IMG/VR virus record: IMGVR_UViG_3300008116_001193
Location: 1 to 39,476 of that record
Strand: one strand, 5' to 3'
Source of the DNA: a virus
Length of the DNA stretch: 39,476 nucleotides
The number at the start of each line of letters is the position of its first letter. Positions within the stretch are counted from its first letter, which is position 1. Below, in pieces: positions 1 to 39,476 of this stretch. The notes under the pieces were generated by a model. The model was given only the letters and a program-made list of their open reading frames with translations. It did not search any database and was not told where the DNA came from. Both the position numbers and the translations under genes were made by a program.

Positions 1-184
1 TTATGGTCGAACAAATGCGACTGTAAGACTGATGAGGCATTTTGATGACCGTCAAATCTTTGAACAAGATGACGAAGTAGGAAATGTTTTTAAACAATTG
101 GTAGAATGTGTAGATTTATTATACGCATTCGTTACGGAGACACGTAATGGCGACAACAACTCCAGCGAGGAAGAAGAACGATAA
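1..184 (+). CDS. 3' end of an unknown gene, cut by the window start
   Basis: A reading frame is open from base 2 to a TAA at 182-184 and would give the last 60 residues of a protein. It reads YGRTNATVRLM at the left edge, continues through FEQDDEVGNVFKQL and ends in an acidic tail rich in Glu (SSEEEER). The frame has plausible codon use for this phage and ends 38 bases inside the sigma factor gene that starts at 147. A long overlap of this kind points to translational coupling. I do not recognise the family. It could encode a small partner of the sigma factor, but only position suggests that. Confidence 0.6.
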   Translation, partial: YGRTNATVRLMRHFDDRQIFEQDDEVGNVFKQLVECVDLLYAFVTETRNGDNNSSEEEER

Positions 185-893
185 GGTCTATTTCACAGAA
201 GAAACTGAAAAGGCAATAATCGCATACAATAAATCTGAAGATTTAGATGTAAGAGAACAATTATTTAGAAGTAAAATACAAGGACCGCTTGATAAGCTAG
301 CAGAGAATGTTATCAATCGGTTCAAATTTCCATATATGGAGGGTACCTTCGATGAAATCAAAGCGCAGGTAGTCTCCTTTCTGGTTATCAATCTTCATAA
401 ATTTACTGAAGATAAGGGTAAAGCGTTTTCATATTTTAGTGTTATTGCTAAAAATTATTTGATTTTACACAATAATAACTCCTATAAGGAAGAAAAACGA
501 GTACTGTACTTCTCAGACCAAACGGAAGATTCATTTAGTTTGGAAGAAATGCTTGTCGTAGAGCCGGAAACACGGGATTCTACAGTAGACATGAAGGAAT
601 TCCTAAAACTGTTGGTAGAATACTGGGAATTCAATCTTGACCGCTTTTTTAAGAAGAAACGAGACAAGGAAATTGCAGCTGCGATAGTTAAACTCATCGA
701 ACGTATTGATAATATTGACAATTTCAACAAAAAGGCCCTCTATCTTATGGTAAGGGAAATGACCAATTATAAGACTGCTCATATCACGAAGGTTATTAAC
801 AAGATGCGACCCCAAATTTTGAAGATGTTGAGGGAATTTAGACGAAACGGACATATTTCAGACCCTACTACATATTTCTCATATAAAAAGTAA
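147..893 (+). CDS. T4 gp55-like late-transcription sigma factor
   Basis: Predicted 248-aa sigma factor of the T4 gp55 type, which lets host RNA polymerase recognise the short late promoters of T4-like phages. The central part (about residues 60-115, TFDEIKAQVVSFLVINLHKF then KAFSYFSVIAKNYLI) has the helical region-2 pattern, in which a growing fraction of the chain is followed by an aromatic-rich stretch that contacts the -10 element. The C-terminal third is basic and helical (about residues 200-235, ITKVINKMRPQILKMLREF). T4 gp55 is 185 aa, so this version is longer. The ATG at 147 overlaps the previous reading frame. The gene ends in a hairpin at 892-920, after which late structural genes begin. 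The family call rests on region-2 pattern and gene order; I could not run a profile search. Confidence 0.75.
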   Translation: MATTTPARKKNDKVYFTEETEKAIIAYNKSEDLDVREQLFRSKIQGPLDKLAENVINRFKFPYMEGTFDEIKAQVVSFLVINLHKFTEDKGKAFSYFSVIAKNYLILHNNNSYKEEKRVLYFSDQTEDSFSLEEMLVVEPETRDSTVDMKEFLKLLVEYWEFNLDRFFKKKRDKEIAAAIVKLIERIDNIDNFNKKALYLMVREMTNYKTAHITKVINKMRPQILKMLREFRRNGHISDPTTYFSYKK

Positions 894-920
894 ATCCTAT
901 CTATTTATAATATAGGATTT
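892..920 (+). terminator. Hairpin after the sigma gene with CTATTTATA in its loop
   Basis: A perfect 9-bp inverted repeat (AAATCCTAT at 892-900, ATAGGATTT at 912-920) encloses an 11-base loop, CTATTTATAAT, starting within the stop codon of the sigma gene. A short T run overlaps the right arm. It may end transcription of the sigma gene. The loop also contains TATAAT (906-911) on the + strand and, on the - strand, TATAAATA, which is the T4 late promoter octamer. It may therefore be a promoter instead of, or as well as, a terminator. Related hairpins lie at 20996-21020 and 34123-34148. Confidence 0.55.
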
Positions 921-932
921 TAGGGGGTCTTT

Positions 933-1316
933 ATGGATATCAATTCGGAACTGTATGATGGGAAGAGTTTAGCCGACATCTTCACCGAAATACACAAAAA
1001 CACTGACAGTAAACGGGCACAAATCAACTCGTTTATTATGAAAATGGTCCAACTCATTCGCACTCCAGAAGATGCGGCTGTGATTGGACCAATTGTGCAG
1101 GGATTCTTGGAAGTGAACGTCAAAAATGACGAACACTTGGTTCGTGTCGCACAAATTGCACAACGAATCGTGTCAGTTGGGGTCAAATCCAACGCATCAT
1201 TAGAGGGATTACTATCAGAATCAGAGAAGGAAGCATTACTTAAGGATATCACAACGGAAATCCAAGACCTTCAAGAAGATGTGAAGGACTTGGATGATGT
1301 TTTTGCGGAGAAGTAA
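933..1316 (+). CDS. Conserved-looking hypothetical protein, 127 aa
   Basis: A 127-aa mostly helical soluble protein with no signal peptide, membrane segment or recognised motif. The C-terminal 35 residues are strongly acidic and probably coiled (ITTEIQDLQEDVKDLDDVF). The ATG at 933 has a strong Shine-Dalgarno run (AGGGGG at 922-927). Its stop TAA at 1314-1316 is followed directly by the GTG start of the spike gene, so the two are probably translationally coupled. This position suggests a role in baseplate hub or spike assembly, for example as a chaperone or small hub component, but that is inference from neighbours only. Confidence 0.7.
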   Translation: MDINSELYDGKSLADIFTEIHKNTDSKRAQINSFIMKMVQLIRTPEDAAVIGPIVQGFLEVNVKNDEHLVRVAQIAQRIVSVGVKSNASLEGLLSESEKEALLKDITTEIQDLQEDVKDLDDVFAEK

Positions 1317-2693
1317 GTGTCATCTTTTGGACCAACTGCATACAACATAGATATCAACCAACTGGGAGCTTCACAGTTCCCAAGATTTGCTGTATCACAA
1401 CCAACCCCATATCAAGACGGATTAGTTGAGGATGTTATTCTAAACGAGTTACACCCACAATACGCAGCTGATGGAAGTAATGTAGGTATGGTGCAAGTAC
1501 GATTCATTCCAGGTGACCGTGGTGTTCCAAAAGAAAAATTAAACTGGGTAGCTCCGATAGACTCCAGTATACGAGAATATCCGTTAAAAAACGAACTAGT
1601 ATTGGTGTTTTATTCATTAGGTAGATTGTTTTATACCCGTAGAATTAATTCTACAAACAAAACCACGGAAAGTTCTTGGCCAGGATTAAGTGAACGATTC
1701 TCGCCACAAGTTCGATCAGACAATAGAAGTGATGCAGCTCAAATTGCTGCACAAGGTGGTACTCCATATCGTCCGTGGGGAATGAAACAACAATTTAGTT
1801 TGGGTGATGAATTTAGTGAAAATCCTGCAGTTCGTATGGTTCGTCCAAATGAAGGTGATTTAATCATACAAGGACGATTTGGGAATACTGTTCGGTTTGG
1901 TTCTAGTTTGTTCAGTAATCCAAATACCGCATCACCACAACCAAATCTAATATTTTCGGTTGGGCAAAGTCCAAATAAGGTTACATCTATTGATATTAAT
2001 AACGATGGTACTAACGAAACTGTTGCTGGGGGTCCATACGGATTAACCTACGAAGATATCAATAAAGATAAAAGTAGTTTTTGGATGGTAGTGGATGAAA
2101 AAATAGTACTTGACCCCGCAACCAAATCTACTATAGCGCACCTACGGTCAACAGAATCATCCGACTCTACCAAATACACCGGAGCACAGATTTTTCTAAA
2201 TTCTGATAGAGTCATTTTAAACAGTAAAGTAAATGAAATATCGTTGTTTGCGAAAAAAGAAATCAACCTAAGTGCAGTAGAGTCAATTACGATAGATTCA
2301 GCAAAATCAGTGTTTATTACGGCAGAACGAGATATTGAAATATCCACGCCCAGAGATTTGGTACTCTCAGGCCGTTCTGTTAGTATAAATGTGACAAATG
2401 ATATAGCTCAGGGAACCTCAGGAAACTACATAATATCGGGTAAAAAGATATTTATAGGGGCGTCACCAAACGATACAACACAACCAATGGTGTTGGGCGG
2501 TGAGTTGGCAGCATGGTTACAGAATTTAATGGACGCATTTATTGTAGAAATACCTAAATCTATTGCTACACTAAATCCAGTCCCATTTGTCAAAGCTATA
2601 ACTGAATTACGGATAAAACTCGGAGCACCGGGCATTCCACAAGCGGCTATATTCAATAGTACTAGTAACTTTACTTCTAAAACTAACGACTGA
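1317..2693 (+). CDS. gp5-like baseplate central spike protein without lysozyme domain
   Basis: A 458-aa protein predicted to form the membrane-piercing spike at the centre of the baseplate. The N-terminal part (about residues 35-115, VEDVILNELHPQYA, VQVRFIPGDRG, NELVLVFYSLGRLFYTRRIN) fits the OB-fold of gp5/VgrG-type spikes. The C-terminal part (about residues 295-385) is a run of short beta strands with repeating hydrophobic/polar alternation (NSDRVILNSKVNEISLFAKK, INLSAVESITIDSAK, VFITAERDIEI), typical of the intertwined triple-stranded beta-helix. T4 gp5 carries a lysozyme between these two parts. No lysozyme-like segment is visible here, and the middle is instead a Ser/Asn-rich linker. 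The start is GTG at 1317, right after the upstream stop, with GGAG about 8 bases before it. The next gene starts three bases after the stop. Confidence 0.75.
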   Translation: MSSFGPTAYNIDINQLGASQFPRFAVSQPTPYQDGLVEDVILNELHPQYAADGSNVGMVQVRFIPGDRGVPKEKLNWVAPIDSSIREYPLKNELVLVFYSLGRLFYTRRINSTNKTTESSWPGLSERFSPQVRSDNRSDAAQIAAQGGTPYRPWGMKQQFSLGDEFSENPAVRMVRPNEGDLIIQGRFGNTVRFGSSLFSNPNTASPQPNLIFSVGQSPNKVTSIDINNDGTNETVAGGPYGLTYEDINKDKSSFWMVVDEKIVLDPATKSTIAHLRSTESSDSTKYTGAQIFLNSDRVILNSKVNEISLFAKKEINLSAVESITIDSAKSVFITAERDIEISTPRDLVLSGRSVSINVTNDIAQGTSGNYIISGKKIFIGASPNDTTQPMVLGGELAAWLQNLMDAFIVEIPKSIATLNPVPFVKAITELRIKLGAPGIPQAAIFNSTSNFTSKTND

Positions 2694-2695
2694 TT

Positions 2696-3250
2696 ATGGC
2701 AATACCTAGTAACTTATTACCAATAAATAATCCGTTTAGAGCAGAGGTAGAGGAACTTCCAACTATATCACCACCAACTACTGGAGTTTCGGGAGTACCA
2801 AGTAATTTACTACCAGTTAACACCAGTAATATTTCTGGTTCGTTCCAATCGTTGGCGGGAAATATACCAACAGCTAATATACCCGAAATACCACAGTTTT
2901 CAATACTAAACACGGTTATACCAGATAGATTATTTACTACGGGAAGTATTGACCAAGTTAGAGCACGAACCCTAAATGCAGCAAGTACATATACCGGTGG
3001 GTTACCGGCATTACCAACGCTTCCAACAGTAAATTCATTTATACCATCAAGACCTCGAATACCATCATACGGTCAAATTAAGAACTATATCAAAACTAAG
3101 ATAGACAGAATTAAACAACGAAAACAACAAGCATCTGTAAAAGCATTAGATTCAGAACTTAAAAAACAAGAAAATCCGTTCAAGTATAGACAGTCGTTAA
3201 AAAACCAAGAAACAAAAAGCACGGTTCTTGGACGATTTAATAACCAGTAG
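2696..3250 (+). CDS. Pro/Asn-rich hypothetical virion protein, 184 aa
   Basis: An unrecognised 184-aa protein. The first 120 residues are low in charge and rich in Pro, Ser, Thr and Asn. They include a duplicated motif, PSNLLPINN near residue 4 and PSNLLPVNT near residue 36, and a repeated pattern of PALPTLPTV type. The last 60 residues switch to a basic helical tail (IKTKIDRIKQRKQQ...KSTVLGRFNNQ). An extended proline-rich arm with a basic helix fits a structural linker or tape-like element at the spike. Start ATG at 2696, two bases after the stop of the spike gene. No function can be assigned. Confidence 0.6.
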   Translation: MAIPSNLLPINNPFRAEVEELPTISPPTTGVSGVPSNLLPVNTSNISGSFQSLAGNIPTANIPEIPQFSILNTVIPDRLFTTGSIDQVRARTLNAASTYTGGLPALPTLPTVNSFIPSRPRIPSYGQIKNYIKTKIDRIKQRKQQASVKALDSELKKQENPFKYRQSLKNQETKSTVLGRFNNQ

Positions 3251-3261
3251 AGGGTAATATT

Positions 3262-3618
3262 ATGGATAAAGCATTATTCAGAGCGTATGTCAAGGAATTG
3301 GTCAAAGAACAAATTGAAGAATCGGTTGAAAAGGCCGTAAAAAAGATTCTTCCAGAAGTTCTTGGGGAAGCTATTGCAGAAATTAAGAGTAGTCAACCAA
3401 ATAAGGTAAACGAAGCAGCTACTGCTAAACCAAAACTTTCTCGTAGTCAACTAGCTGCAATGATGGGACTAGAACGCCATGGTGATACCATTACGGCAAC
3501 ATCAAAGAATGTGGGTCCAGTAATGCAAGCTCCACAAGGTATGACTGAAGATAATCCTACGCTACAAGCTATCAATAGAGACTATTCTGCTCTAATGAAA
3601 GCAATGAAGTTGACCTGA
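3262..3618 (+). CDS. Hypothetical protein, 118 aa, helical N-terminus
   Basis: A 118-aa unrecognised protein preceded by a good ribosome binding site (AGAGGG, about 10 bases before ATG 3262). Residues 1-45 form a charged amphipathic helix (VKELVKEQIEESVEKAVKKI). The rest is a flexible Ala/Met-rich segment containing SRSQLAAMMGLE and ending in YSALMKAMKLT. Short proteins starting with an E/K-rich helix recur in this genome (28256, 35049). It lies between the spike-associated gene and gp25, so a baseplate or assembly role is likely but unproven. Confidence 0.6.
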   Translation: MDKALFRAYVKELVKEQIEESVEKAVKKILPEVLGEAIAEIKSSQPNKVNEAATAKPKLSRSQLAAMMGLERHGDTITATSKNVGPVMQAPQGMTEDNPTLQAINRDYSALMKAMKLT

Positions 3619-3630
3619 TTGGAGATATAA

Positions 3631-4116
3631 ATGGCTCAGAAGTTTATTGGTATCACATTACCAGTTCGGTTAGGACAAACAGGAATGTTTGACCAATCAA
3701 CAACGGTAATTCAACAAGTTCGTTCTAACTTTAAGAATTTGATTCTTACGAAGAAGGGAGAACGGGTTGGGCAACCAGATTTGGGGTGCGACTTGTGGAA
3801 AATATTATTTGAACCATTAACTGAAGAGACATTAGAAAATGCTCGATTAGCAGTAGCGGAAGCAGTAGACCGGTGGTTACCATTTATTGAATTAATAGAT
3901 TTTCAAATTACTAAAACAGATGATGAAAATATTATCAGTATAAAATGTTTATACAGATTCAGAAATAACCCAAATGTAACCGACCAAATAACATTAGCAG
4001 CACAACAATTTGGTGCACCAACAGTTGGGTTTACAGAAGTTCCAGAAGATGCTGTACCTACACAAGCAGAAATTACAGCGCTTGAAAACGCTCGTCGTAT
4101 TAGAAGACTTAATTAA
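3631..4116 (+). CDS. gp25-like baseplate wedge protein
   Basis: Predicted 161-aa member of the gp25/GpW-like lysozyme-related family, which joins the baseplate wedge to the sheath and initiates sheath polymerisation. The diagnostic core is visible: VIQQVRSNFKNLILTKKGER followed by VGQPDLGCDLWKILFEPL (about residues 27-65), then a helix with ENARLAVAEAVDRWLPFIEL and a strand-rich end. In the classic family this core contains the R-x2-P-x-(F/Y)G type motif that begins a beta sheet. Here VGQPDLGCDL occupies the same place. T4 gp25 is 132 aa, so this one has about 30 extra C-terminal residues with a Pro/Ala/Glu-rich tail. A ribosome binding site GGAG precedes ATG 3631. The gp6 gene follows after 13 bases, the usual order in T4-like phages. 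Confidence 0.88.
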   Translation: MAQKFIGITLPVRLGQTGMFDQSTTVIQQVRSNFKNLILTKKGERVGQPDLGCDLWKILFEPLTEETLENARLAVAEAVDRWLPFIELIDFQITKTDDENIISIKCLYRFRNNPNVTDQITLAAQQFGAPTVGFTEVPEDAVPTQAEITALENARRIRRLN

Positions 4117-4129
4117 TTTGGAGTTTTAA

Positions 4130-6055
4130 ATGGCAACAAATCAATCAGTAATTATACAACCAAGACCAAATGTCAAGCAAATTAATTATGTCTCAAAGAC
4201 GTTCACGGACTTTAGACAAAACTTAATAGAATTTGCTAAAGCATATTACCCAAACGCATACTCAGATTTTAATGAAACTTCACCTGGTATGATGTTTATT
4301 GAAATGGCATCATATATTGGTGATGTCCTTTCATTTTATATTGATAATCAATTTAAAGAAAACTTGTTAGCATATGCTGAACAACAAGAAAATGTCATTT
4401 CTATCTCACAATTCCTCGGATACAAACCAAAATTAGTTTCACCGTCTACAGTGGTAGCAACATTATATCAATTAGCACCAGCAATACTTGATAATGGTGT
4501 TTATGTACCGGACCCACGATATTTGATTAAAGTAGCACGGGGAAGTACATTCACTACAAGCGGACAAACCTCAGTTCAATTCAGATTGGGTGAGGATGTA
4601 TATTTCTCAGACATTACCGCAGAAAACTATATAATTAATACATTTACTGGTGGTGGTAATCCTGACACATTTATTGTTAGTAAACCGGCCCTATTGGTAT
4701 CAGCTGAAGAAAGAACAACCACATTTTCTTTTGGAAGCGCACAAAAGTTTACCTCTGTACTAATGCCAGAGGAATCTATCATTGGTATTGAAAGTGTGGT
4801 TGATTCGAACGGTAATACTTGGTACGAAGTTGACTACTTAGCACAAGATGTGATTATGGATGACCTAGATGTTACTGATAATGGTGAAACAGGAATTTTA
4901 CCATCATCTAAGTTACGACTTCGCAGAGTTCCTCGCAGATTTGTTACCAGACTGAACAGAGATTCACGAATGGAATTAGTCTTTGGTTCGGGAACCGATA
5001 ACGAAGCCGAAGTAAATACGACATTAGACTCTAGACAAGTAGCAAATTCTCAGTATGGAAATACTATAGAAGATACATTAGGTAATGTAGCTATTAATAA
5101 TGTAAACTTTCTTAATAGCAATGCTTACGGAATAGCTCCAGCGAACATAACACTAACAGTAACTTATTTGGTTGGCGGTGGGGTAAATGCCAATACTCCT
5201 TCCAATACAATTAATGTTGTAGCTGAAACAACCACATTAAATGACACAACGGATTATACACAAGCAGAACTTAGTACATTTAATGCAGCAGTGCAAAGTA
5301 TCACTATTAACAACGACCTACCAGCTACTGGCGGTGGTGAAGGTGAATCTATAGACGAAATTCGTGAAAACGCATTGGCGTTCTTTAATGCACAAAATCG
5401 TGTAGTTACTGTAGAAGATTATGCAGTTCGTTCTTACGCACTACCTTCACGGTTTGGTCGTATAGCAAAAGCCTTTGCAGTAAGAGATGAACAGATTAAC
5501 AGAATATTAGCAGCACAAAATGACAAAGTGTATGTAGATAATCCAGTGCGTCCAAATGTAATAAACTTGTACACATTAGGATATGATACTAATGGTAATT
5601 TAGATGAATTAAATACATTGGTTAAAGAAAATTTAGCACGATATCTTGAACAGTTTAGAATGTTAACCGATGATGTTAATATTCTCGATGCATTTATTAT
5701 CAATATCGGCGTACAATTTGACATCTCTGTACTAAGAAATTACAATGTAAATGATGTTGTCGCACGAAGTATTGGGGCTGTACAAGATTTTTTTGATACA
5801 AGTAAATGGAACATCAATCAACCAATCATCTTAGCAGATTTGTCATACAATATTGGATTGGTAGAGGGGGTCCAGACAGTAAAGAGTGTTCGTATCTTCA
5901 ACAGATATGAATACAGAGATGGTCTTGGATATCAAAATTATCGATATAATATTGACGAAGCCACAATCAATGGGGTTATCTATCCAAGTCTCGACCCAAG
6001 TATCTTTGAGTTGAAATATCCAACAACTGATATTATAGGAAACGCTACCCAATGA
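4130..6055 (+). CDS. gp6-like baseplate wedge protein
   Basis: A 641-aa homologue of T4 gp6 (660 aa), a wedge subunit that dimerises to form the ring of the baseplate and belongs to the J family of contractile injection systems. The N-terminal signature is clear at about residues 20-85: YVSKTFTDFRQNLIEFAKAY, FNETSPGMMFIEMASYIGDV and LSFYIDNQFKENLLAYAEQ. A second typical segment occurs at about residues 400-450 (GGGEGESIDEIRENALAFFN then NRVVTVEDYAVRSYA), the J-family region in which GGxxxESxxxxRxxAP-like sequence precedes TxxDY. Start ATG 4130 follows GGAG. The stop overlaps the next start (ATGA at 6052-6055), so the downstream gene is coupled. Confidence 0.92.
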   Translation: MATNQSVIIQPRPNVKQINYVSKTFTDFRQNLIEFAKAYYPNAYSDFNETSPGMMFIEMASYIGDVLSFYIDNQFKENLLAYAEQQENVISISQFLGYKPKLVSPSTVVATLYQLAPAILDNGVYVPDPRYLIKVARGSTFTTSGQTSVQFRLGEDVYFSDITAENYIINTFTGGGNPDTFIVSKPALLVSAEERTTTFSFGSAQKFTSVLMPEESIIGIESVVDSNGNTWYEVDYLAQDVIMDDLDVTDNGETGILPSSKLRLRRVPRRFVTRLNRDSRMELVFGSGTDNEAEVNTTLDSRQVANSQYGNTIEDTLGNVAINNVNFLNSNAYGIAPANITLTVTYLVGGGVNANTPSNTINVVAETTTLNDTTDYTQAELSTFNAAVQSITINNDLPATGGGEGESIDEIRENALAFFNAQNRVVTVEDYAVRSYALPSRFGRIAKAFAVRDEQINRILAAQNDKVYVDNPVRPNVINLYTLGYDTNGNLDELNTLVKENLARYLEQFRMLTDDVNILDAFIINIGVQFDISVLRNYNVNDVVARSIGAVQDFFDTSKWNINQPIILADLSYNIGLVEGVQTVKSVRIFNRYEYRDGLGYQNYRYNIDEATINGVIYPSLDPSIFELKYPTTDIIGNATQ

Positions 6056-7092
6056 GAACCATATTAACCGCCAGTAAAGATACTACATTATACCAAGCGT
6101 TTGTAAACAACAACGCTGGATTAGATGAAATACTTGAAATAGGTAAGGTCATAGATATATCCGAACCTACTAGCTCGACTGCATATGCAACGGGTTCAGC
6201 GCGGTCGTTGCTATATTTTGAATTACCAACCACAGCAAGTGTACCAGCAACCGCTAGTTATTTCTTGAACTTAAAGTTAGCAAATGCAGATAATGTTAAG
6301 AGAAATCAACAAATTCTTATTTATAAAGTTTCTCGGTCGTGGGATGAAGGTAGTGGATTCTTTTATCAAGATATAGAAAATGTAGAAGACGGTGCATCGT
6401 GGGCAAGATGTACTTCTGCGGTGTCGTGGAGTAGTGCGGGTGGTGATTTCTTAACGGGGTCAACTAGCCAAAGTGTCGTTCTATCATCATACCCACTTCA
6501 AGATATTCGCGTAGATGTTACAAACATTCTACAACCATTCGTTAGTCAATCTATACAAAATACCTTTCATGGGTTGGGATTACGTTTTCCAATTGCCGAT
6601 GAACAAGATTCTACAAATAAAGGAAATATTAAAATATTTTCAACACAAACGCACACTATACATCAACCAACATTAGAAGTTGTATGGGAAACACAAACAG
6701 TAGTCACGGGAAGTTTATTACCAATTTCAACACTAAATGTAAAAGTTGTTGCATCTAATTTACGAGAAACATATACAAAAGGTGATGTCGATAAGGTAAC
6801 TTTGGTAGTTCGTGACCAATACCCATTAAAATCATTTGATTCTGTGCTACGATATAAGAACAAGTATTACTTACCAACATCATCATATTTTTCTGTGGTC
6901 GATGTACAAAGCAACACAACTGTTATACCATTTGATAACTATAGTAAAATAAACACCGACGCAACAGGATCGTATGTAATTCTCGATACAGCACCACTAT
7001 ACCCAGGCAGATTTTATACATTAAAATTAAAAGTTGTAAACGGCGATTATTCTAGAGTAATCGACACCGACACTCTATTTAAAGTTAAATAA
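6052..7092 (+). CDS. DNRLRE-like beta-rich virion protein, 346 aa
   Basis: A 346-aa beta-rich protein. The first 220 residues look like a DNRLRE-type jelly-roll domain: TILTASKDTTLYQ at the N-terminus, SARSLLYFELP and YFLNLKLANADNV as strands, then the characteristic YKVSRSWDEGSGF and GASWARCTSAVSWSSAGG block, and finally HGLGLRF and HQPTLEVVWE. DNRLRE domains in bacteria and archaea are associated with surface and carbohydrate-related proteins. The last 120 residues form a separate strand-rich unit (VKVVASNLRETYTKGD...FYTLKLKVV). It overlaps the gp6 stop by four bases, so it probably belongs to the baseplate or short fibres. The domain call is from remembered motif pattern only; the structural role is inference. 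Confidence 0.6.
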   Translation: MRTILTASKDTTLYQAFVNNNAGLDEILEIGKVIDISEPTSSTAYATGSARSLLYFELPTTASVPATASYFLNLKLANADNVKRNQQILIYKVSRSWDEGSGFFYQDIENVEDGASWARCTSAVSWSSAGGDFLTGSTSQSVVLSSYPLQDIRVDVTNILQPFVSQSIQNTFHGLGLRFPIADEQDSTNKGNIKIFSTQTHTIHQPTLEVVWETQTVVTGSLLPISTLNVKVVASNLRETYTKGDVDKVTLVVRDQYPLKSFDSVLRYKNKYYLPTSSYFSVVDVQSNTTVIPFDNYSKINTDATGSYVILDTAPLYPGRFYTLKLKVVNGDYSRVIDTDTLFKVK

Positions 7093-7095
7093 TTT

Positions 7096-7371
7096 ATGGC
7101 AACAACATTTTTATCAAGTAGTGTTAGTCCAGATAGTGGAAGTATAGTCAATAAAGAACAGATTGATATCTCATTGTCTTTATTTGATGTGTCAGCATCT
7201 GGACAAAGTGCATCAATCCATACTAATTATTCGGCAACAGTGCAAACCGTGACGTTGCCCGAAGAAGGATTGATGGACCGTAGTGTATATTACACTCCAA
7301 TTTACAAAGAAAAGTTGGACTATAATGTATGGTTAACCAGAATCAATAAAAATTTTGAAGAGTTAGACTAA
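7096..7371 (+). CDS. Hypothetical protein, 91 aa
   Basis: A 91-aa protein with no signal or membrane segment. The N-terminal half is Ser-rich (SSSVSPDSGSIV), the C-terminal half has SVYYTPIYKEKLDYNVWLTR and ends NKNFEELD. The TAA stop overlaps the ATG of the next gene by one base. The position after gp6 and a DNRLRE-like protein fits the slot for small baseplate wedge proteins such as gp53, but the sequence does not let me claim homology. Confidence 0.6.
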   Translation: MATTFLSSSVSPDSGSIVNKEQIDISLSLFDVSASGQSASIHTNYSATVQTVTLPEEGLMDRSVYYTPIYKEKLDYNVWLTRINKNFEELD

Positions 7372-8246
7372 TGGCAGAACAGCAAAATTACCAAAGTAAC
7401 CTACAAGAACTATCAGATGCGTATACTAGATATACGGTGTCTCGTATTATAGCAAATAAAAAAGATGATTTACTTGATATGGAGGTTCCGGCGGATTTTT
7501 CTGAAGCGTTACTCCAAAATAATGTTGAAATTAACTTATATAGTTTATCCGATAATTCTATAATATTTTCAGATGTTGTGCGAAATGTTAGTGGTTCAAT
7601 CTTCACCGAAACATTACAATATAATGACAACAGTTTGCGTAAGTTATTATATATTGATTTTGCTAAAGTACCAGGATTAGATTTACCGTCTGGGCAATAT
7701 TCAGTTACACTTAACTTTTTTGCAGATGAAATCGGTGCATACGACAATAGAATCTTAAAAGTCAATAGAATATCAACATCACGCACCGAAGTAGAATTAA
7801 AATTAACCGATACCACACAACAAAAAGTATTAGAACAATTTGCAACCCCATTAATACCGGCAGAATTTATAAAACCAATATTACGTCAAATCTTTAACCA
7901 AGAAGGGTCAGACGAATTAGTACTACCAACCAGCCCAATAAAAATTAATAGTGCATCACTCTATCAAAACTTTGCAAGTGGGTCTGGTGAAAAGCTTATT
8001 CAATATAATTTTGACGATGATGATGGAAGTCGTATTGGTATTAATACTATTATGCAAAACGTACTTGATGATGCGTATCCGATTGCATTACAAACTGTAG
8101 AAGATATGGTGTTGTTATCGGGTAGTACCAGTTTCACCGAAACAGAGTTGTCTGAATATGTTGTCAACGCAATTGATATCGCGTATGATGCTGCACTAAA
8201 TGATGAAGCACAAAATCCACAAAATTATCGGTTTGACTTAATATGA
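7371..8246 (+). CDS. Hypothetical baseplate/tail protein, 291 aa
   Basis: A 291-aa acidic protein of unknown family. It begins with a helix (NYQSNLQELSDAYTRYTVSR), continues with a beta-rich part (VEINLYSLSDNSIIFSDVV; SGQYSVTLNFFADEI) and ends in a helical domain (about residues 150-291) containing QQKVLEQFATPLIPAEFIKP and ETELSEYVVNAIDIAYDAAL. No catalytic motif is apparent. ATG 7371 overlaps the previous stop and the TGA stop overlaps the next ATG (ATGA at 8243-8246), so three consecutive genes are coupled. It is likely a virion or assembly protein from context. Confidence 0.6.
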   Translation: MAEQQNYQSNLQELSDAYTRYTVSRIIANKKDDLLDMEVPADFSEALLQNNVEINLYSLSDNSIIFSDVVRNVSGSIFTETLQYNDNSLRKLLYIDFAKVPGLDLPSGQYSVTLNFFADEIGAYDNRILKVNRISTSRTEVELKLTDTTQQKVLEQFATPLIPAEFIKPILRQIFNQEGSDELVLPTSPIKINSASLYQNFASGSGEKLIQYNFDDDDGSRIGINTIMQNVLDDAYPIALQTVEDMVLLSGSTSFTETELSEYVVNAIDIAYDAALNDEAQNPQNYRFDLI

Positions 8247-8935
8247 GTACTTACAATATCCGTGAAAAATTTTCGTATGTATTAGCTACGAGTAGTATTG
8301 AATATATCAGAAACTATAATTTTAATACTTCCACGGTCACTGATATTCCTTTGGCTATGGCAAATAGTGATACGGAAGTGCCTATTACGGTCAACATAAC
8401 CACCACAGTACCGTGGATACAAATTGTTAACCCCACAACTGGGGCTAATTTAAAATTCCCAAGTGGAAATGTTGTATTAGGGCCTACAAGTACTAGTGTA
8501 GTTTTGGTAAAAATTGATTTACCGCCTGAAATAGAAAATGTACCATCCTCGTCGATATATCCAGACATAAGTTTAGATATTAAGTCGGGTAGTTTTCCTA
8601 TAATATCTCCTCCTGCGCCAACGGGTAGTCAAGCAAATAATAAAAATACTATAACGGTACCACAAAGTACTTATACAATAGACCCAGGCGAACGGGTTCA
8701 AGTCGATATTACTGTATATGATGTTGATGGTAATCCAGTTAAGAATGTACCAGATGTAGTTTGGAAGTCAAATAATACAAGTATTGTTCAAGTAGAAGAA
8801 CCAGAGAATACTCAAATAGATTACAATCCATATACTCCACGAATTATACGAGGTATATCTTCTGGAGAAACAACGGTTACTATTACCGCAGGACCAGAAA
8901 GAGAAACTAGTATAACCTTTATTGTACGAGTGTAA
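8243..8935 (+). CDS. Ig-like (BIG2-type) domain protein, 230 aa
   Basis: A 230-aa beta-rich protein with two immunoglobulin-like halves. The second (about residues 140-230) has the bacterial Ig-like group 2 pattern: STYTIDPGERVQVDITVYDV, then VVWKSNNTSIVQVEEPE and finally IRGISSGETTVTITAGPE. This is the usual W-x-S-x(2)-x-I-x-V ... G-x-x-x-G-x-T-x-I-T order. The first half (about 25-110) contains DIPLAMANSDTEVPITVNIT, another Ig/BACON-like sandwich. Ig-like domains are common accessory parts of phage tails and capsids and are thought to bind weakly to cell-surface glycans. The gene ends 9 bases before a possible ATG (8945) for the giant protein downstream. Confidence 0.6.
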   Translation: MSTYNIREKFSYVLATSSIEYIRNYNFNTSTVTDIPLAMANSDTEVPITVNITTTVPWIQIVNPTTGANLKFPSGNVVLGPTSTSVVLVKIDLPPEIENVPSSSIYPDISLDIKSGSFPIISPPAPTGSQANNKNTITVPQSTYTIDPGERVQVDITVYDVDGNPVKNVPDVVWKSNNTSIVQVEEPENTQIDYNPYTPRIIRGISSGETTVTITAGPERETSITFIVRV

Positions 8936-9045
8936 ATACCCAAAATGAAACATATAAAAGGGTCGTAAATAATTCCAAAGGATTTCAATTTGGGTTAGGT
9001 ATACCTACAGAATTAAGTGACGATGAGCGTATTGAACTACAACAA

Positions 9046-12000
9046 TTGGCATACGAAATATATTTTAGTGCCGATGATTTACGGGAAAAGAAACGAAAAA
9101 TACAAATCATTTTTGACAGTTTCACCGACCCAAAGTTTTTCGGTGACGGTGCGGTTAAAATTGATAAAGTACAAAAATATATAAGTGACATAGAACTAGA
9201 AGTAGCAAGTGCTAGAGCTAATACTAATTTAACAAATACAGTAGCTACAGCAGGTGTAGTAGGGACTGGAGTTGCGGGAGCACTTGCACTTTCGGCCCCC
9301 GCGGGAGTTTTTGGGGTATCAACTGGTGCACTATTGGCAGGAACTACTGGTGCGTTGGGTATAGCAAGATTTCTTCTCCCATATGCAGGAGTTATATCTG
9401 GAATAGTGGCCGTAGCTAATATTCTAAAATCAAACGCACAGACAAATAGAGAAGATAATGCTGCGCCTTGGAAAATGACGCGCGCGGATTTCCCTAATAT
9501 TACCGCACAAGCAATTCAAAACTCATCTACTCGTCGGTCAATTGAACGATTATATGATGACCGAGGAGGAATTAAAACATTTGATGTTAGTACCCAAGAA
9601 GCTATTGCACTACTTATTCGTGAAAGTTTGGCTGATGCACTCTTCTGTACATCAACCCCAAATGGTACGGGTATAACATCACCAGAACATCCTGGTCCTG
9701 GTGGAAATGGTAATGCAGAAAAGTGGGTAAATAAAGATGCATTAAAGCGTCACTTCCCATCACCTGACGTAGAACAAGCATTAATTAATATTCCACTTCG
9801 TATTAGTTTATCTACTGCGAATGTTCAATTATTTAATGCACTTTCACAAACCGCTCGTCAAGTAGTTCGTGAAAAAGTACTGACATTCTTTGATGAAAAT
9901 AGAGAATATAAGACATTACTTAACTTCGGTAACGATAGACAATATGTTGCTGAGGCATGGCGTATCGCTCCAAAAGATACTGGGTCTGTACAATTAAAAC
10001 TTACCAGACCTCTTGATACGGATATTGCTACAGACACCCCTTCCTTTATCAGTAGAGAAATTGCAGAAACAGTAGTTGATATTGTTAATTTCGCATTAGG
10101 ACCGCTACGAGACACTACCCCATACTTACGCCCATATAATATAGACTCCAGAAATTATATAGATGGTAAGATGTTTGCAACCAACACGACTTTGACCAGT
10201 CTAGGTTTAGCAACAGGATCAGAAGGCGCAATAATTAATGGTACAACAATTTCATTTGACGATACGGTGTTCCGTCGTTGGTTTACCGGTGACTTCAAAT
10301 CATCAGAACTTAATATTGAATTCACTGATTACAACAATTTTGTACATTTCGGGTCTGCCTATAAGAGACTTCAAGCATTCAACGAAAAGCTTATAAAGAT
10401 TGATGAATTGACATCGGCAAGTATTTCGTCAAGTGTATCAAGTAGTACTATATCTCTAAAGTTTAAGGCAAGAGAAAAAGAAAATATTATCAGAAACTTT
10501 GACCCATACGAACAATTCTTGTATTACGCAACTGGGTCTACAGCTTATTCTGCTAGTGCGTTTTATGTAAACAACGAAGTAGAATATAATGCTACGGGAT
10601 CGTGGCCAAAGCAAGTAGATGGAACACCATATAGTCCATATAGTACTATCGCTACAAACTGGTTGACGGCACAATCTGCTATCGCTCAACGATACGACGA
10701 TAATAATCCAAATTATCTTACACTGAACTTACCACGATATATCCGAGAAGATACAGATTCCACTGATTTCTTAACTTTATTTGAAATGGTTGGTCACTTA
10801 GTAGATAATATCAAGGTATACATCGATCAATTTCCAAATATTTATTCAACGAATATCAATCCATTAGAAGAATTGTCGATGGACCAAGTATATGAAGTTG
10901 CACAATCATTTGGGTTGAAGCTACCTAATGTGTACGCACTTGAAAATCTACAAACATTCAATGCACAGTTTGCTGGTGAAAGTGGGTCACGGTCCTATGT
11001 GGCAGAAACCTGGAAGCGATTCCTTCACAGTATGGTGTACTTTAACAAAACAAAGGGGTCACGCACCTCATTTGATGCGTTGCTAAACACATATGGTATT
11101 AACTCGCCAGTTCTACAAATTAAAGAAACTACAAGTCCATCGGCTGGAAATTATATCCGCTCTGACGAATTAACATATGGATTGACATTTACTGGGTCTG
11201 TTGATAATTTTATTAGAGTACCGTTTGTATCATCATCACTAACGGCCTCAAGTGTTCAATTATCATTTAATCCAACACTTCGTCGTAGTTCTTCATTAGT
11301 TACTGCAACAAATTGGGCAATTGATTTAGTACCACATCCATCTGCGTCTAAGTTAGACTATGGAAGAATTCACGTAGTCAGTGGGTCTGGTCGCACCATT
11401 ATAGCAACCAGTAGTTACTTTCCACTCTTTAGTGATGACTATACCAACTTGATGTTACGCAGTCAATCAAGTGATATTTCAATTATTCAAACTGATGGTG
11501 ACCAAATTCTGTTCCAAGAATCTGTTACCGCAAGTTTAGGATTACTATGGAACAGTACTACTTTCATTCATGTTGGTGGCTCGGGGTCAACCCAACTTGA
11601 TAATCAGTTTGATGGCGTTGTAGATGAAGTGCGTGTGTGGGGAGAAAACATCTCAAATGATGATTTTGTATCACAAGCATACGATCCAGGTTCATATTAC
11701 GGAGCAAACTATACCTCGTCATACACAAGTCTGTATATCCACCTCCCGTTTAGTCAACCACTGTCATCAATTACTTCGTCGGTAACAAATGAGAGTCCTT
11801 ATCAAAACGTATCTATTGTAGCAACATTACCTGCTAACGGATTCACTACGGCATCATTTACGAGAGTACTAAGAAGTATTAAGCAATTTACACCAATTGT
11901 AGGGTCTACTATTTACACAAATAAGAAGGTAGTGGTCGCAGACCCACCAGTATTCAACCAGCAATTTGTTGATGAAAATGATACAAAGATATTAAGTAGA

Positions 12001-13674
12001 TTAACAAGTATTAAGCAAATAGAAGAAAAACAATATAATAGTGGTCAAAATGTAGTATCGTTTGCGGTATCTCCAACGGACTTTATTAATCAAAACATTA
12101 TTCGGTCAATGGGTGTGGTTGATGTTAATAATATCATTGGTAGTCCACGCTATATTACGGGATCTGGCTATTCAAACTTAGAATCCATAAGAAAGGATTA
12201 TATTGAATATTTCAATCAAACAGTAAAGCCAAATGATTTTATCCGTTTCTTTAAGGACTTAACACAAGGTCCAAGTGAAATGGCAGATGAGATGAGCCCG
12301 GCCCGTGCTAAGTTATTGGACGGTATAGTAATAGAATCGCCTGTATTATCTCGCAATAAAGACACATTGGTGCGCTCTATCACGGTTAATGGTACGGCAA
12401 CTAAAAAGTTTGAAGCATATGCTTCTGGGTCTGGTTCATCGTGGGATAGTATAACTACCGTAGGGGCATACTCTTTCTTAGATTCCGATGAATATATAAA
12501 ACCACTTCCTGTACCGTTTGCGGATACATTGCCTATTACCGCAATTCTTCCAATGTCAAGTAGTATTGATATTAAGGAAAGTACTAAATCGACCAAATTA
12601 CCTCCATTTCAGCGTGTAGTACAAAAAGTTGGTAATGATTATGTAACATCATCATTTTTAGACCAAAATAGTTCATTTGCTACACTGGAAGCATTACCAA
12701 TAGATACAGAAACATCTGTAGGTACAACTGGTTCTGGATATCCTAGAAATCCGTTTGTCGGTATTCCAGCATCGGGAAGTCTTCCAAGAAGGTTCCCAAG
12801 TGAAGAAGGAACATTAATTCCGTTCTACGATATACCACCTCGTTCAGACTTTAAAGATGTGGGATCATTTAGTTATTTCCATAAACAAAATGGTGTATAT
12901 TCGTATGATATTTACACCTTGTATAAAAAACCGTATATAGTTAAATTTGATGATGGGACACTAGGTCAAATCAACTTAGACTCACCAACAGAGCGTGAAC
13001 TCTCTCCGTTAACATTAGTAGAAACGGGGTCGTTACCAGAAGAATATGGAAGAAATGCAACATTCATATCTACCGCTAGTTATGCCGGTGGAGAACAAGT
13101 TGTTGGAAGTATACTTATTGCTAATTTATTTACACTATATGGATTAAATGGGCCTACGGGATTACGCTTACGCTTATATAATGACCAAACCAAACAATCT
13201 CTTGATTCCACAAGAGATTTCTATACATTACCTACAGGAAGTCACGGCGTATTATTTGATGGATTATTAGCTGGGTCAGCCGATGTGTTTCCATATGTTA
13301 TGGCCCAAACTACTAATTCAATAATTTACTATACAATAGATAATTTAACAGCAAGTCCAATAAGTTCTTCGATAATATTCAATTATTTCGCATACGACCC
13401 CGATAATTTATATCCACGCGGATACTTACCAAGACATTATAAATTTAGTAGAGATAATGGAACTTCTATTAAGAGAAGAAACTATTTGGGTTGTAGAAGT
13501 GTGAATAAAACATTTGACGGACAATCACCATTTACAGTGTCTATTTCGACAGAAAATACAGTTGTAGTAAATACCTTTGCAACTCAAGCGGCCGCTGGCA
13601 CGGGAACAGTTAAAATTCCTACCGAAAATCCTGGAATTAGATTTGGGGGTAGAGGTCGGTTAGGCGTCGAATAA
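9046..13674 (+). CDS. Giant baseplate/tail protein with LamG-like domain; true start probably upstream at 8945
   Basis: The ORF with a TTG at 9046 gives 1,542 aa, the longest protein in the window. Residues about 65-126 are Ala/Gly-rich and hydrophobic (two or three membrane-like segments, including GVAGALALSAPAGVFGVS). About 580-710 is a helical part with FEMVGHLVDNIKVYIDQFPN and TWKRFLHSMVYFNKTKGSRT, a pattern I associate with tail proteins of other large phages. About 715-885 is a LamG/concanavalin-like jelly roll ending in FDGVVDEVRVWGENIS. About 1030-1110 has YIEYFNQTVKPNDFIRFFKD. The frame is open upstream to 8911 without ATG, GTG or TTG, and no good ribosome site precedes 9046. One extra base in the A run at 8956-8959 would join it to ATG 8945, giving 1,576 aa. 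The position fits a gp7/gp10-like wedge or fibre protein; this is inference. Confidence 0.75.
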   Translation: MAYEIYFSADDLREKKRKIQIIFDSFTDPKFFGDGAVKIDKVQKYISDIELEVASARANTNLTNTVATAGVVGTGVAGALALSAPAGVFGVSTGALLAGTTGALGIARFLLPYAGVISGIVAVANILKSNAQTNREDNAAPWKMTRADFPNITAQAIQNSSTRRSIERLYDDRGGIKTFDVSTQEAIALLIRESLADALFCTSTPNGTGITSPEHPGPGGNGNAEKWVNKDALKRHFPSPDVEQALINIPLRISLSTANVQLFNALSQTARQVVREKVLTFFDENREYKTLLNFGNDRQYVAEAWRIAPKDTGSVQLKLTRPLDTDIATDTPSFISREIAETVVDIVNFALGPLRDTTPYLRPYNIDSRNYIDGKMFATNTTLTSLGLATGSEGAIINGTTISFDDTVFRRWFTGDFKSSELNIEFTDYNNFVHFGSAYKRLQAFNEKLIKIDELTSASISSSVSSSTISLKFKAREKENIIRNFDPYEQFLYYATGSTAYSASAFYVNNEVEYNATGSWPKQVDGTPYSPYSTIATNWLTAQSAIAQRYDDNNPNYLTLNLPRYIREDTDSTDFLTLFEMVGHLVDNIKVYIDQFPNIYSTNINPLEELSMDQVYEVAQSFGLKLPNVYALENLQTFNAQFAGESGSRSYVAETWKRFLHSMVYFNKTKGSRTSFDALLNTYGINSPVLQIKETTSPSAGNYIRSDELTYGLTFTGSVDNFIRVPFVSSSLTASSVQLSFNPTLRRSSSLVTATNWAIDLVPHPSASKLDYGRIHVVSGSGRTIIATSSYFPLFSDDYTNLMLRSQSSDISIIQTDGDQILFQESVTASLGLLWNSTTFIHVGGSGSTQLDNQFDGVVDEVRVWGENISNDDFVSQAYDPGSYYGANYTSSYTSLYIHLPFSQPLSSITSSVTNESPYQNVSIVATLPANGFTTASFTRVLRSIKQFTPIVGSTIYTNKKVVVADPPVFNQQFVDENDTKILSRLTSIKQIEEKQYNSGQNVVSFAVSPTDFINQNIIRSMGVVDVNNIIGSPRYITGSGYSNLESIRKDYIEYFNQTVKPNDFIRFFKDLTQGPSEMADEMSPARAKLLDGIVIESPVLSRNKDTLVRSITVNGTATKKFEAYASGSGSSWDSITTVGAYSFLDSDEYIKPLPVPFADTLPITAILPMSSSIDIKESTKSTKLPPFQRVVQKVGNDYVTSSFLDQNSSFATLEALPIDTETSVGTTGSGYPRNPFVGIPASGSLPRRFPSEEGTLIPFYDIPPRSDFKDVGSFSYFHKQNGVYSYDIYTLYKKPYIVKFDDGTLGQINLDSPTERELSPLTLVETGSLPEEYGRNATFISTASYAGGEQVVGSILIANLFTLYGLNGPTGLRLRLYNDQTKQSLDSTRDFYTLPTGSHGVLFDGLLAGSADVFPYVMAQTTNSIIYYTIDNLTASPISSSIIFNYFAYDPDNLYPRGYLPRHYKFSRDNGTSIKRRNYLGCRSVNKTFDGQSPFTVSISTENTVVVNTFATQAAAGTGTVKIPTENPGIRFGGRGRLGVE

Positions 13675-13694
13675 TGGATTTAAATTAAAATACT

Positions 13695-13706
13695 TTATAC
13701 TTATAT
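13695..13706 (+). promoter_or_regulatory. Candidate late promoter motif TTATACTTATAT
   Basis: The 63-base gap before the gene at 13738 contains TTATACTTATAT followed by TAGT. The same 12 bases occur in the gap before the gene at 28256, followed by AGTAGT, 31 and 35 bases before the respective ATGs. These are two of the few real intergenic gaps in the window. A shared AT-rich motif at similar distance suggests a promoter, but it does not match the T4 late octamer TATAAATA exactly and was found by eye. Confidence 0.35.
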
Positions 13707-13737
13707 TAGTTGTACTTCACTCAGGAGAATTTAGACT

Positions 13738-14397
13738 ATGGGATACCTAGACAAATCCACAATTACCGTGGACGCTATTTTAACCAATCGTGGTCGGGAG
13801 CTTTTGTCGCAAGGCACCGGCACGGGTAATTTTCAAATTACCAAGTTCGCAGTTTCAGATGACGAAGTAGATTACGGTCTTTATAATACCGCTCATCCAC
13901 TTGGGTCAAACTATTATGGGTCTATTATTGAAAATATGCCTGTATTAGAAGCAACTCCTGATGAAACTCAAATCATGCGCTACAAGTTGGTCAGTATTAC
14001 TGGTGAAGACTTAACCCGTTTTGGTAGTATTGTTATCCCACAAATTCAAATCCAAGGTACAGCAATTCCTTCAAACGGAATCGTAAGTCTTTATTTTAGT
14101 CCAACCTCTGGACAAACTACTATTACTATACGACCAACCACAACATTCACATCTACGGTATCAGAAACGGAAAGTAGTTACACATTACTTTTAGCAGACA
14201 GTACATTAGCGACAGTAGAAGTAAAAACTCCTGCAACAGGTGTAATACAAGCAAATAACCGTGGTTCCATATCAGCAAATGGATTAGAATTTACTATAAC
14301 CGCTCTCAATAAGACCGGTTCAACCTCAGTAACTATCTTTGGTGGAACCTCTGGGGCTGTGTATAACTTTACGCTGTCCACCAACGCTTCCGCATAA
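13738..14397 (+). CDS. Conserved T4-like phage structural protein, 219 aa
   Basis: A 219-aa protein. The N-terminal 90 residues are highly characteristic of a family I remember in T4-like phages of marine type: MGYLDKSTITVDAILTNRGR, then NFQITKFAVSDDEVDY and SIIENMPVLEATPDETQIM. Its biochemical role is not known to me. The C-terminal half is a Ser/Thr-rich strand region resembling an Ig-like or fibre domain (SSYTLLLADSTLATVEVKT; GLEFTITALNKTGSTSVTIF). The start ATG has a strong CAGGAG site and is preceded by the motif at 13695. It opens a run of four probable virion genes ending at 16714. Confidence 0.65.
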   Translation: MGYLDKSTITVDAILTNRGRELLSQGTGTGNFQITKFAVSDDEVDYGLYNTAHPLGSNYYGSIIENMPVLEATPDETQIMRYKLVSITGEDLTRFGSIVIPQIQIQGTAIPSNGIVSLYFSPTSGQTTITIRPTTTFTSTVSETESSYTLLLADSTLATVEVKTPATGVIQANNRGSISANGLEFTITALNKTGSTSVTIFGGTSGAVYNFTLSTNASA

Positions 14398-14417
14398 TCA
14401 ACCCCTAGGAATATCTT

Positions 14418-15476
14418 ATGGCATATAATATCTTTACACAACTTAGTCAAAATGATGATATTACATCACTCGGTGGTACCGAAGTTACCACGGGGATGTG
14501 GTCGGGAGACACAGGAAGTCTTTCTACATTCTTCACCTCTAGTACACAAGTAGCAACCTCTGGTGAATTCTACTACGACGTATTTAATCTAAACCCGAAT
14601 GCAGGCGGTAGTGACTCCGCAGAAGCACAATTTGCAGTTGCATATGGACATGTAAGTGGAAGTGGTTCTCCACCACTCAGTACATTAGATACATCCACGT
14701 TACCAACACAAGTAATTTATGCACAGTATCGTAATATTTTGTTGAATAAAGATACCGAATTATTCACATTCGACCAAACAACATCAAACGATATTTATGT
14801 CATCAATATACAACGCTCAAGACTTCGCCAAGCAATTGACCCTGGCAACTGGCAATTAAACCTTTCTGGTTCAACTGGCAAAAGTACTTTTATTGATGAT
14901 AGTGGACTTAGTACCGCAGTACAAGGTAATCTAGTTGCAAACAATGTATACAATATTCGATCTGGTACTATTGATGATGGATTTGCAACGGGTAACTCTA
15001 CAGTATACGGACTCGCGTTCCCAGATTACGGAGTAATTATTCTCCATCCACCGGCAATTAGATCGGCAGTAGGATTTGTTGCTCCCGCAAATAACGGTAG
15101 AACATTAACGGCACTTCCATTCGCACCATACACAGGAAGTGGGATTACTACTTATCAAAATGACCACGAAGGTTTGTTGCGTTCAATAAAGTTGGGTGGA
15201 GATTTCCAAGCTCGTTCGGCTGAAACAATTACATCAACCAACTATTTCATTCGTTTAAGAAATACTCAGTACAATTTTTCAAATAACCCAACATACTTCA
15301 CTGGTTCAAACCCACAAAATGTATTAGAACCATTCCGTGTCAAACCAATTTCATACGTAACCACCATTGGTTTGTATAATGATTCAAACGAATTGTTGGC
15401 AGTAGCAAAACTCAGTAGACCAGTCCAAAAGAGTACCGATAAGGAAGCATTAGTTCGCGTTCGCTTAGATTACTAA
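14418..15476 (+). CDS. Probable virion protein, 352 aa; paralogue of the next gene
   Basis: A 352-aa beta-rich protein with no signal peptide. It is related to the gene that follows. The C-terminal 40 residues (SYVTTIGLYNDSNELLAVAK then LSRPVQKSTDKEALVRVRLD) align with the end of the 275-aa protein (PYITTIGLYNPDNELVAVAK then VSNPIQRTDYSVQTFVVKFD). The central part shares the pattern IDPGNW...LSGSTG...YGLAFPDYGVIILHPP with VKPGTF...VGTSSS...GRIFYDKGIAIIKP. Such a duplicated pair in a late tail cluster suggests fibre, collar or baseplate decoration proteins. The paralogy is visible directly; the role is not. Confidence 0.65.
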   Translation: MAYNIFTQLSQNDDITSLGGTEVTTGMWSGDTGSLSTFFTSSTQVATSGEFYYDVFNLNPNAGGSDSAEAQFAVAYGHVSGSGSPPLSTLDTSTLPTQVIYAQYRNILLNKDTELFTFDQTTSNDIYVINIQRSRLRQAIDPGNWQLNLSGSTGKSTFIDDSGLSTAVQGNLVANNVYNIRSGTIDDGFATGNSTVYGLAFPDYGVIILHPPAIRSAVGFVAPANNGRTLTALPFAPYTGSGITTYQNDHEGLLRSIKLGGDFQARSAETITSTNYFIRLRNTQYNFSNNPTYFTGSNPQNVLEPFRVKPISYVTTIGLYNDSNELLAVAKLSRPVQKSTDKEALVRVRLDY

Positions 15477-15497
15477 GTCGTACAGGATGGATAACCC

Positions 15498-16325
15498 ATG
15501 ACCATACCTGTTACTGCGTATAAATCTCTATCACCGAACGAATATACAATAACTCCGTTTCGGACGTATGCTTCACATGTATACACATATGTGTCTGGGT
15601 CTACGAACAATTCTGTAGATGTTCAGGTTTCATTAGGTATTAAATTTGACACGGCATCCCAAGGATTGCGTGTAGAAGATGACAAGTATGAATTGTTTGA
15701 TTCAATTGTACAAACATTCTACTCATCAATTCCATATGCATCGTATGGTATACAATCATCATCGTATCACCCAACAGGTTCTGTGTTTGTTATAAGTGCA
15801 ACACAAGATATATTTGGTGAAGAAGTAAAACCAGGCACATTTACTGTACAAGTAGGTACATCATCTTCTATCGATGATGGATATGGTAACTTAATCGTAT
15901 CAGAATCGGGTACAGGCTCTAAGATTGGTCGTATTTTCTACGACAAGGGCATCGCCATCATCAAACCAATATCAAGTATTGCTGGTGGCGGATTAACTAA
16001 AAATGGTATTTGTATTGTTAGTGGAACAAATGTTCAAGTGCAACTTACTTCGTCTGTCAAATTATTTGAACATAATATTCGGGTGAAACTAAACCCAACC
16101 GATTTCTTATATTCAGTATATAATCCGTCGGCAAACAAGAATATGTTTACGGGGTCATTTAGTACCCCACTAGAATTGATGACATCACAAAGTCTATATC
16201 CATATATTACGACAATCGGTTTATATAATCCAGATAACGAGTTAGTCGCAGTTGCAAAAGTATCAAATCCAATTCAACGAACCGATTATTCCGTTCAAAC
16301 ATTTGTTGTCAAATTTGACACCTGA
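15498..16325 (+). CDS. Probable virion protein, 275 aa; paralogue of the previous gene
   Basis: A 275-aa beta-rich protein and shorter sister of the 352-aa protein upstream. The shared end has TTIGLYNPDNELVAVAKVSN. The shared middle contains DIFGEEVKPGTFTVQVGTSS, a Gly-rich turn and RIFYDKGIAIIKP. The N-terminal 80 residues (YKSLSPNEYTITPFRTYASH) are unlike those of the sister, so divergence is at the N-terminal, possibly attachment, end. ATG 15498 follows AGGATGG at about 12 bases. Function is unknown; a structural role is inferred from the cluster. Confidence 0.65.
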   Translation: MTIPVTAYKSLSPNEYTITPFRTYASHVYTYVSGSTNNSVDVQVSLGIKFDTASQGLRVEDDKYELFDSIVQTFYSSIPYASYGIQSSSYHPTGSVFVISATQDIFGEEVKPGTFTVQVGTSSSIDDGYGNLIVSESGTGSKIGRIFYDKGIAIIKPISSIAGGGLTKNGICIVSGTNVQVQLTSSVKLFEHNIRVKLNPTDFLYSVYNPSANKNMFTGSFSTPLELMTSQSLYPYITTIGLYNPDNELVAVAKVSNPIQRTDYSVQTFVVKFDT

Positions 16326-16333
16326 GGATTCTT

Positions 16334-16714
16334 ATGGCACTCAAAGATATTTATGATAACTGGGCGTTTAAACCACTAGCCGGAGTAGGCGCAGCGGGTA
16401 ATCCACGCACTCAGTCAGAAGGTAAGTTTTCAGTAGATTTTTTACAAAACACTTATCAAAATGAAGTAGCAAATCGTACACCTGGTGATAAGGTGGTAAC
16501 ACAAGCAACCGCAGACAATGCAACTGTTGGAGAATTTAATACCGCCGCATTGGGGTATTATTCAACATTAGTTAATAGTCCGCTTAAAGCATATAAGTCC
16601 AGAGTTATTCACAAATATAACTCAGCCACAAACAAAACATTTTTGGATTCAACACAAATAAAGAATACTCCAGGTGCACTATACATTAGTCCCGAAGTAT
16701 CCGCAGCAGAATAA
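16334..16714 (+). CDS. Hypothetical protein, 126 aa
   Basis: An unrecognised 126-aa protein, Asn/Thr/Ala-rich and without membrane segments (ALKDIYDNWAFKPLAGVG at the start; ALYISPEVSAAE at the end). GAGG lies 8-10 bases before ATG 16334. It is the last gene of the tail-like cluster that starts at 13738, and is followed by a switch from structural to DNA-metabolism genes. A virion role is likely from context only. Confidence 0.6.
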   Translation: MALKDIYDNWAFKPLAGVGAAGNPRTQSEGKFSVDFLQNTYQNEVANRTPGDKVVTQATADNATVGEFNTAALGYYSTLVNSPLKAYKSRVIHKYNSATNKTFLDSTQIKNTPGALYISPEVSAAE

Positions 16715-16733
16715 TTAAAATAAAGAGGTTATT

Positions 16734-17837
16734 ATGAAGCCACGTTCGGCTAAAAACAAAGGTAAACGGTTACAAAATGCTATACGAGATATGATTTTGG
16801 AAAACTTCACACAGCTGGAACCAGATGATGTGGTTTCAACTTTGATGGGTGATAGTGGAACAGATATTAAGTTGTCACCTGCGGCGCGGAAGCTATTTCC
16901 TTACTCTCCAGAGTGCAAGAACCAAGAAAATCTAATCTCTCTTTTGTCGCAAATATTAGGTGATTTTAAACAGTTTGGAAATGGTGAGCACTATTTCCAA
17001 TGTCCGTTTTGCCATAATCATAAGAGAAAGTTCGCTGTCAATTTATTAAAAAATGTTTTTCATTGTTGGCATTGTGGGGCTAAGGGTCGTTCTTTAATAA
17101 CATTATTTAAGAGATTGGACGTATCCCCGTCCCAGATGAAGGAACTACGGTCACTATTGTCCGATGACCAAGTTCGCAATTACAAAGAAACAGAAGATGA
17201 AGTAACCGACCTACATCTTCCGCCGGGGTATAAACCACTCTGGATTCCAACCAAGAGTCTCCAGTATAAGCACGCTCTCCGATATTTAACGAAGAGAGGA
17301 ATCACAGGATATGATATTATCCGTTATCAAATGGGGTATACGATTGATGGTCCTTATGCCAATCGGATTATTATTCCTTCATATGACCAGAATAACAAGC
17401 TAAACTATTTCATCGCCCGTAGTTTCTATGATGACGGAATGAAGTATAAGAATCCACCAGTTTCGAAGAATGTGGTGATGTTCGAGAACCAAATAAACTG
17501 GAAGATGCCTTTGGTATTGTGTGAAGGTGTGTTCGATGCTATCGCAATTCGTCGAAACGCCGTACCTCTTTTGGGTAAGTTCATACCCAAAAAGCTGTTG
17601 AAGGAAATGGTCAAGAACAAAGTGAAAGATGTGTATGTCGTATTGGATGATGATGCGCTAAATGACGCACGAGAAATAGAACAAACGCTGAATGCATATG
17701 AAATGAATGTCAAGTTAGTAAACCTTGACAAGAAAGACCCTTCGGAGTTAGGTTTCAAAGATACATGGGAATGTATTGAACGAGGAACCGCAACAACCTT
17801 TAAAGACTATATTGGTGGCAGGTTACAAAATCTATGA
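16734..17837 (+). CDS. DnaG-type primase with a truncated PD-(D/E)XK nuclease at its N-terminus
   Basis: A 367-aa protein with three recognisable parts. Residues 1-65 (RSAKNKGKRLQNAIRDMILE; LEPDDVVSTLMGDSGTDIKL; FPYSPECKNQE) match the front half of a phage PD-(D/E)XK/resolvase-like nuclease, with D44 and E60-x-K62 as would-be catalytic residues. The rest of that fold is missing. Residues about 80-125 form a primase zinc-binding domain with C90PFC93 and C111WHC114, and its typical lead-in FGNGEHYFQCPFC. Residues about 255-330 form the TOPRIM domain (LCEGVFDAIAI with E264; VYVVLDDDAL with D305 and D307). The primase makes RNA primers at the fork, the role of T4 gp61. The stop overlaps the start of the Mre11-Rad50 gene (ATGA at 17834-17837), so both are co-expressed. 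The nuclease remnant is probably inactive. Confidence 0.82.
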   Translation: MKPRSAKNKGKRLQNAIRDMILENFTQLEPDDVVSTLMGDSGTDIKLSPAARKLFPYSPECKNQENLISLLSQILGDFKQFGNGEHYFQCPFCHNHKRKFAVNLLKNVFHCWHCGAKGRSLITLFKRLDVSPSQMKELRSLLSDDQVRNYKETEDEVTDLHLPPGYKPLWIPTKSLQYKHALRYLTKRGITGYDIIRYQMGYTIDGPYANRIIIPSYDQNNKLNYFIARSFYDDGMKYKNPPVSKNVVMFENQINWKMPLVLCEGVFDAIAIRRNAVPLLGKFIPKKLLKEMVKNKVKDVYVVLDDDALNDAREIEQTLNAYEMNVKLVNLDKKDPSELGFKDTWECIERGTATTFKDYIGGRLQNL

Positions 17838-20800
17838 AAATTACTGTACCATTTACGAAGTTACGAACAATTGCACATTGTGCCGACATTCATATTCGAC
17901 TCTTTAAGCGGCACGAAGAATATCGAGGAGCATTTACTACATTCTATGAGCAACTCCGTCAGACAGATTTGACCGATGGAGTGATTGTCGTTGCTGGTGA
18001 CATCCTTCATGCCAAGACCGATATGAGTCCAGAAATGGTGGAACTTGCCTCAGAGTTCCTCCGTAATCTTGCGGATATCGCTCCTACCTTTGTCATCGCC
18101 GGCAACCACGACCTCAATCTCTCCAATATGAACCGATTGGACAGCTTGACACCGATTATTAAGAATCTCAATCACCAAAATCTTCATTACTTCAAGCACT
18201 CCGACATCTACCAAGTTGCTGACATAGATTTCGCAGTATTCTCTATATTAGATGACCGTGAACAATGGCCCGATGTTCAAAACTGTCGGAAGAACGCAAA
18301 GAAAATTGCATTGTACCACGGACCTGTTCACGGCGCACAAACCGATGTCAAGTATGTTATTACCAATCGTCATGTAGGTGTGGATACATTTGAAGGATAT
18401 GATGTCGTGTTGCTTGGTGACATTCACAAGTATCAAGTTCTTCAAGAAAGTAATCCAGTTATCGTATACTCCTCGTCACTTATTCAACAGAATCACGGAG
18501 AGTCGGTTACTGGTCACGGTTGGTGCTTGTGGAATGTTGAAGATTGTACACATATATTCAAGGAACTTCCTAACGCATACGGTTATTACACATTGGAGTT
18601 GGTCGAAGGTAAGATTAACTTCCCAACTGATATGCCGAAGAATGTTCGACTTCGTTTGTTTACGGGGAATGCTGATACCTCACTCGTCAAGAAGACGACC
18701 GCCGCATTACGGAAACGGTATAATGTTATTGAGCTGAGTATCAACAAGAACCGATTCAATACATCCAGCCCGTCATATCGGAAGGGAACACATCTTACCA
18801 CGGATGTTACGAATCTTAATACACAGAACTCTCTCATCCAAGATTGGATTGAGCGGAATCACGAAACGATTGACGATGAGTTGATGAAAAAGATTATTGC
18901 GGTCAACACGAAGTTGAATGCACAAGTCAACCACGATGACCATTCACGGAACATTCACTGGCGTCCGTTAAAGTTTACGTTCTCTAATATGTTCTCATAT
19001 GGAGAGGGTAACGAAATCAATTTTGAACATATGCAAGGATTGCATGGTGTGTTTGCCCCAAACGCATCTGGAAAGAGTTCGTCGATGGACGCCCTCATCT
19101 TCTGCTTGTACGATAAGACCCCACGGGCATTCCGTGGTGACCATATTATGAACAATCGTAAGGACACATTTGAGTGTGAATTGAAGTTTGAAATTGACCA
19201 AGACATCTATTTCATTCGTAGAACTGGTACACGGAAAAAGACTGGCGATGTTAAGGTAGACGTATCATTCTGGAAGGAGAACGAAGATGGTACCCATACG
19301 TCATTAAACGGCGAAGACCGCCGGGACACTAACGCTAATATTCGTAACTATGTGGGTAGTTATGAAGATTTCGTACTGACTGCATTAAGTAGTCAAACGG
19401 CAAATGCACTCTTCATTGATAAGTCACATTCTGAACGAAAGGACTTACTTATTCAATTTATGGGATTGAATGTGTTTGATAAATTGTTTGATACAGCAAA
19501 CGAAGAGTGTAAGGAAATCTCTGGTGCGTTAAAGAAGTTCAAGAAAGTTGACTTTGACCAAGTAATCGCAGATGCTCAGACAAAGTTGGAAGATAATAAG
19601 GTCAAGCATGAGAAGGTCGAAACTACGATTACCGACCTTAAAGAAGAACGAGATATGTTGGATGAGAAGCTGAGGGAATGGCAAAACCAAAAGCGTCCAG
19701 TACCAAACATTACACTAGATATGGACGTATTGATTTCTACTTTGGCTAAGTCTGTTGACCAAATCTTAGAATATTCTGAGGGCAAGGTAGATGCGGAAAA
19801 GAGACTGGAAGCTATCAACACTAGTATTAAGGAACGTACGCAAGCAATAGTTGATGCAAACATTCCAGAACTTCGTCAGTCGGTGGAAGAGTATAATAAA
19901 CTTTCTGCCTTATTGAACAAGGGCAGTAGTGCGTTAAAGTTGACCACTTCGAAGGTTACTGAAAAAGAAAAGTTCAAGACCAAACTGGAAAGTTACAAGT
20001 ATAATCCAGATTGTAACGTCTGCGTAGAAAACAATAAGTCAATTATTGAGGATATGGAGTCGGTCACTCACGAATTGGTTGATTTATATGAACTTCAATC
20101 CAAACAAGAAGATGCGGTCAACGAAATTAAGCAACAGATGGAACCGTTGGTTGATAAGGTCAACCTCTGTGCACATTATGAGAAGTTACAAAACGAAGTC
20201 CAACAGTTCCAAAAGAAGGCAGGTACGGTTGAGTTGGAAATCCAGAAGTTGATTACTAATATTGAAAAGTGTGACCGTCAGCGGGAACAGACAGAAAAAG
20301 ATATTGAATTATTTAAGACAAACGAGGACAATATCAGACACAACAAAGAAATTGATATGCATATTGGTCACGTGGAATATGATATCAATGTAAGTAAGAA
20401 GGCGATGGACAAGTTGGAGAAGCAACTTCGTGAATTGCATGGAGAAATCAAGGTACTCGAAGCTACTAAGGCTGATGTTCTTAACCAAATTAAGGAAGCC
20501 GAAGAGCTTGAGGATACCTACGAGGCTTACAAGTATTATATGGAAGCCGTGGGTCGTGACGGGGTGCCATACGAACTGATGTCACGGGCAATCCCAGCAA
20601 TCGAATCTGAAATAAATAATATTTTAACACAGATTGCAGAGTTTACCATTTCTCTTGAAGTGGACGGGAAGAACATTCTTGGGAAGCTGAATTACGACCA
20701 CGAACGTATCTGGCCGTTGGAAAACTCGTCTGGTATGGAACGGTTTATTAGTAGTTTAGCTATCCGTGTGGCATTGTTGAACGCCTCAAATCTTCCAAAG

Positions 20801-20998
20801 TCCAACTTTATGATTATCGACGAAGGGTTGGGTACGTTGGATGCCGAAAACCTGACGGCTATGCACACAATGTTCAGTATCTTAAAGGGTCAATTCGATT
20901 TCTTAGTAGTTATCAGTCACTTGGACATCGCTCGGGATATGGTGGACAAGGTAATTGAAATCAAACGGGAAGACGGTTTCTCGTATATTAATGTCTAA
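17834..20998 (+). CDS. Single-chain Mre11-Rad50 (gp47-gp46) recombination nuclease
   Basis: A 1,054-aa fusion of the two subunits of the phage recombination nuclease, which resects DNA ends for recombination-dependent replication and degrades host DNA. Residues 1-370 are the Mre11/SbcD/gp47 phosphodiesterase with all metal motifs: HCADIHI, VVAGDILH, VIAGNHDLN, LYHGPVHG and LLGDIHKYQ. From about 374 the Rad50/SbcC/gp46 ATPase begins (LKFTFSNMFSYGEGNEINF), with Walker A APNASGKSS (K414), a long coiled coil, a zinc hook C727xxC730, signature SSGMERF, Walker B NFMIIDEGLGTLD (D996, E997) and H-loop VVISHLD. T4 encodes these as two genes of about 339 and 560 aa. No stop or in-frame re-initiation site is seen at the join. 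It overlaps the primase stop and ends in a hairpin. Confidence 0.92.
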   Translation: MKITVPFTKLRTIAHCADIHIRLFKRHEEYRGAFTTFYEQLRQTDLTDGVIVVAGDILHAKTDMSPEMVELASEFLRNLADIAPTFVIAGNHDLNLSNMNRLDSLTPIIKNLNHQNLHYFKHSDIYQVADIDFAVFSILDDREQWPDVQNCRKNAKKIALYHGPVHGAQTDVKYVITNRHVGVDTFEGYDVVLLGDIHKYQVLQESNPVIVYSSSLIQQNHGESVTGHGWCLWNVEDCTHIFKELPNAYGYYTLELVEGKINFPTDMPKNVRLRLFTGNADTSLVKKTTAALRKRYNVIELSINKNRFNTSSPSYRKGTHLTTDVTNLNTQNSLIQDWIERNHETIDDELMKKIIAVNTKLNAQVNHDDHSRNIHWRPLKFTFSNMFSYGEGNEINFEHMQGLHGVFAPNASGKSSSMDALIFCLYDKTPRAFRGDHIMNNRKDTFECELKFEIDQDIYFIRRTGTRKKTGDVKVDVSFWKENEDGTHTSLNGEDRRDTNANIRNYVGSYEDFVLTALSSQTANALFIDKSHSERKDLLIQFMGLNVFDKLFDTANEECKEISGALKKFKKVDFDQVIADAQTKLEDNKVKHEKVETTITDLKEERDMLDEKLREWQNQKRPVPNITLDMDVLISTLAKSVDQILEYSEGKVDAEKRLEAINTSIKERTQAIVDANIPELRQSVEEYNKLSALLNKGSSALKLTTSKVTEKEKFKTKLESYKYNPDCNVCVENNKSIIEDMESVTHELVDLYELQSKQEDAVNEIKQQMEPLVDKVNLCAHYEKLQNEVQQFQKKAGTVELEIQKLITNIEKCDRQREQTEKDIELFKTNEDNIRHNKEIDMHIGHVEYDINVSKKAMDKLEKQLRELHGEIKVLEATKADVLNQIKEAEELEDTYEAYKYYMEAVGRDGVPYELMSRAIPAIESEINNILTQIAEFTISLEVDGKNILGKLNYDHERIWPLENSSGMERFISSLAIRVALLNASNLPKSNFMIIDEGLGTLDAENLTAMHTMFSILKGQFDFLVVISHLDIARDMVDKVIEIKREDGFSYINV

Positions 20999-21020
20999 CT
21001 CAACTATTTATATTGAGTTA
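20996..21020 (+). terminator. Hairpin after the Mre11-Rad50 gene with CTATTTATA loop
   Basis: A perfect 8-bp inverted repeat (TAACTCAA 20996-21003, TTGAGTTA 21013-21020), beginning with the stop codon, encloses exactly CTATTTATA. The same nine bases sit in the loop of the hairpin at 892-920, while the stems differ in sequence. There is no T tract after the stem, so it is not a textbook intrinsic terminator. It marks the border between the DNA-metabolism island and the next late gene. The - strand of the loop reads TATAAATA, the T4 late octamer. Confidence 0.5.
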
Positions 21021-21039
21021 GGACTCTAAACGAGACTGT

Positions 21040-22854
21040 ATGGCAAAGACAAAAAAGACTATACAATTAAAAAATTTAGCACAATATGATGTATTGATTG
21101 AAGATAGATCTGCGTCTTCTACATATTTTCAAGTAACGAATCTACCACCATCTTTTACTGGTGGTAGAAATTCGTTTTTACTGGCAGGGTCATCCGCATT
21201 AAAATCTGCGTCTAATATTCAAATAGAAATAATAGACGCAGATGGGATACCTATTTTCCAAAATCCAATACAAAAATATGTACAAGGAAATTCTAGATTA
21301 GTTTCCGTAGAAGTGACAGAAAACACAGCTGTTGGGTTTGCTACCATCGTTATATTGGGGCAGGCTACAGTATTACCGAATGGCCAACCAGTACCACCGG
21401 ATTGGCAAAATTCATATAATGTTCGTTGGACTAAACAAATACTAGTAGAGCGAAACTTAAGAAATTCCTCTCCACTTATATTAAGAGACACACCAACAGT
21501 GTTTTCTGAAGAAAATAGATTATATAGTGTATTAACTTCTTCATTTGTAACCGCAAGTACACCGTTTACAGCAAGTTTGACTCCTACACTATATTCTGGG
21601 TTTCAAATTGGATATACAATTAAAGCAGAGTCACCAACGGTGTTTTCGGAGGATTACTTTGGTGGGTATATAACTGGCTCTATGATTATAGATGGAATAA
21701 GCGCCAGTCTGTATCTACCGATAACAGATGTACTGAATACAACTACAGCATTTAGCACTGGTGAATTAATTAAAACAACAGATGGTCGAATTGTAGATAA
21801 AATTTATTTACGGAGTGGTAGCTATACTACATCATTATTTGGGTCATCATCTGCAATAAAAACCACAGCTCAGTTAGTATATAATACATCAAGTATAAAG
21901 GATAATCATATTCCTGTGTCGTATGCAAAACTTCGTTTAGTAAATTTGAACACAGTAAGCGGTGAAATATTTAAATTCAAAGTGTACAGTAAAGTTTCTA
22001 CTAATCTATCCGATTATAAATTAGTAGCGGAAGTACCGATAGCTACATCTGAATTATTGGTGACCAGTTCTATTCGTGGTAATTTACCAATAGGTGATTT
22101 ATATGTAGTACCCACAGCATCAAATTGGTATTCTGATAGACTAGAAACTAGTTCAAATGCGATATATACAATATCAGGATCTGCTGCTTACTATAACCCA
22201 ACAGTTACTAGTATAAATCCGCCAATTACAATGTCTATTACTGATGATGTATTATTGCGGTCACTTCGTTCAGTAATACCGACATTTAACAATACAAATT
22301 ATGCAGGATATGTATCGGCAAGTGGATACTTTATAGGAAATAAAAAATCGGTACAACTATTCCCAACAACAGAATATACCTTGCAATTCGATGCGGTTTA
22401 TAAAAAGACAGTTGGAGCGGTAAATTTAACTGGTGTGGACTCAAAGGTTGATATTTATCTTATAGGGGTAGAAGGCACTAAAGTTATTGACAACAATCCT
22501 TTAGGACAAAAAATCGGTACATTAACTTTACCGAGCGGAGCAGAAACTTATTGGTACCAAGACCAGCAACTTAACTTTACCCCACAATTAGCTGCGGCTG
22601 GAAATGTGGGTATACGATTCGTTGTAAGCAATGGATTCTGGTATTTTTCTGAAATATCATTAAAACCAGCATCGGATAGACTATTTGCACCAGATGAAGC
22701 ACAAATTTTAGTACCAAACACAGAATATTATAATGAATTATTACAACATAAGATAGAATTTTTTGATATCAATAGTAATTCAACAGATATAGCTATAGAA
22801 TCTATTCCTACCTTCTTTACTGGCTCGAATATTGATTTGGGTACAATACCATGA
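21040..22854 (+). CDS. Probable tail/virion structural protein, 604 aa
   Basis: A 604-aa beta-rich protein with Ser/Thr-rich composition similar to the other virion proteins and no catalytic motif. The N-terminus is KKTIQLKNLAQYDVLIEDRS. A conserved-looking central block reads SYNVRWTKQILVERNLRNSS and PLILRDTPTVF. The C-terminal third contains ATEYTLQ-like jelly-roll strands (TTEYTLQFDAVYKKTVG; QDQQLNFTPQLAAAGNVGIR; FWYFSEISLKPAS), a pattern like carbohydrate-binding modules of fibre proteins. It follows a hairpin boundary and its stop overlaps the next gene (ATGA at 22851). The role in tail or fibre is inferred; the exact family is not recognised. Confidence 0.6.
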   Translation: MAKTKKTIQLKNLAQYDVLIEDRSASSTYFQVTNLPPSFTGGRNSFLLAGSSALKSASNIQIEIIDADGIPIFQNPIQKYVQGNSRLVSVEVTENTAVGFATIVILGQATVLPNGQPVPPDWQNSYNVRWTKQILVERNLRNSSPLILRDTPTVFSEENRLYSVLTSSFVTASTPFTASLTPTLYSGFQIGYTIKAESPTVFSEDYFGGYITGSMIIDGISASLYLPITDVLNTTTAFSTGELIKTTDGRIVDKIYLRSGSYTTSLFGSSSAIKTTAQLVYNTSSIKDNHIPVSYAKLRLVNLNTVSGEIFKFKVYSKVSTNLSDYKLVAEVPIATSELLVTSSIRGNLPIGDLYVVPTASNWYSDRLETSSNAIYTISGSAAYYNPTVTSINPPITMSITDDVLLRSLRSVIPTFNNTNYAGYVSASGYFIGNKKSVQLFPTTEYTLQFDAVYKKTVGAVNLTGVDSKVDIYLIGVEGTKVIDNNPLGQKIGTLTLPSGAETYWYQDQQLNFTPQLAAAGNVGIRFVVSNGFWYFSEISLKPASDRLFAPDEAQILVPNTEYYNELLQHKIEFFDINSNSTDIAIESIPTFFTGSNIDLGTIP

Positions 22855-25742
22855 AACATTTGACTAACGAACAACTTAGTTTCTTATTGCAATTTCCAAC
22901 TGGACACAGACTCCAAGTTGGAGCATTGAGCTATATTGAAAAACATAAAATTCAAGATGTTGATATTTTGTTTGAAGCAACCAAAGCTACACAAAATATT
23001 ATTGATGTATTTAATAAGAAATTAGAAGTGTTGGACGAAAAGAAACGAAAGAAGTGTACCATATACCCAACTGATTCTGGAAATAAGATTCGTAAAAAGT
23101 GTAAACAAGCACACACCTGGGGTATTCATTACGCCCCTGTATGGAATCGATATGTTCAACCGGAACCAACCACACCAGACACGGGTACTGATGGTGGCGC
23201 GGATGTAGGTGGTGGAGAAACTGGTGGTGATGCTGGTGGTATAGCAGAACGAAAGGGAATCGCTGGGTCACGATTCACATTCCCAATGTCCATCGGTCCA
23301 GAAAATGATTATCAACAAAAACCACAAGACGAAGCAATGTCTAGTACGGAACGGATGCGGAAATTCAACAAGCGTCATCCTGAAAAAGTTCGTCAGTACT
23401 TGAAAAAGACCCAAGACGACCGTGTAGCTCGTAACCGTGACCGCCGTAAGGCAGTTGAAAAGCACGGTGAAGCTAAGATGAAAAACCACGATGTGCATCA
23501 TCCAAATGGTGCAAAGAATGGTAATTGGAAGTTAGCAAAGAAAGACCACGGGCGAGATAAGAAGAACGAGAATATTGAATATGTGTATTTGTCTGAACTA
23601 GCCGAAGGGGTTGTGCCAAATGGTAGTTGGACTCTTATATACGAGGGTGGTGCCGCAGGACATATGGCACACCCATACGAAGATGATTCATTGTCTTTTA
23701 CAGATGTAAAGGATATGGTTACCCGTGGACTCGTTGGTGATTTAGGTGCAGAAGAACCAGTGACAGAAAAACTTGACGGTCAAAATATTATGTTTACCGT
23801 TCGAGATGGTCGAGTATATTTCGCTCGTAATAAAGGACAAGTCAAAAACAAAGGTAAAAATGCGCTAGACACGGCTGGTATACGTCAGATGTTTGCTGGT
23901 CGTGGTGATATTGAAAAGGCGTTTACTGGTGCAGCAGAAGACTTACAAAATGCCATAGACGCACTTCCAGAAGAAGAACGTAATAAGATGTTCTCTGATG
24001 GTTCGAAGTTTATGAATGTCGAAATAGTATTTCCGGATACCAAGAACGTTATCCCATATGACAAATCTGTATTGGTGTTTCACGGAACCGTTGAATATGA
24101 CGACGAAGGTAACGAAATCAAGCGGTCAGTCGAAGATGGTCGTGAATTATCTGACCAACTTACTAAGGTTAATGCGCAAAAGCAAAAAACGTTTGGTATC
24201 TCGGGTCCAAAGACTATTAGTTTTAGTGATGCACAAACTGTTGAAAATAAAAATGCATTAAAAAAGATTGGAGCACGTTTAACTCAACTTCAAAAAGAAT
24301 ATGGTTTAGATGACAAGTCTACCATTGAAGATTATAAGACAAAATGGTGGGAAGATAAGATTATTCAAATCTCACAAGAAACCGGACTCGAATTCACTAA
24401 ACAAGAATTTGATGGTATGGTTCGTCGTTGGGCATTAGGCGATAAAAAGTTTAAGGTCGCTGATATTGAAGACCCAGAAAAGAAAAAATGGTTCCGTCAG
24501 TTTGAAGGAAGTGAACTAAAAGCAACACAACGTGAAGCAGTCCGTCCGCTGGAAAGTGTATTCTTACAAGTGGGTGCTATGTCACTTAAGCGGGTTACCG
24601 ATTTCTTATCAGCAAATAACCCAGAACTTGCGAATAAGTTGAAAGCTGAAGTATTGGATACCATTAAACAAATTCAGCAAACGGGTGATACAAACAAATT
24701 AGCTGCGTTACAAATTCAATTAGAACGTTTACAAGATATTGGAATGGACAATATCGTTCCAACCGAAGGTATGGTCTTTATGTATAAGGGTAAGCCATAC
24801 AAGTTCACTGGGACATTCGCTCCTGTCAACCAAATTTTGGGTACGTTAAAGTTTGATAAGGGTGAAGCAAAGTTAGTTGACGAACCAAAGGAAACTCCAA
24901 AAGAAGAACCAACTACAAAACCAGTACAAGGTGAACAACGTACCGTTGCTATCTTTACTGGACGTTTCCAACCATTCCATGCTGGTCACTATAGTATTTA
25001 TAAGTCGATGGTAGATAAGTTTGGTAAGGAGAATGTATATATCGCATCAAGTGATAAGACAGAGGCTGGTAAGTCTCCGTTTAAATTTAGTGATAAAAAA
25101 GAAATAATGACACAGATGTTCGATATTCCAGAAGATATGGTAGTTCAAGTCAAGAATCCATATGCACCAAAAGAAATTTTGGAAAAGCTTCCACCAGAGA
25201 CAGTATATGTAACTGCGGTCAGCCAAAAGGACTCAGAACGGTTGGGTGGTAAGTATTTCCAACCATATGATGAGAAGGGTCCAAAGAAAGGATTTGCCGA
25301 CCAAGGATATTTTATGGTCGCTCCAGAATTGGAGGTTGATATTGATGGGAAGAATATAAGTGGTACACAACTTCGTGCAATCTTTGGTAACCCAAACATT
25401 ACCGATGAAGTCAAGCAGGAAATCTTCGCAAAGGTGTATGGTAAATTCGACCAAGATATATTCAACAAAGTGGTCAAAACAACTACTAAGTCAGAAGAAG
25501 AATTAAAGATTACCAAGCAATTTGCAGAACCAGAAAAAGCAAAACAAAAACCAGAAGCTCCAATAGAAAAGAAACCACGAGTTAAAAAACCAGTGGATAC
25601 CACTACAAGTGATGATGCATCACAATATCAGCCAGGCGAAACGTGGCAAACTGCTGGTGGGAACTTCGGTGGTAAAAATAAAAAGAATCAAATTAAGTAT
25701 TTCGGGTCAGAAGAAAAAGCTAAGGCATTTGCAACCAAGTGA
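22851..25742 (+). CDS. 963-aa multidomain protein: HNH-like, KxDG ligase-like and NMN-adenylyltransferase-like domains
   Basis: Three domains are visible. Residues about 175-235 are basic and contain HDVHHPNG...WKLAKKDHGRD, an HNH-like metal-binding pattern. Residues about 255-660 contain GGAAGHMAHPYED followed by motifs in the order seen in covalent nucleotidyltransferases (DNA/RNA ligases, capping enzymes): EKLDGQN (motif I, K307), KFMNVEIVFP (III, E391), PTEGMVF (IV, E639) and KPYKFTG (V, K651), with about 240 residues inserted between III and IV. I recall this block as a conserved phage family (possibly DUF6267). Residues about 700-890 are a nucleotidylyltransferase with FTGRFQPFHAGH (H710, H713) and ISGTQLR (836-842), as in NadM/NMNAT enzymes. 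A Pro/Lys linker ends in QPGETWQTAGG. An NAD- or RNA-repair-related role is plausible but unproven. Confidence 0.8.
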   Translation: MKHLTNEQLSFLLQFPTGHRLQVGALSYIEKHKIQDVDILFEATKATQNIIDVFNKKLEVLDEKKRKKCTIYPTDSGNKIRKKCKQAHTWGIHYAPVWNRYVQPEPTTPDTGTDGGADVGGGETGGDAGGIAERKGIAGSRFTFPMSIGPENDYQQKPQDEAMSSTERMRKFNKRHPEKVRQYLKKTQDDRVARNRDRRKAVEKHGEAKMKNHDVHHPNGAKNGNWKLAKKDHGRDKKNENIEYVYLSELAEGVVPNGSWTLIYEGGAAGHMAHPYEDDSLSFTDVKDMVTRGLVGDLGAEEPVTEKLDGQNIMFTVRDGRVYFARNKGQVKNKGKNALDTAGIRQMFAGRGDIEKAFTGAAEDLQNAIDALPEEERNKMFSDGSKFMNVEIVFPDTKNVIPYDKSVLVFHGTVEYDDEGNEIKRSVEDGRELSDQLTKVNAQKQKTFGISGPKTISFSDAQTVENKNALKKIGARLTQLQKEYGLDDKSTIEDYKTKWWEDKIIQISQETGLEFTKQEFDGMVRRWALGDKKFKVADIEDPEKKKWFRQFEGSELKATQREAVRPLESVFLQVGAMSLKRVTDFLSANNPELANKLKAEVLDTIKQIQQTGDTNKLAALQIQLERLQDIGMDNIVPTEGMVFMYKGKPYKFTGTFAPVNQILGTLKFDKGEAKLVDEPKETPKEEPTTKPVQGEQRTVAIFTGRFQPFHAGHYSIYKSMVDKFGKENVYIASSDKTEAGKSPFKFSDKKEIMTQMFDIPEDMVVQVKNPYAPKEILEKLPPETVYVTAVSQKDSERLGGKYFQPYDEKGPKKGFADQGYFMVAPELEVDIDGKNISGTQLRAIFGNPNITDEVKQEIFAKVYGKFDQDIFNKVVKTTTKSEEELKITKQFAEPEKAKQKPEAPIEKKPRVKKPVDTTTSDDASQYQPGETWQTAGGNFGGKNKKNQIKYFGSEEKAKAFATK

Positions 25743-25748
25743 GGTTAT

Positions 25749-26111
25749 ATGTTTAAAAATGAAGAAGCATTAAATGATGTTCGTAAGAAAGTAGCAGAAA
25801 AGTTAAATAAAGACGAAACAGAGCTTCGTCGTCAAGGTAAGTGGAAAGATTTCGAACAAAAAATGATGCTACGCAATTATATCTCAGCGGCAAAAGACAG
25901 ACTCCAAGAATTACAACATTACCTCGACAATCTCAGTAAACCAGAATATCTGCTAATGAATGAGCATGAAAAAACTGTATTGATGTTTGAAAAGTGGGAT
26001 ATTGATTTAGACACTGTAAGAAAAGATTTAACGGATGAAATTGAATTAATCAAAAAAAATTTGGCAGAAACCATAGAACAGTACGGTACTGGAGAAGATA
26101 ATGAAACTTAA
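25749..26111 (+). CDS. Coiled-coil hypothetical protein, 120 aa
   Basis: A 120-aa highly charged helical protein predicted to be largely coiled coil (EALNDVRKKVAEKLNKDETE; AKDRLQELQHYLDNLSKPEY; DLTDEIELIKKNLAETIEQY). No motif or family recognised. GAGG precedes ATG 25749 by about 6 bases. The last 11 bases overlap the start of the spanin-like gene at 26101, so both may be translated together. It could be an assembly or lysis-related small protein. Confidence 0.6.
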   Translation: MFKNEEALNDVRKKVAEKLNKDETELRRQGKWKDFEQKMMLRNYISAAKDRLQELQHYLDNLSKPEYLLMNEHEKTVLMFEKWDIDLDTVRKDLTDEIELIKKNLAETIEQYGTGEDNET

Positions 26112-26606
26112 GCTGTTAGGATTATTACTAGCATTTGCAGGAGTTTTATATTGGCAAGACTCCACCAGCGATGACGCAATGGACAAGTACATTGAAGAGT
26201 ACAAACAATTTCAAGCAAAAGCAGATTCGGTCACTGAATTGGCAGATAGTTTGAAAGTAGAGATTACTATCGCAGATAATGAATCTCGTGCCGCAGAAAG
26301 TCGTGCAAAAGTATTAGGTCTCGTCAAGTATTACCATTAAAAGACTCGATTATTGCAAAGCAAAAGGAAACCATTACTGCACAAGGTACACAAGTCACAG
26401 AACTTGAAAGTGCATTACAAAGTAAGGATACTGCATTAAAGTTAGCACTAATGCGCGGTGATAGTCTTCAAATGGTGGTCAACCTTATTCCACCTGCCCC
26501 AAAAAATCCTAACCGCATGTTTGGATTTAAGTTACCAAGTCGTAAGGCATCGTTTGCAGTTGGTTTAGCAATGGGACTTGGAGCGGGGATTCTTGTAATC
26601 AAGTAG
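26101..26606 (+). pseudogene. Spanin-like coiled-coil membrane protein, reading frame broken by an apparent 1-base deletion
   Basis: ATG 26101 opens a 79-aa frame ending in TAA at 26338-26340. It has an N-terminal membrane segment (KLKLLGLLLAFAGVLYW) and a coiled coil (AKADSVTELADSLKVEITIA). Without any start codon, the -1 frame is open from 26283 and continues the coiled coil (VLPLKDSIIAKQKETITAQG; ELESALQSKDTALKLALMRG) to a C-terminal hydrophobic segment (FAVGLAMGLGAGILVIK) and TAG at 26604-26606. One extra base between about 26300 and 26331 would give one protein of 168 aa with a membrane anchor at both ends and a long coil, resembling inner-membrane spanins. The only later start in the -1 frame is ATG 26451. 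It may be an assembly error, a mutation or recoding. The terminase gene follows 7 bases later. Confidence 0.6.
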
Positions 26607-26613
26607 AGGTTTT

Positions 26614-28203
26614 ATGAACGCAACATCACAACAGTTACGTGACAAAATTAAAGAAGAGTTTAAGAAATGTGCAGTAGACCCGGCATACTTCTTATCACGG
26701 TATTCATACATTCAACACCCAATCCGTGGTCGGGTGTTGTTTGATTTATACCATTATCAGAAAGATGCACTGAAAGATTTTGAGAACTGTGATTATAATA
26801 TCGTTCTGAAAGGTCGTCAGATTGGTATTTCCACATTAGTCGCGGGATACTCATTGTGGTTGATGCTATTTCACAAAGATAAAAACATTCTTGTTATCGC
26901 AACCAAGCAAGAAACTGCAAAGAACTTGGTGACAAAGGTTAAGTTCATGCATCAAAATCTTCCAGTATGGTTACGGGGTAACGTCATTACAGACAATAAG
27001 TTATCATTACAATTTGGTAACGGGTCACAGATTAAAGCAGTTGCCTCCAGTCCCGACGCCGGCCGTTCTGAAGCACTGTCTCTTCTCATTCTTGACGAAG
27101 CTGCATTTATTGACGCAGCAGATATTATTTGGACCGCAGCATCCAGTACATTGTCAACGGGTGGTAAAGCAATTCTATTGTCTACGCCAAACGGTGTTGG
27201 TAACTTCTTCCATAAAATGTGGCAACAAGCAGAGACAAATGCCAATAATTTTAATACTATCTTATTAGATTGGAAAGTTCACCCAGAACGTGACCAAGCA
27301 TGGCGTGACCGCCAAACAGAACTGATGGGTGAACTACAAGCAATTCAAGAACATGATGCATCATTCATATTCTCCGGTAATACGGTTATCCCTGCAGAAA
27401 TCATAGAGTTTTATAAATCGTCGTTTGTTCAAGAACCAATATCTAAAGAAGGATTTGATGGAAATCTTTGGATATGGGAATATCCTAGTCCGTCTAAAAC
27501 TTATATTGTTTGCGCAGACGTTGCCCGCGGAGATGGTGAGGATTATTCAACTTTCCATGTAATTGATGTAGAAACCTCTACCCAAGTCGCAGAGTACAAG
27601 GGAAAAGTAGAAACTAAGCAGTTTGGAAATATGTTGGTGTCTATCGCAACACAGTATAATGACGCACTCCTTATCCCAGATAACAGTAGTATTGGATGGA
27701 ACGCAATTCAGCAGATTATTGACCGTGGGTATCGTAATCTGTTCTATATGTCCAGAGACTTACAATATGTAGATGTTGAACATCAATTGAATAGAAAGTA
27801 TTTGAAAGAAGATAAGATGAGTTCATTGGTGCCTGGGTTTATGATATCCCAAAGAACCAGGCCATTGATTATCGCCAGATTAAAAGAATATATGTTAGAT
27901 AATTCATTTACTATTCGGTCAAGTCGAATGGTTGCAGAGTTGGAAACATTTATTTGGAAGAATGGCCGGCCAGAAGCATTGGGCGGGTATAATGACGACT
28001 TGGTATTAGCACTTTGTATAGGTCTGTGGGTACGAGACACCGCCTTAAGATTACGCCAAGAGGGCATAGAATTGACCAAATTAGCGTTAGATAACACAAA
28101 ATATCAGATGGGAAGTATGGTATATACAGACAAGAATTTAACTCATAATCCATATGAGATGCAAATTGGTCAGGAAAAAGAGAATTTACGGTGGTTACTG
28201 TAA
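26614..28203 (+). CDS. Large terminase subunit (gp17-like)
   Basis: A 529-aa packaging motor with ATPase and headful nuclease. The ATPase has a Q-rich deviant Walker A (K66-G-R-Q-I-G-I-S-T74), in which the lysine sits at the start of the motif rather than at the GKT position. Walker B is LLILDEAAF (D161, E162), and motif III is ILLSTPNG. The C-terminal RNase H-like nuclease has ADVARGDG (D302), PDNSSIGW (D356) and YNDDLVLAL (D461, D462). T4 gp17 is 610 aa. No small terminase subunit is recognisable next to it. ATG 26614 follows GAGG. The portal gene lies 4 kb downstream, separated by a block of accessory genes. Confidence 0.93.
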   Translation: MNATSQQLRDKIKEEFKKCAVDPAYFLSRYSYIQHPIRGRVLFDLYHYQKDALKDFENCDYNIVLKGRQIGISTLVAGYSLWLMLFHKDKNILVIATKQETAKNLVTKVKFMHQNLPVWLRGNVITDNKLSLQFGNGSQIKAVASSPDAGRSEALSLLILDEAAFIDAADIIWTAASSTLSTGGKAILLSTPNGVGNFFHKMWQQAETNANNFNTILLDWKVHPERDQAWRDRQTELMGELQAIQEHDASFIFSGNTVIPAEIIEFYKSSFVQEPISKEGFDGNLWIWEYPSPSKTYIVCADVARGDGEDYSTFHVIDVETSTQVAEYKGKVETKQFGNMLVSIATQYNDALLIPDNSSIGWNAIQQIIDRGYRNLFYMSRDLQYVDVEHQLNRKYLKEDKMSSLVPGFMISQRTRPLIIARLKEYMLDNSFTIRSSRMVAELETFIWKNGRPEALGGYNDDLVLALCIGLWVRDTALRLRQEGIELTKLALDNTKYQMGSMVYTDKNLTHNPYEMQIGQEKENLRWLL

Positions 28204-28208
28204 ATACA

Positions 28209-28220
28209 TTATACTTATAT
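28209..28220 (+). promoter_or_regulatory. Candidate late promoter motif TTATACTTATAT, with weak downstream hairpin
   Basis: Second copy of the motif found at 13695-13706, here in the 52-base gap between terminase and the next gene. A 6-bp inverted repeat ATAGTA (28219-28224)/TACTAT (28236-28241) followed by TTTT overlaps it and could end terminase transcription. Found by eye, so confidence is low. Confidence 0.35.
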
Positions 28221-28255
28221 AGTAGTGTCTTTATATACTATTTTTGAGGCAAAGT

Positions 28256-28954
28256 ATGAAAAAAGAAGAACTTAAACAAATGATTCGGGAAGAACTCAAA
28301 TCAGTATTAAGTGAACAGGCCTATCAATGGTGGATGAAACCAGCTGAAGCAGAAACGCCGGACGCCCATTTAAATCCAAGTCAAGTTCACGAAGATGTCG
28401 AAGATTCTGTAAATGAAGATGAATACGATAAAAAGCGTGACCAACACCCATATTGGGGGCAAACTGGTCGTCCATATACCCCAAAATCATACGGTAAACC
28501 AAAAACTCCGGCAAAGAGTTTTCGCCAAGTATTTACAAGAGCTTTGGTTGCAACAAAAATCAAATATAAAGATGCTGAAGGAAAGGAACACGAAGCTACG
28601 GTGTCATCTTTATTGAAGTATCCAAAAGACCATCCTGGATATAAAGCAGCTGCCAGATTATATGCATCTAGTATGGCACGAGCACCAAAAGATGAAGGTG
28701 TATGTGAAGGAGAGGGGTGTTTAGACGAAAAGTCAGTTCCCCAACCATACAACCGTAAAAGTGCTCGTAAAATGAGTAGATCTCAAGTAGAACTTCGTAA
28801 AAAAATTGGTCAAGCTATGATGCGAGATGAAAAGAAGGTCAGTAAGTTCCGTAAAAAGTATGGTGACGAATGGAAAGACTATCTTTGGGCATCAGCATCA
28901 GCCGCAGCATTCAGACAAAGTGGTGGTAAAAGTGATGATAAGCGGAAAAAATAA
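28256..28954 (+). CDS. Hypothetical basic protein, 232 aa
   Basis: The start chosen is ATG 28256 because GAGG lies at 28246-28249, seven bases before it. An in-frame TTG at 28244 has no such site. The 232-aa protein begins with a charged helix (MKKEELKQMIREELKSVLSE), like those at 3262 and 35049, followed by an acidic linker and a basic domain (YKAAARLYASSMARAP; MSRSQVELRKKIGQAMMRDE; YGDEWKDYLWASASAAAFRQ). No catalytic motif is recognised. Two cysteines lie close together (VCEGEGCLDE). The stop overlaps the next ATG. It may be a head-associated protein, given its place between terminase and portal. Confidence 0.6.
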   Translation: MKKEELKQMIREELKSVLSEQAYQWWMKPAEAETPDAHLNPSQVHEDVEDSVNEDEYDKKRDQHPYWGQTGRPYTPKSYGKPKTPAKSFRQVFTRALVATKIKYKDAEGKEHEATVSSLLKYPKDHPGYKAAARLYASSMARAPKDEGVCEGEGCLDEKSVPQPYNRKSARKMSRSQVELRKKIGQAMMRDEKKVSKFRKKYGDEWKDYLWASASAAAFRQSGGKSDDKRKK

Positions 28955-30141
28955 TGAAGTATTCATCATTTTTTAATTTTGAACAATACCACCATCCTCA
29001 CAAAAGACACGACCCACCTGGGTCAGAAGATGCAGATGTGAATAATGATGGTAAAGTTGACAAAAATGACAAGTATATAATGGCAAAACGCCGGTTATAC
29101 AGACAATATCAAGCAGCACAAAAAGATAAAAAAGCTACAGAATTTTCTACACCAAAGTTGGAGAACAACATGATTAGATTGTCAGCACTAGTGAATCTAC
29201 AGGCATTAAAAGAAGAATCACACGAAGAACCAACACCAGCTCCAACTGTAGCTGTTGATAAAAAGTCACGGGTTGAAATGAAGCTTAAGAAGCTTAAAGA
29301 AATGCAAATGACCCCAGACCAAGAAAAGAAAGTTGATGAACTCTTGGCTCAATATGAAGAATTGTCTGCTAAACAAAAACAACTTGATGTAGACAAAGAC
29401 GGCAAGATTGAAGGTGATGATTTAGCAAAACTTCGTGCAGGTAAAACTGACGAAAAGTTAGATGCTGTCGGTCAAGAAGATGGTGATGTTGATAATGACG
29501 GAGATAAAGACTCATCTGATAAGTACTTACAAGCTCGTCGGGATACTATTGGTAAGGCAATGAAGAGTGAAGGTAGTGGTGAAGACCACGAAGCATCTAT
29601 GGCAAACTCTACTTTAGATTCAATTATCAAGCACGCAACCGAACTTAAGGGTAAGATTGGAATGGAAGAAAAGGACATTCCAGCATGGATTCAAGACCAC
29701 ATCGCAGTTGCTGAAAATAATCTTGACCAAGCAAATACCAGTTATCACGAATATGGCGATGAAGAAATGACTGATAAGCCAGTTGACCAAGATATGGCAG
29801 CTATGGCAGAATCAGTTAACGAAGGTGCTCCCGAAGGATGGGAAAAGACCGTTAAAGCAATGAAAAAACACAAGGAAATTGATAATCCTTGGGCACTTGC
29901 AAACTGGATGAAGAAGAAAGGATATAATCCAAAAAAAGAAGAAACCGAAGAAGCAGTAACTATAAAACCACAAGGTGGGTTAGCAGCTGCTATCTCGGCA
30001 TATAAAAATACACCAACACATAGTTCAAAGCAACATGTACAAGTGATGCCAGCACACAAACCAGGTGACACTTGGAAGACTGACAGTGGTAAGACAGCAA
30101 AGAAAAATTCAGATGGAACTATTTCTTACACAGTAAATTAA
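28954..30141 (+). CDS. Protein with three EF-hand/dockerin-like calcium loops, 395 aa
   Basis: A 395-aa acidic protein with three loops of the D-x-[DN]-x-DG type: DVNNDGKVDKND (residues 28-39), DVDKDGKIEGDD (from 145) and DVDNDGDKDSSD (from 178). Each is followed by a short helix such as KYIMAKRRLYRQY or KYLQARRDTIGKA. This matches calcium-binding EF-hand or dockerin-type loops, where the Asp/Asn side chains bind Ca2+. The rest is charged helix and flexible linker. The C-terminal 35 residues (KPGDTWKTDSGKTAKKNSDG) resemble the C-terminus of the 963-aa protein at 22851. No enzyme motif is visible. It could be a calcium-dependent structural or scaffolding protein. It overlaps the previous stop by one base. 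Confidence 0.65.
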   Translation: MKYSSFFNFEQYHHPHKRHDPPGSEDADVNNDGKVDKNDKYIMAKRRLYRQYQAAQKDKKATEFSTPKLENNMIRLSALVNLQALKEESHEEPTPAPTVAVDKKSRVEMKLKKLKEMQMTPDQEKKVDELLAQYEELSAKQKQLDVDKDGKIEGDDLAKLRAGKTDEKLDAVGQEDGDVDNDGDKDSSDKYLQARRDTIGKAMKSEGSGEDHEASMANSTLDSIIKHATELKGKIGMEEKDIPAWIQDHIAVAENNLDQANTSYHEYGDEEMTDKPVDQDMAAMAESVNEGAPEGWEKTVKAMKKHKEIDNPWALANWMKKKGYNPKKEETEEAVTIKPQGGLAAAISAYKNTPTHSSKQHVQVMPAHKPGDTWKTDSGKTAKKNSDGTISYTVN

Positions 30142-30142
30142 T

Positions 30143-30499
30143 ATGGTAGCCAAATTTATTTCTCTTTTACTTTCTAGTAGACAACAAGCACACATCTTTC
30201 ATCTTCAAACTTCTTCATATGCTGCACATAAGGCGTTACAAGAATATTATGAAGGAATCGTGGATTTAGTTGACGCTTATGTAGAAGCTTATCAAGGTCG
30301 ATATGGTATTCTCAAAGGATATATGCCAACTAATACTATTTTAGAAGATGACTCAGTAGTTAGCTATTTTACAGGTCTTCAAAAGTTTGTAGACGAAACC
30401 CGTGGTCAACTTCCACAAGACGGTGAACTTAATAACACTGTTGATGAAATTGCCGCAGTAATATCTAGTACGATTTATAAACTCAAATTCCTCAAATAA
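30143..30499 (+). CDS. Ferritin/Dps-like fold phage protein (DUF5856-type), 118 aa
   Basis: A 118-aa helical protein. Residues 10-50 read SSRQQAHIFHLQTSSYAAHK then YYEGIVDLVDAYVEAYQGRY. This His-x2-His-x(8)-His plus acidic helix pattern is what I remember for the phage family DUF5856, thought to adopt a Dps/ferritin-like four-helix fold. A standalone Dps has about 160 aa, so this is a short relative. Whether it binds metal cannot be told, although His and Glu/Asp residues at suitable spacing are present. It starts two bases after the preceding stop. The role in the infected cell is unknown. Confidence 0.6.
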   Translation: MVAKFISLLLSSRQQAHIFHLQTSSYAAHKALQEYYEGIVDLVDAYVEAYQGRYGILKGYMPTNTILEDDSVVSYFTGLQKFVDETRGQLPQDGELNNTVDEIAAVISSTIYKLKFLK

Positions 30500-30500
30500 T

Positions 30501-30803
30501 ATGAAATACAGAGATTTTTTTCCAGAAGGATATTCAGACGGTACTTCGTTTCCCCAAACCAAAGCAGATTTTGGTCAAGAAAAGCCAGAAGAAATGCCAG
30601 AAACCGACCCACAAGATTTAGCAGTTCGGTCGGCTCGTATCAGTGATATTCTCGAACGAAATACCCCAACCAGTCCAGAAAAGTGGGCGAAGGCAAAGGC
30701 AGCAGCACGTTCGAAGTTCAAGGTTTATCCATCTGCTTACGCCAATCTCTGGGCAGCAAAGAAATATAAGAGTATGGGCGGTGGTTGGAAGAAGGGAAAG
30801 TAA
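30501..30803 (+). CDS. Small basic phage protein, 100 aa
   Basis: A 100-aa protein. The C-terminal half carries a motif common in small phage proteins: EKWAKAKAAARSKFKVYPSA then YANLWAAKKYKSMGGGWKKG. The first half is acidic and Pro-rich (PEEMPETDPQDL). The basic aromatic tail suggests nucleic-acid or head-interior binding, but no function is known to me. It ends in TAATG, sharing its last base with the start of a 51-aa gene, and so begins a tight run of short, basic, mostly Cys-containing genes up to 31700. Confidence 0.65.
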   Translation: MKYRDFFPEGYSDGTSFPQTKADFGQEKPEEMPETDPQDLAVRSARISDILERNTPTSPEKWAKAKAAARSKFKVYPSAYANLWAAKKYKSMGGGWKKGK

Positions 30804-30958
30804 TGATTAAGTTAATGGACCTTATACCAGAAGAATGGACAAAAAAGTATAAGAAATCCATTAATTGTAGTAATCCCAAAGGCTTTAGTCAAAAAGCCCA
30901 TTGCGCTGGTCGCAGAAAGCGGAAGCGTGGTGGTACAACTAAATCAAAACCAGTATGA
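30803..30958 (+). CDS. Very short basic protein with two cysteines, 51 aa
   Basis: This short frame (156 bases including TGA) is flanked by overlaps on both sides: TAATG at 30801-30805 with the gene before and ATGA at 30955-30958 with the gene after, which is strong evidence for translation. It starts MIKLMDLIPEEWTKKY and contains INCSNPKGFSQKAHCAGRRK followed by RKRGG and a Lys-rich end. The C-x(3)-PKGFSQKAHC-x-GR motif is one I remember in other large phages. Two Cys, one His and high basicity suggest zinc- or nucleic-acid-binding, but this is inference. Confidence 0.75.
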   Translation: MIKLMDLIPEEWTKKYKKSINCSNPKGFSQKAHCAGRRKRKRGGTTKSKPV

Positions 30959-31284
30959 CACAATTCGCTGATATATTAGTTGAAGTATCAATCGACCTTG
31001 ACGAAAAGTACAAGACTAAAGGTAGTCTTGGTAAGTGGCTTCGTCAAAAGTGGGTTGATATTTCTCGTAAAGATAAAGACGGTAAGCATCCACCGTGTGG
31101 AGCTTCCGCTGGTAAAAAGGAACGAAAGGGCGGGTCATCAAAGTATCCAAAGTGTCGTCCAGCTCGTTCCGCAGCAGCAATGAGCAAAGGTGAAAAGCGG
31201 TCAGCAGTAGTTCGTAAGAGAAAAGCAGGTAATCCAGGTGGAAAACCAACAATGGTGTCCACATTCAAGAAGGAAGAAGAATAA
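30955..31284 (+). CDS. Basic cysteine-containing phage protein (DUF5872-like), 109 aa
   Basis: A 109-aa, strongly basic protein. The core reads KGSLGKWLRQKWVDISRKDK, then PPCGASAGKKERKGG, PKCRPARSAAAMSKGEKRSA and VVRKRKAGNPGGKPTMV. I remember this pattern (KWVDISR, PCG, PKCRPA, MSKGEKRSAV-RKRKAGN) as the phage family DUF5872, whose function is unknown. Only two Cys are present, so a complete zinc site in a monomer would need other ligands. The start overlaps the previous stop, and the last base is shared with the next ATG. Confidence 0.7.
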   Translation: MTQFADILVEVSIDLDEKYKTKGSLGKWLRQKWVDISRKDKDGKHPPCGASAGKKERKGGSSKYPKCRPARSAAAMSKGEKRSAVVRKRKAGNPGGKPTMVSTFKKEEE

Positions 31285-31700
31285 TGGAAAACTTAACTGA
31301 AGCTTGTTGGGAAGGATATAAGCAAGTAGGGATGAAAGACAAAAGTGGTAAAATGGTCCCAAATTGCGTTCCTATCAACGAAGAAGATATCATTGAAGAA
31401 TATTGTCCACGTTGTTTGGCAACTGAAATAGTACGGGCAGCAACTCAACCATTAGAAGAAGCCGAATATCACGGTCGTAAAGTTTCTCTTGGAAAACCAA
31501 TGCGTGGGGACGTAAAAAAGTTCAAGGTGTTTGTCAAAGACCCAAGTACCGGAAACGTCAAGAAGGTTAACTTCGGTGACAAGACGATGCGAATCAAGAA
31601 GTCCAATCCCGCTCGCCGTAAGTCATTTAGAGCAAGACACAACTGCGATACCCCAGGCCCACGGACAAAGGCAAGATACTGGTCGTGTCGGAAGTGGTAA
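31284..31700 (+). CDS. Basic cysteine-containing phage protein, 138 aa
   Basis: A 138-aa protein in two parts. Residues 1-35 contain ACWEGYKQVGMKDKSGKMVP then NCVP, a motif I remember in other large-phage proteins. A CPRC pair follows at about residues 41-44. The second part is basic: YHGRKVSLGKPMRGDVKKFK, VKKVNFGDKTMRIKKSNPAR, and RKSFRARHNCDTPGPRTKAR ending YWSCRKW. The RARHNCDTPGPRTKARYWSC segment is strikingly conserved-looking. It shares style with the two preceding small proteins. A nucleic-acid-related or head-interior role is a guess. Confidence 0.7.
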   Translation: MENLTEACWEGYKQVGMKDKSGKMVPNCVPINEEDIIEEYCPRCLATEIVRAATQPLEEAEYHGRKVSLGKPMRGDVKKFKVFVKDPSTGNVKKVNFGDKTMRIKKSNPARRKSFRARHNCDTPGPRTKARYWSCRKW

Positions 31701-31701
31701 T

Positions 31702-32214
31702 ATGAAAGTCTCCAGAAAGATATCTGACGCTATATTAAAGAAAATGAAGTATACATTCAATCCAGAAGAATTTCATATGGGAATGAATGTAGAGATGGAA
31801 CATCAAGATGTGACTAATGGAAATGTGGTCAAAACAGCAAAAATAGCTTACTTAAGAAGTATGTGGAGAAATAAAATGGCATTATTAAAAGATTTACTCA
31901 GCGAAGTTACCAGTCAAGTTCCACGTAGAGTTCAATTGATGCGTGTAGAAGCGGTATTAGAAAACATCGCACCACAACTTAAGGAAGCTGACCAAAAGAA
32001 GCTTGCAGAAGTGTATATTGAATTAAAGCAATTAGCAGAAATGCTAAACGAAACTCCATATACTATCTTTAACGCAAACCAATGGGGTTTACTGGAAATG
32101 GTATTAAAGGGTAAAGTAGCGGAATTCAAGTTACTCGCAGAAGATATTGCAGAAGATAATAAAGATGTCGATGTCTGGCCATTGGCAACAGCACTCGACA
32201 CCGTTCTCATTTAA
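31702..32214 (+). CDS. DUF5661-like segment reading into a helical protein (170 aa as read); possible frameshifted pair
   Basis: As read, ATG 31702 gives 170 aa. I chose this start because it lies one base after the upstream TAA; a longer frame back to 31531 is out-of-phase shadow of the previous gene. Residues 1-52 resemble the small family DUF5661 (MKYTFNPEEFHMGMNVEMEH; VTNGNVVKTAKIA). After KIA the expected continuation is lost. The -1 frame at 31848-31874 instead reads LLKKYVEK and stops, one base before an ATG (31876) with a perfect GGAG. A single missing base near 31848 would therefore separate this into a 57-aa DUF5661-type protein and a 112-aa protein. As it stands the two are fused in frame. 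Confidence 0.55.
   Translation: MKVSRKISDAILKKMKYTFNPEEFHMGMNVEMEHQDVTNGNVVKTAKIAYLRSMWRNKMALLKDLLSEVTSQVPRRVQLMRVEAVLENIAPQLKEADQKKLAEVYIELKQLAEMLNETPYTIFNANQWGLLEMVLKGKVAEFKLLAEDIAEDNKDVDVWPLATALDTVLI
31876..32214 (+). CDS. Helical hypothetical protein, 112 aa, probable independent gene
   Basis: Probable true start of the downstream half of the previous frame. ATG 31876 has GGAG at 31865-31868 with 7-base spacing, better than most sites in the region. The 112-aa protein starts MALLKDLLSEVTSQVPRRVQ and is almost entirely helical (VLENIAPQLKEADQKKLAEV; YIELKQLAEMLNETPYTIFN; LKGKVAEFKLLAEDIAEDNK). Family not recognised. It is the last gene before the portal, with 10 bases between its stop and ATG 32225, and could be a head-assembly protein. 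Confidence 0.5.
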   Translation: MALLKDLLSEVTSQVPRRVQLMRVEAVLENIAPQLKEADQKKLAEVYIELKQLAEMLNETPYTIFNANQWGLLEMVLKGKVAEFKLLAEDIAEDNKDVDVWPLATALDTVLI

Positions 32215-32224
32215 GTGAGGGGTT

Positions 32225-34111
32225 ATGGCAGATACTAGTATTTACGGCCGCCTACGGAAACTGTTCGCAACAAATACAGTTGTCCGAAATGTAGGTGGAA
32301 AGAAGTTAAAAGTCGCTGATACCGACAATATCCAGTCGTTTATTAATAGACGGGGCATTGACCGATATCATCGAGTTTATTCGTCTATGACAGGTGGATA
32401 TGGTGCTTCGGGTGGTCGTTATGAATCCGCAGCAGCATTCCAAGGGTCACGTTTACAATTGTTCCGTGATTATGATATGATGGATAATGACCCAATCATT
32501 TCATCAGTAATGGACATCTACGCTGACGAATCAACCGTAAAGGACGAATTCGGTCAAGTACTTAGTATCCGCTCAAAAAATCAACAAATCCAAGATATTC
32601 TCCATAACTTATTCTATGACGTATTGAACGTTGAGTTCAATCTCTGGCCTTGGGTCAGAAATATGGCTAAGTATGGGGACTTTTTCTTATTCCTAGATAT
32701 TGATGAAAAGTATGGTGTCGTAAACGTCATTCCTCTTTCTGTGTACGAAACCATCCGTATTGAAGGCCAAGACCCAGGCAATCCATTCTCTGTTAAGTTC
32801 AAAGTAGAAAATGATTTCTTGGCACTTGGTAAAAAAGAATTTGACAATTACGAAGTTGCACATTTCCGACTACTTTCAGATACTAACTTCCTTCCATATG
32901 GTAAGGCAATGGTTGAAGGTGGTCGTCGTGTGTGGAAGCAATTGCAATTGATGGAAGATGCGATGTTGATTCATCGTATCATGCGTGCACCAGATAAGCG
33001 TAAGGTGTTGGTTGATGTTGGAAACATTCCACCAGCAGAAATCGATACACATATGCAACGTATCATCGACCGTATGAAGAAGGTACCACTCGTTGACCCA
33101 AAGACTGGTGATTACAATCTTCGTTACAATATGATGAACATTACAGAAGATTTCTATCTTCCTGTTCGTGGTAAGGATTCTGGTACAGATATTACGAATC
33201 TTCCAGGCCTTCAATTCAATGCTATCGAAGATATTGAATACCTTCGTAACAAGTTAATGGCAGCATTCAAGGTACCAAAGTCATTCCTTGGATACGAAGA
33301 AGATAATAGTGGTAAAGCATCATTGGCAGCACAAGACGTTCGTTTCGCACGAACCATTGAACGTATTCAACGCATTATGGTGTCAGAACTTACCAAAATT
33401 GCAATCATTCACTTATACGTTCAAGGATTCACCGACGAAGACCTTATCGACTTTGAATTAGAAATGACTTCACCATCGGTCATTTACGAACAAGAAAAGT
33501 TGAATCTTTGGAAGGAAAAGGTTGGATTGGCTAAGGATATTGCAGATAGTAAGTTCTTATCACGTGACTGGATTTACCATAACATTCTTCAAATTGCAGA
33601 AGATGATGCACGGTCAGAACAAGAAAAGATAGTGAAGGATGTGGAATGGGTTGGTAAGGCAGAAGCAGTACAACAACAAGCCGCACAACCACAACAACCG
33701 CCAATGGGCCCAGAGGGACAACCTGCTGAACCAGAAGCTGGAGAAGAACAGCCAGCGGAAGAACCAGAAAAATTAGATACCGTAGACGCGGTGTTAGCCT
33801 CATTAGAAGACATGCCAGAAGAAGAGGAAGTTGTAGATGATACAGAATTGGAAGAAGCCAAAATGGGTCGTCCTAAGACTGGTATGCAATTTGGCCAAGA
33901 TAGTCACCCACGCGGTCGCGACCCATTAGGTCATAAAGAAAATCTTGGCGCACTAAGAGTAGGGCAACAACGTAAACCATCTAGAAAATCCCCACTTTCG
34001 TTAGAAAATCACGAAGTTTCTAACTTAATTAAACAATTAAACGCCCATAAAATCGCACCAGAAACCTCTAGTATCTTAAACGAAGAAAATATCTTAGACA
34101 TAGAAAACTAA
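32225..34111 (+). CDS. Portal protein (gp20-like)
   Basis: A 628-aa portal subunit, forming the dodecameric ring through which DNA enters the head and to which neck and terminase attach. Hallmarks are visible: YDMMDNDPIISSVMDIYADE with STVKDEFGQVLSI (about residues 85-115), NVEFNLWPWVRNMAKYGDFF (about 137-156), HFRLLSDTNFLPYGKAMVE, RRVWKQLQLMEDAMLIHRIM and RAPDKRKVLVDVGNIPP (about 210-270), LPVRGKDSGTDITNLPG and FKVPKSFLGYEEDNSGKASL (about 318-375). T4 gp20 is 524 aa. The extra length is a C-terminal Gln/Pro/Glu-rich linker (about 480-545) and a basic tail (GRPKTGMQFGQDSHPRGRDP). A strong GAGGGG site precedes ATG 32225. Confidence 0.93.
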   Translation: MADTSIYGRLRKLFATNTVVRNVGGKKLKVADTDNIQSFINRRGIDRYHRVYSSMTGGYGASGGRYESAAAFQGSRLQLFRDYDMMDNDPIISSVMDIYADESTVKDEFGQVLSIRSKNQQIQDILHNLFYDVLNVEFNLWPWVRNMAKYGDFFLFLDIDEKYGVVNVIPLSVYETIRIEGQDPGNPFSVKFKVENDFLALGKKEFDNYEVAHFRLLSDTNFLPYGKAMVEGGRRVWKQLQLMEDAMLIHRIMRAPDKRKVLVDVGNIPPAEIDTHMQRIIDRMKKVPLVDPKTGDYNLRYNMMNITEDFYLPVRGKDSGTDITNLPGLQFNAIEDIEYLRNKLMAAFKVPKSFLGYEEDNSGKASLAAQDVRFARTIERIQRIMVSELTKIAIIHLYVQGFTDEDLIDFELEMTSPSVIYEQEKLNLWKEKVGLAKDIADSKFLSRDWIYHNILQIAEDDARSEQEKIVKDVEWVGKAEAVQQQAAQPQQPPMGPEGQPAEPEAGEEQPAEEPEKLDTVDAVLASLEDMPEEEEVVDDTELEEAKMGRPKTGMQFGQDSHPRGRDPLGHKENLGALRVGQQRKPSRKSPLSLENHEVSNLIKQLNAHKIAPETSSILNEENILDIEN

Positions 34112-34122
34112 CGAAGTGGGAA

Positions 34123-34148
34123 TTATCATACTATTTAATATATGATAA
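34123..34148 (+). terminator. Hairpin after the portal gene with CTATTTAATA loop
   Basis: A perfect 8-bp inverted repeat (TTATCATA 34123-34130, TATGATAA 34141-34148) encloses CTATTTAATA, one base longer than the CTATTTATA loops at 892-920 and 20996-21020. The stem sequence differs from both. No long T tract follows. It separates the portal from the prohead genes and may be terminator, promoter or RNA-processing site. Confidence 0.5.
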
Positions 34149-34179
34149 GGTATTTATTCACTTATGGCGGATTATTTTT

Positions 34180-35052
34180 ATGAAATCAAGTATTAAGCAT
34201 AATAAGTTGAGAAACACCGGCATCCTCTTTGAATTGTTAGTCCGTCAAATCACATCTGATGTGATGGAAAACAAGAAAGATGGGGCAGCTGTTAAGTTAA
34301 TGCGTGAATTCTTTAATTCCAAAAAGGAATTGGGGAAGGAACTTATGTTATACCGTGCATTTTTCAATGTTCAGAATCTATCTGAGCAAAAGGCATTCCA
34401 ATTGTTGAAGTTGGTTACCGAACAACGGAAGAATCTCGACCAACATGCATTAGACACTCAAAAATACCTTTTAATTAAAGAAATTAAAAAGAACTTTGAC
34501 TTGAAGGAATTCTTTGCAGCACGTATTCCATCGTATAAGATTTACGCATCAATCTACAAGAGTTTTGATGCAGCAACTAACGGAATCAGTGATACGACTA
34601 CAATTGAAGAGTTGGCAAACAGTCAATTCACTATCGTAGAACATCTTTCTGGTAAGATTCTTACAAAAGAAATTAAAGAACATAATGAATTGGCATCTAT
34701 CGTTCGTAGTCAAGATGATGATATCCGTTTCCTTTCTTATAAGATTTTAGTTGAACGTTTTAATGAAAAGTATAAGGGATTAGACGAAGCACAAAAGAAA
34801 TTATTACAAGAATATATCTATAACATTTCTAATACATCTAAACTAAAGACATATACCCAAGGTGAAAGTCGTAGATTAGCAAAGGAAATCGCACAATACA
34901 GTAAGAAAGTATCGGACAAAGTTGTTCGCATTAAGTTATCGGAAGTTGTATCCCAACTTCAAAAGGTACAAATTGCTGTTGTGATTAAGGAAAATCACAT
35001 GACTGCGATGTTGATTGGATATGAAATTCTTAAGGAGCTTAAGTCATTATGA
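34180..35052 (+). CDS. Hypothetical head-module protein, 290 aa
   Basis: A 290-aa, almost all-helical, basic protein (NTGILFELLVRQITSDVMEN; LKLVTEQRKNLDQHALDTQK; YLLIKEIKKNFDLKEFFAAR; RIKLSEVVSQLQKVQIAVVI). It occupies the position between portal and prohead protease, where T4 has the small core proteins gp67 and gp68, but it is much larger than either and I see no sequence reason to equate them. A 10-codon frame starting at ATG 34164 (MADYFYEIKY, stop 34194-34196) overlaps the start and could be a leader peptide. The stop overlaps the next ATG (ATGA at 35049-35052). Confidence 0.6.
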   Translation: MKSSIKHNKLRNTGILFELLVRQITSDVMENKKDGAAVKLMREFFNSKKELGKELMLYRAFFNVQNLSEQKAFQLLKLVTEQRKNLDQHALDTQKYLLIKEIKKNFDLKEFFAARIPSYKIYASIYKSFDAATNGISDTTTIEELANSQFTIVEHLSGKILTKEIKEHNELASIVRSQDDDIRFLSYKILVERFNEKYKGLDEAQKKLLQEYIYNISNTSKLKTYTQGESRRLAKEIAQYSKKVSDKVVRIKLSEVVSQLQKVQIAVVIKENHMTAMLIGYEILKELKSL

Positions 35053-35537
35053 CAAACGAAGAAAAACTCCGCACTATCATCCGTAAAATGTTACAAGAAG
35101 AACTAGACGAAATGACAACCACAGCAAATGTTGCTGGGTATAATATTCCTATGGCATTTCAAGGAAATAATCCTAAGAATAAGGCACGTAAGAAGGGTAT
35201 TGCAACACAATTAGGAATGCAATTAACTCCTAAAGGTGAAAAAGATTTAAACCGACCAGCAGATAAACTAGAAACCCTTGCAGAAGCAAAGGTAAGATAT
35301 CACGAATATAAGAAAGATGAAAGTGCAACTCCAACACAAAAGATTGCCAAGGCCATTTCAGAAGTCAATCGTAGTCTTGAAGAAATGGAAAGAGTGTTAA
35401 AGATGAATACTCGTTTACAAAAGGAATCTGGAATTGCTAGTGAAGCACTTTATCGCCGTACTCAACAAGGACTTTTAAAACTAGAAGCACGGTTACTTCA
35501 CCTCGCCGGTAAAGTACGGGACATCAGAGGAAAGTAA
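35049..35537 (+). CDS. Hypothetical head-module protein, 162 aa
   Basis: A 162-aa helical protein starting with a charged helix (NEEKLRTIIRKMLQEELDEM), like the genes at 3262 and 28256. The second half forms a probable coiled coil (KIAKAISEVNRSLEEMERVL; LLKLEARLLHLAGKVRDIRG). It sits directly upstream of the prohead protease and is coupled to the 290-aa gene. The helical, charged composition and position fit a prohead core component or maturation partner, but this is inferred from context only. Confidence 0.6.
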   Translation: MTNEEKLRTIIRKMLQEELDEMTTTANVAGYNIPMAFQGNNPKNKARKKGIATQLGMQLTPKGEKDLNRPADKLETLAEAKVRYHEYKKDESATPTQKIAKAISEVNRSLEEMERVLKMNTRLQKESGIASEALYRRTQQGLLKLEARLLHLAGKVRDIRGK

Positions 35538-35538
35538 T

Positions 35539-36033
35539 ATGAAGAACTTATTAGTTGAATATAATGTCATTGAATATGGAAAGGATTTATTAGCTGAAGT
35601 ATTACAACGTGAAGCTGGATTGTATAAAGAAAACTTTGTAGTCCAACGCCGTGCACTTGGGGAATTAGACCATCCAGAAAGTCCAGTAGTTAATCTTAAA
35701 AATGTATGCTGCAATGTGACTGAACTATGGTTTGAAGGCCAAGATGTTCGTGGAAATATTGAAATTCTTTCCACTCCATCAGGTAACATTGTCCGTGAAC
35801 TCATCAAGAATAACATTCGTCTTGGTGTATCTTCTCGCGGAATGGGTTCAGTAAGTCCAATCGGTGAAAATACCGTAGAAGTTGGTGATGACTTCGCACT
35901 TATCTGTTTTGATATCGTCAGTAACCCAAGTACCCACGGTGCATTCATCAACGAAAGTAAGAAGGCACAAATCGTTACTCAATACTCACGTATCGACTCT
36001 CTTGTATACGATTTCCTCAGTGAAGTAAAATGA
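35539..36033 (+). CDS. Prohead protease (gp21-like)
   Basis: A 164-aa serine protease of the T4 gp21 type (herpesvirus-assemblin-like fold), which cleaves scaffold and capsid precursors during head maturation. Its catalytic motifs are visible: ALGELDHPES with H45, LGVSSRGMGSV with S98/S99, and FDIVSNPSTHGAF with D125. In the family the first two provide His and Ser of the active site. T4 gp21 is 212 aa. ATG 35539 follows the previous stop by one base and the TGA stop overlaps the next start (ATGA at 36030-36033). It lies upstream of scaffold and capsid as in T4, but two extra genes intervene. Confidence 0.9.
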   Translation: MKNLLVEYNVIEYGKDLLAEVLQREAGLYKENFVVQRRALGELDHPESPVVNLKNVCCNVTELWFEGQDVRGNIEILSTPSGNIVRELIKNNIRLGVSSRGMGSVSPIGENTVEVGDDFALICFDIVSNPSTHGAFINESKKAQIVTQYSRIDSLVYDFLSEVK

Positions 36034-36512
36034 AACTAGCGAAGGAATTTGTTAAGTTTACCATTAAAGAATTGGGATTAAAATCATTACCTAAGAGCAT
36101 TAAGTTCGAAGGTGATGATTATTCTGCGCAACATTTAACATTTGGAACTTACAATCCTTCTACTGATGAAATCGTTGTAGTCAAGGGGCAACGTCATCCT
36201 ATCGATGTATTACGTACGTTAGCTCACGAATTGGTGCATCACAAACAACGTGAAGATGGACAAGAATTGAATGGCGAAGATGGGTCAAATACAGAAAACG
36301 AAGCAAATGCAAAAGCTGGTAAGATTCAATCTATCCTAAGTGCAGCAAAAACTGGTAAACCAGCAAAGATTGATGAAACCTACGTAGACCAATATACTGC
36401 CAAGTTATTAATTACAGTGGCACACAATCTATCCCCAAAGAATAGAACAGAGTTTTACAACGAATCCATCGATAAGATGGTAGAATTAGCATATAAATTA
36501 GTTACTCGGTAA
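36030..36512 (+). CDS. HExxH zinc metallopeptidase-like protein, 160 aa
   Basis: A 160-aa protein with a zinc-metallopeptidase motif, LRTLAHELVHHKQ (H66-E67-L-V-H70), followed about 20 residues later by TENEANAKAG, whose Glu could be the third zinc ligand, as in gluzincin/SprT/ImmA-like enzymes. The N-terminal half contains SIKFEGDDYSAQHLTFGTYN and STDEIVVVKGQRHPIDV, a strand pattern seen in small metalloproteases. Overlap with the prohead protease stop means the two are co-translated. It could cut a head protein, a host factor or the peptidoglycan-associated proteome. No signal peptide is present, so it acts inside the cell or is packaged. Confidence 0.75.
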   Translation: MKLAKEFVKFTIKELGLKSLPKSIKFEGDDYSAQHLTFGTYNPSTDEIVVVKGQRHPIDVLRTLAHELVHHKQREDGQELNGEDGSNTENEANAKAGKIQSILSAAKTGKPAKIDETYVDQYTAKLLITVAHNLSPKNRTEFYNESIDKMVELAYKLVTR

Positions 36513-36524
36513 CCCGGAGGTAGT

Positions 36525-36743
36525 ATGTACGTTGAAGTAAAAGGTGATAAACAATCTGATTTAGAACGAGCACTCCAACAGTTCGTTAAGCAAGTCAAAA
36601 AAGCAGAATTGATGGAAGATTTAAAGAAGAAAGAATTCTATTTGAAGAAGTCCAAGAGACTCCAAAAGAAGAGCCAAGACGCCCTCCGCAGAAGAAAGCG
36701 TGAAGAGAGTAAGGCGCAGAAGAAGAACAATAATACATTTTAA
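36525..36743 (+). CDS. rpsU: Ribosomal protein bS21 homologue
   Basis: A 72-aa very basic protein matching small-subunit ribosomal protein bS21 along its length. The pattern DLERALQQFVKQVKKAELME then DLKKKEFYLKKSKRLQKKSQ and DALRRRKREES parallels the cellular order: ALRRFKR-x2-EKAG, then the RRREFYEKPT-like segment and a Lys/Arg-rich helix. Cellular bS21 is about 70 aa, so the gene is complete. bS21 sits near the anti-Shine-Dalgarno end of 16S rRNA and aids initiation. Phage-encoded bS21 has been described in SAR11-type and large uncultured phages. The gene has a strong site (GGAGG) and ends before an intrinsic terminator, placing it at the end of the portal-protease transcript. Confidence 0.85.
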   Translation: MYVEVKGDKQSDLERALQQFVKQVKKAELMEDLKKKEFYLKKSKRLQKKSQDALRRRKREESKAQKKNNNTF

Positions 36744-36789
36744 CTAAAAATTGATGTTTTACAAAAAACAGTAATATATATTTAATAGT

Positions 36790-36815
36790 ACACCTCATTT
36801 GGGGTGTGATTTTGT
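36790..36815 (+). terminator. Intrinsic terminator after the bS21 gene
   Basis: Inverted repeat ACACCTC (36790-36796)/GGGGTGT (36801-36807) with an ATTT loop and one G-U pair, followed by GATTTTGTT. This is the most textbook-like terminator in the window. It separates the protease-bS21 genes from scaffold and capsid. The bases just upstream include TATTTAATA (36779-36787), a sequence shared with the loop at 34132-34140. Confidence 0.65.
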
Positions 36816-36819
36816 TGTA

Positions 36820-36850
36820 TATAATCTGTTAATGACTCATAATAGTCATT
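36820..36850 (+). promoter_or_regulatory. Probable promoter and hairpin before the scaffold gene
   Basis: A perfect -10 box TATAAT at 36820-36825 lies just after the terminator and about 50 bases before the scaffold ATG, with TTG at 36815-36817 but no convincing -35. Next comes a 7-bp hairpin AATGACT (36831-36837)/AGTCATT (36844-36850) with a CATAAT loop, which would be in the 5' untranslated RNA of the scaffold-capsid transcript and could stabilise it. This 132-base gap (36744-36875) is one of the larger non-coding gaps here. Confidence 0.45.
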
Positions 36851-36856
36851 TTAATT

Positions 36857-36867
36857 CTCATAGGAGA
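36857..36867 (+). promoter_or_regulatory. Strong ribosome binding site CTCATAGGAGA (scaffold)
   Basis: The 11 bases CTCATAGGAGA precede the scaffold ATG at 36876, and an identical copy at 38158-38168 precedes the capsid ATG. A shorter relative, CTCAGGAGA, precedes the gene at 13738. AGGAG at 7-12 bases from the start is a near-ideal Shine-Dalgarno site, as expected for the most abundant proteins. Confidence 0.7.
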
Positions 36868-36875
36868 GAAACTTT

Positions 36876-38156
36876 ATGGCAGAGTTCGAATTTACGAACA
36901 AGCTTTTAAAGGAAGCAATCGCAGATGCAGAAGCAGTTCGTCAAACTGCTATTGAAAACGCAAAGCTTTCATTAGAAGAAACGTTCACACCCCAAATCAA
37001 GTCTATGTTATCACGTAGACTCCGTGCAGAAGCAGAAGGCATGGAACACGATGCAGAAGAAAAGGATGTAGAAACAAAGGAAGCACCAGAAGCAGAAAAG
37101 GAAGCACCAAAGGCAGCTCCAGTTGCTTCAGCAGAACCAAAGATGGAAACCGCAAAGGAACTTCCATTCCAAGACGGTGAAGCAGAAGGTTCATCAGAAA
37201 TGCCAGCAGACTCATCAGACATCGGTGCAGGTGACAATAAGGAACCATCCGATGCATCATTCGATTCAGCAGATGACGACATGAGTGGTGAAGATGCAGG
37301 TGAAAGTGATACCGATTGGTATGACGATTGGTCAGATGCAGATTTCGACCTTGACGAAGTAATCAAGGAACTTGAAGCAGACCTCAAGGAAGTCTCACAT
37401 GACGAAGAAGAAAAGGAAGAAATGAAGGAAGAAGTAGAAGGCGAAGAACACGAAGAAGAAAAGGAAGACGAGAAGGAAGAAGAAATGGCAGATGAAGCAT
37501 ACCCAGCAGAAAATCCAGAAGCTGGTGTTGCAAAGCCAGAAATTCCAGCTAAGTCTTCAGATATCGGAACAGAAGCTGCACACACCGCAGCAGATGTAAA
37601 TACTTTCGTAACTGAACCATCAGATGTAAATAAGATGGAAGGTGAAGAAATGGGAATGGAAAAAGGTCACGAAGAAGAAGGCGAAGAAGAACTTGATTTA
37701 GAAGCAATTCTCGCAGAATTGGAAGCCGAAGATGAAAAGCATAAGGCATCATCCGAAAAAATGGCAACCCTAGAGAAAGAACTTGCAGAATATCGTCAGG
37801 CTGTAAAGCTCCTACGAGGCAAGCTACACGAAGTCAATCTTCTCAATGCAAAGCTCTTGTACACCAATAAGATTTTCCGTAAGGAAGGTTTGACTACTGA
37901 ACAAAAGGTAATGGTCGTAGAAAACTTCGATCGTGCAACCACTGTTCGTGAAATCAAGATGGTATACACAGTTTTGGTAGAAACATTAACTTCCGCAGCA
38001 AAGGTAGTAAAGGCAACAAAGGCACCAAGTAAGGTGGTAGCAGAAGGGTTCGCAAGTAAGGCAACCCCAAGTACCGCTCCAAAGACTGAAGCACCAGCAG
38101 TTATCGCAGAAAACTCTGTTGCTAAGCGTTTACAACAACTCGCAGGAATTATCTAA
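36876..38156 (+). CDS. Prohead scaffold/core protein (gp22 position)
   Basis: A 426-aa, extremely Glu-rich protein in the position of T4 gp22, between prohead protease and capsid. The N-terminus (NKLLKEAIADAEAVRQTAIE) and C-terminal third (about residues 275-345, EEELDLEAILAELEAEDEKH; EKELAEYRQAVKLLRGKLHE) are coiled-coil. The middle is low-complexity acidic (DEEEKEEMKEEVEGEE) with repeated PAxSSDIGxxA-type units (residues about 109-115 and 225-235). Potential gp21 cleavage sites of the (L/I)-x-E type occur at LLKE and near the end (VIAEN). T4 gp22 is 269 aa, so this is enlarged by the acidic insert. The core is degraded by the protease after capsid assembly. Function rests on position and composition. 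Confidence 0.8.
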   Translation: MAEFEFTNKLLKEAIADAEAVRQTAIENAKLSLEETFTPQIKSMLSRRLRAEAEGMEHDAEEKDVETKEAPEAEKEAPKAAPVASAEPKMETAKELPFQDGEAEGSSEMPADSSDIGAGDNKEPSDASFDSADDDMSGEDAGESDTDWYDDWSDADFDLDEVIKELEADLKEVSHDEEEKEEMKEEVEGEEHEEEKEDEKEEEMADEAYPAENPEAGVAKPEIPAKSSDIGTEAAHTAADVNTFVTEPSDVNKMEGEEMGMEKGHEEEGEEELDLEAILAELEAEDEKHKASSEKMATLEKELAEYRQAVKLLRGKLHEVNLLNAKLLYTNKIFRKEGLTTEQKVMVVENFDRATTVREIKMVYTVLVETLTSAAKVVKATKAPSKVVAEGFASKATPSTAPKTEAPAVIAENSVAKRLQQLAGII

Positions 38157-38157
38157 C

Positions 38158-38168
38158 CTCATAGGAGA
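38158..38168 (+). promoter_or_regulatory. Strong ribosome binding site CTCATAGGAGA (capsid)
   Basis: Second identical copy of the site at 36857-36867, beginning immediately after the scaffold stop codon and six bases before the capsid ATG 38175. It supports this start for the capsid gene. Confidence 0.7.
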
Positions 38169-38174
38169 TTAAGC

Positions 38175-39476
38175 ATGTCAGACGTAAATTCATTAATCAA
38201 CGAAGCCGGCTCAGCACACAAGGTTATCGTTGAACAATCCCGCCAATTGGCAGGAAAGTGGGAAAAGTCAGGCCTTCTTGAAGGCATGAAGGGAGCAGAG
38301 AAGCAAGGTATGGCAGTAATGCTTGAAAACCAAGCTTCACAACTTCTCCAAGAAAACTCATACACCAACCTCGCAGGCACCGCAGGTGAACAATGGGCAG
38401 GTGTAGCACTTCCATTAGTTCGTAAGGTCTTCGGTTCAATCGCAGCTAAGAACTTCGTATCAGTCCAACCAATGAACCTTCCTTCAGGACTTGTGTTCTA
38501 CATGGACTTCAAGTACGGCACAACTGTAAACGGAAAGACCTCAGGAACCTCACTCTATGGTAACGCACTTGGTTCACCATTTGGTGGCTTCGGTAACTCA
38601 GATGAAGGCGGCTTATACGGTGCAGGTCAATTTGCTTACACAGTAAATGATGCATCTTTGACCGGATTAACTACAGCTCCAGCATCTGCATCAGCATTAT
38701 CAGACATCAACTTCAACTCAGATTACTCTGCTTCATTAGCAGCAGGTAACCTCTCGAAGTACTCAATCGCAACCAGTTCATTAACTGGTCTTGACAAGCT
38801 CGCAGTCCGCTCATTCATCCCATCAGGATCAGTAGTTGACTTCGCAGCATTAGTACTTCCAGAATTCACCAAGATTGTTGGTGCAAACGTAGTGTTTATC
38901 GTTAACACCAACGTAGCAGCAGGCAAGACCATCAACTCAGTTGCATACAGTAAGCAACCAACCGATTCAACCCGTGGTGATTTCGAAGATACAACTGGTG
39001 CAGATTTGAACATCCCACAAATCGACTTAGAACTTAAGTCAGAAACAATCGTAGCAAAGACCCGTAAGTTGAAGGCAGTCTGGTCACCAGAACTTGCACA
39101 AGACTTGAACGCTTACCACAGTGTTGATGCAGAAGCTGAATTAACAGCAATGTTAAGTGATTACATCTCAACCGAAATCGACCTCGAAATCCTTGATATG
39201 TTAATCGCAGCTGTTCCAACTCAAACCACTGAATACTGGTCAGCTGAAATCGGTCGTGTGTACAACTCATCTTCTGGTGCATTCGCAGCATCATCATATA
39301 CTGGTACTGCATGGACCAACATGACCTGGTTCCAAACTCTCGGTCAAAAGATGCAAAAGGTAAGTAACAAGATTCATCAACTCACCATGCGTGGTGGTGC
39401 AAACTTCGCAGTATGTTCACCAACCGTCGCAACAATCCTTGAAACCATCCCAGGCTTCATGGCAAACACAGATGGT
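38175..39476 (+). CDS. Major capsid protein (gp23-like), 3' end beyond the window
   Basis: The first 434 residues of the major capsid protein are present and the frame is open to the last base. Typical features include MSDVNSLINEAGSAHK at the start, GLLEGMKGAEKQGMAVMLEN, TNLAGTAGEQWAGVALPLVR then KVFGSIAAKNFVSVQPMNLP (about residues 64-105), YMDFKYGTTVNG (about 109-120) and RKLKAVWSPELAQDLNAYHS (about 297-316), a T4 gp23 core signature. A likely maturation cleavage site is L-Q-E60 before NSYTN, matching the (L/I)-x-E rule of T4 gp21. T4 gp23 precursor is 521 aa, so about 80-100 residues are probably missing. Codon use is strongly biased (TCA for Ser, AAC, ATC, GCA), unlike the tail genes, as expected for very high expression. 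Confidence 0.95.
   Translation, partial: MSDVNSLINEAGSAHKVIVEQSRQLAGKWEKSGLLEGMKGAEKQGMAVMLENQASQLLQENSYTNLAGTAGEQWAGVALPLVRKVFGSIAAKNFVSVQPMNLPSGLVFYMDFKYGTTVNGKTSGTSLYGNALGSPFGGFGNSDEGGLYGAGQFAYTVNDASLTGLTTAPASASALSDINFNSDYSASLAAGNLSKYSIATSSLTGLDKLAVRSFIPSGSVVDFAALVLPEFTKIVGANVVFIVNTNVAAGKTINSVAYSKQPTDSTRGDFEDTTGADLNIPQIDLELKSETIVAKTRKLKAVWSPELAQDLNAYHSVDAEAELTAMLSDYISTEIDLEILDMLIAAVPTQTTEYWSAEIGRVYNSSSGAFAASSYTGTAWTNMTWFQTLGQKMQKVSNKIHQLTMRGGANFAVCSPTVATILETIPGFMANTDG

Follow-up and report, generated by a model that had tools for sequence, protein, structure and literature searches.

Three hairpins between genes of a phage share the loop sequence CTATTTA(A)TA. We consider it likely that this loop supplies the core of a T4-type late promoter, and that the stems play a secondary part, serving as an RNA lock at some of the sites. 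The proposed promoter has the consensus TATTTATA on the plus strand, and it would probably be recognized by the phage's own gp55-like sigma factor (the product of ORF 147-893) together with host RNA polymerase. If the T4 geometry applies, transcription would start 5-6 nt past the motif, within each hairpin's 3' arm, with the result that late mRNAs would lack the 5' arm. From the conservation, orientation and spacing of the motif, the classes of genes that it precedes, the sigma homology and the predicted folds, we infer promoter activity, start sites, sigma-promoter pairing, timing and translation control. The window analyzed is the whole virus record of 39,476 bases.

Three hairpins with a common loop

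Hairpin 1 (892-920, plus strand) is formed by the arms AAATCCTAT and ATAGGATTT around the loop CTATTTATAAT, and it has a stem of 9 bp and a loop of 11 nt. Hairpin 2 (20995-21021, plus strand) presents the 9-nt loop CTATTTATA on a 9-bp stem of CTAACTCAA and TTGAGTTAG. This stem has a GTC/GAC extension with one bulge, and the hairpin taken alone has a folding z of -3.98. Hairpin 3 (34123-34148, plus strand) pairs TTATCATA with TATGATAA over 8 bp and has the 10-nt loop CTATTTAATA. The sequence-only reading that drew attention to these elements had placed all three correctly, although hairpin 2 is one base longer on each side than it gave. It was also right that they lie at functional borders, in that the bordering genes are identified as those for a candidate late sigma, an SbcC-like nuclease and the portal.

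Perfect stems of at least 8 bp (loop 3-14 nt) number just 13 in the window. CTATTTA has five copies there, none of them on the minus strand, and three of the five are within loops of stems of at least 8 bp. Chance in AT-rich gaps, which the earlier reading had named as the case against its own proposal, is dismissed because CTATTTA fell in the loop of an 8-bp stem in none of 300 dinucleotide shuffles of the window, as opposed to the three cases observed. A search of the window against Rfam gave no match at the gathering score.

Related loci obtained from scans numbered 80 for the portal gene, 39 for the SbcC-like nuclease gene and 80 for ORF 147-893. At all three gene borders, the relatives retain the linear motif CTATTTATA or CTATTTAATA, and their stems are broken or altered. 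Downstream of the portal gene, the ATG that follows is preceded by CTATTTAATATATG, TATATTTAATATATG or a near variant, and this holds for relatives whose portal identity is as low as 73%. The hairpin 3 motif takes the form CTATTTAATA or TATATTTAATA at this border, and the complete 8-bp stem is confined to near relatives. After ORF 147-893, CTATTTATA is retained in nearly all relatives. Here the hairpin 1 stem is largely retained in the near clade and altered in the distant clade, and one of its pairs occurs across relatives as A-T, as T-A and as both mismatched intermediates. After the nuclease gene, the CTATTTATA of hairpin 2 is invariant among the relatives listed (21 of 21), with arms that change or break.

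Among orthologues, close relatives have near-identical stems, whereas the stems of distant relatives are broken or shifted; the loop sequence is retained throughout, and the motif is conserved equally at sites that lack any stem. Because the loop is retained without its stem, it behaves like a DNA element and not like an RNA-hairpin motif; the stems would be dispensable for promoter function. The earlier claim of covarying stems around a conserved loop came from a comparison between unrelated sites, and it does not survive a comparison of orthologues, which keep the loop sequence but not the stems. Strict covariation is shown for none of hairpins 1, 2 and 3, and is seen only in an intragenic hairpin at 21135-21179. 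The related claim that structure matters is unsupported at hairpin 3 and ambiguous at hairpin 1. It holds at hairpin 2 only as a retained folding ability, with different stems in two clades.

A putative late promoter and its candidate sigma factor

The late promoter of T4 carries the octamer TATAAATA, which is recognized by gp55, and the start at +1 depends on gp55, gp33 and gp45. The octamer occupies positions -13 to -6 (PMC1524935), and T4 late promoters have no conserved -35 element (PMC2988020). Phage Aeh1 uses the late-promoter variant CTAAATA (PMC1524935). On the same strand, TATTTATA equals the T4 octamer at six of eight positions. The element had been noted as the reverse complement of the T4 octamer; this is exactly true of TATTTATA, but the orientation counts show that it is used as TATTTATA.

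Pooled over nine records, TATTTATA is found upstream of genes 73 times in the sense and 12 times in the antisense orientation, mostly at 20-45 nt from the ATG. Among the 8-mers found upstream of genes, it ranks first or close to first in most records. Copies in gaps are co-directional with the genes rather than opposed to them by 16 versus 1, 9 versus 0, 11 versus 2 and 10 versus 1 in four larger relatives. The T4 consensus TATAAATA is rare in the sense orientation upstream of genes in these records. The reverse complement of the sequence served as the control for motif counts. The uncomplemented reversed sequence is a poor control, since TATTTATA read backwards is ATATTTAT, which overlaps the motif.

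The cultured Flavobacterium phage immuto carries TATTTATA at 21 genes, versus 0 on the other strand; the upstream-region count over the nine records includes 7 antisense matches in immuto. Its targets include the genes for terminase, portal, sheath, tail tube, baseplate hub and tape measure, as well as the gene after portal. In immuto, the orthologues of the genes that follow hairpins 1 and 3 carry TATTTATA 22 and 26 nt before the ATG. In relatives, genes downstream of the motif encode tail fiber, head-tail adaptor, baseplate hub and tail tube. What is found upstream of late genes is a conserved octamer, oriented with transcription and near the start codon. TATTTATA is also present at several immuto genes that do not belong to the virion clusters, so the motif may not be strictly late. 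The papers searched describe neither a late promoter nor a late sigma for this phage group.

In the window, all putative promoter elements are on the plus strand. The core in hairpin 1 is CTATTTATA at 901..909, with a predicted start at ~915, and that in hairpin 2 is CTATTTATA at 21004..21012, with a predicted start at ~21018. Hairpin 3 contains CTATTTAATA, a variant one base longer, at 34131..34140, with a predicted start at ~34145. These starts assume the T4 geometry (-13 to -6). A probable variant late promoter, TACTTATA, which is one base off the late core, is located at 13698..13705, 40 nt before gene 13738; the immuto orthologue of this gene has TATTTATA 28 nt upstream. A second copy of TACTTATA, at 28212..28219 and 32 nt before gene 28244, is a possible variant late promoter.

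At four further loci (L217:6135, L229:323, L187:1019 and L194:718), TATTTATA is followed directly by a strong terminator-like hairpin and a T-run. A promoter active at these loci would yield an RNA of only ~40 nt.

The candidate gp55-like late sigma gene (147..893, plus strand), recognized by hhalign and by its predicted fold, ends at hairpin 1. It has orthologues in immuto (gene immuto26A_153) and Mel-JY01 and, weakly, in RM378. An alignment of the gp55 family was used because the family of ORF 147-893 gave a weak match to the single T4 gp55 sequence. Compared by hhalign, the profile of the ORF family and that of T4-type gp55 align with an E value of 6.5e-5 and a probability of 64%, collinear over 99 columns. 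The alignment is N-terminal and stops near residue 107. Control comparisons with 60 column-shuffled profiles score at most 24, versus 35 for the real pair. In the structure model, which is of moderate confidence (mean pLDDT 67.5), residues 5-115 match sigma domain 2 with Z up to 10.3, and the structure matches listed are sigma factors or parts of holoenzymes. Foldseek alone returned weak hits only, many of which are sigma factors, and hmmsearch of the family against PDB sequences gave nothing useful.

The product joins a predicted sigma domain 2 fold to gp55 similarity, albeit remotely. It resembles the T4 gp55 family in its collinear N-terminal 100 residues and in this predicted fold, but it is ~60 residues longer, has no significant match in PHROGs or Pfam, and shows a similarity that is remote. 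Members of the gp55 family have a C-terminal hydrophobic-acidic epitope that binds the clamp. Judged from the profile and fold comparisons, a divergent gp55, remotely matched and encoded just upstream of hairpin 1, is very likely present in the phage.

Predicted folding of read-through RNAs

Hairpins are over-represented around the promoter, though most late promoters are without them. Stems of at least 7 bp around the motif occur in a mean of 2.7 of 22 promoter clusters, versus 0.38 expected. For this estimate, promoters were clustered by downstream gene and one member of each cluster was drawn, and the expectation was obtained by swapping upstream flanks between clusters. We propose that, at places where transcription of an early or middle operon continues into a late gene, as at hairpin 2 and at homing-endonuclease genes of relatives, the stem and ribosome-site pairing would silence the late gene on the read-through RNA.

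The weaker folding of late RNAs compared with read-through RNAs was dropped as evidence, since it is expected of shorter RNAs in any case. Since the raw comparison depends in this way on RNA length, only the sequence upstream of the motif was shuffled, and the accessibility of the ribosome site was compared. At hairpin 2, the predicted read-through lock extends over 20973..21039 (plus strand). In it, ACGAGA, immediately ahead of the ATG at 21040, is paired with TCTCGT from the nuclease gene, and the structure is closed by hairpin 2. Accessibility of the ribosome site is 0.10, versus 0.50 with shuffled upstream sequence (p < 0.005). The same comparison gives p <= 0.05 in 16 of 21 relatives, which are not independent, so these p values must not be multiplied. 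The distant clade uses a different, unrelated stem.

A possible extended read-through fold at hairpin 1 (860..930, plus strand) is predicted to pair AGACCC with the SD AGGGGGTCT of gene 933. In the window clade, ribosome-site pairing at hairpin 1 is not better than with shuffled upstream sequence (p 0.17), and the distant clade has a weak trend toward such pairing. Hairpin 1 may act as a lock likewise. Hairpin 3 gives no ribosome-site pairing effect when compared with shuffled upstream sequence, and it may be a lineage-specific stem. The presence of a lock at hairpin 2 and its absence at hairpin 3 fit the map. The gene upstream of hairpin 2 is a replication/recombination gene (phrog_77) that leads into a gene with a putative late promoter, whereas hairpin 3 lies between two late genes.

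In relatives, TATTTATA is inside a predicted SD-proximal hairpin before endonuclease genes (HNH, GIY-YIG) at five sites: L211:1507, L211:14683, L181:1091, L181:1998 and L081:19031. Four of the five fold better than shuffles (MFE p <= 0.007), and no tail-tube, hub or adaptor promoter does so at this threshold. The SD is fully paired in the predicted read-through fold for the HNH genes downstream of L181:1091 and L211:14683 (p 0.000 and 0.003). The stem at L211:1507 is 16 bp. Like the seg43(25) hairpin of Aeromonas phage 25, this is a stable hairpin that resides just upstream of the RBS without covering it. It differs from the seg43(25) hairpin in that its loop contains the late-promoter motif and that an HNH gene follows it. 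The arrangement at the endonuclease sites is as known for I-TevI and segB of T4 and for mobE of Aeh1.

The intragenic hairpin mentioned above (21135..21179, plus strand) is GC-rich, terminator-like and followed by TTTTT, and it lies ~100 nt inside gene 21040-22854. Among nine near relatives, four of its 16 pairs have changes on both sides, which is covariation; the hairpin is absent from distant relatives. A speculative and rather doubtful extension of our model is that the hairpin 2 lock and the intragenic hairpin form one switch, a T4-type translational lock that doubles as an attenuator. Read-through from the nuclease operon would hide the ribosome site, and the untranslated message would fold the intragenic hairpin and halt transcription. 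Late transcripts, gp55-dependent and free of the 5' arm, would be translated, and their ribosomes would prevent the terminator from folding. Another terminator-like hairpin of the window, TACACCTCATTTGGGGTGTG followed by TGATTTTG, is found at 36789-36808, upstream of gene 36876.

Alternative functions and relation to T4

Terminators, RNA-processing sites, sites for a phage RNA-binding protein and promoters hidden in hairpins had all been offered as functions for these elements. The last is the one that motif conservation and orientation support, insofar as function can be read from DNA sequence. Each of the three hairpins follows a stop codon directly or closely, as would be expected of intrinsic terminators or of hairpins that stabilize the 3' ends of upstream genes. 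However, a GC-rich stem with a T-run behind it is found at none of the three, and terminator prediction gave nothing at these sites. Moreover, their loops are long and AU-rich and the loop sequence survives loss of the stem, all of which makes this function highly improbable. That one loop is presented on three different stems in the window could point to a phage protein that reads UAUUUAUA in its stem, in the manner of the T4 gp43 operator. We give this very little credence, because most TATTTATA sites in the records are stemless, the motif is no less conserved at such sites, and orthologues drop the stem and retain the motif. The virion polymerase of phage N4 uses promoters that require a hairpin; a promoter of this kind was rejected here, since most sites lack a stem.

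The motif at immuto genes outside the virion clusters would also suit a middle or constitutive promoter element used by a host sigma or another phage sigma, and not by a gp55-type late factor. This is unlikely, given that most annotated targets are virion genes, that the T4 late octamer is matched at six positions in the same strand, and that a gp55-like sigma is encoded. A different view accepts the late promoter and denies the lock alone, and so is compatible with the core of our explanation. The stems would be functionless products of chance or of short inverted duplications around an AT-rich promoter. The restriction of the hairpin 3 stem to near relatives and the stemlessness of most late promoters agree with this view, which we regard as possible though on balance not probable. 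Stems are enriched over swapped flanks, folding at hairpin 2 survives complete turnover of the stem, and the folds at endonuclease genes are strong. Our preferred reading is still a late promoter core whose stems would act as locks at some sites.

Like the T4 promoter, the proposed one is a short, AT-rich octamer ahead of virion genes, and the phage that carries it has a gp55-like sigma and a T4-type portal and terminase. The proposed promoter is unlike that of T4 in its core, TATTTATA (or TATTTAATA), in which two central positions are changed, and it also differs from the CTAAATA of Aeh1. Because the conserved octamer is not TATAAATA, we describe it as a T4-late-like promoter with a changed core, and not as the T4 consensus. 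In T4, structures at e, soc, 49 and I-TevI make the ribosome site inaccessible only on read-through RNA, and the late promoters of gene e and I-TevI were shown to be placed so that late transcripts lose the 5' part (PMC3014915, PMC2988022). The same late-promoter-in-hairpin arrangement occurs at T4 segB and Aeh1 mobE (PMC2988022). As in all of these cases, the putative late promoters described here lie in the 5' strand or loop of a hairpin, and the predicted start drops the 5' arm. As in the hairpins of T4 and Aeh1 that sequester the RBS, the ribosome site at hairpin 2 is predicted to be paired on read-through RNA, and the arrangement is found at homing-endonuclease genes of relatives. Unlike in those hairpins, the promoter core is different, hairpin 3 is without ribosome-site pairing, and the helix predicted to occlude the ribosome site at hairpin 2 is a separate, outer one whose other strand comes from the end of the coding sequence upstream.

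A survey of Far-T4 phages did not detect the T4 core transcription-regulation genes and considered that transcription patterns might differ from those of T4 (PMC4360716). The portal and sigma genes of the window have relatives in Rhodothermus phage RM378, the cultured reference of the Far-T4 group, and the window phage thus appears to be of the Far-T4 type. A divergent gp55 and a late-promoter core TATTTATA would mean that T4-type late control reaches this aquatic group with a changed promoter, which is testable in the cultured phage immuto. The arrangement of these elements suggests that the T-even phages are not alone in hiding late promoters within RNA locks.

What the first reader, a model, noticed from the sequence alone, without database searches (positions are those of the whole stretch)
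22851..25742. 963-aa fusion of HNH-like, ligase-like (KxDG) and NMN-adenylyltransferase-like domains
Seen: HHPNG...KDHGR, EKLDGQN (K307), NVEIVF (E391), TEGMVF (E639), YKFTG (K651), GRFQPFHAGH and ISGTQLR in one chain. Known: KxDG marks lysine-AMP/GMP forming enzymes (ligases, capping enzymes); HxGH and ISxTxxR mark NMN/nicotinate or cytidylyl transferases. Inference: one enzyme that makes a dinucleotide such as NAD and another that transfers a nucleotide to nucleic acid or protein would form a single-chain NAD-linked RNA/DNA end-processing, capping or repair factor. The 240-residue insert between motifs III and IV is not typical of ligases, so the ligase reading could be wrong.
Basis: partly seen in the sequence, partly recalled or inferred. 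Interest (0 to 1): 0.8.

Follow-up and report, generated by a model that had tools for sequence, protein, structure and literature searches.

The report
Phage ligase-like enzyme fused to NAD-maker
A virus related to phage T4 carries one long protein that joins an RNA-ligase-like enzyme to an enzyme of the kind that makes the cofactor NAD; the same pairing recurs, as a fusion or as neighbouring genes, across hundreds of aquatic phages, so the two activities very probably work together in a job nobody has yet described.

Summary
Residues 251-675 fold confidently in silico (pLDDT 90). Structure search of that model returns almost only RNA, tRNA and DNA ligases and capping enzymes. The ligase motifs (K307, E391, E639, K651) are invariant in 59 diverse relatives. 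Residues 694-900 belong, by sequence and fold, to the NMN-adenylyltransferase group. The 'HNH' stretch is conserved but matches no nuclease profile.

This is not a one-off fusion. At least 591 contig stretches in IMG/VR encode the ligase-like core. In 95 of 109 distinct ORFs the adenylyltransferase sits in the same chain, before or after the core. Nearly all other cases are truncated or split ORFs; in two loci it lies in the next ORF or gene. A distant cousin, Pfam DUF6267 ('unknown function'), sits beside or is fused to a 'cytidyltransferase' in many cultured cyanophages. Published virion proteomics finds such NMNAT-like proteins inside cyanophage particles.

My reading is a new, obligately paired family of covalent nucleotidyltransferases. 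It most likely processes RNA ends, with the partner domain supplying or recycling NAD. The pairing and folds are well supported; catalysis, NAD coupling and substrate are inferred. Novelty: new variant of a known kind.

The parts
22851..25742 (+). 963-aa fusion gene (whole)
   Evidence: relatives
22959..23153 (+). N-terminal module (aa 37-101), found in 28 of 109 distinct ligase-like ORFs; function unknown
23331..23585 (+). HNH-like conserved stretch (aa 161-245), consensus NHDVHHPNG..G.W.La.KDHGRD; in 37 of 109 distinct ORFs
   Evidence: no Pfam nuclease match
23619..24860 (+). ligase-like covalent nucleotidyltransferase core (aa 257-670)
   Evidence: AF2 model pLDDT 89.9, pTM 0.85; Foldseek; weak Pfam RNA_ligase in 13 of 18 members
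23661..23684 (+). HMAHPYED motif (H271, H274, D278) preceding motif I, shared with DUF6267 (HLEHxED)
23766..23786 (+). motif I EKLDGQN, candidate nucleotidylated lysine K307
   Evidence: invariant 59/59 here and 11/11 in DUF6267
23823..23837 (+). ARNKG, motif Ia-like (R326 invariant)
24015..24029 (+). motif III NVEIV (E391 invariant)
24075..24101 (+). motif IIIa-like VFHGTVEYD (H411 invariant)
24129..24740 (+). nearly all-helical insert (aa 427-630) between motifs IIIa and IV
   Evidence: secondary structure
24765..24779 (+). motif IV EGMVF (E639, G640 invariant)
24798..24812 (+). motif V YKFTG (K651 invariant)
24939..25481 (+). NMN-adenylyltransferase-like HxGH domain (aa 697-877)
24960..24989 (+). 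GRFQPFHAGH nucleotide-binding motif
25356..25376 (+). ISGTQLR motif
25626..25733 (+). C-terminal PGETW module (aa 926-961), a small module in 27 ORFs of the related loci, 20 of the distinct ligase-like ORFs among them
21040..22854 (+). upstream 604-aa gene overlapping the fusion gene by 4 bases; homologue found in 43 of 124 loci, many of which are short at the 5' side
25749..26111 (+). small downstream gene (120 aa), homologue in 107 of 124 loci
26614..28203 (+). terminase large subunit, homologue in 109 of 124 loci, downstream of the fusion gene

Best explanation
The protein is a two-headed nucleotidyltransferase of T4-like phages. Head 1 (aa 257-670) is a new family of the covalent nucleotidyltransferase (RNA ligase / DNA ligase / capping enzyme) superfamily; K307 would carry AMP. 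It has no OB fold after motif V, which points to the RNA-ligase branch rather than DNA ligases or cappers. Head 2 (aa 697-877) is an NMN-adenylyltransferase-type enzyme (NMN + ATP to NAD + PPi). The two heads are obligately paired, so they serve one pathway. The most likely pathway is repair or modification of RNA ends (tRNA above all) during infection, with head 2 making or regenerating the NAD used by head 1 or by NAD-using end-cleaning enzymes. Delivery with the virion is likely for at least part of the family. Shown: the gene, the folds in silico, the invariant motifs, the pairing, the late-gene context. From published mass spectrometry: NMNAT-like relatives in virions. Inferred: catalysis, substrate, NAD coupling, timing. 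My confidence: paired active nucleotidyltransferases about 0.8; RNA-end processing about 0.4; NAD directly feeding the ligase head about 0.2. The confidence given is for the whole statement.
For: Core fold: model pLDDT 89.9; PDB neighbours are archaeal RNA ligase, T4 Rnl1, Trl1 tRNA ligase, Rnl2, Naegleria RNA ligase, then DNA ligases and guanylyltransferases. 13 of 18 members give a weak Pfam RNA_ligase hit, best E 0.003. Ligase motifs invariant. NMNAT: Pfam over cut-off; profile against PDB best = M. jannaschii NMNAT 2.7e-8, then M. thermoautotrophicum NMNAT; Foldseek best = NadM NMNAT 4.8e-6, archaeal NMNAT, NadD, with PPAT lower. Pairing: 95 of 109 distinct ligase-like ORFs carry an HxGH domain, in either order, one with two copies; L036 has it in the next ORF and L039 in the next gene. 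Same pairing in DUF6267 phages: fused in S-PM2, overlapping genes in P-HM1, S-CAM9, S-WAM1, S-SSM5 and others. RNA-repair-type company in the same chain: P-loop kinase (AAA_33/zeta type) in 9 ORFs; CCA-adding/poly(A)-polymerase head in 2 (6.5e-30 in L120). Late context upstream of terminase. Virion: cytidylyltransferase/NMNAT-like proteins in S-SZBM1 (PMC9146016), S-CREM2, S-CBWM1 and S-SCSM1 particles (PMC10665884).
Against: No Pfam ligase family passes its cut-off, and Foldseek E-values to PDB are only 3e-3 and weaker, with TM-scores near 0.2 because of the insert. Nothing shows that head 1 acts on RNA. Relatives also carry Nudix, ParB-like, peptidase-like and HNH-like modules, so fusion partners are not specific to RNA repair. 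The window protein does not match the LigA adenylation family, and that family matched none of the fusion-bearing IMG/VR contigs tested. In S-SZBM1 the DUF6267 protein itself (SSZBM1_141) is not among the virion proteins listed, only its partner. In cultured cyanophages the pair sits near gp41/mazG, not at the terminase.
Confidence: 0.4

Rival explanations
1. NAD-supply and counter-defence factor: the HxGH domain rebuilds NAD+ after host NADases act, and the ligase-like domain adenylates a nicotinamide precursor or acts as a sensor; RNA is not involved.
For: NMNAT-type fold. Known phage NAD-salvage proteins fuse the HIGH domain to Nudix (NadM) or P-loop kinase (NadR) (PMC9503650, PMC7824862), and some relatives here carry Nudix or a P-loop kinase in the same chain as the HxGH domain.
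Against: The fused kinase matches AAA_33/zeta-toxin families, not the kinase family of NadR as I know it. Ligase motifs I-V are all kept, which a sensor would not need. CCA-adding domains do not fit NAD salvage.
Confidence: 0.2
2. Nucleic-acid ligase stand-in: the core/DUF6267 family is the ligase that cyanomyoviruses were thought to lack, sealing DNA nicks, with the partner recycling NMN to NAD.
For: gp30 DNA ligase has no homologue in cyanomyoviruses (PMC2984593). No PF01068, PF09414 or PF01653 match in S-PM2, P-HM1 or HTVC008M. DUF6267 sits in the gp41/mazG/gp61 replication cluster.
Against: Two fusion-bearing contigs (G001, G003) carry a separate DNA ligase, and jumbo phages with the core carry true RNA ligases, one also a LigA-type ligase. 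No OB fold, which DNA ligases use to close on DNA.
Confidence: 0.12
3. Cargo polyprotein: independent enzymes strung together only so that they are packaged in the head and released by the prohead protease; the two nucleotidyltransferases do not cooperate chemically.
For: Domain order and accessory modules vary widely. Small modules are shared with neighbouring late genes. A peptidase-like module is stand-alone in the window and fused in L014, L055, L061 and L063. NMNAT-like proteins found in virions (PMC10665884).
Against: The core and the HxGH domain alone are constant while all other modules come and go, and they stay together in many cultured cyanophages as a gene pair.
Confidence: 0.18
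4. Sugar or lipid nucleotidyl transfer: the HxGH domain is a cytidylyltransferase for phosphosugars or glycerol phosphate and the ligase-like domain modifies a surface or capsid component.
For: Cyanophage partner genes are annotated cytidyltransferase, and cyanophage HIGH enzymes were assigned to NDP-sugar synthesis (PMC7824862).
Against: Both sequence and fold of the domain sit with NMNATs. The annotation is generic.
Confidence: 0.1

Closest known systems
Pfam DUF6267 (PF19782; PHROG 455; T4-GC 71) of cyanophages and pelagiphages
   Same: Same motif order (HxxHPED, KxDG, N..Y, H, EG, K, N), 14 co-aligned conserved columns against 1-8 in 21 scrambled controls, Foldseek match of the core model to an S-PM2 protein (E 1.3e-5), and the same partnership with an HxGH enzyme.
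   Different: No significant sequence-profile match (hhalign probability 1%; no Pfam hit). Motif III reads QGD rather than E. It lies near gp41/mazG rather than at the terminase.
T4 RNA ligase 1 / archaeal RNA ligase / Trl1 ligase domain (covalent nucleotidyltransferases)
   Same: Predicted fold and motifs I, III, IV, V in the right order.
   Different: Nearly all-helical insert of about 200 residues between IIIa and IV; no separate C-terminal domain after motif V; below Pfam cut-off.
Archaeal-type NMN adenylyltransferase and phage NadM / NadR
   Same: GRFQPFHxGH and ISxTxxR, fold, some relatives with Nudix or P-loop kinase.
   Different: Fused or paired with a ligase-like enzyme; NCBIfam NMNAT models score far below their cut-offs.
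Rnl2-type phage RNA ligases with N-terminal HNH domains (PMC7824862)
   Same: Nuclease-like motif ahead of a ligase-like domain in a phage protein.
   Different: The stretch here matches no HNH profile and the core is not Rnl2 by profile.

Membership tests
Covalent nucleotidyltransferase superfamily (ligase/capping) | KxDG motif I with invariant lysine | tested here: met
   59/59 sequences
Covalent nucleotidyltransferase superfamily (ligase/capping) | Motif III Glu, motif IV EG, motif V Lys in order | tested here: met
   E391, E639-G640, K651 invariant
Covalent nucleotidyltransferase superfamily (ligase/capping) | Nucleotidyltransferase fold | tested here: met
   Foldseek neighbours almost all ligases or cappers, E 3e-3 and weaker
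Covalent nucleotidyltransferase superfamily (ligase/capping) | Lysyl-NMP intermediate | not testable with these tools
   needs protein
Pfam RNA_ligase (PF09414) | Score over curated cut-off | tested here: not met
   13.6 vs 27 bits for the window; best member E 0.003
DNA ligase / capping enzyme | OB-fold domain with motif VI after motif V | tested here: not met
   core ends about 15-20 residues after motif V with one helix; in other domain orders the core is at the very C-terminus
NAD-dependent ligase LigA | DNA_ligase_aden profile with its NAD-binding Ia part | tested here: not met
   no match in Pfam scan of the protein or in the fusion-bearing IMG/VR contigs searched
NMN adenylyltransferase (HIGH superfamily) | GRFxPxHxGH and ISxTxxR, Rossmann-like fold | tested here: met
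NMN adenylyltransferase (HIGH superfamily) | Equivalog-level score | tested here: not met
   best 31.9 bits vs cut-off 449
NMN adenylyltransferase (HIGH superfamily) | NMN as substrate | not testable with these tools
   needs assay
HNH nuclease | HNH profile match | tested here: not met
   no HNH family in Pfam at E up to 5 for four members
DUF6267 | Pfam/profile match | tested here: not met
DUF6267 | Shared conserved columns and fold | tested here: met

The most novel reading that the evidence does not exclude
A virion-delivered RNA ligase or capping enzyme that takes AMP from NAD+ and regenerates that NAD+ in the same chain from the released NMN and ATP: the first NAD-driven RNA-end enzyme with a built-in cofactor recycler, present as a fusion or gene pair in much of the T4-like phage population of oceans and lakes.
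Probability: 0.15. Interest if true: 0.88.

Novelty: new variant of a known kind. Interest (0 to 1): 0.62.

Why it matters
It gives a testable enzymatic identity to an abundant and wholly unannotated phage family (at least 591 contig stretches) and, by extension, to DUF6267, found in 336 cultured- or deposited-phage records at 80% coverage or more and in no paper of the open library. It links two active fields, phage RNA repair and phage NAD metabolism, through a physical pairing that I found in no paper searched. It also reopens the question whether cyanomyoviruses, said to lack gp30 ligase homologues (PMC2984593), in fact carry a ligase-type enzyme.

Tried and rejected
(1) HNH nuclease: no profile match; kept only as 'HNH-like'. 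(2) Sequence-profile link of the core to PDB ligases: failed with 18 and with 59 sequences (the SMC3 hits align mainly the helical part and vanish); the link rests on structure. (3) hhalign of the core against DUF6267: not significant; joint alignment with scrambled controls used instead. (4) DNA-ligase replacement for the whole family: two fusion-bearing contigs have a separate DNA ligase. (5) Cellular origin: the one scan of 84,980 species genomes gave only six loci, all in MAG contigs; where enough sequence is held most show the same phage gene order, so I read them as viral. (6) P-SSM2 genes beside terminase as homologues: translated and not related by eye. (7) Capsid-targeting N-terminus (MNSLTKYLVEGILNE-type in L024-L035, MKFLKSYEEFLNE in L039): suggestive of a T4 capsid targeting sequence from memory, absent from the window protein, not tested.

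Full report
CHECK OF THE OBSERVATION. The ORF at 22851-25742 (+) encodes 963 aa with an ATG start. The gene overlaps the upstream 604-aa gene by 4 bases. The window is a 39.5-kb virus record of T4-like type, with terminase, portal and prohead protease genes.

THE LIGASE-LIKE CORE. A first scan found 36 viral loci encoding relatives. The one scan of 84,980 prokaryotic genomes gave only six, all in MAG contigs. A 59-sequence alignment keeps K307, D309, G310, R326, E391, E639, G640, F643, K651, T653 and G654 without exception. AlphaFold2 gives pLDDT 89.9 and pTM 0.85. Foldseek against the PDB returns RNA ligases (Palaeococcus, T4 Rnl1, T4 Rnl2, Naegleria), fungal Trl1, then DNA ligases and guanylyltransferases, nearly without interruption for the first 42 ranks. 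E-values are modest (3e-3 and weaker) and only the core aligns. Pfam RNA_ligase is the commonest weak hit among members, 13 of 18, best E 0.003. The long stretch between motifs IIIa and IV is a nearly all-helical insert. There is no OB fold after motif V, which by established knowledge of the superfamily sets it apart from DNA ligases and capping enzymes.

THE HxGH DOMAIN. Residues 697-877 match Pfam CTP_transf_like above its cut-off. A 54-sequence profile finds archaeal NMN adenylyltransferases first (M. jannaschii 2.7e-8). The model (pLDDT 92.6) matches NadM and archaeal NMNATs first, NadD next, phosphopantetheine adenylyltransferases lower. NCBIfam equivalog scores are far below cut-off, so NMN as substrate is likely but unproven.

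THE PAIRING IS A RULE. Scanning the 124 loci then held, 95 of 109 distinct ligase-like ORFs have an HxGH domain in the same chain: after the core (window type), before it (most marine members), or both (L067). The remainder are almost all contig-edge or frameshift fragments. In L036 the HxGH domain is in the next ORF. In jumbo phage L039 the core is a stand-alone gene and the next gene carries the HxGH domain. No other module is constant. Optional ones are HNH-like (37), ParB-like (13), P-loop kinase (9), peptidase-like (4), Nudix (3) and CCA-adding/poly(A) polymerase (2).

CULTURED RELATIVES. Foldseek against viral models matched a Synechococcus phage S-PM2 protein (E 1.3e-5). I take it to be S-PM2d138 from its length (591 aa), motifs and HxGH domain. 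Its N-terminal part is Pfam DUF6267, unknown function (E 1.6e-111), and its C-terminal part an HxGH domain. In P-HM1, S-CAM9, S-WAM1, S-SSM5, S-MbCM6 and S-SZBM1 the DUF6267 gene touches or overlaps a separate 'cytidyltransferase' gene. HTVC008M has them two genes apart. S-CRM01, S-H34, S-CAM7 and one ACG-2014f record have a DUF6267 gene without an annotated partner next to it, so the pairing is less strict there. Profile comparison of the two families is not significant. A joint alignment nevertheless places the invariant residues of both together (HxxH, KxDG, N, Y, H, EG, K, N): 14 shared columns against 1-8 in 21 scrambled controls (a MAFFT test on one third of the core sequences, so indicative only).

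CONTEXT. In the window family the gene lies just upstream of a conserved small gene (107 of 124 loci) and the terminase (109 of 124). In cyanophages the pair lies near gp41 and mazG. Published virion proteomics lists the cytidylyltransferase SSZBM1_140 in CsCl-purified S-SZBM1 particles (PMC9146016), and a later paper reports NMNAT-like proteins in S-CBWM1, S-SZBM1, S-SCSM1 and, as cytidylyltransferase, in S-CREM2 (PMC10665884). The DUF6267 gene of S-SZBM1 is SSZBM1_141 and is not in that table. High expression with carry-over into the preparation is a caveat the second paper itself appears to raise.

DOES IT REPLACE A LIGASE? Cyanomyoviruses were reported to lack gp30 DNA ligase homologues (PMC2984593). 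Consistent with that, S-PM2, P-HM1 and HTVC008M give no match to three ligase families. But two fusion-bearing contigs carry a separate DNA ligase and jumbo phages with the core have true RNA ligases, so the family is not simply their DNA ligase.

MECHANISM. Shown in silico: two nucleotidyltransferase folds with intact catalytic motifs, held together across a large family. Inferred: K307 forms a lysyl-AMP and head 1 acts on RNA ends. The lack of an OB fold, RNA-ligase neighbours, and kinase and CCA-adding partners favour RNA; Nudix, peptidase-like and ParB-like partners do not. Inferred with less support: head 2 makes or regenerates NAD for head 1 or for NAD-using end-cleaning enzymes. The LigA profile is not matched, so direct use of NAD by head 1 is speculative.

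NOVELTY. Known phage HIGH-domain fusions are to Nudix (NadM) and P-loop kinase (NadR) (PMC9503650, PMC7824862). Known phage RNA-ligase fusions include HNH (PMC7824862). I found no paper that names DUF6267 or describes this pairing; the library is open-access only and one key review (10.1093/nar/gkw722) was not held, so prior description cannot be excluded.

Noticed in passing
17834-20998: One 1054-aa chain carries a calcineurin-like phosphoesterase (12-200) and an SMC-type ATPase part (388-497): what looks like T4 gp47 and gp46 fused.
   Followed up: no
36525-36743: Phage-encoded ribosomal protein bS21 (Pfam Ribosomal_S21, 34.9 vs 27 bits); Microcystis phage Mel-JY01 has one at the same place after the prohead protease.
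   Followed up: partly
28244-28954: This ORF carries a small module (..TALxYDxxHPAxKLA-like) that recurs, up to twice or three times, in many relatives of the fusion protein.
   Followed up: partly
28954-30141: Dockerin/EF-hand repeats in a late phage protein (Dockerin_1 27.1 vs 22.9 bits) with a C-terminal PGDTW stretch like the C-terminus of the fusion protein.
   Followed up: no
36030-36512: Small metallopeptidase-like gene (HELVHH) after the prohead protease; the same module is fused inside relatives L014, L055, L061 and L063.
   Followed up: partly
L120:829-6555: 1909-aa chain joining ParB-like, CCA-adding/poly(A) polymerase (PF01743, 6.5e-30), HxGH and ligase-like domains; L084 also carries the CCA-adding part.
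   Followed up: partly
L125:7122-9845: Flavobacterium phage immuto protein with an HxGH-like domain (GGFKPPHLAH) plus, by eye, a pol-beta-like nucleotidyltransferase N-terminus and a metallopeptidase-like part; no ligase-like core.
   Followed up: partly
30143-30499: Match to PHROG 858 'starvation-inducible transcriptional regulator' (E 8.8e-26) between terminase and portal.
   Followed up: no
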